Shown here piece by piece: positions 1 to 64,000 of a stretch of DNA of 64,000 bases (positions within the stretch are counted from its first letter, which is position 1; every line of letters starts with the position of its first letter). Made by a program: the position numbers and the translations under genes. The notes beneath the pieces are model-generated. The model had not been told where the DNA came from, ran no database searches, and worked only from the letters and a program-made list of their open reading frames with translations. Source of the DNA: Thuidium tamariscinum (Eukaryota; Streptophyta; Bryopsida; Hypnales; Thuidiaceae); assembly GCA_947034885.2 (NCBI GenBank), contig OX344752.2, forward strand, positions 2,232,001 through 2,296,000, given 5' to 3'.

Positions 1-85
1 GCGACGAAGAAATACTCCACCGCAAACGCAGCCATTGCAGATCGCAACTCTCTTCCTCCCGTGCACTTGCTGTCTCCACTGACAT
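1..85 (-). CDS. possible 5' end of a gene leaving the window on the left (weak)
   Basis: The first ~250 bases are richer in GC than the AT-rich DNA that follows. On the minus strand they contain an AACCCTAG motif, common in plant 5' leaders, followed by in-frame ATGs at 85 and 35 that stay open to the window edge. Too few codons are visible to recognise a protein, and either ATG could be the start. This is a guess from composition and the leader-like motif only. Confidence 0.2.
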   Translation of the reverse strand, partial: MSVETASAREEESCDLQWLRLRWSISSS

Positions 86-1709
86 GTTCTTCTCAACGAA
101 CCTAGCAAAGAAAACCGGCCTCCGGACCAAGGACGATACTAAAACTGAGAATTCAGAGAAGGGCTGAGAAATGGCGTGCGTTCTAGGGTTCCGATGAAGA
201 AAAGTCATCGATGGCTTCAACGGTAACCTAGGAAAACGAACGGGGTCCCACCGCCGACTCTCATCCAACTTGACATCATTCACCCTTAAATGAAAACATC
301 CATTGCCATGTAGTCAAACATCATGTCCTAGGTGAATTGAGCCTTTTAGATGGCCTTCAAATTCTGATCTTATATTCTCATGACTTCAAACAATGGAGAA
401 TGTGAAACCATGGAGATATTTCAATTGATTTTGGAAACAATTGTAATTGCCATCATTTGGGTTGCAAATTATAGAAAATTATAAGTAAAAATACATTAAA
501 TGATCTAAATTTTGAGACATTTTGTCGCGAGCTACAAGTAACAATGAACATTAGTCTTACTACAAAATTTTCAATAGATTATTCCTTTTTTAAAACCCCA
601 AACAACCCCAACAAAGACTTGAAGTAACATAAGCCTATCAAACCACATTTCATAGTTCATTCAATAGACTGAGGTATAAGAATTTGATGTTTCTTACTAA
701 TAGGAAATCGTACTTCCTATTCACTGAAATGTTTTCAAAATTGTGGTTGAAAACTACAAATTATTGTCATTTTTCAAAGTTAGGGATAGAAAATAATTAT
801 ATCAACTACATTATTCTTAAATATATCATTAATGAAGATATAAATGGACAAGTTCATTTTGGCATTCAAGTAGAACATTCCATTGAAAAGAAAAAAAATG
901 AATCAAAAACACAACAACTTGTCCTTTTTGGATTTTAGCACATAGAGCTTGCAGTTGCAATAACTTCTTCAATTTCTCAACTTCTCCACAATTTCAAGTT
1001 GAAATTGAAACAGAAATTGTCGAGCTTCATTTTCCTTGTCAAAGTCAAATTCCAAAAGTGGGTATATTTGAAGTTGAAATCAAGGATGACCTACTGAGGC
1101 ACATCCACTTTTTGGATGCGTATGCACTTAAGGATTAACCAACAGTCTCAAAACACTCTTTAGGTGGCTACAACATCATAGGACACAAGTAAGTGAAGAC
1201 CACATGACTTCAAGAGTCGGCACACCTAGTAAGAGCACCAAATATTAAGCAAAGATGTCTAAAGAACCTTTTCCTATAATTATTGTACAATACGTTGAAA
1301 GATAGCAAAAGGTTATACATGAAAGAACAACAACTTATATGGCTAGAGCCACTACAAATTTATGTTTCATAGGATTAATGTCTTCCTCAAATGGACATGC
1401 CAAAATCATGCAATTGTACCTACTTACTGAATTTGACGTTCCTGATAGAAAGGCCTGAAAATTAGATCTGCACTAGTGCTCAAACTATATGCACATTGTG
1501 CTCGATGCCTACACATAATTCAGTGTCAATGATCATGCGTTACTTAATACCACAATTGCAATCATAGAAATATGTAAGTCGATCTTTAGGAGTACAAGGA
1601 CAATTACTCGGGTGCAACACTCTCTGCATATTTGGGTACCTACCCTGAGGCAAGGGGGCAATTACTTGGAGTTCATTTACTTCCTATGAAGAAATAAAAA
1701 GGACCCATT
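86..1709. other. AT-rich non-coding DNA, nothing recognised
   Basis: Short, poorly supported open frames only. No protein family, RNA gene or clear transposon end was seen. Near 1600-1690 there is a short segment resembling text at 2840-2960 (a 'tatttggg..acctac' block followed by 'caattactt'), probably old transposon debris. Confidence 0.5.
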
Positions 1710-2228
1710 TTGGAGTCACGTAGTAGTGATGTGCGGTTGCATTGTAGTCACATAAGAATGACAGAAGTCCACGTCAGCAAATTGCCCTATCCATTTTATA
1801 TATAGAAAATCTTTACTTGGCTTTAAAAAAGACACTTAAGTCATTTGCGAGTCACGCACTAGTGATGTGCAGTTGCATTATAGTCACGCAAGAATGACTA
1901 AAGCCCATGTCAAGAAACTGCCCTGCCCGTCCTCTGTATAAGAAAATCTGAATTTGGCTTTTTGGAGTCATTCAAGTCATTTTGGAGTCGTGGAATAGTG
2001 ATGCGCAGTCATAGTTCATAACACCAAGTAGTTGTTCATGACTTTGGCATCCATATTAGATACCTCTTATTCCCCCTTGTATTGTGAATGTCATTTTTCA
2101 ATGAAAAATGACTTTAACCATTGGATAGTGCAAATTTGGTGCAATTACAGAATCAACAGTCATTTTCTAGTAAAACCGGACAAGTAGTCATTCTTTGGAG
2201 TCATTTTTAGCCCTATTTCTTTGCAGTG
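1710..2228 (+). mobile_element. decayed right end of a CACTA-like element
   Basis: This stretch matches the right end of the large CACTA-like element at 38290-38743. It has the same AGTCATT-rich subterminal units, the same 'gtgatgtgcagttgcattatagtca' type of unit (present at least twice) and the same final block ending TTTGCAGTG, where the intact element ends TTTGTAGTG. No matching left end is visible upstream, so the copy is truncated or extends outside the window. Confidence 0.7.
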
Positions 2229-5200
2229 CATGGATTCCATTTTACGAGCACCAGAACTTGTGCAAGCCCATCTCAAACTACAAGTGGTCTGGACTTCATC
2301 AACAACCACAAGTCCACAACCCTCTTGCCTCTGCGTGCAATGCAAAGTACAAATTCAACTGATCTATGAATAGATGGGGCTTTCATTCAAATTTATCTAC
2401 ATAATTGTAGTTAACAATAATTTGAAAATTGAGAAGTTCATGCTTCCAAGGACACTGGAACTGCGGCTCACTGAGCAAGTTACAAAGTTTTAGTGTTCAT
2501 TGCTGCAGGAAATTCTTCAACTTCAGCCATTAGCTATCCTTCTAGGCATCTTCTGCGAAAAGAGCTCCTTCAGTTAGAACTGACTTTTGCCATAGGAATA
2601 CCATGATGGCAAGTGAAGCAATTACTTAGGATTTGCTTCACTTCCAGAATTCCATAATTTGTTTGTATATGATTGAGTTGACCTAATGAGAAAACTGAGC
2701 ATTGAGGAAGACCTTCATTCCTAGTATACAACTCTATCAATGGGCATTAGTGACCGCACTATACTTTGATTTGGAGTTTCTATGATTGAACCTTACATTC
2801 TAAAATGCCAGATTTCATGAGAGGGAACAAAGCAAATACCCCGGGGAGGACACTTCTTGTATATTTGGGGGACCTACATGCGGCGGTGGGGTATTTTTAG
2901 GGGGGCTATCAATTACTTGTAATCATTACTTGGCAACATTAAAAGAGCCCCTATTTTATCATAAAGCGGAACAATCAGCCATATTATCATCCCTATTTTA
3001 TTTTTGAAACACTTTGCCTTTTTAATGTCCTGTATTTTATATGTAAATGTCTTATAAATTTTACCTAAGATTATTTAAATGTATCCTATATTTCGCTGCA
3101 CGTAAGTTATTAAACAACGGGAAGTGTCTTCCTCTAGACAACTTAGAACCCATCAACAATCCTTCTTTTTAAGTATTTTTAGTGAAGTGGCATGATCGTG
3201 GAAAACCATCATTGTTGGCTAGAGAGAAGTCATTGTCTACTACTAATGTCTTGAAAGTAACATTATATTTCATTCACTTTATGATTTCATTTACATTTTT
3301 TGATCTTTCAATTCCAAAAGAATTTGTAGAGAAGCAAATGACTGATTAGGTAAAATTTCTTGAACCATAATCTCTTGCAATACAAAGAGAAATTGCAAAT
3401 CATCAGGCATGTTGGAATTAGGAATGCATCTAATTGTTCAAACTATATGCATACACGTGATCGAGAATCTCAGTCTTTGTAATGAGAAGAATTCTTCCTC
3501 GAAATGGAAAAAAATATGGATAATTTGAAGAGCACTACCTATATTATGTCTCGTGAAATTCAAAACTAAGAAAATTGTTTCGTAAATATGGTCAATTTCA
3601 TTATTGATAGAGAATGGAAAATACAATGAAAAGAGCTCTTTTTTACTAATTTCGTAAAAATAGTAAGGAAATTCAGAAAATGAGAATGAGACATCTATTT
3701 ATTCTCTAAGTCAAGGTCTTTCTTTTCCAACAAATTTAATCTTTGGAAAAAATAAATTCTATTCTCCACACTTGCGCAAAGTCAGCCACTTTGACGACAT
3801 GTGGAGGGTGAACAATATAGTATTTTCAAATTTGTACAATTCTGCAATGCTCGGAAGACTATATTAATTTGAATTTTAATGAAGTAGTGGAATACTCTTG
3901 ATCTAATAAAATTGCTTGGAAGTGAACTTTAACGACCACAGACATTTGCAATGAATGGCTAATTCAACTACGATTCTCTTTCATATTGCATGTCGAAATA
4001 TTTTTCTAGTACAACTAGGAAGTAATTACCTATTGCTATAATTGAAATTCATATTCATTGTGAATATTACTATTTTAAAGATACTCCTATTTTTTGCATT
4101 CACTAATTCAGAATGGATATCTGTAAGGCACAGCTTGCCTTGTCATATTCATACATTTGTGGGACTTCTTGTTTTCAGATGAAGAAAACATTGAGCACCT
4201 CATTTTGAAGAAGTTGAAAGAAAAGGATGGAGAAATGTCTTCTTAATAGACTTATAGCTTGAAGAAAGATGAATTAGAAATTTAATAATCCTATTTGGTA
4301 TAAAAATGTTAGTAATCATTCATCAAAATGATTCTAGCATGCATTGTAGCCATTCATAAAAAATAAGCTTTGATTTGGTAATCACTTTGTATAATTGGCA
4401 GAGGTAGAATTCCAAAGATGTAGTTCTCCATTGGACGGTTTTCTATTCGAGAGAAACTATATGTCAGAACACCTATTTTGAAAACTCTACCCTTTCTTTT
4501 CCTTTTCCTACTGAAAGAAATATTTCACGTCCAAGGCATATTCTATTGGAAGGTGAAATCATTGGCAATGTACATTTTTTTGGGTTGAATGATCTCGTAA
4601 CTTAAAAGTTCTCAAAAATAATTATACAAAATACAACTAAAAATACCAAGATTTCTTTCAATTGTCTTCATAATGAAGGTGTTCTTTTATTACCATTCCA
4701 ATTGAAGGAAGACAATAATTGTACTAAAGGTAGTCCACTTACCTCGTACACAAACTTGTCTTAGTAGTATAAACAAAAAATTAGTGTTACCTCACAATAT
4801 TATTTTGTGGAAATGAGCACAATAGAGTACTACTCCAATCGACTTTCATGTAAAATATAATTGCGATTTCAGTGGAATCGCGGAACAACACTATTTGAAT
4901 ACATTAAGGTACAACCCACAATGCTTGTGTGTGAGCATGGACATGCAAGCATGTGAGCTTCTAATGTGTACAGAAGTACATATACTTCCACCTTTGAAGG
5001 TGGTCATAGTAAAAATACCTATAATATATTAGGTACTGCCTACATTAAAAAAACACTCTCATTTATATAGAAGGTTCCTATATTATAAGCATCTAATAAT
5101 TATACTATATGCGCATCATCTTTGAGGTTCATAAACTCCCACTTCTATGCTCACATACTAGCAACTGTGAAGGTACAACTAGGTATGAATCAAGGGATAG

Positions 5201-6144
5201 TAGAACGTACATGATTTGGACAATCTCTTACTACAATAAATAAATGAATTAATTTTGTACATGACAATTAAATAGCGGCATTCATTGGACCATTAAGGTA
5301 GTAAGAACAGTCTATTACCATTTGCTATCCAATTCCATTAGTACACTAGCCTAATTGTGTCACCTACTTTTGGCCCACATTTCATCTAGAATAATCTTCG
5401 AATCTATTTACTTCATATTATGAAGTCAGAGAAATCAATGATCACTGGATAACGTATCATTGACTCTATTCATAGTGAATATTTAGTACTTGATTTGGCG
5501 GTTTTAGATTGTTGAGGGATAGTTAATGTCTGAATTCCATAGGTGGTTACTTTAGTAATTTCAAGGCTCACTACTAACATCAAAGATTCATGAAATTGAC
5601 AATTATTTTGATTGGAAAATTACAATTATTCCACTTGGTTTTGACGGAAGAAACAAGTTGTACACCTTTAAAAAATACATACCTCTTTTGTAATTGATTC
5701 CAAGATAGTCATAACTCAATCACGGTGTTAATAGGCTAACCTAACATAATTGCATATAAGAAGTCAGGCTAATTTTGAAACACCATAATTTCGTTTTGAA
5801 ATAATAATTCAACTCCAAACCTACAACATTAAATGAAACTGTGTACATTGAATACAAAGATTTCCATCAAAAGTAAGAATTGGCCATGTGGAAAGACTTT
5901 TTGGTGATGCAATTTGACTACAAAAATGAGTTGAAAACCATTTCTAATGATTGGAATTGCACGCACAGAGAAGGCCTATTTGCATGAATGTGGAGGACAT
6001 GAAATAATGCATTTTTAAGTTTCCTTTGCTAGGAAGATGTATACCTATTAAGAGAAGATACCATAGAAATGTCGGCTACAAAAAATGAATTCTAACCGCT
6101 CAGTAGTACTAAAAGCCCCAGTGTGTCAAAGTGTGGGACATTAA
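2229..6144. other. AT-rich non-coding DNA, no gene seen
   Basis: No frame longer than a few dozen codons, and none with recognisable features. At about 2835-2915 a short inverted motif (AAATACCCC and GGGGTATTT) flanks a small segment, and similar 'ccctatttt' blocks recur at 2950-3000 and 31190-31240, which suggests transposon remnants. Confidence 0.5.
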
Positions 6145-6979
6145 CCCCTAAAAGCCCAAGGGATTAGGACAAAACACAAATGTGTTATAAAATAGAAGCG
6201 TTACAACTTTTTGGAAGTTCGTATCAAAGAAGATAATGTAAGGCACAAGAAGTAGAAAGTATCCATACAGTCGAAATCTAAAAAATATTTATAGATTATG
6301 TTTAAATGAATTTTGAAAATATAACTTCAAAATTCCACCAGAAATACAATTTCTATTTTCAAGATTTGAAAAAAAAAATTTCGGTCATAAAATTTATGTA
6401 TTTTTATTGATTTATAAAAAAATGAAAAATATTCAACCTCCAAAACCCCAAGGGATTAAGAAAAAATACGAATGTATTATAAAATATAAGCTTTACAAAT
6501 TTTTTGAAGTTAGCATCAAAGAAGGTAATGTAAAGCACAGGCATTAGAAAGAATTCATATGATCAAAATTAAGAAACTATGTAGAGATTCTCTTCAAATG
6601 AGTATCGAAGATATAACTTCCAAAATTCACCGAACATACAATTTCTATTTTTAGGATTTGAAATATTTTATCATTGGTCAAAATTGTGTTTTTTATTGAT
6701 TTGTCAGAAAATAAAAAATATTTATGAATGAGAGCATCAAAACTTCCCCCAAATAGTAAGTTCTTCAACACTAAGTAATTTTAGACGTTTTGTGCTATTT
6801 TTCTTTTTTTTGCTATAACTTCTGTTTGATTGTATAGATCTTAGTTTTGAATGCAAATGTTGAAACACAATCTAATATTTTGAAATTTTGGAAAAAAAAA
6901 TTGGAAATTCTTTTTTTTCCCGAAAATGTTGCCCGAAGTTGGACAACGACCGTAAAATGGTCACTTGAGCACTTAGGGG
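6145..6979. mobile_element. TTAA-flanked, piggyBac-like non-autonomous element
   Basis: The segment begins CCCCTAAAAGCCCAAGG and ends with the imperfect inverse (CTTGAGCACTTAGGGG). It is flanked on both sides by TTAA (6141-6144 and 6980-6983), the target used by piggyBac transposases. It has no transposase frame. Inside are two diverged direct repeats about 285 bp apart (from about 6155 and 6440). A better-preserved relative lies at 25791-26709. Confidence 0.55.
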
Positions 6980-6983
6980 TTAA

Positions 6984-8383
6984 CAAAATCAACTTTTTAA
7001 TATGAAATGATTTTTAAAATTTTCAAAAAATAAGAAACTCAATTTTTGTCATGATCTTTAGCCCCTAAATGCTGGGCCTATACCCACAGTTTTCAGCCCT
7101 TGTGTCCAACACTGTGTTTGCTCCTTTTTAGGGACTCTATTTGTATAAAAAAATTTATATTTATTTTTCAGAGATGAAGCTACAGGTCTTCTATACTTCC
7201 CACAAAATTTAGATTTTTTTTGACGAAAATTGATTTTTCTGAGAATTTTTGAAGAAAAAAGGAAGAAAAATCATATGAAATAGAAAATTATCTCGAAAAA
7301 TCTGAGAATTTCACTAAATGTGGAAATTTTAGTGGCAAACATCATGGTGTAAACTCAATTTCCGTGTCATTCTATAATTACAATCTAGAAGACTTTGAAA
7401 GTACATATGAAGTTCAAATTGCAATAAAATATTGAAATTATGTTTCTTTTTCAGAATTCCAATTGGAGAAGAAACTAGAATAGATAACCTTCACTTTATT
7501 ATTTGGAATCAAACTCCAAAAATATCATTTTTCTGGATAAATTTGAGATTTAGAGAAAGGAACAAAATTTCCCAAAGTACACTGAAAATAGCATTTTTTG
7601 TGATCCGTTTTTTCCTGTAATTTCTAATTCATGTGAAGAGAAATACTCACATGATTGCAAAATGAATTAGGTACTCTTCGTAATCCTTTGTGAAAGGTCA
7701 AGCAATGAGAAATGGATGAAAAATTGCTAGCAATCTCCCTGTACACTGTAGCAAATTCGTGCAAACGCTAGGAAATGGCGCTGCCGGCGCTTGAGGGTTA
7801 GAAATAATTTTTTTTTGGCATTGGATTCCTACATGAAAATCTCTAGTGCTCCAAAATGTGAATGCAATGAAACTGCTAGGTGTTTTGTGCAATCAGCCTC
7901 TATAATAATATGAACACCATCAAATCTTAGAAATCCCAAAACGAAGGGATGATGGATTAGAATTGTGATTGTCATCAACAATCCTAATTGTATTTTACAA
8001 AATGCAATCATTCAATCTCATGTTGATTCCAATGAAGACACTTGTGTTGGTTTCATTTCCATTTTCAATTTCATTAGTTTTCTAATAGTAGAAATTTATA
8101 AGGGATTTAAGGCAAATGTGTTGAACATTTCTACGTTACCGTCTGAAGAGACCTTCATTTCAAACCCAATCTAATCAACAATACTGAACATGTGGAAGTC
8201 ATTTTCTTTAATTTGAATTGTGGAGGAATTTTTAGTAACTACTACTTCCTGAGTTTCCAAATTTGTGGAAAAAATAGGTGATAGCAACGGTGTGTCTAAC
8301 TTTACGCAAAGCAAATGAATTTGTAAATAACACTAGTATGCAATTGTCATTTGTATCACAGCTCTAGAATTGTATGCCAAATA
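6984..8383. other. AT-rich non-coding DNA, no gene seen
   Basis: Poly-T and poly-A rich sequence with short open frames and no recognisable protein. A 'gcccctaaatgctgggc' block at about 7065 recalls the TTAA-element ends but has no clear partner. Confidence 0.45.
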
Positions 8384-8955
8384 CTACCTCTGTCCCAAAA
8401 TGATTTTCCTATCAAACAAAATATTATGGATTAATGCCAAAAATAACATTTTAAAGTCCCCTTTGGATTTGTAAGCAAAGTTTGGTTCACTCTTTAAGTT
8501 ATTAACTTTGAAACTCTGAGTTTCAAAAGCCTTTTCCAAAGTGTAATTCTCTAGTACAGAAAAGTAGAATTTTGGAGGCATTTTCAAAAAGCAAGAGTAG
8601 GCACTTGAATTTTGAATTTGAGGTTTTTATTTTGTGGGTGATTAATATAGGCCTATGACCATGTGTGAACCTTTGTTCCAACTACGAAAGGTTGACCTCC
8701 TTCAAGTCGGCAACACTGAAAGAGATGCAAGAAATACGAACAAAAAGTGTTGATAAACCCCTTTAGTGATTTTTTTTGTCTTTTGATTGATGGTTTTATA
8801 AATGGAAGGGAAATTATTGCTTGAAGTTTAATTTGCTAGTCTTGGAGAAGAATTAAAATCCGAATCTGACAAATTTTCATATCGGAAAAGGCAACAAGAT
8901 CATTTTGGGCCAACAAATTAGCGCCAACATAAAGATCATTTTGGGACGGAGGGAG
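8384..8955. mobile_element. Stowaway-like (Tc1/mariner-type) MITE
   Basis: The left end reads CTACCTCTGTCCCAAAATGA and the inverse of the right end reads CTCCCTCCGTCCCAAAATGA, the classic plant Stowaway terminal sequence. TA dinucleotides flank it at 8382-8383 and 8956-8957, as expected for Tc1/mariner target duplication. It has 572 bp and no transposase frame, so it is non-autonomous. Confidence 0.8.
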
Positions 8956-9399
8956 TAGCCGTTATTGATGATTTTCCAAACATCCTCCATTTTCGACAGG
9001 AGTCTTCCAGATTGGGGGATCACGAGCAGCCTTTTTCTTTCGCGGCACCGAGTGGCCACATTCCACCATTTCAAATAGTATTTTTTTGCCTGACATTTTC
9101 CAAATCTGTTAAAGATATGGATGAAGTTACCAAATTTGCATGAGAAAGTGTCTGAATATGACTGGAAAGTGTTTTAATATGGATGAATGTCAAATTACAA
9201 TGCTTCACCATCTTGGAACGTTCTCAAAAAGTAAAAGTAAAAGGCTGGTAACGGTGACCAGCTTCGGGACAAGCTTGAGTGGCCACTGTAGCTCCGGCGG
9301 AGGTTCGGTTTTTTGTCTACGACGTGCAGGTTCGGCCCGAACCTAGAGGGCCGTGCCGAACCTGCTGGCATCGGGTGGTCGTCATCTGCGTGGGGTCGG
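8956..9399. other. transition into the GC-rich giant locus; short hairpin
   Basis: Base composition changes sharply near 9230, from AT-rich to GC-rich DNA. A hairpin with 10-bp arms (GCAGGTTCGG at 9326-9335 and CCGAACCTGC at 9356-9365) lies just after the change. No terminal repeat or target duplication that would mark a transposon boundary was found. Confidence 0.4.
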
Positions 9400-9735
9400 G
9401 GTCCGGCGCTCATTTCCAGGTTTTCTGTTTTCCTCTTCCTCTCTCCGCGCGCTGTCTCCTTGTTGCATTGCGAGAAATCGTAGTCGTCCTCCTTCGTTTT
9501 CTCTCTCCTTGCGGCGTGCACTTCTTAGTGTTTGTTGTGTTTGCTCATTTTGCTGATTGTGAGCGTGCCTAGGGGAGTCTCTTAAGGCGTCGGCGTTTTC
9601 TGTATTTCGCGGTTTGGTTTGTTGTACGCGTGCGCGAGGGAGTCGATGTAAGCGCTGTTTTCTCCCGCTGCCGCGCTGCGTCGTGTGGGCGACTGGATTG
9701 CCGAATCCATTGCGCCACTCCGATTCAACTGTGAG
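9400..9735 (+). promoter_or_regulatory. probable 5' leader exon of the giant gene
   Basis: A strong donor, GAG then GTAAGT, lies at 9736. The next good ATG-bearing exon starts at 11704 directly after a TTAG acceptor. The simplest model is a non-coding leader exon ending at 9735 and a 1968-bp leader intron. The exon start is not defined, and I saw no convincing TATA box. Confidence 0.35.
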
Positions 9736-9946
9736 GTAAGTTCGTTCTTCATTGCACCTTCAATTGTTCAATGCAGTTTCAGGGTTCCGTTTGAGTTATT
9801 GGGGGAGTTGGCGAGCGGGATTGTGCTTTGTGTCTCGATGTTGTATCCGTTCCATCAGGGTTTGCAATTTCTACTGCTTGTGTTCGAAATGTGAGTTGCC
9901 TAGCACGATGGTGGTTCAGTGTTCGGAGATTGTGTAGTTCCATTTC

Positions 9947-10335
9947 TCTCCGCGTGTTTGTTTCATAGGTTTCCATCCGTTGATTGCATTAGTTATGCAA
10001 ATGCGGAATTGGATAGCTTCCAGATTCTAGGTCTGCTCTCTCCGCATGTTTGTTTCACAGGTTTCCGTCTGTTGATTGCATTTGTTATGCAAATGCGGAA
10101 TTGAGTAGCTTCCAGATTCTAGGTCTGCTCTCTCAACGTGTTTGTTTCATAGGTTTCCGTCCGTGGATTGCATTTGTTATGCAAATGCGGAATTGAGTAG
10201 CTTCCAGATTCTAGGTCTGCTCTCTCCGCGTGTTTGTTTCATAGGTTTCCGTCCGTAGATTGCATTTGTTATGCAAATGCGGAATTGAGTAGCTTCCAGA
10301 TTCTAGGTCTGCTCTCTCAGCGTGTTTGTTTCAGA
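9947..10335 (+). repeat. tandem repeat, 91-bp unit, about 4.2 copies
   Basis: The unit begins CTCCGCGTGTTTGTTTCATA and recurs near 9948, 10039, 10130, 10221 and 10312. Each unit contains a small inverted motif, GCATTTG-ttatg-CAAATGC. Copies differ at a few positions, for example CCGCG, CCGCA, CAACG and CAGCG at the unit start. Confidence 0.85.
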
Positions 10336-10423
10336 ATGTGCACTGCAGTAGTATTGCACGCCTGTCGCAACAATAGTGCCCTATAACCGCGCAGCCATGG
10401 TAGATCGCAGCAGGTTGATTCAC

Positions 10424-11677
10424 GGATTAGATAGCGCGTTCTAAACCATTCCGCAGCTAGCCGAGAGAACCGGATTCATTGGCAGATTAGAGTCCCGCAA
10501 ATGACTCTGAAGTTCAGACCGCGCGTTCTGAACCATTTTCCTTTACAAATACTCAGTGCATTCTAAAATGCTGAAATCCTTGAAATGAATATGAGGATTA
10601 GAACGCGCGTTCTGAAGCCAATGCCGATAGAACCAATGCCAACAGAGACGAAATTATCAAAGGAAACATGACCGCAGACAAAAGCCGTGACTCCATAGAA
10701 ATGCAAAGACCCTGAGCTTCAGACCGCGCGTTCTGAACCAATCCTCCACTACAAATGCTTAGAGGATTCATCATAAATGTTAAAAATTTCAGAAATGAAT
10801 ATGAGGATCGAAACGCGCGTTCTGAAGCCAATTCCGATAGAGCCAATGCCAACAGAGACGAAATTATCAGAAGAAACAAGACTGTAGATAGAAGCCGTGA
10901 CTCCACAGAAATGCAAAGACCCAGAGCTTCAGACCGCGCGTTCTGAACCAATCCTCCGCTACAAATGCTTAGAGCATTCCTCATAAATGATAAATTTTTT
11001 TGAAATGAACATGAGGATCAGAACGCGCGTTCTGAACCAAATGCAGAGACAACGAGGGTAAAAATAGTAATATTAAAAAATGGACACACGATGATCCCAG
11101 GGAGAAACCTTGATTCGACTGAAATAAAAAGTCCCGGGGCTTCAGACCACGCGGTCTGCAGCTCTGGGTCAGTGCCATGTTGAGGACCATGAGAACAATC
11201 CATCGTTGAAATGCGCAAAGACCATGCAGTTCAGACCGCGCGGTCTGAACTAAATGACCATGAGACCTTGTTCAAAATTCAGACCTCGCCGTGTGAAGAA
11301 AACTGATAATCAAATAAGGAGTTCCCAATACAGTTGGAACTCGCGACCCGGATCGACCTCGAGGTTCAGACCGCGCGGTCTAAACCGCCTGAAAGAGGGT
11401 ACGTTAGCGAGGAGCATTAGTTGCCCTGGAACTTGTAGGTTCACACGGAAGGCCACTTGGCCGTCCGTCGAGACGTACGAACGAATTGATGGGATGGGGC
11501 GCACATGGTGAAGAGCAGAATCGACTAGATTGGCGTCGACCCAAAAGAGAGAACGAATCGTAAGCGTCCCTACGGCCGATGTCACGAACTAGTCCGCGCG
11601 GTCTGAATATGTCGTGCGATTCTCCATCGCCTATTCTGCAATGCATGCCTCTGGTAGTTCAAACCGCGCGGTCTAAT
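10424..11677 (+). repeat. palindrome cluster 1 (13 copies) with a ~207-bp tandem unit
   Basis: Copies of the palindrome TTCAGACCGCGCGGTCTGAA or its variant with a TTCAGAACG half lie near 10424, 10513, 10598, 10718, 10809, 10928, 11018, 11141, 11230, 11278, 11365, 11589 and 11658. The copies at 11230 and 11365 are perfect or nearly so. From 10513 to 11037 they form part of a larger tandem unit (205 and 210 bp between equivalent copies) in which two palindromes alternate. All lie in the proposed leader intron. Confidence 0.9.
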
Positions 11678-11703
11678 TTGTTCGACTTCTTGTGGACTGT
11701 TAG

Positions 11704-13156
11704 ATGGGGGAGTTTGTCGAAAACAACCCCACTTTGCGGGGCTACCTAGAAGAAATCTCGCCAACTAGGATCCACGAGAATTGGAAATCGCATCTCGAGG
11801 ACAAATTCCCGATGCGGATATCCGCGAGGAGGGGACTGTGGACTGTGAAGTTGAGTCACGCGATGGGGTCGCCCACCTTCGGTCTTGAAATAGGGTTCAC
11901 ATCTTCGGACGGGACACGGTGGAAAACGCTGAACAACGTGATTCTCATCAACGTTTACGTGATGCGTGAGGCCATCCTTTTGGACATGGCCAATTCCATT
12001 AATAAGGAAGTCGGGGTCATCGTCATCCGTGTCGAGGACGAGATGATGTTCTGCACACGTAGGATGGTAGAGAATTTAGAGAACGTCCCGACCGCCTACC
12101 AGTACCTGATGTGCAACGTCCAGATGAGGTGTGATGCACAGTCCGGTAGGTTTGTGGAGACCGGGAAGGTCATCCAGACCTTCATGTCGGACGCAAACAC
12201 CCTTCATGCGTCAAGACTGAAATTGGGGTGTGATTCACAGGTCGAGAAGGGAGAAATGGAAGACAAGGGCGGTAGCAGCAGCAAGAAGGCCAAAAAGGGG
12301 AGCGGGTCGACGCCGACGGTGAAAACTCGAAGCCGCGCCGCTCCACAGTCCACCGTGGCGGGTGCCACCTCGCGAGCAGCCCCTCGATCCGCGCCACGAT
12401 CCACTGCGCGGCCCGCCACGAGAACTGCTGCACCCGAACCAACTCGGAGCACAGCAGCACCAACGGCCGCGGCCACACCCCCTCCCCGTGCCGCAGCTGA
12501 GCCGATCATCGCCACTCTGGCGTCAACCGCAGCGGCCGCTCCATCCTCCCGTACCGCACCGAACGCGCGCCCGAAGAAGTTGGCGACGAAGCGGAAGGTT
12601 GAGTCCGAGCCTGCTACGGTGCAGAGCGAGGATGACGCCGCGGAAGCGGAGCGATGGCGAAAGCAGAGGCGAGATCCCGTCCCTGACGAGGCCGTGCAGG
12701 GACCCTTGAGCCCGTCCATTCGAGCGGCTGAAGTCGCGCGGCGCTCCACATCCCAAGAGGCAAACCCTACGCCAAGCTCCTCCAGCCACGGTGCTCCGGC
12801 GGCTCCGAGTTCTTCCACGCAGGAAGCGTGCACGGAGCCCTTGGAGATGAGCGAGGTCGAGGCGCACTTAGTGGCCGTGAAGAAGGTGAACGACGAATGG
12901 ACGGACAACCCAGATACGATCCCATTGGACCCGTCCTCCATCCCGGATAAGATAACCGTTGAGATCGACTTCAAATCGAACTCCAAGAGAAGCGCGGATG
13001 TGAACACCAAGGGTCGGCTGAAGGTGCAGGCCAACGCGAACAAGGCGTTCAAGGAACTGTCGTCCTACATGTACATTTTCGGGCGCGGCAAGTACTTCGA
13101 GCTGGACGTGAACGAAATGACGAACGTGGAGTCGAGTTCCGGGATTATTGTGAGGC
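11704..13156 (+). CDS. giant gene, segment 1: N-terminal globular part and Ala/Pro/Ser-rich linker
   Basis: The start is the ATG at 11704, directly after an AG acceptor. Residues 1 to about 200 look globular and contain no family I recognise. Residues about 210-400 are low complexity, rich in Ala, Pro, Thr, Ser and Arg with basic patches, as in disordered nuclear-protein linkers. After that a globular stretch resumes and runs up to the insertion. The frame then enters the LTR-type element and stops after four bases (TAG at 13159). The continuation is at 17078, where codons resume in phase after GTG AGG C. Long antisense frames here reflect GC-rich codon use. Function unknown. Confidence 0.6.
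13152..13156 (+). repeat. 5-bp target site duplication GAGGC (left), partner at 17073-17077
   Basis: GAGGC precedes the terminal TGT at 13157 and follows the terminal ACA at 17072. A 5-bp duplication together with TG...CA ends is typical of integrase-mediated LTR element insertion. Confidence 0.85.
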
Positions 13157-13471
13157 TGTAGCAACCTAGAATTCACCTAAGCAAGTTCTTAAGCAAAATA
13201 CGGGAAGAAGGATCTATTCAATCCCCATTTTTTTATTTTTTTTCTTAGTTGTTACGCACAATTAGGACCAAGACCGGAAACCGGAAAACCCCAGACCGTA
13301 AACCAGAAACTACGTTAAGGGACAACGTAAGAAATCCCGGATTCCGCCCACCTAGCGACCGAGACCGGATAGGCAATGAGTGGCTACCGAGTCTAGAGAT
13401 CGTCGGGATCTCTCCCACGTGACCAGACTGGTTTAAACCTAACGGTCAGTAATTAATGCCGAGGGAAAAAG

Positions 13472-13477
13472 TATAAG
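13472..13477 (+). promoter_or_regulatory. TATA box of LTR-type element copy A
   Basis: TATAAG in the context AAAAAGTATAAGACC, about 230 bp before the ORF start and conserved in copy B (48896-48901). It fits a plant core promoter. The transcription start is expected roughly 30 bp downstream. Confidence 0.55.
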
Positions 13478-13707
13478 ACCAGGGAAGTAGGGCCAGGTCC
13501 TGCCACTTTCTTACACACAGTTCGAGAAAGGGTTTTCGGCCAGAGATAGAGTATTCGGTCTATAGACAAAGAGAAGGGATAGATAATCTGTCAATCCGGT
13601 CTGGTACATAGTTGAGCGATTAGCACTACGCTGGCTGACAGGTTCTTGAGCGCGGGAGGTTCAGTCAAGTTGGACCGCGCCTAGATTGTGTAGGCGTCAA
13701 GTGAGAG

Positions 13708-15804
13708 ATGGCAGAAGAGGTGCAGGAAGGAAGGATTCTAGCCTTCCGGAATGTGAATCCGGTCGTGCCAACTGACGCACAAGACAAGCGGGAGCTGGAA
13801 GAAGACCTCAAGCAGATGGGCTGCGAGGGGTTCATGGCTCACCCCTGGAACCTGAAGGATGAGGCGATGGTGGAGGAGCTACTGGCTGGCCAGACCAACG
13901 AGTGGAAGGGGACAGTCCGGGCGCTGCCAAAGGAGTGGAGTGCAGCGATGTGGCGCAAGGTGTACGCCTTCGAGCAAGGCGGAGATGCGACGGGCACCCG
14001 GACGGACAAATTCCACCAAGGGAAGTTCCGCAGGTCCACCAACCCGAAGGACGGCTTTACGGTAGCAGAGTGTGTGTTTGCTAGACACAAGAGGCTACTG
14101 CGGTTCATGATGGCGATCTTGAACCCGGATAGACCTAGTAGGATTACGGTCACCGTAGCCAACACCGTCTTTGGTGCGCTGTCGGGAAACAGGAAGATAG
14201 ATTGGGGGTTAGTTATGAGGGACCGGATGGACCGAATGGTGAAAGGAATTGGGAAATCTAAACCCTCTCCCATTTCACCATTCCTGTTTCATCTGTATCA
14301 TTCGTTAGAACTCTTGAGAGAGAAGGAGATGGAAGCTTACGAGGTAGGGGCTGCATTGATAGAGTATGAGATTGCAGACTCGGAAGCGGAAAATGACCAA
14401 GATGAGGAGGACTCCGAGGATGAGAGTCAGGAGGGGCATCAAGGAGGCACACAAGAAGTAGAGGAGGTTCCAGAGGTAGGAAGAGAGGATCCACCTCTAG
14501 AAACCCCTGTAGTAGCCGGGGAAGCCCAGAGGTTAGATCCGGTCTGGGAACAGGATCCCTTGCTAAGGATCCTGCGAGACCTGGAAGATTTCAGAAAGCA
14601 CCACCTAGAGGAGAGAGGGTTATTACGGGCCATAAGCCAAGCCTTAGGCTCTATTCCCCCCTCCAAGATCATGGAGGTGTTGGGAGAATTGATTCAGGAG
14701 GCTCATGATAGTCGAGACAGAGAGGAGGTACTCCGGCTGACGAATTAGGTCTCAGCCCTGAGGAGGGAGCTCCATCACACTCAGGAGGAGCTGGATGAAG
14801 AGAGACACCTCACCACGCAGGCCCGGAACACACTCGGAGAAATCCGAGAGTTCATCACGCATCCGGGCGAGGTCGTCAACAAAGCCATGCTTTTCGATAG
14901 GAAGGTCTTGGAAGCAGGCAAGATGGTGGGTCCCCAGATGCTTACAGCTCTGGTGGCCTACAACAAGAAAATGGAGGCAACGTTGGAGAAGTGGCGGTCA
15001 GTAGTCACGGAGGTCCAAGCTAGTTCTGCTCCGGTCTCAAGACCGGAAGAGCCAAAGATGGAGGAGGAGCAGCCGAAGGATCAGCCACCACCAACAGTTG
15101 TCGAGGTAGAAGCCAGCACATCCGAACCGGCGAAGGAAGAAGAGACCAGGACCGAAGCAGTGGCGGAGGAACTTGTCCCACCGACCCGGATTGAAGAACC
15201 CAGGGTTTCTCAACCCGAGAAGACCAAGGAGTCGGAACCTGAGCCGATTATGTTGACGGAGATAATCCGGGGAACGACACCACCAAGGGAGAAGACCAAG
15301 TTCATCACCTTGCTGGACGATTCTCCAAGCAAGTCGTCACCCACGGTCGTCACACAACCGAAGACCGGAGGGGAAACAAAGGCAACAGTGTAGGTTCGCT
15401 CCATACTGAAGACCGGATCTGGATCCGGGTCACCAAGCAAGGGACCAGCCCGGACTGCCGAGAAAGTGGGAGAGCAGAGCCCACAAAGCAAGATAGTGCA
15501 CCACCCGCCCATCACCGGATTCAAGAAGAAGACCGCGGAGACATCCAAGGTGAAGCGGAAGGCCCGGGATGAAGAGGAAGAGGAGTCAGATGAGGAAGAT
15601 GAGGACTCGGAGGAAGAGACCGACTCCGGTGATGAGTCGGAACAGTACTCAGATGCGGACCAAGCATTGGCAGAGACCAAGCAGACCAGGGCCAAGGCAC
15701 GGGGTAAGACCAAGCCGAAGCCGCGACCCGTCAAGATGTACCGGTCCCCGAAGAAACAGCCAACCCGGAAGGGTGCATCGCCTGTCAAGAGGGCGAGGAA
15801 ATAG
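13708..15804 (+). pseudogene. element ORF, copy A: 698-codon acidic/coiled-coil protein with two premature stops
   Basis: The ATG at 13708 opens a frame of 2,097 nt ending TAG at 15802, exactly the same length as in copy B. The first ~220 residues are globular. An acidic stretch rich in Glu, Asp and Ser follows (about 230-260), then a heptad-rich coiled-coil region (about 330-440), a Pro/Glu/Lys-rich segment, a second acidic run and a very basic Lys/Arg/Pro tail. Premature TAGs lie at 14746-14748 and 15391-15393, and copy B has CAG at both sites. I recognise no family. A Gag-like or DNA-binding role is possible but unproven, since there is no CCHC knuckle and no protease or polymerase motif. 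Confidence 0.75.
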
Positions 15805-17072
15805 GAGAGCATTAATTTCAGGTAGATAGGAAGGCGGCTAAACCAGGATATATTTAGGTTAGGAACTTTTGAACTTAGACCGGATCTAGATATGTAGGAT
15901 CTGTGATCCTATTTTGTTGGTATTTTTGTAGTTTTGTGGAAGTCAACCCGCCCAAGTTGTAGAGGAATGTTACGTGGCCTTCTTGGCGGCTGGTGTTGAT
16001 TCCATTTGCACTTTTAGGTTTTCTTGTAGTTTAGTATTTAAACCCGGTTCTTAATTGGATCCGGGCGCGCATTATGTTATCTTACTTTCACAAGTTTTTG
16101 TGTTGCAAATACAAATTAGAACCTTTCTGATTCACTCTGAAGTGGACTGTGTGCATGGGACCTTGTCAAAGTCTTATGGTGATGGTTAGGATTGCAGCCT
16201 TGTGTAGATAAGTGTGTGCCCGGATGTTCAGTTTATCCGGTCTTTGGACTTAAAGTGAATTCGGTTTTGATAGGGAATTTGTGCAGGATCCCACAGTGTT
16301 TTCTAGAACAGGTCTAGGGAGTATTTGATAGAGATAGACACTTGTAGAGTCTGGGTTTGAGATCGGGAGCGTCCGGCCAAATGCCAACTGAATGGTGATC
16401 CGGTCTCTATAGAAGAAAGAAGGACTAAGTGAGGAAATTCAGCTCTCTTGCATAAGCTATCGCCCTTATTCTACCAGGGATTAGACTAACTGGATAATCC
16501 GTCGTTGTAGTCTTTGTTAGGATTAGGCAGGAGTGCTTGCGTGACCTGTTGGGTCGGATTAGTCCCAGTCTTGTTGTGAAGTATTCCGGTCTGTTTGTAG
16601 TAGTAGTTTCTTTTTACTTATAAGTGGAACTTTTGACACTTTAAAACTTGAAGGGTAGGAGTAAGCTTCCTCCCTAAACGCCCAAACAAGCAGATCCCTC
16701 TTGTTATCGAGGTAAAACTTACACTTGGTTACTATACTAGGGACTGGACCAACTACTAGTATCCGGTCTTTAGTCCCATATCTAGTGAGGATAAGCATAA
16801 AGGTAGTAAACATACTGGTATAAATAGATAGACTTAGTTTTGAAAGATAAAGGATTGATCTGGTAATCAAGTCCAAGGAAATCTTAGGAACCTTGGAGAC
16901 CCAGACCGGATCAGTCTTTTGCTTGGGTTTTGTTGTGATAACCACTAACGTATTCCGGTCTTTCGTCAGCTTTCGACCAAATCCTTTGGGAACGATACAC
17001 GAGTCACTTTAAGGCTAATTTAGTACATTCTAACGCCTTAGAGAAGGAATTGTGCTTTCCTATGCTACGACA
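15805..17072 (+). other. 3' non-coding part of element copy A
   Basis: About 1.27 kb with no supported gene, conserved in copy B with scattered substitutions and small indels. It has several CCGGTCT or AGACCGG motifs. Conservation outside the coding frame suggests it belongs to the LTR or 3' region of the element. Confidence 0.55.
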
Positions 17073-17077
17073 GAGGC

Positions 17078-17526
17078 CCCTGGAGACGGAGGGCGTCCTC
17101 TACGTCCTGAAGCGGATGGTACTCGTGAACTACACGAAGCAGATCCTGACCGTAATGCCCGACACGGCCACGCGACCGAAGGACTGGAAGGAGTGCACGA
17201 CGGCCGAGAAGTTCAAAATCATCAACGGCCAGCACACATGGAAGGCCGCGTCAGAGATCTTGTCGGGGGAGACGACGGTAGATGACGAGTCCGTCAAAGC
17301 CCGGCTGCAGAAGTGGACATGCGAGATCGTCTGGTCGGACAAGTCGCATCACCTGCACACCCTGTCCTCGATGTGCAACTCGGGGAACGTGCTCGCTCCG
17401 TTTCTGTCTTCGGTGCCCGCCACGATCAAGCATTGCAGGGAGATCTGGGAAAGCACCGGCCGGCTGATGCAGTTCAGGAAGAACACAAGGCAGACGAGTC
17501 AGGGCGAAGATTTCCATTCCTATGAG
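17078..17526 (+). CDS. giant gene, segment 2
   Basis: Continues segment 1 in phase after the retroelement is removed (the C at 13156 joins the CC at 17078-17079). It encodes about 150 residues without recognisable motifs and ends at a GAG|GTATGA donor. No internal stop is present. The frame also reads backwards into the element through 17072, but that extension belongs to the element. Confidence 0.6.
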
Positions 17527-17545
17527 GTATGATCTTACCTTCCAG

Positions 17546-17914
17546 TTCAGACCGCGCGGTCTGATCTGCCCCACCCTATCATAGGAGACGAAGTCCAGGC
17601 CTCGGATTTCGTTTGCTGATCTCCGCGACGTCGTCGCTATTAGTCGGGGTCGAATCCGACCGCGCGGTCTGGATTCTCCGACGTGCATCTTGATTGTGAT
17701 GTGAAGGACTTGTTCGATTCCTGCAGTCGTAGAATTAGTGCCCGAGACACTTCAGACCGCGCGTTCTGATGTGGGTTACCTTGTAGCCTTGCCTCTTGAA
17801 TCTGGAACAAGGTTCGTTGGACGCGACTGGTCCTCCATAGAGGGAGATGAGGGTGTGTTGTGGTCTCGTGTGTTGTTTTCCTGATCGGACATGGATTAGG
17901 GCGCGCGCTCTGAA
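17546..17914 (+). repeat. palindrome cluster 2 (4 copies) inside the intron 17527-17947
   Basis: Copies lie at 17546-17564, 17653-17675, 17751-17769 and 17896-17914. The first two have the perfect ACCGCGCGGT centre. They sit about 100 bp apart in a 421-bp GT-AG intron of the giant gene. The spacing and the positions between exons argue against chance. Confidence 0.85.
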
Positions 17915-17947
17915 CATGGTCTCTGATGTGTCTTCGTCGTTTCGCAG

Positions 17948-18213
17948 GAGTTCAAGGCCAAGTGCGAGGAGAGCTTCAAGTTGACCGGGACTTCGCAAAC
18001 CCTCAACGGAGCGAAGACGACAATTAAGGACTTCGACAAATTGGGGGAGTGCAGGGTCATCATGGCCTCCAATGAGACTTGGGCCCTCTAGAAGGAGCTC
18101 TTCGAATTGCACGAGTCGGGCACCTTGTACAACATCGACCACAGCTGCATGTACAACGAGTTGGATACCGAGGCGGGCAATTCCAAGGCGACGAAGCTGC
18201 CGCCCTTCAACAA
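17948..18213 (+). CDS. giant gene, segment 3 (ends at the CACTA-like insertion)
   Basis: Begins after the TTTCGCAG acceptor in phase 0. There is one in-frame TAG at 18089-18091, where a Gln codon is the likely ancestor. The segment ends with two bases of a Lys codon, which is completed by G at 38747 beyond the insertion. Codon use is GC-rich, like segments 1 and 4. Confidence 0.6.
18211..18213 (+). repeat. 3-bp target site duplication CAA, partner at 38744-38746
   Basis: CAA precedes the terminal CACTACAAAAAA and follows the terminal TTTTTTGTAGTG. A 3-bp duplication is the rule for CACTA (EnSpm) elements. Confidence 0.85.
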
Positions 18214-18850
18214 CACTACAAAAAAGGAGGGGTATAAATGACTGCGATCTATGACTGTAATCCAGTCATTCCGGACAAAAATGACTGCGTCGCGACTCGA
18301 GGCTCTGGAGTCATTGTGGACAAGTCATTCTTTAAATGACTGCAATCTTATTATCACCATCCATTTTAGACTTGGATGGAAAATGGATGAGGGGGTCTAC
18401 ATGGACGATGAGGTGGACAAGCAAATTTTTAGAAAAGATTGGGCAGCTGCCCATTTTTAAAGAAATTTTGCTAACATAGATGTCCACGTCAACCAATTAT
18501 GTAGTCATTTTGCAGTCGTGATATAGTCCAAGCATTGTTGACGTGGACATCCACGTTAGAGTCACATGTAAGTCATTGTGAAGTCATTATGTAGTCATTT
18601 TGTAGTTGTGATATTGTATGTAGGTTGCTGACGTCAGAGTCATGTGTAAGTCATTATGAAGTCATCATGCAGTCATTTTGTAGTTATAATATAGTCCAAG
18701 TACTGCTAACGTGGACAACCACGTCAGAGTCACATGTAAGTCACTGTGAAGTCATTTTATAGTCATTCAGAAGTTGTGATGAATGTTAAGATGGACTGCC
18801 ACGTAGCAAGTCATTTCATAGTCATTTTTGAGTAATGTAGAATTAGGGTT
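18214..18850 (+). repeat. left subterminal region of the CACTA-like element
   Basis: Rich in AGTCATT and AATGACTGC motifs, with several diverged ~100-bp units such as 'cacgtcagagtcacatgtaagtcat' at about 18550, 18640 and 18730. It mirrors the right subterminal region at 38295-38743. Confidence 0.8.
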
Positions 18851-20880
18851 TAAATCACTCTTTAAGGATGTTGAAAGTTATTTTTTATTTGTAGCAATGT
18901 GTGCAAGAAAAATGTATTAACAATTATATGAGCAATAGTCATTCTACAAGCATATATGAATACACTCAAAATTTCACAATTATACACCATACACAATATA
19001 TATGCAATACACAATGCACCATACACAATATACCAAACACAATTCACCAAATGCCACACATCATACACCATACACCATATACTAAGGCTTATTTATTGCC
19101 ACTTAGTGTGTGAGTATGAATAGAAGAAATGACAAGCCTTTTATAGAAGTAGGATAGTAGTTGGCAAGACAAAACTTGTGGGATATATAGAAAACGCAGA
19201 AATTGTATTACAAATAATATTTCAAACCTCATTGAGGCATAGTACAATAACTTTTTTCAAAAAACTTTGAACTAATGAAAGTTGAAAGATCATTTTCATT
19301 TTCATCTCCAAAAATCCATTTCAGATTTTGAGCTTCAAATCAAAAGTTATAGACAAATTTGCTAAACAATTTGGAAAGGGTTTAGGGTTAAGGCTCTAGA
19401 GTAGTAATAGAGTAGGTATGTAGTCGTAGAGTAGTTGTGCATTAGTCCAAATCAAACTTCTAAGTAGTCGTTTGGCAGTCATAGGAAGTCGTTTGGTAGT
19501 CACACAAAGTCATTCTATAGTAGAATCAGAGTGGTGATGTTGTCATTTGCGTTAAGGGAAAATGGGACTTAACAATTGCTCTTGATTTCTTCCTAAATAC
19601 TTTAGTGTATGTTTATTGAAACCCCTAAAGTGTTCAAAACTAGTGCAACAACAATGGCACACATTTCTAGAAGTATTGGTGGCATGTCAATAGGAATTTA
19701 AGCAAATCATACAATTGGACTTTAAGGAAGAAAATATTATACAACATCAAAGACAAAGGCCACTAACAATGCATCATTTCAAGAAAAAAAAGAAAAAAGA
19801 AAAGTATTCTATTAAGAAAATTATTTTAAAAAGAAATGAAAAAGATAAACCTCAAGGGGGGGGGCACTCTATGTATTTATATTGTGACCCAAAGCTCTAT
19901 AAAGATTTTGGACCCCTCATTTCTTAAATATTGATGCCATGGTTATGAAATTGTATTTTCTATAACTGTTTGAATTAAAACACACATCATAATGACTCAT
20001 TTCAATTAATTTTTCAATCTATCTTAAAAATCATATTACATATTATTTGAAGTGAAATTTTTGACAATAGAAATCTATAGTCATTATCAATCAAAGATCA
20101 AAATTATTGGTTGAATTTTTATAGTTTATTAAAAAATTAATAAGGGGTCAAAAATCACTTTATTGCATATGATATACAAAATTTCTATAGATTTATCCTC
20201 CTAAGAAATAAACTAGGACTACAAAATTGAAAAGAATTAAAGATAACCCGTCGTACATTATTCTTGTATTATACATAAGGGGCATTGGCAATAAAACAAC
20301 TTAGATTCTCAAAAGATGGATTTTGTAAATATATCAAATTGTACAAAGACTTTGGAAAATAAAAAATTATAAAAAATTAAGTATAGAAAATTTTAGGTTG
20401 TGTTCAATTTTAAAAAAAAAATCACAATATATATGAAGAATTGAAACATTTATGTATAGTTTTAAAATTTTCATATATTTAATTTCTTCTAATTAAAATT
20501 AATTAATTTTTTAAATGTAAAATATAGGGTATCTTGTTCTATAATATGTGTATTAAAAAAATTCATATAATTATTTTTCTTAATGCTATTATTGTCTTCA
20601 AAGAATATTAGTTTCATATATGTAATTACAATTTTGCATTCTTTGTTAAAAAGGCTTCAAGAATTTTCTACATTTAAACAAATTATGTTCCTTAAAATTA
20701 GACTAAATGAATTATAAATGATTCTAATTAGGGCCATATAATATGGGAGTTGCTTATCCAGTAAGATAATTTATTAGCTTAAAAAGGATATTAGAATATG
20801 AGTGTTGAAAAATCCCAAAGGGTCATTGCAAGAATCATTGTACTTTTTTAGTGCATTTTAGCATTAAGCACATTTTTAAA
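18851..20880. other. AT-rich interior of the CACTA-like element, no gene
   Basis: There is a low-complexity tract of CACAATA- and ACACCAT-type repeats at 18975-19085 and otherwise AT-rich sequence with short frames. No transposase motifs were found in any frame. Confidence 0.5.
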
Positions 20881-21590
20881 GTATTTAAGTCATTTTAAAG
20901 TTACGTAGTAGTCATTTGTAGTTGCATTGCACTAACACAAGGGCGACTAAAGTCCATATCAACAAATTGTCTTATCCATCTTTTCTATATAAAAATCTTG
21001 ACTTAGCTATAAAAGGAATATTTAAGTCATTTTGGAATCACGTAGCAATGATGTGCAATTGCATTATAGTCACACAAGAATGACTAAAGTTCACATTAGC
21101 AAATTGTTCTATCCATCTTTATATAGAAAATCTTCACTTAGCTTTACAAAGGACACTTAAGTCACTTGGGAGTCATACAACAATGATGTGTAGTTGCATT
21201 ATAGTCACACAAAATGACTAAAGTCCATGTTAGCAAATTGCCCTATCCATTTTTTATATAGAAAATATTCACTTGGTTTTAAGAAGGACACTTAAATCAT
21301 TTTGGAGTCACGTAGAAGTGATGTGCAGTCACATTGTAGTCGCACAAAAATGACTAAAGTCCACGTCATCAAATTGCCCTATCCATTTTTTATATAGAAA
21401 ATATTCACTTAGCTTTAAAAGGGACACTTAAGTCATTATGGAGTCACGTAGTAGTGATGTGCAGTCACATTGTAGTTGTACAAAAATGACTAAAGTCCAC
21501 ATCATCAAATTGCCCTATCCATTTTATATATAGAAAATCTTTACTTGGCTTTAAAAGAGACACTTAAGTCATTTTCGAGTCACGCAATAG
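20880..21590 (+). repeat. array of ~105-130 bp AGTCATT-type units in the CACTA-like element
   Basis: About six diverged units follow one another. Each has a motif like 'aagtcattttggagtca', a 'gtgatgtgcagttgcat' block, 'aatgactaaagtcca' and 'ttgccctatccat'. The same unit recurs at 1710-1990 and at 38290-38400. The nested hAT landed inside the last unit. Confidence 0.85.
21583..21590 (+). repeat. 8-bp target site duplication CGCAATAG, partner at 38287-38294
   Basis: The same eight bases flank the CAGGGTTG end at 21591 and the CAACCCTG end at 38286. An 8-bp duplication is the hallmark of hAT transposition. The DNA on either side forms one continuous repeat unit when joined. Confidence 0.9.
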
Positions 21591-21599
21591 CAGGGTTGT

Positions 21600-22030
21600 C
21601 TATCCCGACGTGACGTGGGCTTTTCCCGTCCGGATGTCATGACGCGTCAGTCGTGACGAGTCAGGACGCGCCAGAGGCCGTCCCGAATGCTGACGGCGTC
21701 GTCGACAACGCGGATGAAGTCCGTCGACAACGCGCAGACGGCCTGTCGGCCGCCTCGACGACTGGCCGTCGCGTGGATGGACAGAGCGTCCGCGGCTTTA
21801 GGGTTTAGGCGCGACGGCTAGGCCGTCGCCTCGACAGTTTTCTGTTCAGCGGACGGTCACGGCGTCCAAAGTCCGTCCACGCAGCGGGGACGGCCAAGCC
21901 GTCGTCTGGACAGCTGGACGGCCAGAGCGTTTGCGGGGACGGCCACGACGTCCCGTCCACGGCTGTCCACAGTGCGCCAATGGACAGGCCGTCGACTGGA
22001 CGACTACTGCCAGGCCTTCACAGTATATAG
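21600..22030 (+). promoter_or_regulatory. hAT left subterminal GGCCGTC cluster and transposase promoter
   Basis: A GC-rich block with many GGCCGTC, GACGGCC and GTCGAC motifs ends just before TATATA (about 22023-22028). A leader with a possible short intron follows (GTAAGT at 22160, TGTGCAG ending 22217), then the transposase ATG. The same order, motif cluster then TATA then gene, recurs before the other two genes of this element. Confidence 0.6.
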
Positions 22031-22243
22031 CACAAGCCGTGTATTTGAAGGTCACTTTTCCTTGTTGATCTCTGCTCTTATGACCTGGTTGGCACACAGC
22101 CATTGCACTAGAGTGAAGTCCAAGAAGAGTGTATGGGAGGAACATTTGCTGTGAAAGCAGTAAGTGTTATTTCCACATCACATCCAAACAGAATACTAAT
22201 CTGTTTTGTTTGTGCAGTTTCAAGTGAAGAACCAGTGGGAGCA

Positions 22244-24208
22244 ATGGGAGGGGGGAGGACACAATGGGAACCCTGGTACAGGCTACAAGAGGATGGGAAA
22301 GTGGAATGCAAGTTCTGCAAAACGAAGATTAGTTACCGCAAGGATCGCTTGCTTTTCCACTTGGGTTATAGACGAAATGACACCCTCCCCGGAGTGAGAA
22401 TGTGCAACAAGGCCAGTGCAGCAGTGAAGGCTATGTTTTTCAATTGTGGGGGGAATGTTCCTACGGTCTCCGAAGACGAAGAGGAACATGATGTGGAAGT
22501 GACATCACCGTCATCGAATCCAACGAGGGTGGTACGTGATCAAGAATTACCCAATGCTTCAATCTCAATTAGTGGAGGGGGAGGAAATACTTTGGGCCAA
22601 AATTCTCAAGTTCGATCATCAGAGGCGCCTGTCCCTTCTTCGACCCATAGTCGACCGCTGAGGCAATTATCCGTACAAGAAGGGATGGACACATCCAAAA
22701 AGCAAGTACTAGACAAGAAGTGGGCGAAGTTTTTCTACGAAGAAAATATCCCATTCAATGTGGTGAGACACCCCGCTTTTGTGGATGCCGTGAAGTCAAC
22801 CTCCGAGTCCAGAGTTCTTTACAAACCTCCACCTTACAATGCCATACGTACGAAGCTCATGACATCAACAAAGGAGGAAGTGGCTGCACTGGTAGCGGAG
22901 AAGACAAGGGGGCCTATCCACAAGTACGGTGTCACTATATGTTTTGACGGATGGGACAATGTCAGCCATCGGCCATTGATCAATGTAATGTTGTCGTGCA
23001 CGAGTGGAGAAGTATTTTTGGGATCGGTGGACACTACAGGCGAAAGCAAAGACGCTGTTTATGTGGCTAATCGCATGATCGATTACATTGACGCGGTGGG
23101 GGGACAGAATGTGGTGCAAGTTTGTACGGACAATGCGCCAAACATGCGTTTGGCTGGTACTCAAATTACTCGCGAATTCCCTCACCTATATTTCCAAGGT
23201 TGTTCCGCGCATGCACTTGACCTTCTACTTGAAGATTGGGGCAAGCAACTTTGGGTGGTCAAAATGGTGAAGAAAGCAAAATCAATCATAAAATTCATTC
23301 GCACGCATCACATGCCACTCGCCATTTTCCGACGACATTCTCCTAACCTCATGTTGAAGAATCCCATTGAGACACGTTTTGCGACCATGTTCCTCATGAT
23401 CGAGCGTTTGGCCGAGGTCAAGGAAGCTGTGAAATCTACAGTCCATGATCCGCAGTGGAACGAATATGTGAGGTCCTCGGACGCTGCAATACACAATAAG
23501 GCAGAAAAGGTTCGACGTAGGGTTCGAAAGGACGAGTTCTGGAGGAGGTGTCTCAACTTTGTGCATATGGTAGAGCCTGTGTTGGTGGCTCTTCGAGAGT
23601 TTGATGGAAAACATCCGGTCATGGGCAAAGCATGGATCGTGATGAAGAAGCTAGAAAAGCATGTTTTGGCTTTGAGGAATCGACCATTTTCATTGGAGGC
23701 AAATTATGCGGATCGTACTGAATACGCGTTTTACGAACGATGGGATTTGATGAAGACCGATTTGCACTACGCAGCTGCCCTGCTCAATCCATTCCTCCTT
23801 GATGAAATTGTACTAATAGACGATAACGAGGCAAAGGAGGCCATTCTTAGAGTACTACGCAAATTGGCAGTTGGAGGGTTGGGATATGCAACTGCTTTGT
23901 TTGAGTACCAATCCTTTTGAGACCGCCGAGGCATGTTCGCTGGACTTCCCGATGTGAATACTTTGAATTTGGAGCCGCATGAATGGTGGGATCTTCTCGG
24001 AGCCGGTGCTCATACGCTTGCACCTATTGCAAGAAGGATCCTCGCACAAGTATGTTCTGCATCATCATGCGAACGCAATTGGAGCATGTATTCATTTGTC
24101 CACAGCAAGTCTCGCAATAGATTGACATCTGAGCGCGCGGAGGAATTGGTTTACATTTATACCAATTCGAGGACTCTCAGGGAAAGGGGTGCGGCGGATG
24201 CAGCATGA
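22244..24208 (+). pseudogene. hAT transposase, BED finger + DUF659 + hAT dimerisation region, one premature TGA
   Basis: The protein should cut and re-insert the element. From the ATG at 22244, a BED-type zinc finger uses Cys22, Cys25, His39 and Cys54. The DUF659/RNase-H-like core starts near residue 145. The likely catalytic Asp residues are 235 (in CFDGWD) and 296 (in CTDNAPN), and the Glu is 610 (in SSCERNWS). The C-terminal dimerisation motif (RNRLTSERAEELVYI) lies just before 24208. A TGA at 23918-23920 separates the core from the Glu and dimerisation part. The frame is otherwise open, and CGA to TGA would explain the stop. An in-frame ATG at 22133 would add 37 residues, but a likely intron (22160-22217) puts it out of frame, so 22244 is preferred. 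Confidence 0.88.
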
Positions 24209-25405
24209 TGGTACACTAAGAATATGTTGTCCGAAGATTCCATGACAACCGAATCAGATGGCTTGGATCGTGGTTCGGTTATGTCAGATGCTAACAATGA
24301 TGACTCAGACGACAGTTCCAATGGCGATGATGATCCACCATTTCGGCCTTTGGGTGAAAGGCAAGAAAGGGGTCCCCTAATTGACGAGTCCGTATTTGAC
24401 TTTGATGGCGCGGATAATGATGGAAATGACCACGGGGGAGATGAGGATGGAAATGACAACGGGGGAGACGAGGGTGGAAATGACAACGGGGGAAATGATG
24501 GCAGTCCGTCATGGATGCCATGTACATCGATTGTGGGGTCAAGTGGTGGAAATCAAAACGAAGGGGTTGAAGCCCCACCTTCGCCGGTTATAGGGCCGAT
24601 TGAAGAAGAAATGCGTACCCGGAGACATGAACATGTCGTTGTGGTAGAAAGACAAGGCGAAGATGAGGTCGTTGCCACAGATCCCCCAGTGGTGCGGAAC
24701 ACTCGTAGCCACAGATCCCCCATTGGTGTCGAGATAGACTTTCGCACATTGCGTCGAGACACGATCGGCGTGCGACTACAAGCGCCTAGCTTGGATGATC
24801 CACCCGTCCAAATTTCAGCACGGCCTTCATCTTCTAGAGTCCGCCCCAACCAAGAAACTCCATCAGTCAGTACACGATTGGCCGGTCTCTTCCCAACTCT
24901 AAATATGACCGAGTGAAGGAATGCACCTCCATCCTCAGAACAACCCGTTGCACCGCCTACACGCACTACTAATCGACGCCCGCAGCCACGTGAAGAAGGC
25001 CCTACCAACGAACGAGTGAGTAGAAGAACACGTAGAAGGCTAAGAAGGGAAGAAGCAGCGAGTATACCATTTCTCCGCGAAGGTCTTCTCCCTGAACCGA
25101 CGGGGCCCAGTGTGGATACCACTGGAGATGGAGTAGGGGGGCGAACAATCCGCAAATTGGCTTCTATAGAAGGTGAAGGCTCAGACAGCCCTGACAACTC
25201 ACCAAGCGAAGTCGGTAGGGCAACGTCCAATCATGATGATGAATCCATGGGTCCTAGTATAGGTGAAGATGGTGAAGTTCCGGGAGATAGTGATTATAGA
25301 GGGACTCATAGAGGTCCTCCACCTACACCTCAAGACAATCAAGCAACCACGCGAGAGGCTGCTGCAAGGAGCATGGCTCTTAATCGTACACGTGCAAGAC
25401 GTTGA
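24209..25405 (+). CDS. in-frame acidic then Arg-rich extension after the transposase
   Basis: The transposase frame stays open beyond TGA 24206-24208 for another ~400 codons, broken only by TGA 24914-24916 and ending at TGA 25403-25405. The first part is very acidic and includes a ~33-bp tandem unit (about 24415-24505) encoding Gly/Asp/Asn-rich repeats. The later part is Arg/Pro-rich. It may be a C-terminal tail of the transposase lost by C to T changes at CGA codons, or a second ORF. No family recognised. Confidence 0.5.
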
Positions 25406-25790
25406 GAGCATCTAGGGAAAAAAATGTCTCCATGTCATCTTATGTAATATTGTGTAAGGCTGAATACCTTGCATGTGAAATTCGGCATTAATTATAAATA
25501 CTACCCATGCTTCCTGTGCTCATGTAAGGCGCATGGGTAGAAATTTTTTATCTTCACATGTCACAAATTCTACAACGCAACAACGGATCCATTTATGCAT
25601 ATTTGTCCCAAGAAATGGAAATATTTGCTTTGTCGTTTGCCATGTGTTCTATACTCTTAAATTTGGATTCATTCTTCGAAGCTGGTTACCTACATGCTTG
25701 GATATTTTGAGATCATTATGGATTTTGCCATGTACAAGAAAACAAATGTAATCTGGAATATGGAGAAAATGATTGAAAGTACTGAATTAA
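25406..25790. other. 3' region after the transposase frame
   Basis: No gene seen. The sequence becomes AT-rich after 25420 and probably includes the polyadenylation region of the transposase transcript. Confidence 0.4.
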
Positions 25791-26709
25791 CCCCTAAAGG
25801 ACCAAGAGTCCCCTCGGGGAACTTTAAGAATTAGGGCAGGTACTTGTGACTTCAATTTTTAATGAATTTTATTGAAATTTTCACATAAGATAAAAAAACT
25901 GATTAGCTCCGTGGAAATATTCATTTTTTTTCAATTGGTGATCGGGAGCAAAAGTTATGCCATCATAAACATAATTTTTATGTTGCCGGGCAAAAAAAAA
26001 ATCTACAGAAACTTCAAAATTAAAAAAATAATTTTTTTTTCTTATAGATTATATTTTTGTCTACAAGTAAAGCTTTGATTCATTCCATTTGGATTAGTAA
26101 TGTGAAAGTTATGAACAATCTTGTTTTTCGGGCAATCTAAGCATCTTCTTGAAAAAATAACTTCTAGGATTCATTTGTGAATGCAATTTCCACAATTTAA
26201 AAAAAAAAATTGTTGGACAAGGTTGATTTTGTTTTCTAGAACAATCTCACCATTGGGATTATTGTGTTTCAATTCCATCTATGAGGTATTTGCAATTTAG
26301 TTTTTCTTTCAATCTTGGACCTACATCTACTTGACAATTTTTTAAAGAATGACAAAAAGTCTTTATTTTGTGAATTTTTTTTCCTAAGCTCTTAGCTCAA
26401 TTTCTCAATAAAAAAAAATTTAATTCAAGGTCTGTAGTGCAAAAAGATTACATAAATGGAGGACAAAGTCATTTGAAGTTGCAAACTAGAGTTTAAGAAA
26501 ACTTTGTTTTCCAACTTTGAATGCTCATATCTTCCTATCTATACGGTCAAACTTCATGAAATTTTCACCACATCATCTTAGTTAAGTAAAGTTCAAGATC
26601 CTATGGTTAGATTCTAAAAATTTAGTTTTTTGTTTTTCATGGATGAATGGAACAAAAATGGCAGTTTTGAGTGGTTTTGGGTTGAAAAACGGCCGTGGTC
26701 CTTTAGGGG
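25791..26709. mobile_element. TTAA-flanked, piggyBac-like MITE nested in the hAT element
   Basis: Perfect 14-bp terminal inverted repeats (CCCCTAAAGGACCA and TGGTCCTTTAGGGG) are directly flanked by TTAA at 25787-25790 and 26710-26713. It has 919 bp, is AT-rich and has no transposase frame. A diverged relative is at 6145-6979. It lies between the tail-to-tail transposase and kinase-like genes. Confidence 0.75.
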
Positions 26710-26925
26710 TTAACATGGCATTAAGTCCAAAATTTACGAAGGGACAGAACTACTCACAAATCCACTCATCGGAATCATACTCGAATGGAACAAAAAGATT
26801 TACATATATTTATTTCAAAAAGGAGTTAGTACAAAATTTAGTGACGCAAAGTTCGTGGACTATACTGTGGTAAAAGCAAGTACTAAGGTACGTCTACGAT
26901 TACATTGCCACTAAAATACTATTCT

Positions 26926-28587
26926 CTAATCTTCATTCCTTGCTTGTTCTTGTAGAAGTGCTTGCTCCTTGCGGGCCTCGCGGTAGCAATCCACGGGTGG
27001 AGTCCAAAATAAGGGGGCGCTACTAATTCGTCCCACGGCGTACGTTACCGTGCGTCGTTGTAGTGGGTCCTCTTTGCACAATTCGCCCAATGTGGCTTGA
27101 AATGTACCAAACGCTGTATGGTCGGGAAGCATTTGCGTGTTTTCGCGGTCTTTCTTCCATATCTTCTCCGCAAGCTTCCCAACAGCATATCCGTCTGTAT
27201 GTATACTAACACACGGTGCCCCATCTGCACGAGTGGGGGATACCGAAGTGCCCGCCTCTCCAGGAACATACATCAATTCAGGGGCCACCCACCAACGTTT
27301 GTGACGTGTAGCCCGCATTTGGCTTGCACATTGAAACTGGTACAAAGAATGGGTTTCTTCATTGATACGACTAGCCATTCCCCAATCACATAGCCCAATC
27401 CACATTGTTCGCCCATCATCATTCGGAAAATGCAACATGATGTTTTCTGGCGTGATGTCGTTGTGGAGCACCGAAGATTGTTGCACCACATCCACGATGC
27501 AAATTAACGCCCATGCAAGCTCGGTGCGGTTTCTACGATAAGCCAAGAGTCTTTTGGCTTCTTGCATCGTCTGTGGAGTTGCATGGTAGGCAAGCTCCCT
27601 GATCTCAGCATAATCTCGGTTTTTCTAGTCTAATGCGAACATGGCTCCCAATGTTCCTCCATTCCACCATTGAGAATAACACTCCATGGTCATGTCATTT
27701 ATAGCAAAAAATTTTATGACCCCTGGATGATTACATGGACAAACCAAAGCCTCGATGGACAACTTCTCCCGCGACTTCTTCAATTGATCCACATATAGGA
27801 CTGTCTTGCCCGCCAATTCCATCGTGGGGGGAATGTGCCTTGAATTTTGGAGGCTCACTTTACGCACCCTCCCGTGCCCCCCTTGTTTGTTGTGGCCTGA
27901 CAATGGAACCACCACCACTCTTTGTTCAAGAAATACCACTCCTCCCGCACCCGCTTGGCCTAGGGACAAGCTTTGGCTCTACTGAAACCATGGGGCAGAG
28001 CGGATATTGCTGGAAGACAGCGCTTGCATTGCGTCATGCCACCAATACACCTTTTTGTGCAACAAATGCAATGCTTGTTGCTTCGGCGCTACATCTCGTT
28101 TGAAGCCCTTTATCGATGCGGTGACTTGGGCGATGTTGAAAACACAAGTTTGCACTTGTTCGTCAAGCCAACGACGGAAGTGTTCCTTTGTGCGATCTTC
28201 AAGCCACTCATCCTCGCCCATTGTTGTCCAAAACATGTAGGTGAATTTTTTTTTAATTGTCTCCACCCCTTGCAATCCACGCGAGATGTAGGTCGTATTC
28301 AATTGAGCAATCGTATATTGCTCTAGAAAATCCAATGCCACTTCCTGCACTTTCCTGGTCGCAACCTTCCTTGGCCAGTCGTCTGTATTCGTAGCCTTGT
28401 GCCTCCGCCTGCTCTTTTTTTTCTTGGCCCCCGAAGATTCTCCTCCAGCCGCACCACCGACCCCTTCTCCGGCCAATACTGCCTCCGATACGCAGTCAAT
28501 GGATTCTGGAGACTGCTCACCAACAGGATCTCCGATGCCTGAAAACCACTCATCAACCTTGCGCTTCGATGCACCTCGCGCGTCCAT
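26926..28587 (-). pseudogene. protein-kinase-like gene in the hAT element, two premature TAGs
   Basis: A frame of 553 residues from ATG 28587, open except for TAG at 27979-27981 and 27625-27627. Residues 1 to about 200 form an unrecognised helical N-terminal region with a Lys/Arg-rich patch. A kinase-like fold follows: a Gly-rich loop near 236-246 (GGHGRVRKVSL), a catalytic-loop equivalent HNDITPEN at 375-382, DWG at 401-403 in place of DFG, and APE at 435-437. The catalytic Asp377 and metal-binding Asn382 are present, but the Lys expected two residues after the Asp is Thr, so activity is uncertain. The ATG follows an AG acceptor (intron about 28589-28640). It is likely cargo, as kinases are not part of the hAT machinery. 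Confidence 0.75.
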
Positions 28588-28781
28588 TCTGAAAAAAAAT
28601 ATGCGATGGTAAAACCAAGGAATTAGGGTTCAGTACTCACAAATGTGAAAACTATCCCCCCTTCCTCAGCCGAGCCTCCTCGCAAGCACCCGCGCTCCCA
28701 AGCAAGGACTGCAACCAATCCAGGGCAAGAAAGCACCGTCAGAGCAGGAGAGACTCGTGCAAAGTGAAGGACCTAGCCCAC

Positions 28782-29240
28782 CTTATATAGTCGTTGGCGA
28801 GCCATCGCATGGACGGCCGATCCGTCCAAGGAACTCGAAAGCCGTCGAGGGGTGTCGGGAACTCCGAGACCGTCGAGGGGACGCGCTGAAGCCGTCGAGG
28901 GGAATGTCGAGGACGATGAGGCCGTCGACGGGACGCACCCATCCGTCCCGGGAATTTCGAAGCCGTCGTGGGGACCGTTGAGGAACTGCGAGACCGTCGA
29001 GGGGACGCGCTCGCCGTCCTCAGAATTTGGAAGCCGTCGAGGGGAATGTCGAGGACGATGAGGCCGTCGACGGGACGCACCCATCCGTCCCGGGAATTTC
29101 GAAGCCGTCGTGGGGACTGTCGAGGAACTACGAGACCGTCGACGGGACGCACAAGCTGTCCTGGGAATTCGGGGGTCCGTCGTGGAACGAGGCCGTCCAC
29201 GCGACCCCACAGGGCGTCCGGGAATTCTGAACCATTAAGG
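28782..29240 (-). promoter_or_regulatory. promoter of the kinase-like gene: TATA box and GGCCGTC tandem cluster
   Basis: On the minus strand CTATATAAGG (28781-28790) is a good TATA box about 200 bp before the ATG. Upstream of it, to 29240, lies a GC-rich array of GCCGTCGA-type units. A ~142-bp block is duplicated there (for example GCCGTCGACGGGACGC at 28921 and 29063). The motif is shared with the hAT ends and with the tract before the RING gene. Confidence 0.65.
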
Positions 29241-32200
29241 GGATCGTCGGGGAAGCACAGGGCGGTGAAGATGCCAACGAAGACTTAATGGCAAGCCTCG
29301 TGCAACTGAAATTCCTCTACAAGGTAATAAGGTAACAGGCCAGAAACCACCCATCTAAGGGCTGACACTGAATTTTGAGAAGGTCAAAAACCCAGCCTAA
29401 AGCCCTTGCCCAACCGAGGGTTTAGGATTTAGGGTTTAGGATTTAGGGTTTAAGTTCCTTTTTACTTTTGCGTAAATGAGGGTAAAATGTCTAGTTTAGT
29501 AATTTAATAACTTAAGAAGTGCATTATAATTTGTATTCGGTAATTGATCTTTATTTTCCTAGCGTCAATCTAATTTTGCAAATTTTGAAGTAAATAAAAG
29601 AAATAACATGAAATGATTAAACTTATTGGTTCTAGTCTAAACACATACCTCTTCGGTTGATGCGTATCCGTTCTCAGTTGTGTCGTCAAAAAGCTCTACT
29701 TCCTCCCTTTCCATCTAATTTCATTCTCCCCCGTAAATTTAGGAAATAGGAGCTAATTTTAATAATTTAATCCGGCTTAATTAGCATTTGCTATTTGATG
29801 GTCACACTATAACTCCTTGAGGAACTTAAATCATTTCCGTACAATGACTTTGCCTAAATCTAATTCAAGCGTACATACATCTATTTTACAAAATGGGGTC
29901 ATATAAAATGCCTAATTGAATTCTTCAACCCAATTATATTGTTGTAACTTACTAGGAATCTAGGATGTATTTTGGTATGAAAGATGTGCATATGGATGTT
30001 TCCTACATATCTCCTCTTTGCAAATTAATGCTAATTCATCACCAATGTTTTATAATCAATTATCATGCTAAACCATGAGTTTTGAATGAAACAATTCACC
30101 AAAAACTGAATTTGACTTATGTGAAATCCACATTTGGTATGCTTGATTATATTATGCAAAATTCGTTTCAATGGCAGAATTGGATGATCCTAAACTTGTT
30201 GGTGGGTAGTGTGTAATGTACACGGCTAAAATTTTACATTGCCTTCCAATGCTTCATCTCATATCGAGAATGGCTGAAGTGATGGACCCTAAATTTTAGA
30301 AGTTGCCCTACGGATATGTAGGGATTTAAACTTCTCAATTTTAAATACGGGAGCCACCCGACTAGGCATGTATTTTTTAGGAAATTAGATTAGTACTACA
30401 TGTACATATTAGTATATTACTATATTGCATAATATTCTGGTCATGTAGTCATGTACTCTACTTATGAGTTATGAAACTATGAGTTATGAAAGTATAAGTG
30501 AATGGCGAGCACTAATTAGGAGTTTAGGACGGGGGCACTGGCAAGCAAGACTCCGTTAGTGGGCACCAACCAATTTTCAGAATTCAGACTCTTCTACGGA
30601 ACCCTAAACCGCTCTAATCCTCTCTTTGCCGAAGTGTATGATAAACCCTAGAAGAAAGAGTTAGAATTCCGCAAGTGTGTTAATGGTTTGAACCAAAAAA
30701 ACACGTCAAAGGGTTAAAAAAGTTACCCCAAAAAAATATAGAAAGGGTTTGGAAAGAAATTGTCGAGCCCTGTTCGAATAAAAAAAATGTGGAAATGGGT
30801 TGGAAAAAAATGTGGAAATGGTTCAATTAAAAAAAATAGGGAAAAGGTTTGAATCCCCAAAATGGAAGTGGTGTGAATAAAGCAAAACGTTAATGGTTTC
30901 GGGTGTTGGGCAAAAATATATAGAAGGGATTTGGACCAAAAAATGGGTTAATGGATCGACTAAAAAAATATGGAAATGGTTCGGTTTGGAAAAAAATGTG
31001 GAAATGGTTTGAATAAAAAAAATGGGAATGGTTTGAATAACAGACTCGGGGATTCACACCCCTTATCTTTTGGTAACCACGTGCGATAATGGGGTATTTA
31101 ATGGGGGGGTATTTATGTCCTTCTCATGTTTTTTTCCCTCCCTATTAGTAGAAATAAAGCTACCGGAGTGTATTTTAGAGTACCCTATTTTCTTTTGTAA
31201 ATTCTTTGAAGGACTATTTTTGAACACCCTATTTTTTTTCTACATTTCATAATTACAAAATATTGAGAAGATCAAAAACATTGTATACAAGGAAACATGT
31301 CAGCTTCAAGGATTTTGATGAACTAAGAACATGGTGAAACGCACAGCATATGCTATCTATGTGCCACTAAAGAGTTTGAAAATCAAAAATCAAAGCTACA
31401 ACTATTTATATTTCACCATTTATAAGAAAACAAAGCACACAATAGAGAAATTAAACTATAGTATACAATCCTATTACAATATTTAAAACCAATTTAAAGG
31501 CACAAGAGCATATTCACATTCATTTATATAATAAGAAAACTTAGGGAATTTAATAAGCCGATTGTGTTTAAAAACACAAGTATCAATAAGTCTGCAAATC
31601 CATTCTAACATCTAAAATGAAGAAGTTCAAGGACCTCTTGCTCTCAAATCAACTATTATGGTAGGAAGCTCACAAGGAGGTTCATAAACTATGCAGGCTT
31701 TTTTATCTGCCTAATAGGACTATAGGAGGGTCTGAATTGGAAAGCTCATTGTGAGGAAACTAATTGTGGATTATATTGAAGCATGCTAAGATTTGATTTT
31801 TACTATATGAATGGATGGTTTTAGAGTTACAATGGATTCAATCGTAACTAAGTGTACTTATAGGTGTCTACTAATTTTATTCAAAATAAAAAATGGTTGT
31901 TAAACTACCTTCTTTCAAATGTGAAATTGTTTTGAAATAATGATTAATTGAAGAATTCATTTCAGTTTTTGAAAGGGACACATTTAGAAACCATTTCAAA
32001 CCATTTTTTACATGTTGCATTACTAGTTTTTGAACCAAACCAGATTCTTTTAGAAACTGTGCATGTATAGATTTTCAAGGCTTACTGATCACAAATAGGG
32101 TCCTATGACAAATTGTGTTTGAAAATTCATAATTAATTCAATTTTTCTTCCAAAAAATATGAAACAACTTGTATTAGATTCCTCATCTATTTCTCCTTGA

Positions 32201-32639
32201 CTGAAAAATAAACTAAAAATATTTTCATCTAAAGACATACACGAAAAAGGCAAATCAACTCTTAATTTAAATAAGTGCAATCTTTGCCTCCTACCATGCA
32301 TACATGGCTAACACACTTGTCACAATCATGAATCCCAAAAAAGTTTAAAAAGAAATACAAGATCTGAATGAGTCACACACTTGTCACAACCATGAATGAA
32401 TCCCAAAATTTTTTAAAAAGAAATGCAAGCTGTGAATGTTAACTCACTGAGCTCCAATAAAAATTACAGTATACAGGTACTGCATTGGCAATCTTCACCA
32501 GTTCACCCACATTAAAATTCTGCTGTCTTACAGCTTATTGCATCTCAACTGCCTAAATGAATACCAATTGCGTAATTGGATCCTGGCTGTCTAATTGGAT
32601 TCCACCTGCCTAATTGAAATTCAGTATATATTGTAGCCA
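29241..32639. other. gene-free interior of the hAT element
   Basis: There is a TTTAGGG-like tract at 29418-29454 (alternating TTTAGGG and TTTAGGA), AT-rich sequence, and at 30670-31040 a run of 'tggaaatggtttgaat' units that is the inverse of the repeat at 36350-37660. No supported coding frame or RNA gene. Confidence 0.5.
30670..31040 (+). repeat. GGTTTGAAT/AATGTGGAAATGG repeat, inverse of 36350-37660
   Basis: Irregular units such as AATGTGGAAATGGTTTGAAT recur about eight times. The complement of the same unit (ATTCAAACCATTTCCAT) fills 36350-37660. The two blocks are therefore inverted copies of one low-complexity family inside the hAT element, flanking the RING gene. Confidence 0.7.
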
Positions 32640-33430
32640 CCTATTGGGCCCGTCCAGGACCTGGGCAGGCCGTCACGGGGACGGAGGGCGTCCCTAAAAC
32701 CGTCCAGGAAGACGGGCCCGTCGAGGACGGCCAGGGAGGACTGACCCCTCTATTGCCCCTTTTTTACCCTTGCAGAAAACCCTGGAATTTCTTTTATTTT
32801 TCACACAAATTCTTTTTTGCAAATTCTGAATTCTTATTTGGAATCAGAGACCTCGATTTAGCTAGGGGACTTGTTGAAATCTAAAATTTAATCGGCACAA
32901 AATAGGGGGGAATTTTTTACATTTACCCTCCGGAGGGGCAATAGAGGGGTCAGTCCTCCCTGGCCGTCGAGGACCTGGGCAGGCCGTCACGGGGACGGAG
33001 GGCGTCCAGAAAACCGTCCAGCAACACGGGCCCGTCCAGGACCTGGGCAGGCCGTCTGCAACGAATTTGGGCCACGGGCCGGAGCGTCGACCTGTCCGGG
33101 CAGGCTGTCCACAGCGGAACAGTGGCCGTCCAAGACCACGGGCAGGCCGTCACGAAGAGCCATTTTGGGCCATCGAATTTGTAATTCGGCGGAGTAATTA
33201 TGGATTTTCGAACTCATGAGTGTTTTCGAACTCGTTGACGGCGCCGGACCTGTGGACGGCCTCTGTGACGTCATCCCGAAGTTGTCGACGGCCTCCCGAA
33301 CCTCCGTCGACGCTCCCTGGACGCCCCAGCCGTCGATGGCCGTCCGCATCAACGGCTCCAGGTAGTGCATGGCGATGTGATTAGACACAAATTAACACTC
33401 CTAACGAGGCTTGGTAATGGGGAGTATAAA
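32640..33430 (+). promoter_or_regulatory. promoter of the RING gene: GGCCGTC cluster, small foldback, TATA box
   Basis: GGCCGTC-type motifs lie at 32640-32730 and 32963-33360. GAGTATAAATCCC near 33422-33434 supplies a TATA box about 200 bp before the ATG at 33632. The cluster is split by a 231-bp inverted-repeat element, and the block 'aggacctgggcaggccgtca' occurs on both sides of it (about 32655 and 32970). Confidence 0.6.
32732..32962. mobile_element. 231-bp foldback/MITE with perfect 28-bp inverted ends
   Basis: The ends are CAGGGAGGACTGACCCCTCT... and its exact inverse over 28 bp. The interior is AT-rich and non-coding. The ends start with CAGGG as in hAT elements, but I could not find a convincing 8-bp flanking duplication, so the family is uncertain. 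Confidence 0.6.
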
Positions 33431-33631
33431 TCCCAAATTCAGCCACAATTAACCTTGCTTTCTCTCTTGAGTTGCTCTGTCCTAGCTTGAAAAAAGCTTT
33501 GCATTGCAATTCGGGAGGAAGTCAAGCATTTGGCTATTGCTTTGCCACATTCCAGTTGCCCTCACGCAATAGGAGGCAGACATAGTCATCTGTACATACA
33601 CATCCGTGTTGTGGCATTGTGTGCAGGTACT

Positions 33632-35995
33632 ATGGCCTTAAACCCACTAGAGATGGTAATACATGTGGAGAACCCCCCCATGGCAGAGAACCAGGAGGTG
33701 GTAGTTCTTGGAAATCACCCCCCAGTGGTAGAAAACCAGGAGATGGTAACCCATGAAGGTGAACCCCCACACAGGAGGCGTCGTGGGAACAGGAGCACTG
33801 TAGATTGGGCGACTTTCAACACTGGAGAAGTTTTGGCCGGGCACGGGTGGGAACAGGCGCTTGAGCCATGGACCCGCACCACATGTCGGACATACGTGGA
33901 CTGGGTCCACATCAACCGCCATTTTCCACGGGAGAGAAATGAGACGCAAGTGCAATCTGGCGTTGCATTGATCAAGTATTGCGTACACCCAACGTTCAAG
34001 AAGCGGTTGACCGAGGTGGCATTGGCACTTTGGGGGACCCTCTCGAAGAAGGATGGGACCCTCGCATTGTGTCAAATGGCGTATGCGGAGGTTTTTTTGG
34101 GCAAGGACGTGGATTGGAACACATATCCGGCAAAACAACGGGGCGGCCGTTTCTCTGCTAAAAGCCGTAGAATTCCACCAAATCCTGCAGTGCAATTGGA
34201 GGGCGAAGGAGTGGCTAGGGCACAAGGGGACGAAGCGGCAGCCGCGGACCCCATGGAGGTCGACAATGCACCTCAAGGCACCAACGAACAAAATCCGGTG
34301 GCTCCCGAATTGGAGGCGCCCATTGCCGGTCCAAGCGAGCCCATGCCACTCGCCATTCACCCAATTCCCCCGTCCATGACAATTAATGAAGTATTTGGAG
34401 CAAATGGGGAATTAGAGGCATTACGTGCATTGGTGATTAAGCTACGTGAGGATGGTGCAGAAGCTGAGCGAAGGCACGAGATGGAGGTACAAGCCCACAA
34501 CGCACGAGTGAAGGCTTTGGAGGAAACGAATGCTAAGTTACTAGCAAGTAACATTGACTTGCTTGAACGTGAATGTCGCCAAAGCACGGATGGCACTCCA
34601 CCATTGGATGAGGTCGTGGAGCGGGCCACGTATGGTCTAATTGAGCCAGCTGACCCGTTGACGGTGCGTCGGGTGCGGCCTCGTGGTATATTCCCAACAC
34701 CACATTTTCGTAGTGAGAGTTCAAATGCGGCAACCCAATCAACAGATGCATTGGGCCAAGAGTTCATAAGCGTTGAGCGCGTGGCATACGATGCCCTTGT
34801 GGCACGAGCGGAGCGTGTAGAGGGCGAGTGCAATGAGGCCAAGGCCAACATGGAGACTGTATCAGCGGCTTTGGAGGGACTACAGGACGAGTTGGCATTT
34901 GTAAATGCCATGAAGGATAGATTGTTGCAACAAACGTCAACTACGAGGGAGCAAAAGTTGCTTGCCATGAGCAACATGATATTGGCATGCACTTTGGCTA
35001 TGAACGAGGTCGCACAACTGCAGCGTGAAGTCAGGAGAATAGCTGCACAATTTAGAGATGGTAGCCAACGTTATTTTGGCTTGACATCGTGGGCCCGACT
35101 GGAGGATATGTTTCCAGTTACATTGCCCACAAATCGCGATAACGCAAGCATTGATTGGGACGGGCATCCGCATCTAGACTTCCAATTCAACACCGCGAGA
35201 TACCGATACAGGCCCATGGATAGAGAAGGCAATGCCCCCTTACTGTGGCCCATAGTTCCCGAGTTTGTGAAGGATGGAACGACGTGCACAATTTGCATGG
35301 AACCGTTTGGGCCCGAGGGTGGATGGAGCCTTGGAACGTGTGGACATATGTACCACCCCGGATGTCTCATTCCGCACATGGTCACAAGAAAGCGATGCAC
35401 ACAATGCAAGGCTCCTTTGCACCGGCGGTTGTACGTCCAATTTGGGTTGGAGGATTACATGCCCCCACACTTCGAGTTGAACGAAGAGAACTTGCCTGGC
35501 GATGAGAATAGAGGGAGTTGGGGTAATGACATGATATATATGTGGAAGTGGGGCCATGACAGTAGACACCTCGCCGTGCGCAGCATGCAAGACGTTCCGT
35601 GGATCGATGATGCGGAGATTACGGAGGTGTGCAAGAAGCTGATTAGTGCGGGCGATCCAGGGCGGCGAGTATTTTTTGGCCAACTTGCTGGTGGCCATTG
35701 GGACTTGGACCGACAGGAGTTCGTGCGCTGACCACATCCAGAGAATGTGGTTTTTGACTCCAGCGGAAATCCTATCGGAATACTCCAAGACCTGGATCAT
35801 GAGGCACAAATGAGGTTCATCGAAGACACTACGTTCAATGAGGTGCAAATGTTGTCAACCATTTCTTCCTACTTGCACGATCGATATGATCGGACCGTAG
35901 TGGCTACGTTGAACAGTTTGCAATCTAGAGAAGGATTGCAAGATTTTTTGAGAAATAGTATAGGCAGAGGCATTGTAGAACCAGAACAAGGTTGA
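33632..35995 (+). pseudogene. RING-H2 finger protein in the hAT element, one premature TGA
   Basis: A 787-codon frame from ATG 33632, broken once by TGA 35729-35731. Residues about 45-165 are an unrecognised globular region. A predicted coiled coil follows near 260-320, and more heptad-like sequence near 390-480. A RING-H2 finger has ligands Cys552, Cys555, Cys570, His572, His575, Cys578, Cys589 and Cys592 (spacing C-x2-C-x14-C-x-H-x2-H-x2-C-x10-C-x2-C). Such fingers usually recruit an E2 for ubiquitin transfer, so an E3 ligase role is likely by family. Upstream codons are open to 33530 but begin with TTG, so the ATG is preferred. The segment after the TGA stays in frame for 88 codons. Confidence 0.78.
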
Positions 35996-36349
35996 ATACC
36001 TTCTGGTGATGAGTTAGGCCATTAGACGGATGTATAGTATATTAGTATTGTAAATAGTATTTGGCTATGACGACCATTTACGAGCGTTTGTTGCTCATGT
36101 TGCAAAAGTACATTTTTTGGGCAATGAAGCATTTTCATTTTTCTCGTACAACTGTATTGTCTGTTAAACACTTAAACTGAAAACTTAACCATGAACAAAT
36201 GAAAAGAATACTCAATACGTTTGCTTGAAATGTATGTGCAACAAGTTCATTTAAATCCAATGCCATACTTTCACTTAAAGTATATTTTGTAAGTTTATTT
36301 TTAAAAATTGCCAAAATTCTATTTTTTACAGATGCCACAAGTATATATG

Positions 36350-37660
36350 CTTTTGTTTTTGATTCCCACCATTTCGAATTTTTTTAATCAAACCATTAAC
36401 CCAAGTTTTTCCCACCGCATTTTTCCACATTTTTTTTTTCCACATGTCAAACCATAACCATTTTTTTACCCTAACCCATTTCCATTTGTTAGATTCAACC
36501 CCTTTCCATATTTTAGATTGAACCCATTTCCATATTTTTATTAGTCGAACCATGAACACATTTTTTTAAACCATTTCTATATTTTTTTGTCATCCACATT
36601 TCAAACCATCAACGTTCTTTTTTATTCAAACCATTCCCATTTTATTGATTCAAACTATTTCCAATTTGAGCCTTAACCATTAAGGCATTAACTTTTTTTT
36701 TCCAAACCATTTCTAAATGTTTTTTATTCAACATTTCAAACCATGAAAGTTGTTTTTTTCAAACCATTTCCATTTTTTTTATTCAAACCATTTCCATATT
36801 ATTTTTAATCAAACCCTGAACACATTTTCTTTCCAACTTATTTCCATATTTTTTTTAGTCAAACCATTAACACATTTTTTTTCACGACCCTTTCTATAAG
36901 TTTTTTTCCAACCTTTCAAACCATTGCCTTTTTTTTTATTCAACCCATTTCCATTTTTTTTTTTATTCGAAGCATTTTCATATATTTTTTAGTCGAAACA
37001 TGAACACATTTTTTTTCCAAACCATTTCTATATTTTTTTGTATTCAACATTTCAAATTATTAACTTTTTTTTTATTCAAAGCATTTCCTTTTTCTTTTTC
37101 TTTGATTCAAACCATTTCTATATTTTTTTTAGTCGAACCATTAACCCATCTTTTTTCCAAACCATTTCTATATTTTTATTTCCAACACCCTATACCATTA
37201 CCGTTTTTCTTTACTCAAAACTTGGCCATTTTTTTTACCCTAAACCATTTCCATATTTATTCTAGTCAAACAATTAACACATTTTTTTTCCAAACCATTT
37301 CTAAATTTGTTTTTCCAACATTTCAACCCATTTCCATATTTCTTTTAGTCAAACCCTAATCACATTTTTTTACCAACCCATTTCCAAATTTTTTTGGTCG
37401 AGCCATTAACACATTTTTTTCCAAACCCTTTCTATATTTTTTTTTCATTCAACATTTCAAACCATTAACGTTCTTTTTTATTCAAACCATTTCCATTTGT
37501 TTGATTCAAACCATTTCCATAATTTTTTTATTCGAACAATTAACACATTTTTTTTCAAAACCAGTTTTACATTTTTTTTTATTCATAATTCCAAACCATT
37601 AACGTTATTTTCATTCAAACCATTTCCTTTTTTTTGATTCAAACCATTAACACCCTTTTT
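36350..37660 (-). repeat. AAACCATTTCCAT poly-T repeat block, inverse of 30670-31040
   Basis: About 1.3 kb of irregular units such as CAAACCATTTCCATATTTTT and AACCATTAACACATTTTTTT. It lies downstream of the RING gene. The open frames in it are low-complexity Phe/Ser/Leu artefacts. Confidence 0.8.
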
Positions 37661-37829
37661 TTAAAATATAGAATATATATTATATTTAGACTATGGAAGG
37701 CCTAAAATATAAAACCATGGGAAATTATTTTTTGAGAGATGGTTAAACCTCATAGACTAATGAGAAAATTTTGATTGCGAATATGAACTCAGACTTTTAA
37801 GTCTTACAAATAAAGAGTTCCAGTCCACG

Positions 37830-38286
37830 GAGCTCAGGCCGTCCATCCTGACCGTCGACGGCACGGCCAGGCCGTCCATCGAACCCAGGCCGTCCAACCT
37901 TCCTCTCAATCCAAGCCGTCCTTCCCAAGCGTAGACCGTACCCAGACCGTCGATTTGGAGGCGTCCGTCCGGGCCGTCTACTGGACGTCCTGTCCATCGG
38001 GGCCGTCCATACCCCGCGAGCGGCGCCGTCCCCTAAAACCGTCCACCGGATCCGGACCGTCGGCAGAACCGAGAGTGTCCATCCAAGCCGTCCAGTCAGT
38101 CAGGACCGTCCATCGGAACTGTCCACCGAGCACGTCCTTCCAGGCTGGCCACGGAGGTCGTCCACGACCGCTGTCACGATTTTTCATCCTCTATCGCGGA
38201 TTCTATCGTGAATTTCATCCTGACGGACGCTCGGCTCCCCGTCACGTCAGCGGACGGACAGACGCGACGCGACGGAAGCAACCCTG
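37830..38286 (-). repeat. hAT right subterminal GGCCGTC cluster and terminal CAACCCTG
   Basis: Many GGCCGTCC, GACCGTCC and AGGCCGTCCA motifs in about 360 bp, then a terminal block whose inverse begins CAGGGTTGCTTCCGTCGCGT. It is the counterpart of the left cluster at 21600-22020 and presumably holds transposase-binding sites. Confidence 0.8.
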
Positions 38287-38294
38287 CGCAATAG

Positions 38295-38743
38295 TGATGT
38301 GCAGTTGCATTATAGTCACGCAAGAATGACTAAAGCCCATGTCAAGAAACTGCCCTGCCCGTCCTTTGTATAAAAAAAATCTGAATTTGGCTATTTGGAG
38401 TCATTTAAGTCATTTTGAAGTTGCTTAAGTCATTTTGGAGTCGTGCAATAGTGATGCGCAGTCACAGTTAATAACACCAAGTAGTTGTTAATGACTTTAG
38501 CATCCATATTAGATACCCCCTATTCCCCCTTGTATTGTCAATGTCATTTTTCAATGAATAGTTGTAGTGAATGTTGCACTTCATCATTACTTCATCTGCG
38601 AGTCGTGCAAAATGGCAGAAAAATGACTTTAACCATTGGATAGTGCAAATTTGGTGCAATTACAGAATCTGCAGTCATTTTCTAGTAAAACCGGACAAGC
38701 AGTCATTCTTTGGAGTCATTTTTACCCCTGTTTTTTTGTAGTG
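38295..38743 (-). repeat. right subterminal region of the CACTA-like element
   Basis: AGTCATT-rich, and joins the unit broken at 21590 once the hAT is removed. It closely matches 1860-2228. The final bases TTTTTTTGTAGTG are the right terminal repeat. Confidence 0.85.
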
Positions 38744-38746
38744 CAA

Positions 38747-39866
38747 GAACCAGATGCGGACCCTGTGCGGGTTGGACGACTTGGCCGTGGGGGAGGCTGC
38801 GAGCAAGATGATGCAAGTCCCTCCCAAGATCTACATGAAGAAGCCGACGCTCTGGTGCTCGGCCCTGGCCATCGCCATGTGGACCACGCGGAAGAAGCAC
38901 AAGACCAAGCTCGTCGTCGACATCTTGGCACAAGTGGCTGGGTAGAACGTGCCCGCGGCGAAGGGAGTCTTCAACGAGTCCGGCGAACTCGATCCCGCCC
39001 GATGGAAGGAACTGAAGGCGGCCCTGTGCATACATGGCTTTCACATGGCGGTCATAGAGCGTGTGGGGGAGGAGTACCTGAAGCAGGAGTGCAAATCGGG
39101 AGTCAGCAAGGATAACAATCCTAGCCCGGCGCTCGTTGTGCTATACGAGCGCGTGGCAGCCAACGCAAGGCGATTCCATGTCATGAGTAGGTGCGCGTCC
39201 GCCTCAGTCTGCGCGTGGCTTCGTCCGAAGTCGATCTTCCACCCGCAGCTGTCTAGGAAGCTCCCTGAGGGGTGGTTCAGCATGAAGAAGGGTGCCGTGC
39301 TCCTCCAGTACTGCAAGGTGGGAATCATGGACTTGCGCCTGTTTCCGAAGATCGACAAAACAAAGGTCACCTACGGCTACAACATCATCCTGGAGCAAGT
39401 GAAGAAGGTGTCCGAGGGTTACATGTCCAAATGCATGCACACTTGGATGATCATTTACGGCGTGGAGAGGGCTCCCGCGGTGGATCACATAGTGAAAGCA
39501 TTCTTTCTTCATCACCGTCTCCGCCGCAGTGCCGAGTATAGATGTGCGAAGGGGGAGCCCACCTACGCCTTGAAGGACACCGTGACTGTGGAATACCTAC
39601 AGCGATCCGAGATTTCCTTCTACAACTCCCATCTCGTGGATAGGAACGGAGTGGTTCCACCATTGTCGGCCGAGGAGGACGCGATCTTGGAGACGAAGGT
39701 ACCCATATTCAGGCAGCGGGAGACGTGTCGTCACGATTTCCCGCAAGTCCAGTCGATGAAGGAGCTGCGATACGAGGTCTACTTGCGCTTCATCAACAAG
39801 TTCTGCAGGGACCAAGGGACCGTCATGCTCATCTTCGCAGGAGCGAAGGCAGTCTCGGCCTGAGCG
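38747..39866 (+). CDS. giant gene, segment 4
   Basis: Resumes in phase directly after the target duplication, with G completing a Lys codon. About 370 codons, with TAG at 38943-38945 and TGA at 39861-39863 just before a GCG|GTGAGT donor. The sequence looks like a helical globular domain with scattered Cys and Trp, and I recognise no family. Because the downstream exon resumes in the same phase, the TGA at 39861 may be another C to T stop and not the true end. Confidence 0.6.
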
Positions 39867-39952
39867 GTGAGTTTCGATCTCTGCAGATTGGTGAATTCCT
39901 CTTTCGTTCATCGAAATGTGAACATGGACTGATTTGCACTCGTGGTTTCCAG

Positions 39953-42268
39953 ATGTTGTGCCGGAGCTCCGTGGCGTTCATCTCCAACACGGCGAACAGC
40001 CTGCATCGGCATTCGGTGCACAGCTGACGGGGAGCCGAGATGTGGCCGGACGTACTGGTCCACGGTCCACCCGCCCTTAGGTACAACTACGAGGGCATGG
40101 CTCCTGACCACCTCCGCAGAGGAGAGAGCGTGCCTGTGACGGCCGAGGGATTGACGGCGGCGGTTCGGCCGGAGTCCGAGTCCGAGAGCGAGGAAGAGGA
40201 CGAGGACAAGGACAATGACGACGATGAGGAAGAGAGGGACGCTGCATTGGAGGGTGAGGACTCGATGGATGTGGGCGCGTCGAACCCCGCGGTGGACGAC
40301 GACAGAGAGGAGTCGGGGAACTCGGATGAATGCTCCGACAAGGCCGAATCCGAAGATGATGAGCATTCGCCCGTGCACCTTGGCGAGCCCGAAGGACGGA
40401 CGTCCAAAATCGTGGACGCCGACGACCTCTTCTCCGTGACGCACCCACCGCCATCACCGCCGAGAGGGCAGAATCAGGCCGCGCGGTTTGATTTGCACAT
40501 GGAGGACTCTCCTCTGTCTCCTGTGTTTTCGGTTCGGGGCGCGCGGTCTGATCCGGTGTCAGGGTCTCCGAGTGCAGGCGCATCCCCTCCGGCAGACGCG
40601 ACCGCGAGGATCCTCTTCGCAACTCCGACGGCCGTCCTCTCGCCCCAGGTCCAGGGGATTCGGTTCGCGTGTCGTGCATCCGAGAGCGAGCCGGCCTTGT
40701 CGACGTTCGCGTCGCCTGTGGTTCAGACCGCGCACCCTGAACCGCAGTCTCACCTCCCACTCCAGGTGGCGGACGGGGTTCAGGCCGCGCGCTCTAAAGT
40801 AGACTCCGCGGCGATGCCCCCCCCTCATCCTCCGTCGCGGAGCCCTCCCCTGGTCAGCCAGGTCAAACCTGACCCGACGGCTGGCTTGGAGACCGCTCGG
40901 GCCAGAATTAAAATCGAGGATATGCAACTGGACCTCGACTTCATGAAGATGGCATTCTCCAAGAGCCAGCTGCTCGAGCTGGACAATGTGAGGGTCGGGC
41001 TGCTTGATTCTGCCTCGGAGGCGAACGATCTGCCATTCGAGAAGAGGGTCGAGAGGTATTGCCGAATGGTGGCGGACATGAAGGCCAAGCGTCTCGGATC
41101 GTCATCGTTGGAGAGACTCAAAGTGCACGTAATGGCGCAGGTCGGAGTCGACACTCTCGCCTCGAAACTGCCGACTCCGACCGCGGCAGAGCAGGCCTAC
41201 ATCGATCACCACCGGGAGATGAGCACGAAGTATCGGATGGACCAGGAGTCGAAGAACGTCATCGACCTCGATGACCTCAACGACGCCGAACTGGAGGCGA
41301 AGATGAAGAGGAGAGAAGAAGCCAGGAAGGCGGTTTATGCTGTGTCGTGGGGAGCGTCGTCCTCGGGGGGTGCGGACGTGAACGCCGGCGAGAGCTCCGA
41401 CTCGAAGCCGGACGTCGGAGCATGGTCGCAGCCCACTACGAGTGGGGGGGTGCGCTCGTCCTCGGGGGCTTCCGAGGTCGACGAGAAGCCCGACGTCAAG
41501 CCTGAAGTGCGGGACGCCTTGATGGAGGCGTTCGAGAGGCAGATGGAAGCCGCTCGCAAAAAGTACGAGAAGAGCCAGCAGGCTAAATTCGACAAGGAGA
41601 GGGAGTAGTGGGAGAAGGAGTGGGCGGAAAAGGAGAAGGAGAGGAGAGAGGAGGTAGAGAGGGCCAAGAACGCGGAGCGGGAGGCGAAGTGGGAGGCCCG
41701 GAGGAAGGAGAAGGAGGAGTAGGATCGGAAGGATGCGGAGATGAAGGCGGCCTAGGCAACCGATCTACTTGCCAGATTGGAGAAGCAAGCCGCGGAGGTG
41801 GAGTACATGAAGTCCGAACTGCACGCAAGGAACCCCGGGGTAGTGCCCATGACAGTCACCGTGGCTGCCGCTCCGAGTCCCAACCGTGTGAGTGAGCTCC
41901 AGAATGTGTCTGGGGTGTCCACGACCAACTCCGAATCGGCGACGGCCTCCGCTGCCTCGGGGCTCCGGCAGATGGCGACGAGAATCTCGGCGACGCCTCC
42001 GGTGAGTACCGATCCTGATGTGGATGATCTGGCGCTCAGTCAGTTTCCTAATGTGCATGTCCCTGAACTCCTGACTCGTCCGCACCAAGAGGACGAGGTC
42101 CCCTTCATCCTTGATGATCGCTGGGGGAGTGTTGAAGAGTCCTTCCCTAACTTGACTGAGCAATAACCTCCCGTCATGCAGGCCCCGCACGGTCAAGAGC
42201 AACTGCAGGTGCTGCAGGAGGAGCAGGTCACGGTGGGATCTCCGACGCGGCAGGATCAGACTCCCGCG
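39953..42268 (+). CDS. giant gene, segment 5: acidic, Pro-rich and coiled-coil region
   Basis: Follows a GGTTTCCAG acceptor after an 86-bp phase-0 intron. An acidic Glu/Asp/Ser stretch (about 40160-40440) comes first, then a Pro/Ser-rich stretch that includes four palindrome copies in frame. A helical region follows (about 40880-41340), then a strongly charged Glu/Lys/Arg coiled coil (about 41500-41830). In-frame stops are TGA 40025, TAG 41606, TAG 41720, TAG 41753 and TAA 42164. All of them sit where Gln or Arg would fit. It ends at a GCG|GTGGGT donor. No family recognised. Confidence 0.55.
40473..40798 (+). repeat. palindrome cluster 3 (4 copies) within coding sequence
   Basis: Copies at 40473-40492, 40531-40554, 40720-40743 and 40777-40798 are all read in the same frame and encode related heptapeptides (such as VQTAHPE and VQAARSK). 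They lie in the Pro/Ser-rich, probably disordered stretch of segment 5, where insertion would be tolerated. Confidence 0.85.
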
Positions 42269-42710
42269 GTGGGTAACCCCTCCACATAGCTCCCTTTTTG
42301 TCAGTTAGCTCGGACGCTATGTGAGGGCGTTACGCCGGGCCGGTCGAAGGTCGTCCCAGCGAGTCTTAGAGAGCCGCGGGAGCCATAGTCGTAGCGGCTC
42401 TTTGTTTTGTGCATAGGATTTCTAGGCATTCAGTCACTGGCATCCATTTTGAGACATGTTAATTGGGCCCGGGCATGTGCGGACATTGTGATTGATTTGT
42501 TGTGCACCTCGCATCTTGTAAATATGGTGCATTCTTGTAATATATGAGACGTGATTTTTTTGGTTTTGTACCGTGCGTGCTTTGGTGACGCGCATGGCTT
42601 TCGTGGTGTGTGTGCTCTGCATTGTCGATGGCGTTGTCACTTCCCTTGCGTCGCGTCCTCACAGTTCTTTTTGGACAATGTAGTTATACTCGTATGCTTT
42701 TTCGGTCCAG
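42269..42710 (+). other. intron of the giant gene (phase 0)
   Basis: GTGGGT donor at 42269 and a TTCGGTCCAG acceptor ending at 42710. Both flanking exons are in phase 0. No palindrome copy and no gene is seen inside. Confidence 0.45.
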
Positions 42711-43232
42711 GGTCCGAATGCTCCTGTGATGGACACCAACCTCCCCGTGAAGCCCCCGCATCCACACCCGTTGCACTCCCCTGGTACGCTCGATCCGACG
42801 AGAATCCCAACCATCCACCTGACCGGCCCCAACGAAGCCCCACACTGCCAAGCCCCCGAAAAGCTCTCCTTCTCTGTGGACGTCGCTCCACCCAACCCCC
42901 GTGACGTGGAAGTGGACAGCGCTTTGTAGACGCCCGTCGCTGCGGATGTCGTTCCACCCCCTCCGGTGGAGGTCGACGCCGGGGGACCTTGGATGACTAC
43001 ACCTCCGCACGCATTGGATGGCTCGCTCGCGACCCCGTTTGAGGAAGAAGTCGACGGGCCCTGGACGACAATCCCTCCCGCCACCTTGCAGGCGATGCCT
43101 CCCGAAGTAGAAAGTAAAGAAACGGCACGGGTCGTCCCTACAGCGGAACCGCAGCTCGCTCCGTCAATTGATGCACGCGAGGCCCCTCCGACCCCTCCAA
43201 TCCGCACGACTCCGGCGGATGCACCGACGAAG
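42711..43232 (+). CDS. giant gene, segment 6: Pro-rich linker
   Basis: About 174 codons, very rich in Pro, Thr, Ala and Val, with one in-frame TAG (42927-42929). It ends at an AAG|GTGAGC donor. Low-complexity composition suggests a disordered linker between the coiled-coil part and the phosphatase-like domain. Confidence 0.5.
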
Positions 43233-43341
43233 GTGAGCCACAATGCCTCTCCCCACTCCCACCCGCACTTTGTTGTCCTCCCATACTCCTCCCCGCGTAG
43301 TTTGGAAGTGTTGACAAGATGCCCACGTAGACGGGGGGATG

Positions 43342-43424
43342 TTTCAAGGCGCGCGTTCTAAACTGCATGCGTCCCCGGCTTGCGCCGCACGACGGGCAAT
43401 GTGTTTAGAACGCGCGCTCTAGAC
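43342..43424 (+). repeat. palindrome cluster 4 (2 copies) in the last intron
   Basis: Copies at 43342-43363 and 43404-43424 with the variant centre (A)GGCGCGCGTT or AACGCGCGCT, about 60 bp apart in the 339-bp intron between segments 6 and 7. Confidence 0.8.
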
Positions 43425-43571
43425 TGCACGCCTTTTGCAATGTGTCGCGTCTTCGTGCCTTGGATGTGATGATGGACCGTCTCTATCGTCCGCAATTGCG
43501 TCTTAGTTTTTTCTTCCGCCTCGCCCGTCTTAGAAATCCCTACTCAAGGAGAGGGGCATTCGGACGCGCAG

Positions 43572-44552
43572 GCACCACCGTCGGTACCCCCGGCGATCCC
43601 TTCCCCTCGCCTCCCGCGCATGAGTTATTTCGTCCTCCTGGAAGTGGAGGGGGTCTTGTGCCACGTCGAGCACGTCGGTCCGGCTCCGCTCGCTCCGCGT
43701 GCCCCCGTTGCCCCGGCCGTGCAGCCTTCTGAGGCGGATTTCGATCCCACGCGCCGTCACGTCTTCGGGGAGTACGCCCTGTACTATCGACCCGAGGTGC
43801 GCCACTTCCTCAGCGGACTGTCCAAGAGGTTCCGCATGGGCATCTGGACCCGGCTGCCGGGGGACGTCGCGAGGCCCGTGGTGAAGTTCCTCTTCCGGGA
43901 CAGGGACGTCAGTACGATGTCCATCCTCACCATGGAGGACTGCACCACCCTGGTGGAGAGGCGCGCGTGGTGGACCTGCGAGTGCCCGCCGTACCCGGAG
44001 TTTCCCCTCCTCGGCTGCCCGGTGCACCCGGCGGACATGTTTGTCGACAAGAAGGTCGAGAAGAACACCTGGATGGCCTTTCCAGACCATCCCGGGGGGC
44101 TGTTGCGGCTCAAGGTGTTGCACAAGGTCGTTTGGGGCGACCCCAAGTTTCGCGCGAGCGCTTTCAGGGCCAACGCGACCAATACACTGCTCATCGAGTC
44201 CAGCCCGGAGAGCACCATCCTCAACCCCATTCACAACGCCATATTCCCTCTGACCTACATTGGCAGCGCGACGGACAGTTTCTTCAACTACTCTCTGCGC
44301 CCGTACCTGGCGGGCCTCCTGGAATCCGGGCGGAGCGTGCCCCAATACCTGTCGAAAACCCCCCCTTACTTCGGACGGCTCGACAGACCCTGGACCCAAA
44401 CGGAACTGGGAATGAGAGTACTCAAGTTAGCTCAGTCGAGGGACAGTGATCTTGTCTTAGACTATTTGGACTTCGTCGGAAGTTACAATGCGAACGGGAG
44501 CGATCCTTTCTTTAAGAGGAGAGCGGTCACTCATCCCTCGAGGAAAACGTGA
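43572..44552 (+). CDS. giant gene, segment 7: FCP1/SCP-like HAD domain lacking catalytic aspartates
   Basis: Begins after a GCGCAG acceptor and ends at TGA 44550-44552 with no internal stop. From Met at 43620, the fold of plant FCP1/NLI-interacting-factor-like phosphatases is visible. Motif I is LLEVEGVLC, where the family has a DxDG-type motif. YRPEVRHFL and IWTR form motif II, and NTLLIESSPES with NPIHNAIFP is motif IV, where the family has DDS. Both motifs have lost the key Asp, with Glu in motif I and ES in place of DD, so a phosphatase reaction is unlikely and a binding role is possible. The ATG at 43620 could also start a separate gene. Confidence 0.65.
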   Translation, partial: APPSVPPAIPSPRLPRMSYFVLLEVEGVLCHVEHVGPAPLAPRAPVAPAVQPSEADFDPTRRHVFGEYALYYRPEVRHFLSGLSKRFRMGIWTRLPGDVARPVVKFLFRDRDVSTMSILTMEDCTTLVERRAWWTCECPPYPEFPLLGCPVHPADMFVDKKVEKNTWMAFPDHPGGLLRLKVLHKVVWGDPKFRASAFRANATNTLLIESSPESTILNPIHNAIFPLTYIGSATDSFFNYSLRPYLAGLLESGRSVPQYLSKTPPYFGRLDRPWTQTELGMRVLKLAQSRDSDLVLDYLDFVGSYNANGSDPFFKRRAVTHPSRKT

Positions 44553-45180
44553 TGCTTGTGCAGATCCGACGACGCATATACGTCAGGGGTGACCGGGGCG
44601 TGCCGAAGGGCGTCGCGATGGCCGCTCGCTCCAAGCGGCACCGGACGCGAATGGTGGAAGGGGTGGGCTCCTCCGAAGGTTGCTTCGTCCCTCAGGACAC
44701 CGGGGACGACGCGACGTCGGCTCCTCCTTGAAGCACGACCACTTGGCCATGGCACCGCGGACGTGCACCGCTCCCGTTGGGCGCACGGTATGCAGGATTC
44801 GGCCCCACGGTAAAAAAATACCCAAGTACGCTTCTCGATGACGTCATCGTTGCGGTCAGGAGTCCTCCACTCAGGCGGTCTAGGACTCCATGCAAGCTCT
44901 GAAGAAATCCCCCGTCCATTGGAAGATTTCCTCGAGTTTGTTCTCTATCTCTGCACCTCCTCGTCCGGTCATCCTTCCTTTTGGATCTTCTACATGGGAT
45001 GGTGGATGGCTTCAGTCTCTCGTCTCCGAGTCCACTGGGATGTTCTTTTATTGCACGTCGGAATATGTGGGTCGTCTCGGAAGGGGTACTGAGCGCCAGC
45101 TGATTGTTGACTCTCGCAGGTGCAGCGACTCGCGCGGGATCTGTGGATGTCCTCCCGTGTAGGCCCGCGGGCGGCGTGCA

Positions 45181-45203
45181 ATTCAGGCCGCGCATTCTGA
45201 ACC
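45181..45203 (+). repeat. isolated palindrome copy
   Basis: ATTCAGGCCGCGCATTCTGA is followed by ACC. Two half-site changes from the consensus. It is the first copy downstream of the giant gene. Confidence 0.75.
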
Positions 45204-45984
45204 GTGGGCTCCGTCGCAGAGGGAGTTGCCACTATCGCGCTGTATCCTCGTCCACAGACGTCGCGACGGACGATGTCGGCAAAAACCTTCCTCGCGTCAA
45301 ATTCAGCATAGGATGACTAGCCTCAACCCCTTGACGCTTCCACGGTCTTGGGCTGTCGTAATCATGACTCCACCGCAGACCGTGCATCAGCGAAGAAACT
45401 GGGATCCCCTCGTGGACTCTTTATATCCTTGTCTTGTTTAGCTAGTAGTTTTTCCCCCTTAGCGTTCAGTAGGACGTGCAACCTCGTCACCATTCCAACG
45501 TGGATGCACTTATGATGACAATATTGTGATTTGCATTGCATTTCGTTTGCATCACTAATTTGACATACATTTTCATCTACATTTGACTGGGGACCCGTTG
45601 TTCTAACATTATTCGTCGCATGAAAAACGCAATGGAGTGCGACACCCATCCTGACCGCTGCATGGTGCGTAGTTGTATGGCAGCTGCATCAGTCTGTTCC
45701 TTGCCCTCTCGTAGACCTCTTCGCCTGATCCGCGGACCGTACATTGATGGACGTTAGATCTTACTAGTGCATTCCTTCGCCTCCTCGATTCCAGTTACGC
45801 GCTCGATCGACAATAACATGAAATGAGCATCGCACCCAAATAGTCTTCATCGTAGAGATCATATCCCAGACACGTCTTACTTTGGTCGTTGCAGAGCACT
45901 CCGAGGAAGCCAATCCGTGATTCACATTTCTGGTCGCTGTTTGTCGGCTTGCGAACTTGAAGGTATCCGCACGGACAGTTGGCG

Positions 45985-46640
45985 TCATGATGGCCTCCCG
46001 GTGGAATCCGGCAACGACGATGGGAGACACTGGCGTCGGCACGTATCTCGCGGCTCTCACGGAGCACAGCGGGCAACCCAAAACACGTTCGCCTCGCCTG
46101 TATCCGTCATCCTCCGCAACGAGGGACCTTGTGCAAGTCTTCCCGTCATGGCCCTCCATTTTGCAACGTGGGGCTGCCTTGTTCTATGGGTATGAAACTC
46201 GGAGTCTCGACTTCTTTGGTGGACCACTCGCTGGCCAGGCCCCGAGTGGCCGGGCAAGTTCAAGTGCGTCGTCCATGTCCGGTGCCGCGCAATTACCTTC
46301 GACGGACGAGTGTCCTTCGGATGTGATTGTGCGGTGTCGGACGTGGACCGATGCACGTGAACTCTCTCGCCTCGTCTGGGATGGCCGAGGAGCGTCTCGC
46401 GCTTGGACTCCAGACGCCGAGCTTCAGACCCATTGAACGGGACAGCTCCAGGTCTCCTACAACAAAGTGGAGGGCGGTGACGGAAGACTTGTATAGGATC
46501 CTGCCCGATCGCTGCATGATGCACTCGATCAAGTTCGCGTCCGCGCGAACGTCGTCCTTGTTGCACGCACAACTCCACAAATGCCGATAGACGTACCCTA
46601 TTATCGCTGCTGGCATCTACCATCAGTGCAAAGAGGAAGA
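45985..46640. repeat. long imperfect foldback, centre near 46315
   Basis: The segment around 46115-46200 (caagtcttcc..ggccctccattttg..gttctatggg) is matched in inverse by 46420-46510 (cccattgaac..caaagtggagggcggtgacggaagacttg). Matching continues in diverged form out to about 45985 and 46640. The transcript could fold into a long stem. Confidence 0.7.
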
Positions 46641-46824
46641 CGCTTGAATGACGTCATGAGCCTCTCGGACGTGAACAATGCTCCACTGCCGTTCAAGTTT
46701 GCAGCCCCTCTGCGCCCCAAGAACGTGGAGGCAAACGTCCACGGTCATACGAAAATCATTGCCAAGGTGCCTAATGTTGCACCTGATAATGTGATAGCCA
46801 TTGCGTTCGCTTCCTCGGAGTGCT

Positions 46825-47785
46825 ATGCGTCGACCACACAAAGACAGCTTGCTGCCAATCTGCGTCGACAAGGCGGATTCGCGGAGACAGCTAAAACAGG
46901 GGAACTTCAACGGCAACTCCGCCTCTGGCGAGGGAGATGGTTGTCGATGCATTGGATCTACGTTGCTTTGGAAGCCAAGTTTGGATGGAGAGGTGCATTC
47001 CATGCCGTTGGCAACCACCTCCTTTGTCAGAAGTGGGGTTACCTTGAATATGGCGACTTTCGGATGGGGAGTCGCGAAGATCCAGTCGGTGGATCGAGTG
47101 GACATTCGGACGACGCGTGTTCCAGGTTCGTTTTCCTACGACGGCTTCTATCTATGTATGTACCGAATGTCGTATTTCTAATTTCTTGTCCGCCTTCGCT
47201 TAGGGTAATCGAGGAGAGATGCACTTCTAACGACCTCTCAGTCTGCGCAGCTTCTACTCCGCTGGTCTTCAGGACTCTTCAGGCCGCGCGTTCTAATCCT
47301 CTGGTCCTCTGGACTCTTCAGGCCGCGCGTTCTAATCCTCTGGTCCTCTAGACTCTTCAAGCTGCGCATTCTAATCCGCTGGTCCTCTGGACTCTTCAGG
47401 CCGCACGTTCTAATCCGTGCATGTCCATCCCAGGATGGTCACAGCATGTGGCTCTGCAGTTCGGACCGCGCATTCTGAAATGCGGGCTTGGATTATGCGT
47501 CGACCACACGAAGACGGCTTGCTGTCGATTTGCATCGATTGGGCGGATTCGTGGAGACTAAACAAGAACACTTCAGCGGCAACTCCGCCTTTGGCAATGG
47601 AGTTGGTAGGCAATGCATTGGACCTACGTTGCTCTGGAAGTCTCGTTTGGATGGACAAGTGCAGTCCATGCCGTTGGCCACCATCTTCCTTGCCAGAGGT
47701 GGAGTTACCTTGAATATGGCGACATTCGGACGGGGAGACACAAGGTTGCACTTGGTGGACCAGGCCGACATTCAGACGGGCTCTC
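46825..47785 (+). repeat. diverged direct duplication, 46825-47117 and 47490-47785
   Basis: Both copies share landmarks such as GCGTCGACCACAC, CGGCAACTCCGCCT, ATGCATTGGA.CTACGTTGCT, CATGCCGTTGGC and ACCTTGAATATGGCGAC. Neither copy supports a conserved long protein. Confidence 0.75.
47277..47420 (+). repeat. 39-bp tandem repeat, 4 copies, each carrying one palindrome
   Basis: Units start at 47281, 47320, 47359 and 47398, each reading close to AGGCCGCGCGTTCTAATCC followed by TCTGGTCCTCTGGACTCTTC. A further palindrome lies just after at 47459-47478. Confidence 0.9.
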
Positions 47786-48049
47786 CTCTTCCGGCATTCT
47801 TGCCCTGCACGAGATGATATCCCGATTCCCAAGCACGTCTTCCTGTACTTGTTGTTCAAAACTCCCAGGAAGTGGGTCCAGAACGGGCGGCGATTGTGTT
47901 GGCAGCCCCCGCGTCCGCGCGCACGATACGGGGTTCGTCCTCTTGCCCTCCCGATACGGGGGAACATTGGCAAGGCCTGCGTTTTCTCTCTTCCAAGTTC
48001 GCAACGAGAGCCGTCGTCATCTTTAGACTGTGTTGGTGCTTGGCATCGA

Positions 48050-48215
48050 CAACTGGGGACGCACTCGTGGGCACATAGCTTTCGGCAGTCACGGAGTTGT
48101 GTCGGCGACGAAAAGGGCATATCGTCCAGGGTGATGCGCGCGCAGACGTCGGCCTCGTGGCCCACACTTCTCTGTGGATGCCGGAAGATGTGTGCCCACG
48201 GCGGCGTCGCCCATT
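48050..48215. repeat. hairpin with ~45-bp imperfect arms
   Basis: GGGGACGCACTCGTGGGCAC and the following bases on the left are matched in inverse on the right by GTGTGCCCACGGCGGCGTCG. Related sequence also occurs at 46020-46060, so this is a repeated unit of the locus. Confidence 0.65.
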
Positions 48216-49131
48216 ATCGCTGTCGGGCTCCACCATAGTGTGAAGATGATGATGGCTAGCGCTATGAGTGTCCTAGACATGGATGACCGTGGCCAATTTG
48301 AGGAGCGAAGACGTTTCGAAACTTGCGACTGTCGCACATCGTTCCCGTTTTGCTCGCTTCCTGGGAGCGTTGCACAACAAGCACGGGAGGGCGTGATTGG
48401 TCCCCATGTGCATCGACGAAGGGGTCACGCGAGGACCGAGCAAGTTAGAGAGCTTCAACGACACCTCGCATGCGTGGGGAGCGCTCCCCGAACGACGAGC
48501 GTTGGGATCGTCGACGAGAGGCGAGCATTCCATTCAACATCTCCCTCGACATCGATTGAATTTCCTATCTGTGCTCTCTGTGTGGCAACCTAGAATTCAC
48601 CTAAGCAGGTTCTTAAGCAAAATACGGGAAGAGGGATCTATTCAATCCCCATTTTTTTTGTTGTTTTCTTAGTTTCTACACATAATTGGGACAAAGACCG
48701 GAAACCGGAAAACCCTAGACCGTAAACCAGAAACTACGTTAAGGGACAGCGTATGAAATCCCGGATTCCGCCCACCTAGCGACCGAGACCGGATAGGTAA
48801 TGAGTGGCTACCGAGTCTAGAGATCGTAGGGATCTCTCCCACGTGACCAGACTGGTTTAAACCTAACGGTCAGTAATTAATGCCGGGGGAAAAAGTATAA
48901 GACCAGGGAAGCAGGGCCAGGTCCTGCCACTTTCTTGCACGCAGTTCGAGAAAGGGTTTCCGGCCAGAGATAGAGTATTCGGTCTACAGACAGAGAGAAG
49001 GGATAGATAAACTGTCAATCCGGTCTGGTACATAGTTGAGCGAATAGCACTACGCTAGCTGACAAGTTCTTGAGCGCGGGAGGTTTAGTTAAGTTGGACC
49101 GCGCCTAGATTGTGTAGGCGTCAAGTGAGAG

Positions 49132-51228
49132 ATGGCAGAAGAGGTGCAGGAAGGAAGGATTCTAGCCTTCCGGAATGTGAATCCGGTCGTGCCAACTGAC
49201 GCACAAGACAAGAGGGAGCTGGAGGAAGACCTCAGGCAGATGGGCTGCGAGGGGTTCATGGCTCACCCCTGGAACCTGAAGGATGAGGCGATGGTGGAGG
49301 AGCTACTGGCCGGCCAGACCAACGAGTGGAAAGGGACGGTCCGGGCGCTGCCAAAGGAGTGGAGTGCAGCGATGTGGCGCAAGGTGTACGCCTTCGAGCA
49401 AGGAGGAGATGCGACGGGCACCCGGACGGACAAATTCCACCAAGGGAAGTTCCGCAGGCCCACCAACCCGAAGGACGGCTTTACAGTAGCAGAGTGTGTG
49501 TCTGCTAGACACAAGAGGCTACTGCGGTTCATGATGGCGATCTTGAACCCGGATAGACCTAGTAGGATTACGGTCACCGTGGCCAACACTGTCTTTGGTG
49601 CACTGTCGGGAGACAGGAAGATAGATTGGGGGTTAGTTATGAGGGACCAGATGGACCGAATGGTGAAAGGAATTGGGAAATCTAAACCCTCTCCCATTTC
49701 ACCATTCCTGTTTCATCTGTATCATTCGTTAGAACTCTTGAGAGAGAAGGAGATGGAAGCTTACGAGGTAGGGGCTGCATTGATAGAGTATGAGATTGCA
49801 GACCCGGAAGCGGAAAATGACCAAGATGAGGAGGACTCCGAGGATGAGAGTCAGGAGGGGCATCAAGGAGGCACACAAGAAGTAGAGGAGGTTCCAGAGG
49901 TAGGAAGAGAGGATCCACCTCTAGAAACCTCTGTAGTAGCCGGGGAAGCCCAGAGGTTAGATCCGGTCTGGGAACAGGATCCCTTGCTAAGGATCCTGCG
50001 AGACCTGGAAGATTTCAGAAAGCACCACCTAGAGGAGAGAGGGTTATTACGGGCCATAAGCTAAGCCTTAGGCTCTATTCCCCCCTCCAAGATCATGGAG
50101 GTGTTGGGAGAATTGATTCAGGAGGCTCATGATAGTCGGGACAGAGAGGAGGTACTCCGGCTAACAAATCAGGTCTCAGCCCTGAGGAGGGAGCTCCATC
50201 ACACTCAGGAGGAGCTGGATGAAGAGAGACGCCTCACCACGTAGGCCCGGAACACACTCGGAGAAATCTGAGAGTTCATCACGCATCCGGGTGAAGTCGT
50301 CAACAAAGCCATGCTTTTCGACAAGAAGGTCTTGGAAGCAGGCAAGATGGTGGGTCCTCAGATGCTTACAGCTCTGGTGGCCTACAACAAGAAAATGGAG
50401 GCAGCGCTGGAGAAGTGGCGGTCAGTAGTCACGGAGGTCCAAGCTAGTTCTGCTCTGGTCTCAGGACCGGAAGAGCCAAAGATGGAGAAGGAGCAACCGA
50501 AGGATCAGCCACCACTAGCAGCTGTCGAGGTAGAAGCCGGCATATATGAACCGGCGAAGGAAGAGGGAACCAGGACCGACGCAGTAGAGGAGGAATCTGT
50601 CCCACCGGCCCGGATTGAAGAGCCCAGGGTTTCTCAACCCGAGAAGACCAAGGAGCCGGAACCCGAGCCGATTGTGTTGAGGGAGATAATCCGGGGAACT
50701 ACACCACCAAGGGAGAAGACCAAGTTCATCACCTTGTTGGATGATTCTCCAAGCAAGTCATCACCCACGGTCATCACACAACCAAAGACCGGAGGGGAAG
50801 CGAAGGCAACGGTGCAGGTCCGCTCTATACTGAAGACCGGATCTGGATCCGGGTCACCAAGCCAGGGACCAGCCCGGACTGCCGAGAGAGTGGGGGAGCA
50901 GACCCCGCAAAGCAAGATAGTGCACCACCCGCCCATCACCGGATTCAAGAAGAAGACCGCGGAGACATCCAAGGTGAAGCGGAAGGCCCGGGATGAAGAG
51001 GAAGAGGAGTCAGATGAGGAAGATGAGGACTCGGAGGAAGAGACCGACTCCGATGATGAGTCGGAACAGTACTCAGATGCGGACCAGGCATTGGCAGAGA
51101 CCACGAAGACCAGGGCCAGGGCGCGGGGTAAGACCAAACCGAAACCCAAGCCCATCAAGATGTACCGGTCTCCGAAGAAGCAGCCAGCCCGGAAAGGTGC
51201 GTCGCCTCTCAAGAAGGCGAGGAAATAG
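49132..51228 (+). pseudogene. element ORF, copy B: same 698-codon frame, three premature stops
   Basis: Same domain order as copy A: a globular N-terminal part, acidic run, coiled coil, Pro/Glu/Lys segment, second acidic run and basic tail. Premature stops are TAA 50062-50064, TAG 50242-50244 and TGA 50269-50271. Copy A has CAA, CAG and CGA at these sites. Copy B has CAG at both sites where copy A stops, so together the copies document a complete ancestral frame. The protein family is not recognised. Confidence 0.78.
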
Positions 51229-52496
51229 GGGGCATTAATTACAGGTAGATAGGAAGGCGGCTAAACCAAGTTATATTTAGGTTAGGAACTTTTGAACTTA
51301 GACCGGATCCAGATATGTAGGATCTGTGATCCTATTTTGTTGGTATTTTTGTATTTTTGTGGAAGTCAACCTATCCAAGTTGTAGAGGAATGTGAGGTGG
51401 CATTCTTGGCGGCTGGTGTTGATTCCATTTGCACTTTTAGGTTTTCTTGCAGTTTAGTATTTAAACCCGGTTCGTAATTGAATCCGGGCGCGCATTATGT
51501 TATCTTACTTTCACAAGTTTTTGTGTTGCAAATACAAGTCAGAACCTTTTCTGATTCACTCTGAAGTGGACTGTGTACATGGGACCTTGTCAAAGTCTTA
51601 TGGTGATGGTTAGGATTGCAACCTTGTGTGGATAAGTGTGTGCCCGGATGGTCAGTTTATCCGGTCTCTGGACTTAAAGTGAATTCGGTTTTGATAGGGA
51701 ATTTGTGCAGGATCCCACAGTGCTTTCTGAAACAGGTCTAGGGAGTATTTGATAGAGATAGACACTTGTAGAGTCTGGGTTTGAGATCGGGAGCGTCCGG
51801 CCAAATGCCAACTGAATGGTGATCCGGTCTCTGTAGAAGAAAGAAGGACTAAGTGAGGAAATTCAGCTCTCTTGCATAAGCTACCGCCCTTATTCTACCA
51901 GGGATTAGACTAACTGGTTCTTCCGTCGTTGTAGTCTTTGTTAGGATTAGGCAGGAGTGCTTGCGTGACCTGCTGGGTCGGATTAGTCCCGGTCCAGTTG
52001 TGAGGTATTCCGGTCTGTTTGTAGTAGTAGTTTCTTTTTACTCATAAGTGGAACTTCTGACACTTTAAAACTTGAAGGGTAGGAGTAAGCTTCCTTCCTA
52101 AACGCCCAAACAAGCAGATCCCTCTTGTTATCGAGGTTAAACTTACACTTGGTTACTATACTAGGGATTGGACCAGCTACTAGTATCGGGTCTTTAGTCC
52201 CATATCTAGTGAGCGTAAGCACCAAGGTGGTGAACATGCAGGTATAGATAGATAGACTTAGTTTGGAAGGATAAAGGATTGATCTGGTAATCAGGTCCAA
52301 GGAAATCTTAGGAACGTTGGAGACCAAGACCGGATCAGTCTTTTGCTTGGGTTTTGTTGTGATAACCACTAACGTATTCCGGTCTTTCGTCAACTTTCGA
52401 CCAAATCTCTTGGGAACGATACACGAGTCACTTTAAGGCTAATTTAGTGCATTCTAAAGCCTTAGAGAAGGAATTGTGCTTTCCTGTGCTACGACA
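51229..52496 (+). other. 3' non-coding part of element copy B
   Basis: Matches 15805-17072 in order, with point changes and small indels. No gene seen. Confidence 0.55.
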
Positions 52497-53107
52497 CTCT
52501 GAACCATCCATTCCTTCGTGCGTGCCTTTTTCGTCCTCTGCGAGACAAGATGCATTCCTTCGTCGCCTTCACGCTTTGCGGTCCTAGTCCGGGACTCCGT
52601 GCGTCCCTCCACCTTTGTGGTCGTTGTCTACCGAGCCGTTGGAAACCTTCTGAATGTGAGCTTCTCGTCCGCAGGTGCATGGATTGCCGGTTAAGATGGA
52701 GGAGCGCCTTCTGATGTTGGTAGCAACCTCGAAGAGGTTCAAGGCGCGCGTTCTGAACCGTCGGCTTCAACTCGGGCGGCGGGCTGGGTGTCCCCATCCC
52801 ATACCATCCCATGATGTCGCGGATGATGATGTCAGTTGACGGATGGAACTTGAAATGTAGCGTGTAGGCTGAATTAGATGCGCCCACGCACGCTTGCACG
52901 CACTCGGGTAGTCACTCTCATGACTTCACCGTGAACCATGCATCGGCGAACAGTTTCTAGGCGTCGTTCCGCGCCTCATTGGGGGACGCAGCACGCATCA
53001 TTCGCGGCCTCCTGGAACTTGCATGAAGTCATTTTGTAGGCCACCGAGGAGGCTTTCGTCCAGACGACCATACCATCAACCTCGACCCTGAAACCGGAGC
53101 TATCTAC

Positions 53108-53355
53108 TACCCTGCGTATGAAGGGTGTATTTGGACTCCACTCGTGCAATCCTTGTTCACTCCGACCGATAGGGAGCGGACAATTCGTGTCCGACGCTCC
53201 ACAATCGCTTTCATATGGAGGGGCTCCTATGGACGTGATAGTGTGGTTTCGGATACGAAACGACTTGTGAAAGCTTGCGCGCTCCCTGTCGGTCGGGGCT
53301 AACTATCATCGTGCGAGGCGAGCCCCAATGCAACCTTCATACGCAGGGGAGTGGA
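53108..53355. repeat. hairpin with two matching arm blocks
   Basis: CCCTGCGTATGAAGGGTGTA and CACTCCGACCGATAGGGAGC on the left are matched in inverse by GCTCCCTGTCGGTCGGGGC and CAACCTTCATACGCAGGGG on the right, in the proper mirrored order. Confidence 0.7.
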
Positions 53356-53680
53356 TTGCTCCATGTCACGACCATTCGGGTGTAGGGCGATCAATCCGGT
53401 CATGGCAGATTCAGAGATGGGCTCCGAACACTCCCACGAATGGCAGAGGGAGCTAGGGTTCCCAAGGAACACCTTCGTGAGTTGCACTTGAGGAATGAAT
53501 CCACAACCACTGTGCCATGGGCCGCGTCCCTTTTTCGACCAAACATTACATCTTTCTCTTTCTGTGTAGCATGATTTCATCCCTGTCCTTCACTCTCACT
53601 TCTTATCGCGCTGTCCACCTTTCAGGACAAGAAAATGCGTGGCCTACACTATCAAGACTTCCGATCCCAATCATGTCTCG

Positions 53681-53790
53681 GTGTGCCCATGCACATGATT
53701 CCAGGGAATAGAGCTCCACCTGCTCGCCCTGTGTCTCGCACTCCGTTCGTACCACTCGAGCTTCCTTGGAATCGTGTGCATGGGTACACG
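53681..53790. repeat. hairpin, ~30-bp arms
   Basis: GTGTGCCCATGCACATGATT then CCAGGGA on the left, and the inverse (TCCTTGGAATCGTGTGCATG then GGTACAC) on the right. Confidence 0.7.
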
Positions 53791-54065
53791 GAGGCACGTC
53801 TGGCTCCAATGCACCAAGCAAAACAAATCTGCAACGTTCATGGAGGGTGCGACATGTGGAAGTTGCCGATCATCTTTCGATCGCATCCTTCGGTCCAGAC
53901 TACGGAAGCGCGTGCGAAGATCGGTAGTTTTGACGCTAGGCGATGGCTTTCTTCAATTGATGCATTCCAATGATTCTTTCGGGCGTTCACGGGCAGCATG
54001 TTGCGTTGTCGTCGACCATGAATGTCGTTCACGTCATTGATTGTCCCTAAATTTTCCGTGACGAT

Positions 54066-54137
54066 GGTGCCTCCATACATGAAGAAAATGGGTCGTAGCG
54101 ACTCCTACATCTCGCTTTCTTCGCGTACGGAGGCACC
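54066..54137. repeat. hairpin, ~22-bp arms
   Basis: GGTGCCTCCATACATGAAGA on the left and TCTTCGCGTACGGAGGCACC on the right with a ~30-nt loop. The GTGCCTCCGTRCAC motif is shared with the neighbouring hairpins. Confidence 0.7.
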
Positions 54138-55032
54138 CACGTACGGGAATATTCAGGGACGATCGATGATGTGAACGACCCAATATTCTATTCGTGAACG
54201 TCCAAAACATTCACTGGAAGACATCAATTGCAGTAAGCCATCGCCTGTCGTCACAACTCCTCCCTGCACGTGCTCCTGTAGTCTCTACCGAAGGATGTAT
54301 TTAGGGGGTGGTCGGCAACTGCCACATCTCGGGTCCACCATTACCTTGCAAATGGCACACGTTGACGCTCAAATGGAACCCCCGGAAGAAGGTCTGCAGG
54401 GACGACGACGAACGCTCGACGAAAGAGAACATGGGATTCAGAGGGGGAGCTTCGAAGGTGCATCAACGCCGACGTCGACTGCGGAGCGGCCTCACATGCT
54501 GGTCACGTGCTCCGTCCAGTTCAGAACGGGCGTTCTGAATCGTGCCCTCCAACACGGAGACTGTCGGGTCTTGTCTTTAGCCGAGCATGCAGCATCGTCA
54601 ACATGACAGCAGCCGAACACAACGAAGGTGCATGGTATCTCGGCCTCTGGCAGGCTAAGTGGTTATCAGCCCATCGGATCCACGCTCGCTTTCACGCGGC
54701 ACCTTCCATTCCTGGAATGGACTGCGATTATTCATGTGGGTGGAGTGTCGGACGGCCATGTGGGTTCCATTTTCTTGGCAACCACCTAGCCTGTCGGAGG
54801 TCGAGGTACCTTGCAGATGGCGAATATCTCACGTGGAGTTGCCTCGCACGTGGTTTAGCGATCTTCGGAGCATGGACAAGCGAAAGAAGTCTGCATCGAT
54901 TTTGGAGGGCATGAGGTGTGCCAGTTGTCGACCATCTACCGACCGCATCCCTCGGTCAAGACTATGGAAGCACGTGCACTGATAGGTTGTGACCAGTGGC
55001 GATGGCTGCTGTTCGCGTCGTTGAGGAACCCT

Positions 55033-55140
55033 GAATTCGCCTTGACACGAGTGCCTCCGTGCACGAAGAGAATGAGCTGCAGTGACGCTCACGACCGCTC
55101 ATTTCCTTCCTGTATGGAGGCAACGACGTCAGGGCAAATT
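55033..55140. repeat. hairpin, ~45-bp arms
   Basis: GAATTCGCCTTGACACGAGT then GCCTCCGTGCAC on the left is matched in inverse by TGTATGGAGGCAACGACGTC then AGGGCAAATTC on the right. Confidence 0.7.
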
Positions 55141-55640
55141 CAGGGGTGATCGATGATGTGGTCGACATTCAAGGTCGACGACAGTACAATGTTCGGTCCG
55201 TGAACATCCAAAGCGGTCATTGCACTGCGTCCGTTGAAGGAAGCCATCGTCGCTGGTCACAACTTACCAATGCACCTGCTTCTAGAGTCTTGATCGAGGG
55301 ATGCATTTGGGGGGTGATCTGCAGTTGGCTCACCTCGTGTCCACCGTTACCTCGCAAAGGGCAAATGGCGACGAATGGAGATGAGCACGAGGGTTTGCGA
55401 TGTCATGAACGTCCACAATGCCAGCTACGCACGCGGAACGTTGCAGACCATGGAAGATGGTATCCTACACCCTAACCACCCTCTTGCCCGTAGAACCTTG
55501 TACATGTGTCCAACACTATGTGCCCTAGTTTCCGGTTCTGCGTGCCAAGTTTCGTTGTAGAAAATCATCAATGCCTACAACTGATGCTCTACTCTGTCGA
55601 TCACCTCTGCAGATGCTGGTGCAATCCACTTTGCGACGTG

Positions 55641-58204
55641 AAAGGCGAAGTCGGAAGCCAAAGAGGACATATCACAAACCACGTCGTATGGATGCGTTAG
55701 GGAATAAAGTTCCCACTGCTAAATTTGGCTTCGGAATGCATTAGGGTACACACTTCCAGGTAAATTTTAGCAGTGATAACTTTGTCCCCAAACGTACTCA
55801 TTGCATGACAATGGAGCACATGATTAGAGGACAACGTGCCCTCCAAAGAGAGGTTGCAAGACTAGATCGACCTTCGAGGAGCCAGACATCCAAGAGGTCA
55901 ACCATGCATGCCCGAATGCTTGGGTTAACTTCTTCCTCCAATCAATCCGTTCTCACTCCCAAAACTAACGCTTCACCTTGTGCAACACCCAAATCCCATC
56001 TCCATTGCAACCTTCACATGGTGGATCCATGGTCCATAGGATTCAATGTGCATGGACGCTAGAGATGCAGTTCCTCGATTTCGCCCAACAACGTAAAATC
56101 TTGCACCCCTCGGATTGACCTCTGTGTAAGACTACTTCACAACACAAAGGGATTCACCTCTTTCAATATCAGGAGGGAGCGTGAACTTGACATTCTCACG
56201 AGCATCTTTTGTGGGGTCTGAACTTAAGTTCGCACAATTGGCTTCAAACAAGGCTTGCCCATTATTCAACTTCACTGAATAGCATGTAGGAAAAAGTTAC
56301 ATACAACTTCACATTCAAAGACAACATTCTAAATGAGGAATGTGGCAGGGATCACATGAACTTCAAAGTATCCAAAATTAAGTAGAGACATTGCTAGTCA
56401 TGCTCAAGAGATAGTGAAGGTCACGTCCATCCACATTCACATGCTGCAAACAAATGATGAACTGTGTCAAGGTTGCATTGGAGTTTGGGATTCGGGTCTT
56501 GTACGAGGTGAAGAGTTAGTTCTTGGGGTGAAGAGAATGGATCGAGTGGAGGAAGAAGCAGATCCAAGCTATTGGGCATACACGACATCTCCCAACGTGC
56601 AAGGCCAAGTTCAAAGTCAGAGAGGAGGCACACCACAAACCACGTCCAATGAGTGCGTTGGGGAGCCAAGTTCCCAGTGCCAAATTTGGCATTGGAATGC
56701 ATTGGATTACATTTCAACGTAAATTTTAGTGTTGGGGACTTGGTTCCCGAACGACCCGTTGCATGACAATGTAGGACACCACAAGAGGACGACGTGCACT
56801 CCAAAGCTAGGCTCCAAGACCAAATCGAACTTCAACAACCAAGATATTGAAGAAGTCAAACATGCATGTCCAGAAGCTAGGAATTGTTTCTTCCTCTACT
56901 GTATCCATTTTCCTCACCTCCGAAAGTAACTCTTTGTCTTGCTCGACAGCAAAATCCCAAACTTGAAAGGTGTCTTTTTGTTTGGGATGTTGCTATTATC
57001 TAAAGCAAAGAGTCAATTTGGGAGGTGAGCAAAACGGAATGACTAGAGGAAGAGGCTAATCCGAGCTATTGGGCATACATGACATTTTAATTCCAATGTA
57101 GAAGACCTCCTTCAAAGTCACATTGGAGACACGTCACAAACCGCGTCCAATGAGTGCGTTAGGGAGCCAAGTTCCCACTGCCAAATTGGGCATTGGAAGG
57201 GCGTTAGCATACATTTCAATGCAAATTTTAGCGTCGGGAACTTGGTTCCCGAACGACTCACAGCATGACACTAGAAGAGGACGACCTGCGTTCCAAAGCT
57301 ACGATCCAAGACCGAATCAAATACTTCAACAACAAAGACATTGAAGAAGTCAAGCATGCATGTCCAAAAGCTCGGATTCACTTCTTCTTCTATTGTATCC
57401 AATTTCGTCACCTCCGAAAGTAACTCTTTTTCTTGCACAACACCAGTATCCTAGACTCAAATGCTGTGTTTCAATTTGAGATGTTGGTATTGTACAAAGC
57501 AAAGAATCTGTTTCCAAGGTGAGGAAAATGGATAGACTGGAGGAAGAAGGGAATCCGAGCTATTGGGCATACATGACATTTCGCTATGTGGAAGTGCCCA
57601 CTTCCAAATTAGGCCGTGGGATGCATTACGATACGCTTGAATGCCAATTTTGGCATTCGGCACTTGGATCCCGAACGACTCACAACATGACCATGAAGGA
57701 CATTCCAAGACGACGACGTGCACTCCGAAGCTAGGTTGCAAGACAAAATCGAACTTCAGCAAAGACATTGAAGAAGTCAAACATGCATGTCCAGGAGCTC
57801 AGATTCGCCTTTTTCTCTACTAAAACAAGCTCCTTACCTTGCACAAGACCAACATCCTGAACTCAAATGCTGTGTTTCTGTTGGAGATGTCGGTATTGTC
57901 CAAGGCAAATAATCTTTTTGGAAGGTGAAGGACATAGATGGAGTGGAGGAAGAAGCGAATCTGGGCTATTGGGCATACATGACATTGTGCAACGTGGAAG
58001 GCCAAGTTCAAAATCGCAAAGGAGACACATCACAAACCACGTCCTTTGAGTGCGTTAGCGAACCAAGTTACTCACTTCCAAATTTGGCATTGGGATGCTT
58101 TACGATACACTTCAATGTCAATTTGGGTCCGGGATACTTGGATAGCAAACGACTTCATTCATGACAATGAAGGTCATTGTGAAGCAACGTCCTCTGCTGC
58201 ATAG
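55641..58204. repeat. irregular ~0.45-0.95 kb repeats with palindromic 'CAAGTTCCC' segments
   Basis: Blocks such as 'gagtgcgttagggagccaagttcccactgccaaattt' followed by an inverse-like half occur near 55690, 56649, 57150, 57600 and 58040. Each is followed by a block 'gaagaagtcaaacatgcatgtcc..'. Short frames over these units are not conserved as proteins. Confidence 0.6.
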
Positions 58205-59190
58205 CTACGTTCCAAGACCAAAGGAAGCTTGAAGAACAAAGACGTGATTGAAGAAGTGAAACGTGCATGTCTAATAACTCTTATGAGCTTCTTCCTTCCG
58301 TCAATCCACCTTCCTCCCCTCCAGGACGAGCTCCACATCCTAGACATCACCAAAATCCCAAATTCCCATGGTTGCATCTCAATTTGGGATGTCGGTGTTG
58401 TCCGAGGCGAAGAGTTCATTTTGGAAAAGAAAAGAACACATTGACTGGAGGAAGAAGCTCATCGGAGCTATTGGGCATACATCACATGCACCTCCATTGG
58501 AAGTACGCGCGTTTTTAGTGAAACATTACAATGAACCGTTCCAAGACCAAAGGAAGCTTGAAGAACAAAGACGTGATTGAAGAAGTGAAACGTGCATGTC
58601 TAATAACTCTGATCAGCTTCTTCCTCCAGTCAATCCATCTTCCTCGCCTCCAAGATGAGCTCCACATCCTTGACATCACCAAAATCCCAAATTCCCACGG
58701 TTGCATCTCAATTTGGGATGTCGGTGTTGTCCGAGGCGGAGAGTTCATTTTGGAAAAGAGAAGAACACATTGACTGGAGGAAGAAGCTCATCGGAGCTAT
58801 TGGGCATACATCACATGCACCTGCATTGGAAGTATAAGCACGTTTTCAGTGAAACATTACAATGAACCCTTCCAAGACCAAAGGAAGCTTCAAGAACAAA
58901 GACATGATTGAAGAAGTGAAACGCGCATGTCTAATAACTCTTATGAGCTTCTTCCTTCCGTCAATCCATTTTCCTCGCCTCCAAGATGAGCTCCACATCC
59001 TAGACATCACCAAAATCCCAAATTCCCACGGTTGCATCTCAATTTGGGATGTCGATGTTGTCCGAGATGAAGAGTTCATTTTGGAAAAGAGAAAAACACA
59101 TTGACTGAAGGAAGGAGCTCATTGGAGCTATTGGGCATACATCACGTGCACCTCCATTGGAAGTACGCGCATTTTCAATGAAATAGAAAG
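58205..59190 (+). repeat. tandem repeat, ~330-bp unit, three copies
   Basis: Equivalent points (TCCAAGACCAAAGGAAGCTT) lie at 58211, 58540 and 58871. Each copy keeps an ~80-codon open frame, but differences between copies change amino acids freely, so no protein selection is apparent. Confidence 0.85.
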
Positions 59191-61739
59191 TACAACGTTT
59201 AAAATTCAGAGGTCTGACTTCCTTTTTTGCACTTCTAAGTCTTCCTTCATATTTCATTATTTACAATGAAGCAAAAATTATTGGATGGGGGTATTTGCTC
59301 TCCACATTCTAGCAAAGGCGTGGTTCGTTGAAATCCATGTTGTACAAAGCAACCCTCTTTTAATTGCAACACCAACCTAACATTTCTAATCTTCAATCGA
59401 AGTTTGAAGTAGACAGGTGTTGCAACGAGGACTACCTCACTCACAGTGGTACCTTCCCTAGTATTCCAGGGAAATTAGTACCCCATAATCTTCGGCATAT
59501 CCTGTTTGGAACACCGCAAAGGAAGTTGGACATGGATATTGTGCCATCTCAATCTGACAACAAAAAACAAAGACAGCAAAGACATGGACCTCTCAGATTT
59601 CTCCAATGACGAAGGGGACTACAGACTAAGAAACACTCTTAGGATGAAGAAGGCAGAGATCGTGGCGAATGTCCACGGTCCTTTGAAGGTATGTAGTACA
59701 AGAAAATGGGCGTAATCACTATTTGTATTGAGAAGTTGGCATAATTGACGATGAAGAAATAATTGGGGTGTGCCTTCACTACCCTATTGTTTTCCACATC
59801 TATAAAATCATGCATCACATCATGTACAGAAATGTTTTGACGACAGAGGGCAATACATGGGAGGCTTCGTTTTCCAAATTCCTCACTCTTCTGAAAGAAA
59901 GGAATTCCAAGGTAGCTACATTCATATCTTTGAACTCAGATTTCCCAACCTCCATTCTCTGGCCATGCACACTTTTGACCAACCAGTGTAGCTTTGGTCA
60001 AATTCCCAGTGCCGTACTGTTTCGACAACTTTGAAGTCTAAACTACTTTGATTCGTAGTTGGCCAAGCACAAACTTTTATGGAGAAGCTTCAAAAAGGGG
60101 AAGCTCAAATCAACGTCTCCACCATCGTTGCTTTGTATGTTGACTTCGAGACGGTGGACTCCCGTGGGATGCAAGGTCGCCTTGAAAACCACTCTCTGCA
60201 CCGTCCCATACAATCAGGTCCCTTCTTCCCCCCCCTCCCCAAATGCATTGTGACTTCACAACTACTTTGGTTTCCCTCCTCGTGTCCGACCCCTCGGAAA
60301 ACGACGCACTCCTCCATGGACCCGCCTCAAGTGCACCCAAGAACGCCATTTTAATGGAATACCGTCCCGTTCGTAGGGAATGTCGCGCCATTATAATTGA
60401 ATGCCATGCCATTTTAATCGAATGCCCTGCCACTATAATGAAATGGAATGCCACTGTACTGGAATATCGCCATTTTAACGAAATTGCCCTTCTACTAGTC
60501 TACTACTATCTTACTTGTATTAAGACCTTCTCCTCACACCTTCACACTTACAAAACAAAACAACTTTTGATAAGAAGCTAATTGCTTTCAATCATAAGGA
60601 TTTTTTTCTTTTAATCTTTTGAATAAACTCAAAACAAAAAAATCTTTAATGACTTATCTAGCTTCAAGTCACATAAATTTATTAAAAACTAGAGATTCTA
60701 AGTTTAATATCTAATTTCATCAACCAAGACTCCATGGTTTTTAGTAAATTGTTTTTGGCAACGATTTGTCATTTTTGGTGAGTAGTTAAATCCGAAGTCA
60801 GATCATATGACATCCAACATTGAATGATTATTTAGGGTCAAAAGCGACATGGATAATGCTAAGGATGTCACTCTAAAGTAGCCCTCTAAAGGCCTCATTT
60901 TTTCTCTCATGGTATGGAAAAATGAAAGCGTTTATGGACTAAGTAACCTTCGAGCCACCAGGAGGTTGTGGAGAAGGTTACACGACGTAACTAGCTCTAT
61001 CCGTGGATGAAAAGTCTTGTAATTGTCTCCTTTATGGATGAATATTGTGTGATTATGATCAAATTATCCTGATCGTGATGAAACATGTTCGAGCAGACCG
61101 ACTAACACAATCGATCAGAACTGGTTATGAGCGTTCTTAAGTCGAGGATTCAGTAAAACATATCGACCAAGTGATGAGAAATGAAAAATATCATGGAGGC
61201 TCCTCCCAACTTTGATTTATCATTCGCTCATGCACCCACCACTCGGCACAGTAAGAAAATTGAAATCTTGTACATATCGAATCATTGACAATCTATTTCA
61301 AGATATATCCTACACTGGTAGAGAAAGCTTATGTCCCAATTCAAAATCACAGCAGTAACAACCCGACACGTGATAAGGACATTTTCAAGGAAACCAAAAC
61401 AGGAGAGGCATCACGGATCCGGTCCAAAGAGAGTGTAATACTTGATTCCACCTTCAATTTGGCAACCCAAGGTAATATGCTCAGGAGAAACCACACTGTA
61501 GGTCGACTCCGGGTTCAGACCAAACAAGGATTTCAAACCATGGAGATGGAAACGGTGAACTTCATTGCTGAGCTAAGACTTGCAGCACCAGTTCACAAGC
61601 ACAGGAGTCGATCTAGAATAGCCGAAACGTACACTTGTTTGAAAAAATCTGGTTGATGTAGACTGACGGCCAGCGCATGCGGACAAATTCACGAAAAACG
61701 GGCCAAATAAGCTTCACAGCAGAAGCGTGATCACGAAAA
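59191..61739. other. no gene seen; short AT-rich repeats
   Basis: At 60345-60490 irregular units like 'gaatgccatgccattttaat' recur, and one ends in CCATTTTAACGAAATTG, which also ends the small inverted repeat at 62033-62210. An open frame at 61285-61656 has no recognisable features. The part nearest 61739 is probably the 3' UTR of the TRS130 gene. Confidence 0.45.
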
Positions 61740-62032
61740 TCATATGCCTTTCCTGATACACAGTGCAGTACAAGGTGCAGGGGGTAAAATACAAACCAAA
61801 TGAGGACCAGCAGGACTCCGGCTGACATGGGCACGACCTATGTTCGCCAATCGCAAGGCAGGCGGATGAACATGACCCGCTACTAAAGGCACACAAGCCA
61901 TGGAAAGGACAATGCGGGAGCCTACACTGGGAGGAAGACAAATAAAACCCTTTCGTCTTCTTGCAATCATCCAATACTCGTTGTTTGCTTTCAGCTCATA
62001 ATAGAAGACTTCAGATTCCTGCACATTCATGG

Positions 62033-62210
62033 TCAATTTTGTTAAAATGGCGATATTGTACAATAAAATGGCATGACATTCTGTTAAAATGACACATTTT
62101 CTTCCTCTACCACTAAGCCTCTATGTCAAAATGGTACACAAAATATATAAAAATGACACTTGAAATTTGTCAAAGTGGCACTCGAAATACCACCATTTTA
62201 ACGAAATTGA
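62033..62210. mobile_element. small MITE-like inverted repeat (178 bp)
   Basis: TCAATTTTGTTAAAATGG at the left is the inverse of CCATTTTAACGAAATTGA at the right with one mismatch. A related end occurs near 60468. It lies just upstream of the last acceptor of TRS130. Confidence 0.6.
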
Positions 62211-62249
62211 TCATATTCATATAACGTGCAAGGGAGATAAGGATCCATC

Positions 62250-62623
62250 ATTAGAGAAAATATGGACTCTCTGGAGGGCTGCTAAGAAGTGTTGGAGGGG
62301 ACCCTTTTGATAACATTTATTTCCCCTTCACAAATGTTTTTCCCCTATTGTCATTCATGTTAGTTTTGCAATTGTCAGTGCATTGAATTGCAAAGAACCA
62401 TTAATTAAATGGAGGAGCATGTGATAGTTACCCTTCATTGACAAATCAAGAATTAAAAAAGGCAAGAAACTCATACATACCCAAGATATTCACACAAGCT
62501 GACGCACCTCTATCACGCACCTCTGTTAGAGATTCCACCCTTTCTGTAGCTCCGTAGGACTGTGTATATAGACTGGTTCGTCAAACCCTCGAAGCCCTCC
62601 GGAGAGTCCATATTTTCTCTAAT
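62250..62623. mobile_element. MITE-like foldback with 31-bp ends (one mismatch)
   Basis: The left arm begins ATTAGAGAAAATATGGACTC and the right arm ends with its inverse. The arms differ at one position in 31. The loop of about 310 bp shows no coding potential. No target duplication was recognised. Confidence 0.65.
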
Positions 62624-64000
62624 GTTATGACGGGTGTGAAACACAATATCAGAACAAGATACACCATGTGAGCCTCGGCTAATATGCTGGCTACTATACG
62701 AACGAAAATTAGCAAACCGTTAAAACAATTATCAAATTCAAGACTGAAAGCAGCCGAAATGCATGTTCTATGTACTAAAGCCAAACAGAGGGCACTGCTA
62801 TGTAGAAGGCACCGCATTTCAGATTACCTATACATGACTAATGCTCTAGCATCAATCCGTTCTTCCACATAAGCGGCACTCACCCACAAAATATCCCCAC
62901 TACTTAACAGTCATGTTCTTCAAATGCAAAAAAAACACAATACTTCTCTTGCTGCATGCACGGAGGACAGGAACTGAGATGATGGCACACATACCTGATC
63001 ATTGCACTGCGCTCTGGGCAAGAGCAAGTTTCCTTTGGAGTCCTGCTGCTGAAATGCAGCCCAACCCTCCTTGAGCCTCTCAACTCGCCACTGGAACACA
63101 ACTTGCTGTCCAACACGGGGACATTGTGAAGGGACAGGGAGCATACCGACCGCCACCATTTCCTCCAGAACTGGCATTTTAAGGTGGAAACTGCTTGAGA
63201 AACGGCACTCGTAGTACAGTATGTCCGCGAACGCAGCTTAATTTGCCCAATACGGCCGGTTTGTACTCCCAGTACATAGGACCCGGGTTTTTGTGGTGGC
63301 AAAAACGTCATTAAGACGCGATTCTTTCCAGGCTTAAGTACTGGAGCATCCACACTCTTCACGAACTGCAGAGAATTATTGTTAGGCTAGTTGAGAAATT
63401 TATGGGAAGGAAGCAGGTACGGAGCACCATCCTCAGAAGCCAAATCATAATCACGAAACCCAAGTCATCTGATGTAACATGAAACGACGGACATTTAGTG
63501 ATTTCAGCCTGGATACGAGACTTATTACCTTCGTTCCCTCGTCGGCAGCAAAGGTGGTAACCAGTGTCAAGCTCAACGAATCCAAAGTAATGTCGTCCGG
63601 AAACCCGCTCCACACAGTCACCATCAAAGTGCCAGGATCCCCCTCGCACAATTCAAGTGGTGGACCCCCTCTTGCAGCAAATGTGATAAGTGTAGACACG
63701 TCCAACGATACCGGTACAGGCAAACCACCATGGGCTAATTTCACGATTCCCGCTTGAATAGAGATTCGATCCTCACTAGATATAGGCCCAGGATCTAAGG
63801 ACAAAAGCTTGATGCAGGAGGAGAGGTAGCCGGCCCAATCTGATAGTTTCCTTTGACAGTCAGACAGTCGTGGAAGAACTTGCACTAATAAAGCATGCCA
63901 CCCCTCACTCCCATAAAGAGCACAGACCTGTTTATCAAAGTAACACATTACATCCTCCATCAATTCAACAGGTAAAAATATACGATATCTAATAAAAATG

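Follow-up and report, generated by a model that had tools for sequence, protein, structure and literature searches.

A near-palindrome repeated 31 times within one GC-rich unit of a Thuidium tamariscinum window as putative sites for a sequence-specific protein

The locus studied here raises the question of what a long palindrome is doing in so many copies within a single gene region. Scanning the whole stretch of DNA analysed (64 kb, referred to as the window), we found the 22-bp near-palindrome GTTCAGAMCGCGCGKTCTGAAC in 31 copies, arranged in nine clusters, all of them inside one GC-rich unit that extends from about 9250 to 55650 and measures 18 kb after subtraction of three transposon inserts. 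We tentatively prefer to explain these palindromes as putative binding sites, on double-stranded DNA, of a nuclear protein, probably a dimer, that would recognise the gene or selfish-element family of this locus by sequence.

A sequence-only reading had counted about 30 copies, and its coordinates match ours to within 2 bases. The count is borne out, since the 30 matches to GTTCAGAMCGCGCGKTCTGAAC at up to six mismatches compare with 0.4 in composition-matched random sequence. Allowing up to 3, 4, 5, 6 and 7 mismatches, the window yields 14, 22, 28, 30 and 35 matches, against means of 0, 0, 0.07, 0.37 and 3.1 in 30 randomised windows generated region by region from first-order Markov models. 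All 30 matches at up to six mismatches lie inside the unit. Among the five with exactly seven, 47355 was kept as a member of a 39-bp tandem array, giving the total of 31, and the other four (23536, 37832, 51711 and 52750), about the number that chance predicts, were left out. The comparison with shuffled sequence that the same reading had proposed also places the copy number far from that of shuffled DNA, with 17 matches of the 20-mer TTCAGACCGCGCGGTCTGAA at up to three mismatches and none in 100 dinucleotide shuffles. A weight matrix, trained on the very 31 copies that it scores, gives each of them at least 18.2 bits and every other site in the window less than 10; this empty interval between 10 and 18.2 bits speaks for binding sites. 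The matrix scan found no copy in the remaining 45,961 bases of the window (the three inserts and the flanks), so that the earlier claim of restriction to one unit stands within the window. The information content, computed from all 31 copies with their duplicates and uncorrected, is about 29 bits across the 22 columns. The exact degenerate 20-mer had no match in genome_contigs, where prokaryotic occurrence was looked for, and literature searches returned no description of such a palindrome. A viral origin was considered and rejected, as the 20-mer is absent from viral_contigs (0 exact matches) and three protein scans gave no confirmed relative.

All three inserts lie on the plus strand and are palindrome-free. 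Two are copies of a 3.9-kb element, one at 13157..17072 (TG...CA ends, 5-bp target-site duplication GAGGC) and the other at 48581..52496 (95.2% identical to the first, duplication CTCTG). The third, at 18214..38743, is a CACTA-type insert with ends CACTACAAAAAA / TTTTTTTGTAGTG and a 3-bp duplication CAA; from its ends and a hAT-type frame the window looks nuclear. It is plausible that the palindrome set is older than the insertions, as had been claimed, although the inserts themselves do not tell the age of the motif, because they are separate transposons with target-site duplications and would be motif-free at any age. A search for inverted matches between 6000-10500 and 53000-62000 (E up to 5) gave a single 13-bp match, 8964-8976 / 55572-55560 (E 0.50), which lies near both edges of the unit yet is at chance level.

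To place the copies we used a hand-made gene model with splice sites assigned by eye, all on the plus strand; the palindrome-bearing unit appears in it as a broken gene region with introns. Thirteen copies, some of which belong to 210-bp tandem units, occupy 10425..11678 (starts 10425, 10512, 10596, 10717, 10806, 10927, 11016, 11140, 11229, 11277, 11364, 11587 and 11657) in a predicted 5′ intron (9736..11703, GTAAGT ... TTAG), directly followed by an ATG at 11704. The first coding exon (11704..13156), interrupted by the 3.9-kb element at 13157, has coding-like codon-position GC across its initial 597 bases, the stretch evaluated, and no Pfam family scores over its cut-off there. Past the insert the exon continues at 17074..17526, a weakly ParB-like piece that holds INGQHTWKAA, and is followed by a predicted intron (17527..17947) with four copies (17545, 17653, 17750 and 17894). 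Four more (40472, 40532, 40721 and 40778) fall in an open reading frame at 40040..41605, where all four share one codon frame and the 363 bases that hold them have a weak codon-position pattern. A predicted intron at 43233..43533 carries two (43342 and 43403), ahead of a NIF/FCP1-like phosphatase reading frame (43620..44549; Pfam PF03031, E 3.9e-10). Six lie in apparently noncoding DNA at 45181..47480, namely 45181, the four copies of the 39-bp tandem array (47277, 47316, 47355 and 47394) and 47459, and lone copies are found at 52737..52758 and 54519..54540. In this model, introns thus hold 19 copies (13 in the 5′ one, 6 in two later ones), an exon holds 4, and the noncoding DNA downstream holds 8. 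Coding parts hold 4 of the 31 copies, which is fewer than expected when coding DNA is taken as 39% of the unit (P 0.0014), a share that includes 41609-42168 and 42712-43231, stretches without a clear open frame, or as 32%, clear open frames only (P 0.013). When clusters are counted instead of copies, 1 of 9 falls in coding parts and the avoidance loses significance (P 0.078 or 0.16), which weighs against the binding-site explanation.

A sign of constraint comes from the tandem repeats of the 5′ intron. When three 210-bp units are aligned, variation affects 5 of 44 columns within the palindrome but 63 of 156 in the spacers (Fisher P 0.00025); the better aligned part gives 5 of 44 and 36 of 99 (P 0.0024). 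Among unit pairs, neither U1-U2 alone (P 0.24) nor U2-U4, the fourth unit being degenerate (P 0.10), reaches significance, and the 39-bp array has no extra palindrome constraint (4 of 22 versus 4 of 17 columns vary, P 0.71). The two arms pair at 246 of 341 positions, against 240.6 for shuffled arms, a level reached by 823 of 5000 shuffles; in 24 less redundant copies the figures are 195 of 264 against 187.8, with 325 of 5000 shuffles as high. Arms that vary without significant covariation are what is expected if protein subunits read half-sites. Of the three explanations offered before, a dimeric-protein site, a small mobile palindrome and an RNA structure, the first fits best, given the palindromic form, the constraint in the 210-bp units and arms that vary largely independently. 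In the mechanism that we propose, a sequence-specific nuclear protein would bind the palindromes and may be encoded by the family of this locus; as the reading frames are broken, a self-encoded protein would need another copy as its source. The sites have spread partly via tandem duplication.

Tandem duplication is also the basis of the first alternative, in which a short sequence was amplified by slippage and unequal exchange in the noncoding parts of one gene and homogenised by gene conversion, with no binding role. Many copies do sit in 210-bp and 39-bp tandem units, the 39-bp array lacks constraint and the reading frames are broken, all of which this account explains. It sits poorly, however, with spacers that are more variable than the palindromes in the 210-bp units and with the fact that, outside the palindrome, different clusters have little sequence in common, and we regard it as rather unlikely. 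Should the motif be such amplified debris, it would still be a clean case of a motif spreading across the introns of one gene.

That clusters share the palindrome and hardly any flanking sequence is, on the other hand, what a small mobile palindromic element copied to many sites of the unit would produce. Short palindromic repeats have spread in some organelle genomes, and in algal and fungal mitochondria they are dispersed in introns and spacers, as here; our palindromes differ in being limited to one unit of a nuclear-looking window. Among 18 flank tests two gave a nominal signal, one at k 2 with the 20-bp core (18 of 2000 shuffles) and one at k 9 with the 22-bp core (3 of 2000), and one complete 5-bp flank match was found at the 20-bp core, with 0.04 expected. 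However, no duplication length is consistent (one complete match among the 31 copies for k 4, 5, 8 and 9 with three cores), leaving the earlier suggestion of mobility unsupported by target-site duplications. With a single locus occupied in the window and all four exon copies in one frame, we consider mobility unlikely.

Ordinary host transcription-factor or insulator sites, present at many other genes too, are improbable. Sites of dimeric factors are palindromic and one cluster is close to the presumed promoter, but about 29 bits over 22 columns is above what is usual for such factors by general knowledge, and no copy lies in the 45,961 bases outside the unit.

A hairpin in the transcript, acting in splicing or stability or as a small-RNA source, is likewise improbable: 19 of the 31 copies are in predicted introns, one orientation is favoured on the gene strand (the all-same arrangement ranks third among 256 cluster arrangements) and pairing is in nominal excess at positions 8/15 (33 of 1000 shuffles) and, in the 24 less redundant copies, 1/22 (19 of 1000), but mixed orientations fit better under free assignment, Rfam gave no match at gathering thresholds and, above all, the arms lack the significant covariation that compensatory changes in a structured RNA would leave, so that the RNA option raised before is unsupported. 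Indeed, the commonest state at 8/15 is a C-T mismatch (10 of 31; CG 9, AT 4, other 8). The two symmetric subtypes and hybrids described previously hold as a description, with hybrids in one direction only (CT 10, AG 0; among the 24 less redundant copies, CT 5, AG 0).

Returning to binding sites, CACTA/Spm and hAT elements carry clustered subterminal repeats bound by their own transposase. They share with this locus clustered short motifs, own-protein binding being a feature of those elements; the palindromes here are instead dispersed in introns and 3′ DNA, and no long terminal inverted repeats were found in the scanned flanks. By analogy, the closest counterpart is found in the VANC-binding motifs of VANDAL transposons, which are the one case of sequence-specific anti-silencing via dispersed sites that we met in the literature, in searches that partly named VANDAL itself and were no survey. 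VANC21 binds the 9-bp motif YAGTATTAY in VANDAL21 transposons (PMC5735166, PMC10398659), and these motifs are noncoding (introns, upstream DNA), dense and tandemly repeated, with two motif types (PMC5735166). The two systems appear to share a short motif dense in introns or upstream DNA, tandem repeats and two motif types, but a 9-bp motif contrasts with a 22-bp palindrome, some copies of which are in an exon. The dense palindromes are confined to the unit within the window, with a noncoding preference that is seen by copy but is not significant by cluster, and they include tandem repeats with an orientation bias that is not firm. VANDAL elements encode VANC (DUF1985) and VANA (MULE transposase); Pfam found neither domain, and no binding protein, in three plus frames of the entire unit and three minus frames of 38744-48580, where NIF alone was detected, and because no VANDAL protein was found in these frames we do not file the locus as VANDAL.

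We consider it decidedly unlikely that a non-VANDAL selfish family of a plant uses some 30 palindromes of 29 bits, placed in its introns and flanks, as a near genome-unique address, read by a family-encoded and possibly ParB-like protein that spreads outwards from the palindromes, so that the unit stays methylation-free throughout. If true, sequence-specific anti-silencing would have arisen independently here, and another such system, addressed by a long palindrome, would mean that self-tagging of gene families by dispersed sites of their own evolves repeatedly. ParB-parS likewise has several palindrome copies near a gene, here one possibly holding a ParB-like stretch. The first gene contains INGQHTWKAA and FAGAKAVSA, which could be read as ParB/methyltransferase motifs. 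A ParB or methyltransferase identity is nevertheless not supported, with nothing fitting in Pfam, NCBIfam or solved structures and only a weak PHROGs match (phrog_723, E 0.23 over 23 residues), tblastn against phages gave nothing sensible, and both structure models were unusable (pLDDT 36 and, for the ParB-like piece, 41).

Binding to the palindromes might keep the region open or unmethylated, as VANC proteins do on VANDAL transposons. The unit is free of the CpG depletion seen in its flanks, with observed/expected ratios of 0.87-1.19 in 14 one-kb bins wholly within it, whereas the two flanks range over 0.30-0.71 and 0.50-0.81; with palindromes masked, the values are 0.93-1.21 for the unit and 0.49 and 0.65 for the flanks. 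The ratio may instead reflect composition or origin. The CACTA insert, for its part, contains both low and high CpG bins.

The 22-bp near-palindromic motif is far more abundant in the window than expected in random sequence, and we kept 31 copies of it, grouped in 9 clusters. At up to 6 mismatches in 22 positions there are 30 matches, all of them inside the 18,039 bases of the unit (the GC-rich, broken intron-containing gene region minus its three transposon inserts), against 0.37 expected per window in random sequence of matched local composition. At the same threshold the remaining 45,961 bases of the window hold none. Hence the sequence-only reading, which had counted about 30 copies and seen none in inserts or flanks, stands on both points within this window. 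At up to 7 mismatches the chance expectation is 3.1 per window; the five matches at exactly 7 were judged one by one, and that at 47355 was kept while four were discarded. The unit comprises segments 9250-13156, 17073-18213, 38744-48580 and 52497-55650, with outer edges that we chose from composition. A scan of the window with a weight matrix found no site scoring between 10 and 18.2 bits; the matrix derives from the copies themselves, so their own scores are flattered.

Using a gene model drawn by eye from reading frames and GT-AG sites, we placed 13 copies in a predicted 5' intron (9736-11703) and 6 in two further predicted introns (4 at 17527-17947, 2 at 43233-43533). The reading frame 40040-41605 holds 4, and the other 8 lie downstream. 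On a first count 39% of the unit is coding; restricting the count to clear open frames gives 32%. These coding parts contain 4 of the 31 copies (P=0.0014 and 0.013, respectively) or, by cluster, 1 of 9 (P=0.078 and 0.16). Third-codon-position GC is high (0.71-0.86) in the unit reading frames 11704-12300, 17074-17521, 38745-39860, 40823-41605 and 43620-44549, a pattern missing from the presumed introns. It is weak in the exon part bearing palindromes, 40460-40822 (0.69, 0.60 and 0.71 by codon position), which might therefore be an intron open by chance. All four exon copies share one frame, which, read by eye, is one of the two stop-free frames of the consensus. The unit reading frames are broken, the first by a 3.9-kb element and the next by the CACTA element, with in-frame stops near 18089, 38943 and 39861. 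The sole recognised domain is an NIF/FCP1-like phosphatase (43620-44549). The piece at 17074-17526 containing INGQHTWKAA, which we take to look like a ParB motif, gave only a phrog_723 match (E=0.23). Upstream of the palindromes, the predicted 5' intron also carries a 92-bp tandem repeat of 4.2 copies (9945-10333).

Within the 210-bp tandem units of this intron (U1-U4), palindromes vary less than spacers. Across three units, leaving out the degenerate U4, 5 of 44 palindrome columns are variable. In the spacers the figure is 63 of 156 (P=0.00025); without the tail, which aligns poorly, it is 36 of 99 (P=0.0024). Pairwise, palindromes and spacers differ at 6.8% versus 28.6% for U1-U3 (P=0.002), 6.8% versus 25.2% for U2-U3 (P=0.007) and 9.1% versus 17.4% for U1-U2 (P=0.24); comparisons with U4 gave P=0.003 for U1 (only 22 palindrome columns aligned), 0.024 for U3 and 0.10 for U2. 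In the downstream 39-bp array no such difference is seen (4/22 versus 4/17 columns). Across clusters there is little likeness outside the palindrome.

Arm pairing reaches 246 of 341 versus 240.6 (s.d. 5.0) in shuffled arms, with 823 of 5,000 shuffles equally high; for the 24 copies without obvious tandem duplicates it is 195 of 264 versus 187.8 (325 of 5,000). Pairing is thus near the shuffled level, and each arm therefore appears to be maintained largely on its own. Among the 11 pairs tested per set, 8/15 was nominally above its shuffles (33/1,000), as was 1/22 in the 24-copy set (19/1,000). Mirrored positions 7/16 (P=0.0011) and 8/15 (P=0.0105; 11 tests) are unlike between arms, and the site is therefore slightly asymmetric. 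In leave-cluster-out scoring 22 of the 31 copies favoured the gene strand, 8 the other and 1 neither. Having all clusters in the same orientation ranked third among 256 arrangements, and free assignment fitted better with a mixed pattern; a bias toward the gene strand is suggestive.

We favour reading the palindromes as protein-binding sites. VANC21 motifs of VANDAL21 are reported to be mostly noncoding, in introns and upstream, of two types, enriched in VANDAL21 and set in dense, same-orientation arrays that grow by tandem repeats (PMC5735166, PMC10398659). The arrangement of the palindromes closely resembles that described there. At best, the set may work like a VANC/VANDAL-type system; we do not class it as one because neither a MULE transposase nor DUF1985 was found in the unit frames scanned.

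The 14 one-kb bins that fall entirely within the unit have a CpG observed/expected ratio of 0.87-1.19, versus 0.30-0.71 in the left and 0.50-0.81 in the right flank; the shifts occur at about 9 and 56 kb, and the contrast persists with palindromes masked. The ratio is 0.57-0.76 in the six bins fully inside 3.9-kb inserts and mixed (0.19-1.25) in the CACTA insert. This fits a unit long without methylation; base composition or a different origin of the unit would explain the contrast equally well.

The CACTA insert, its DUF659 frame and the two 3.9-kb elements give the window the look of nuclear DNA from a plant or a relative of plants. The CACTA-type element (18214-38743; 20.5 kb, CACTA ends, 3-bp duplication) contains the DUF659 (hAT-type) frame (22133-23917, E=2.6e-36), a RING-finger frame (33530-35728) and a minus-strand kinase fragment (26929-27567). 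The two 3.9-kb copies (13157-17072 and 48581-52496) are 95.2% identical, with TG...CA ends and 5-bp duplications; they have no internal repeat above 150 bp serving as long terminal repeats, and no Pfam family scored above the cut-off in the frames searched, one in the first copy and two in the second.

The 3' portion of the unit contains large, imperfect palindromes about 120-530 bp long (48009-48257, 53096-53362, 53827-54353 and 55029-55145). Near both edges there is a chance-level 13-bp exact inverted match (8964-8976/55560-55572, E=0.50). An inverted repeat (8382-8957), whose ends resemble those of Stowaway-type MITEs, lies immediately to the left, and diverged direct and inverted repeats (55636-59183), including a 331-bp tandem array (58208-59183), adjoin the unit on the right.
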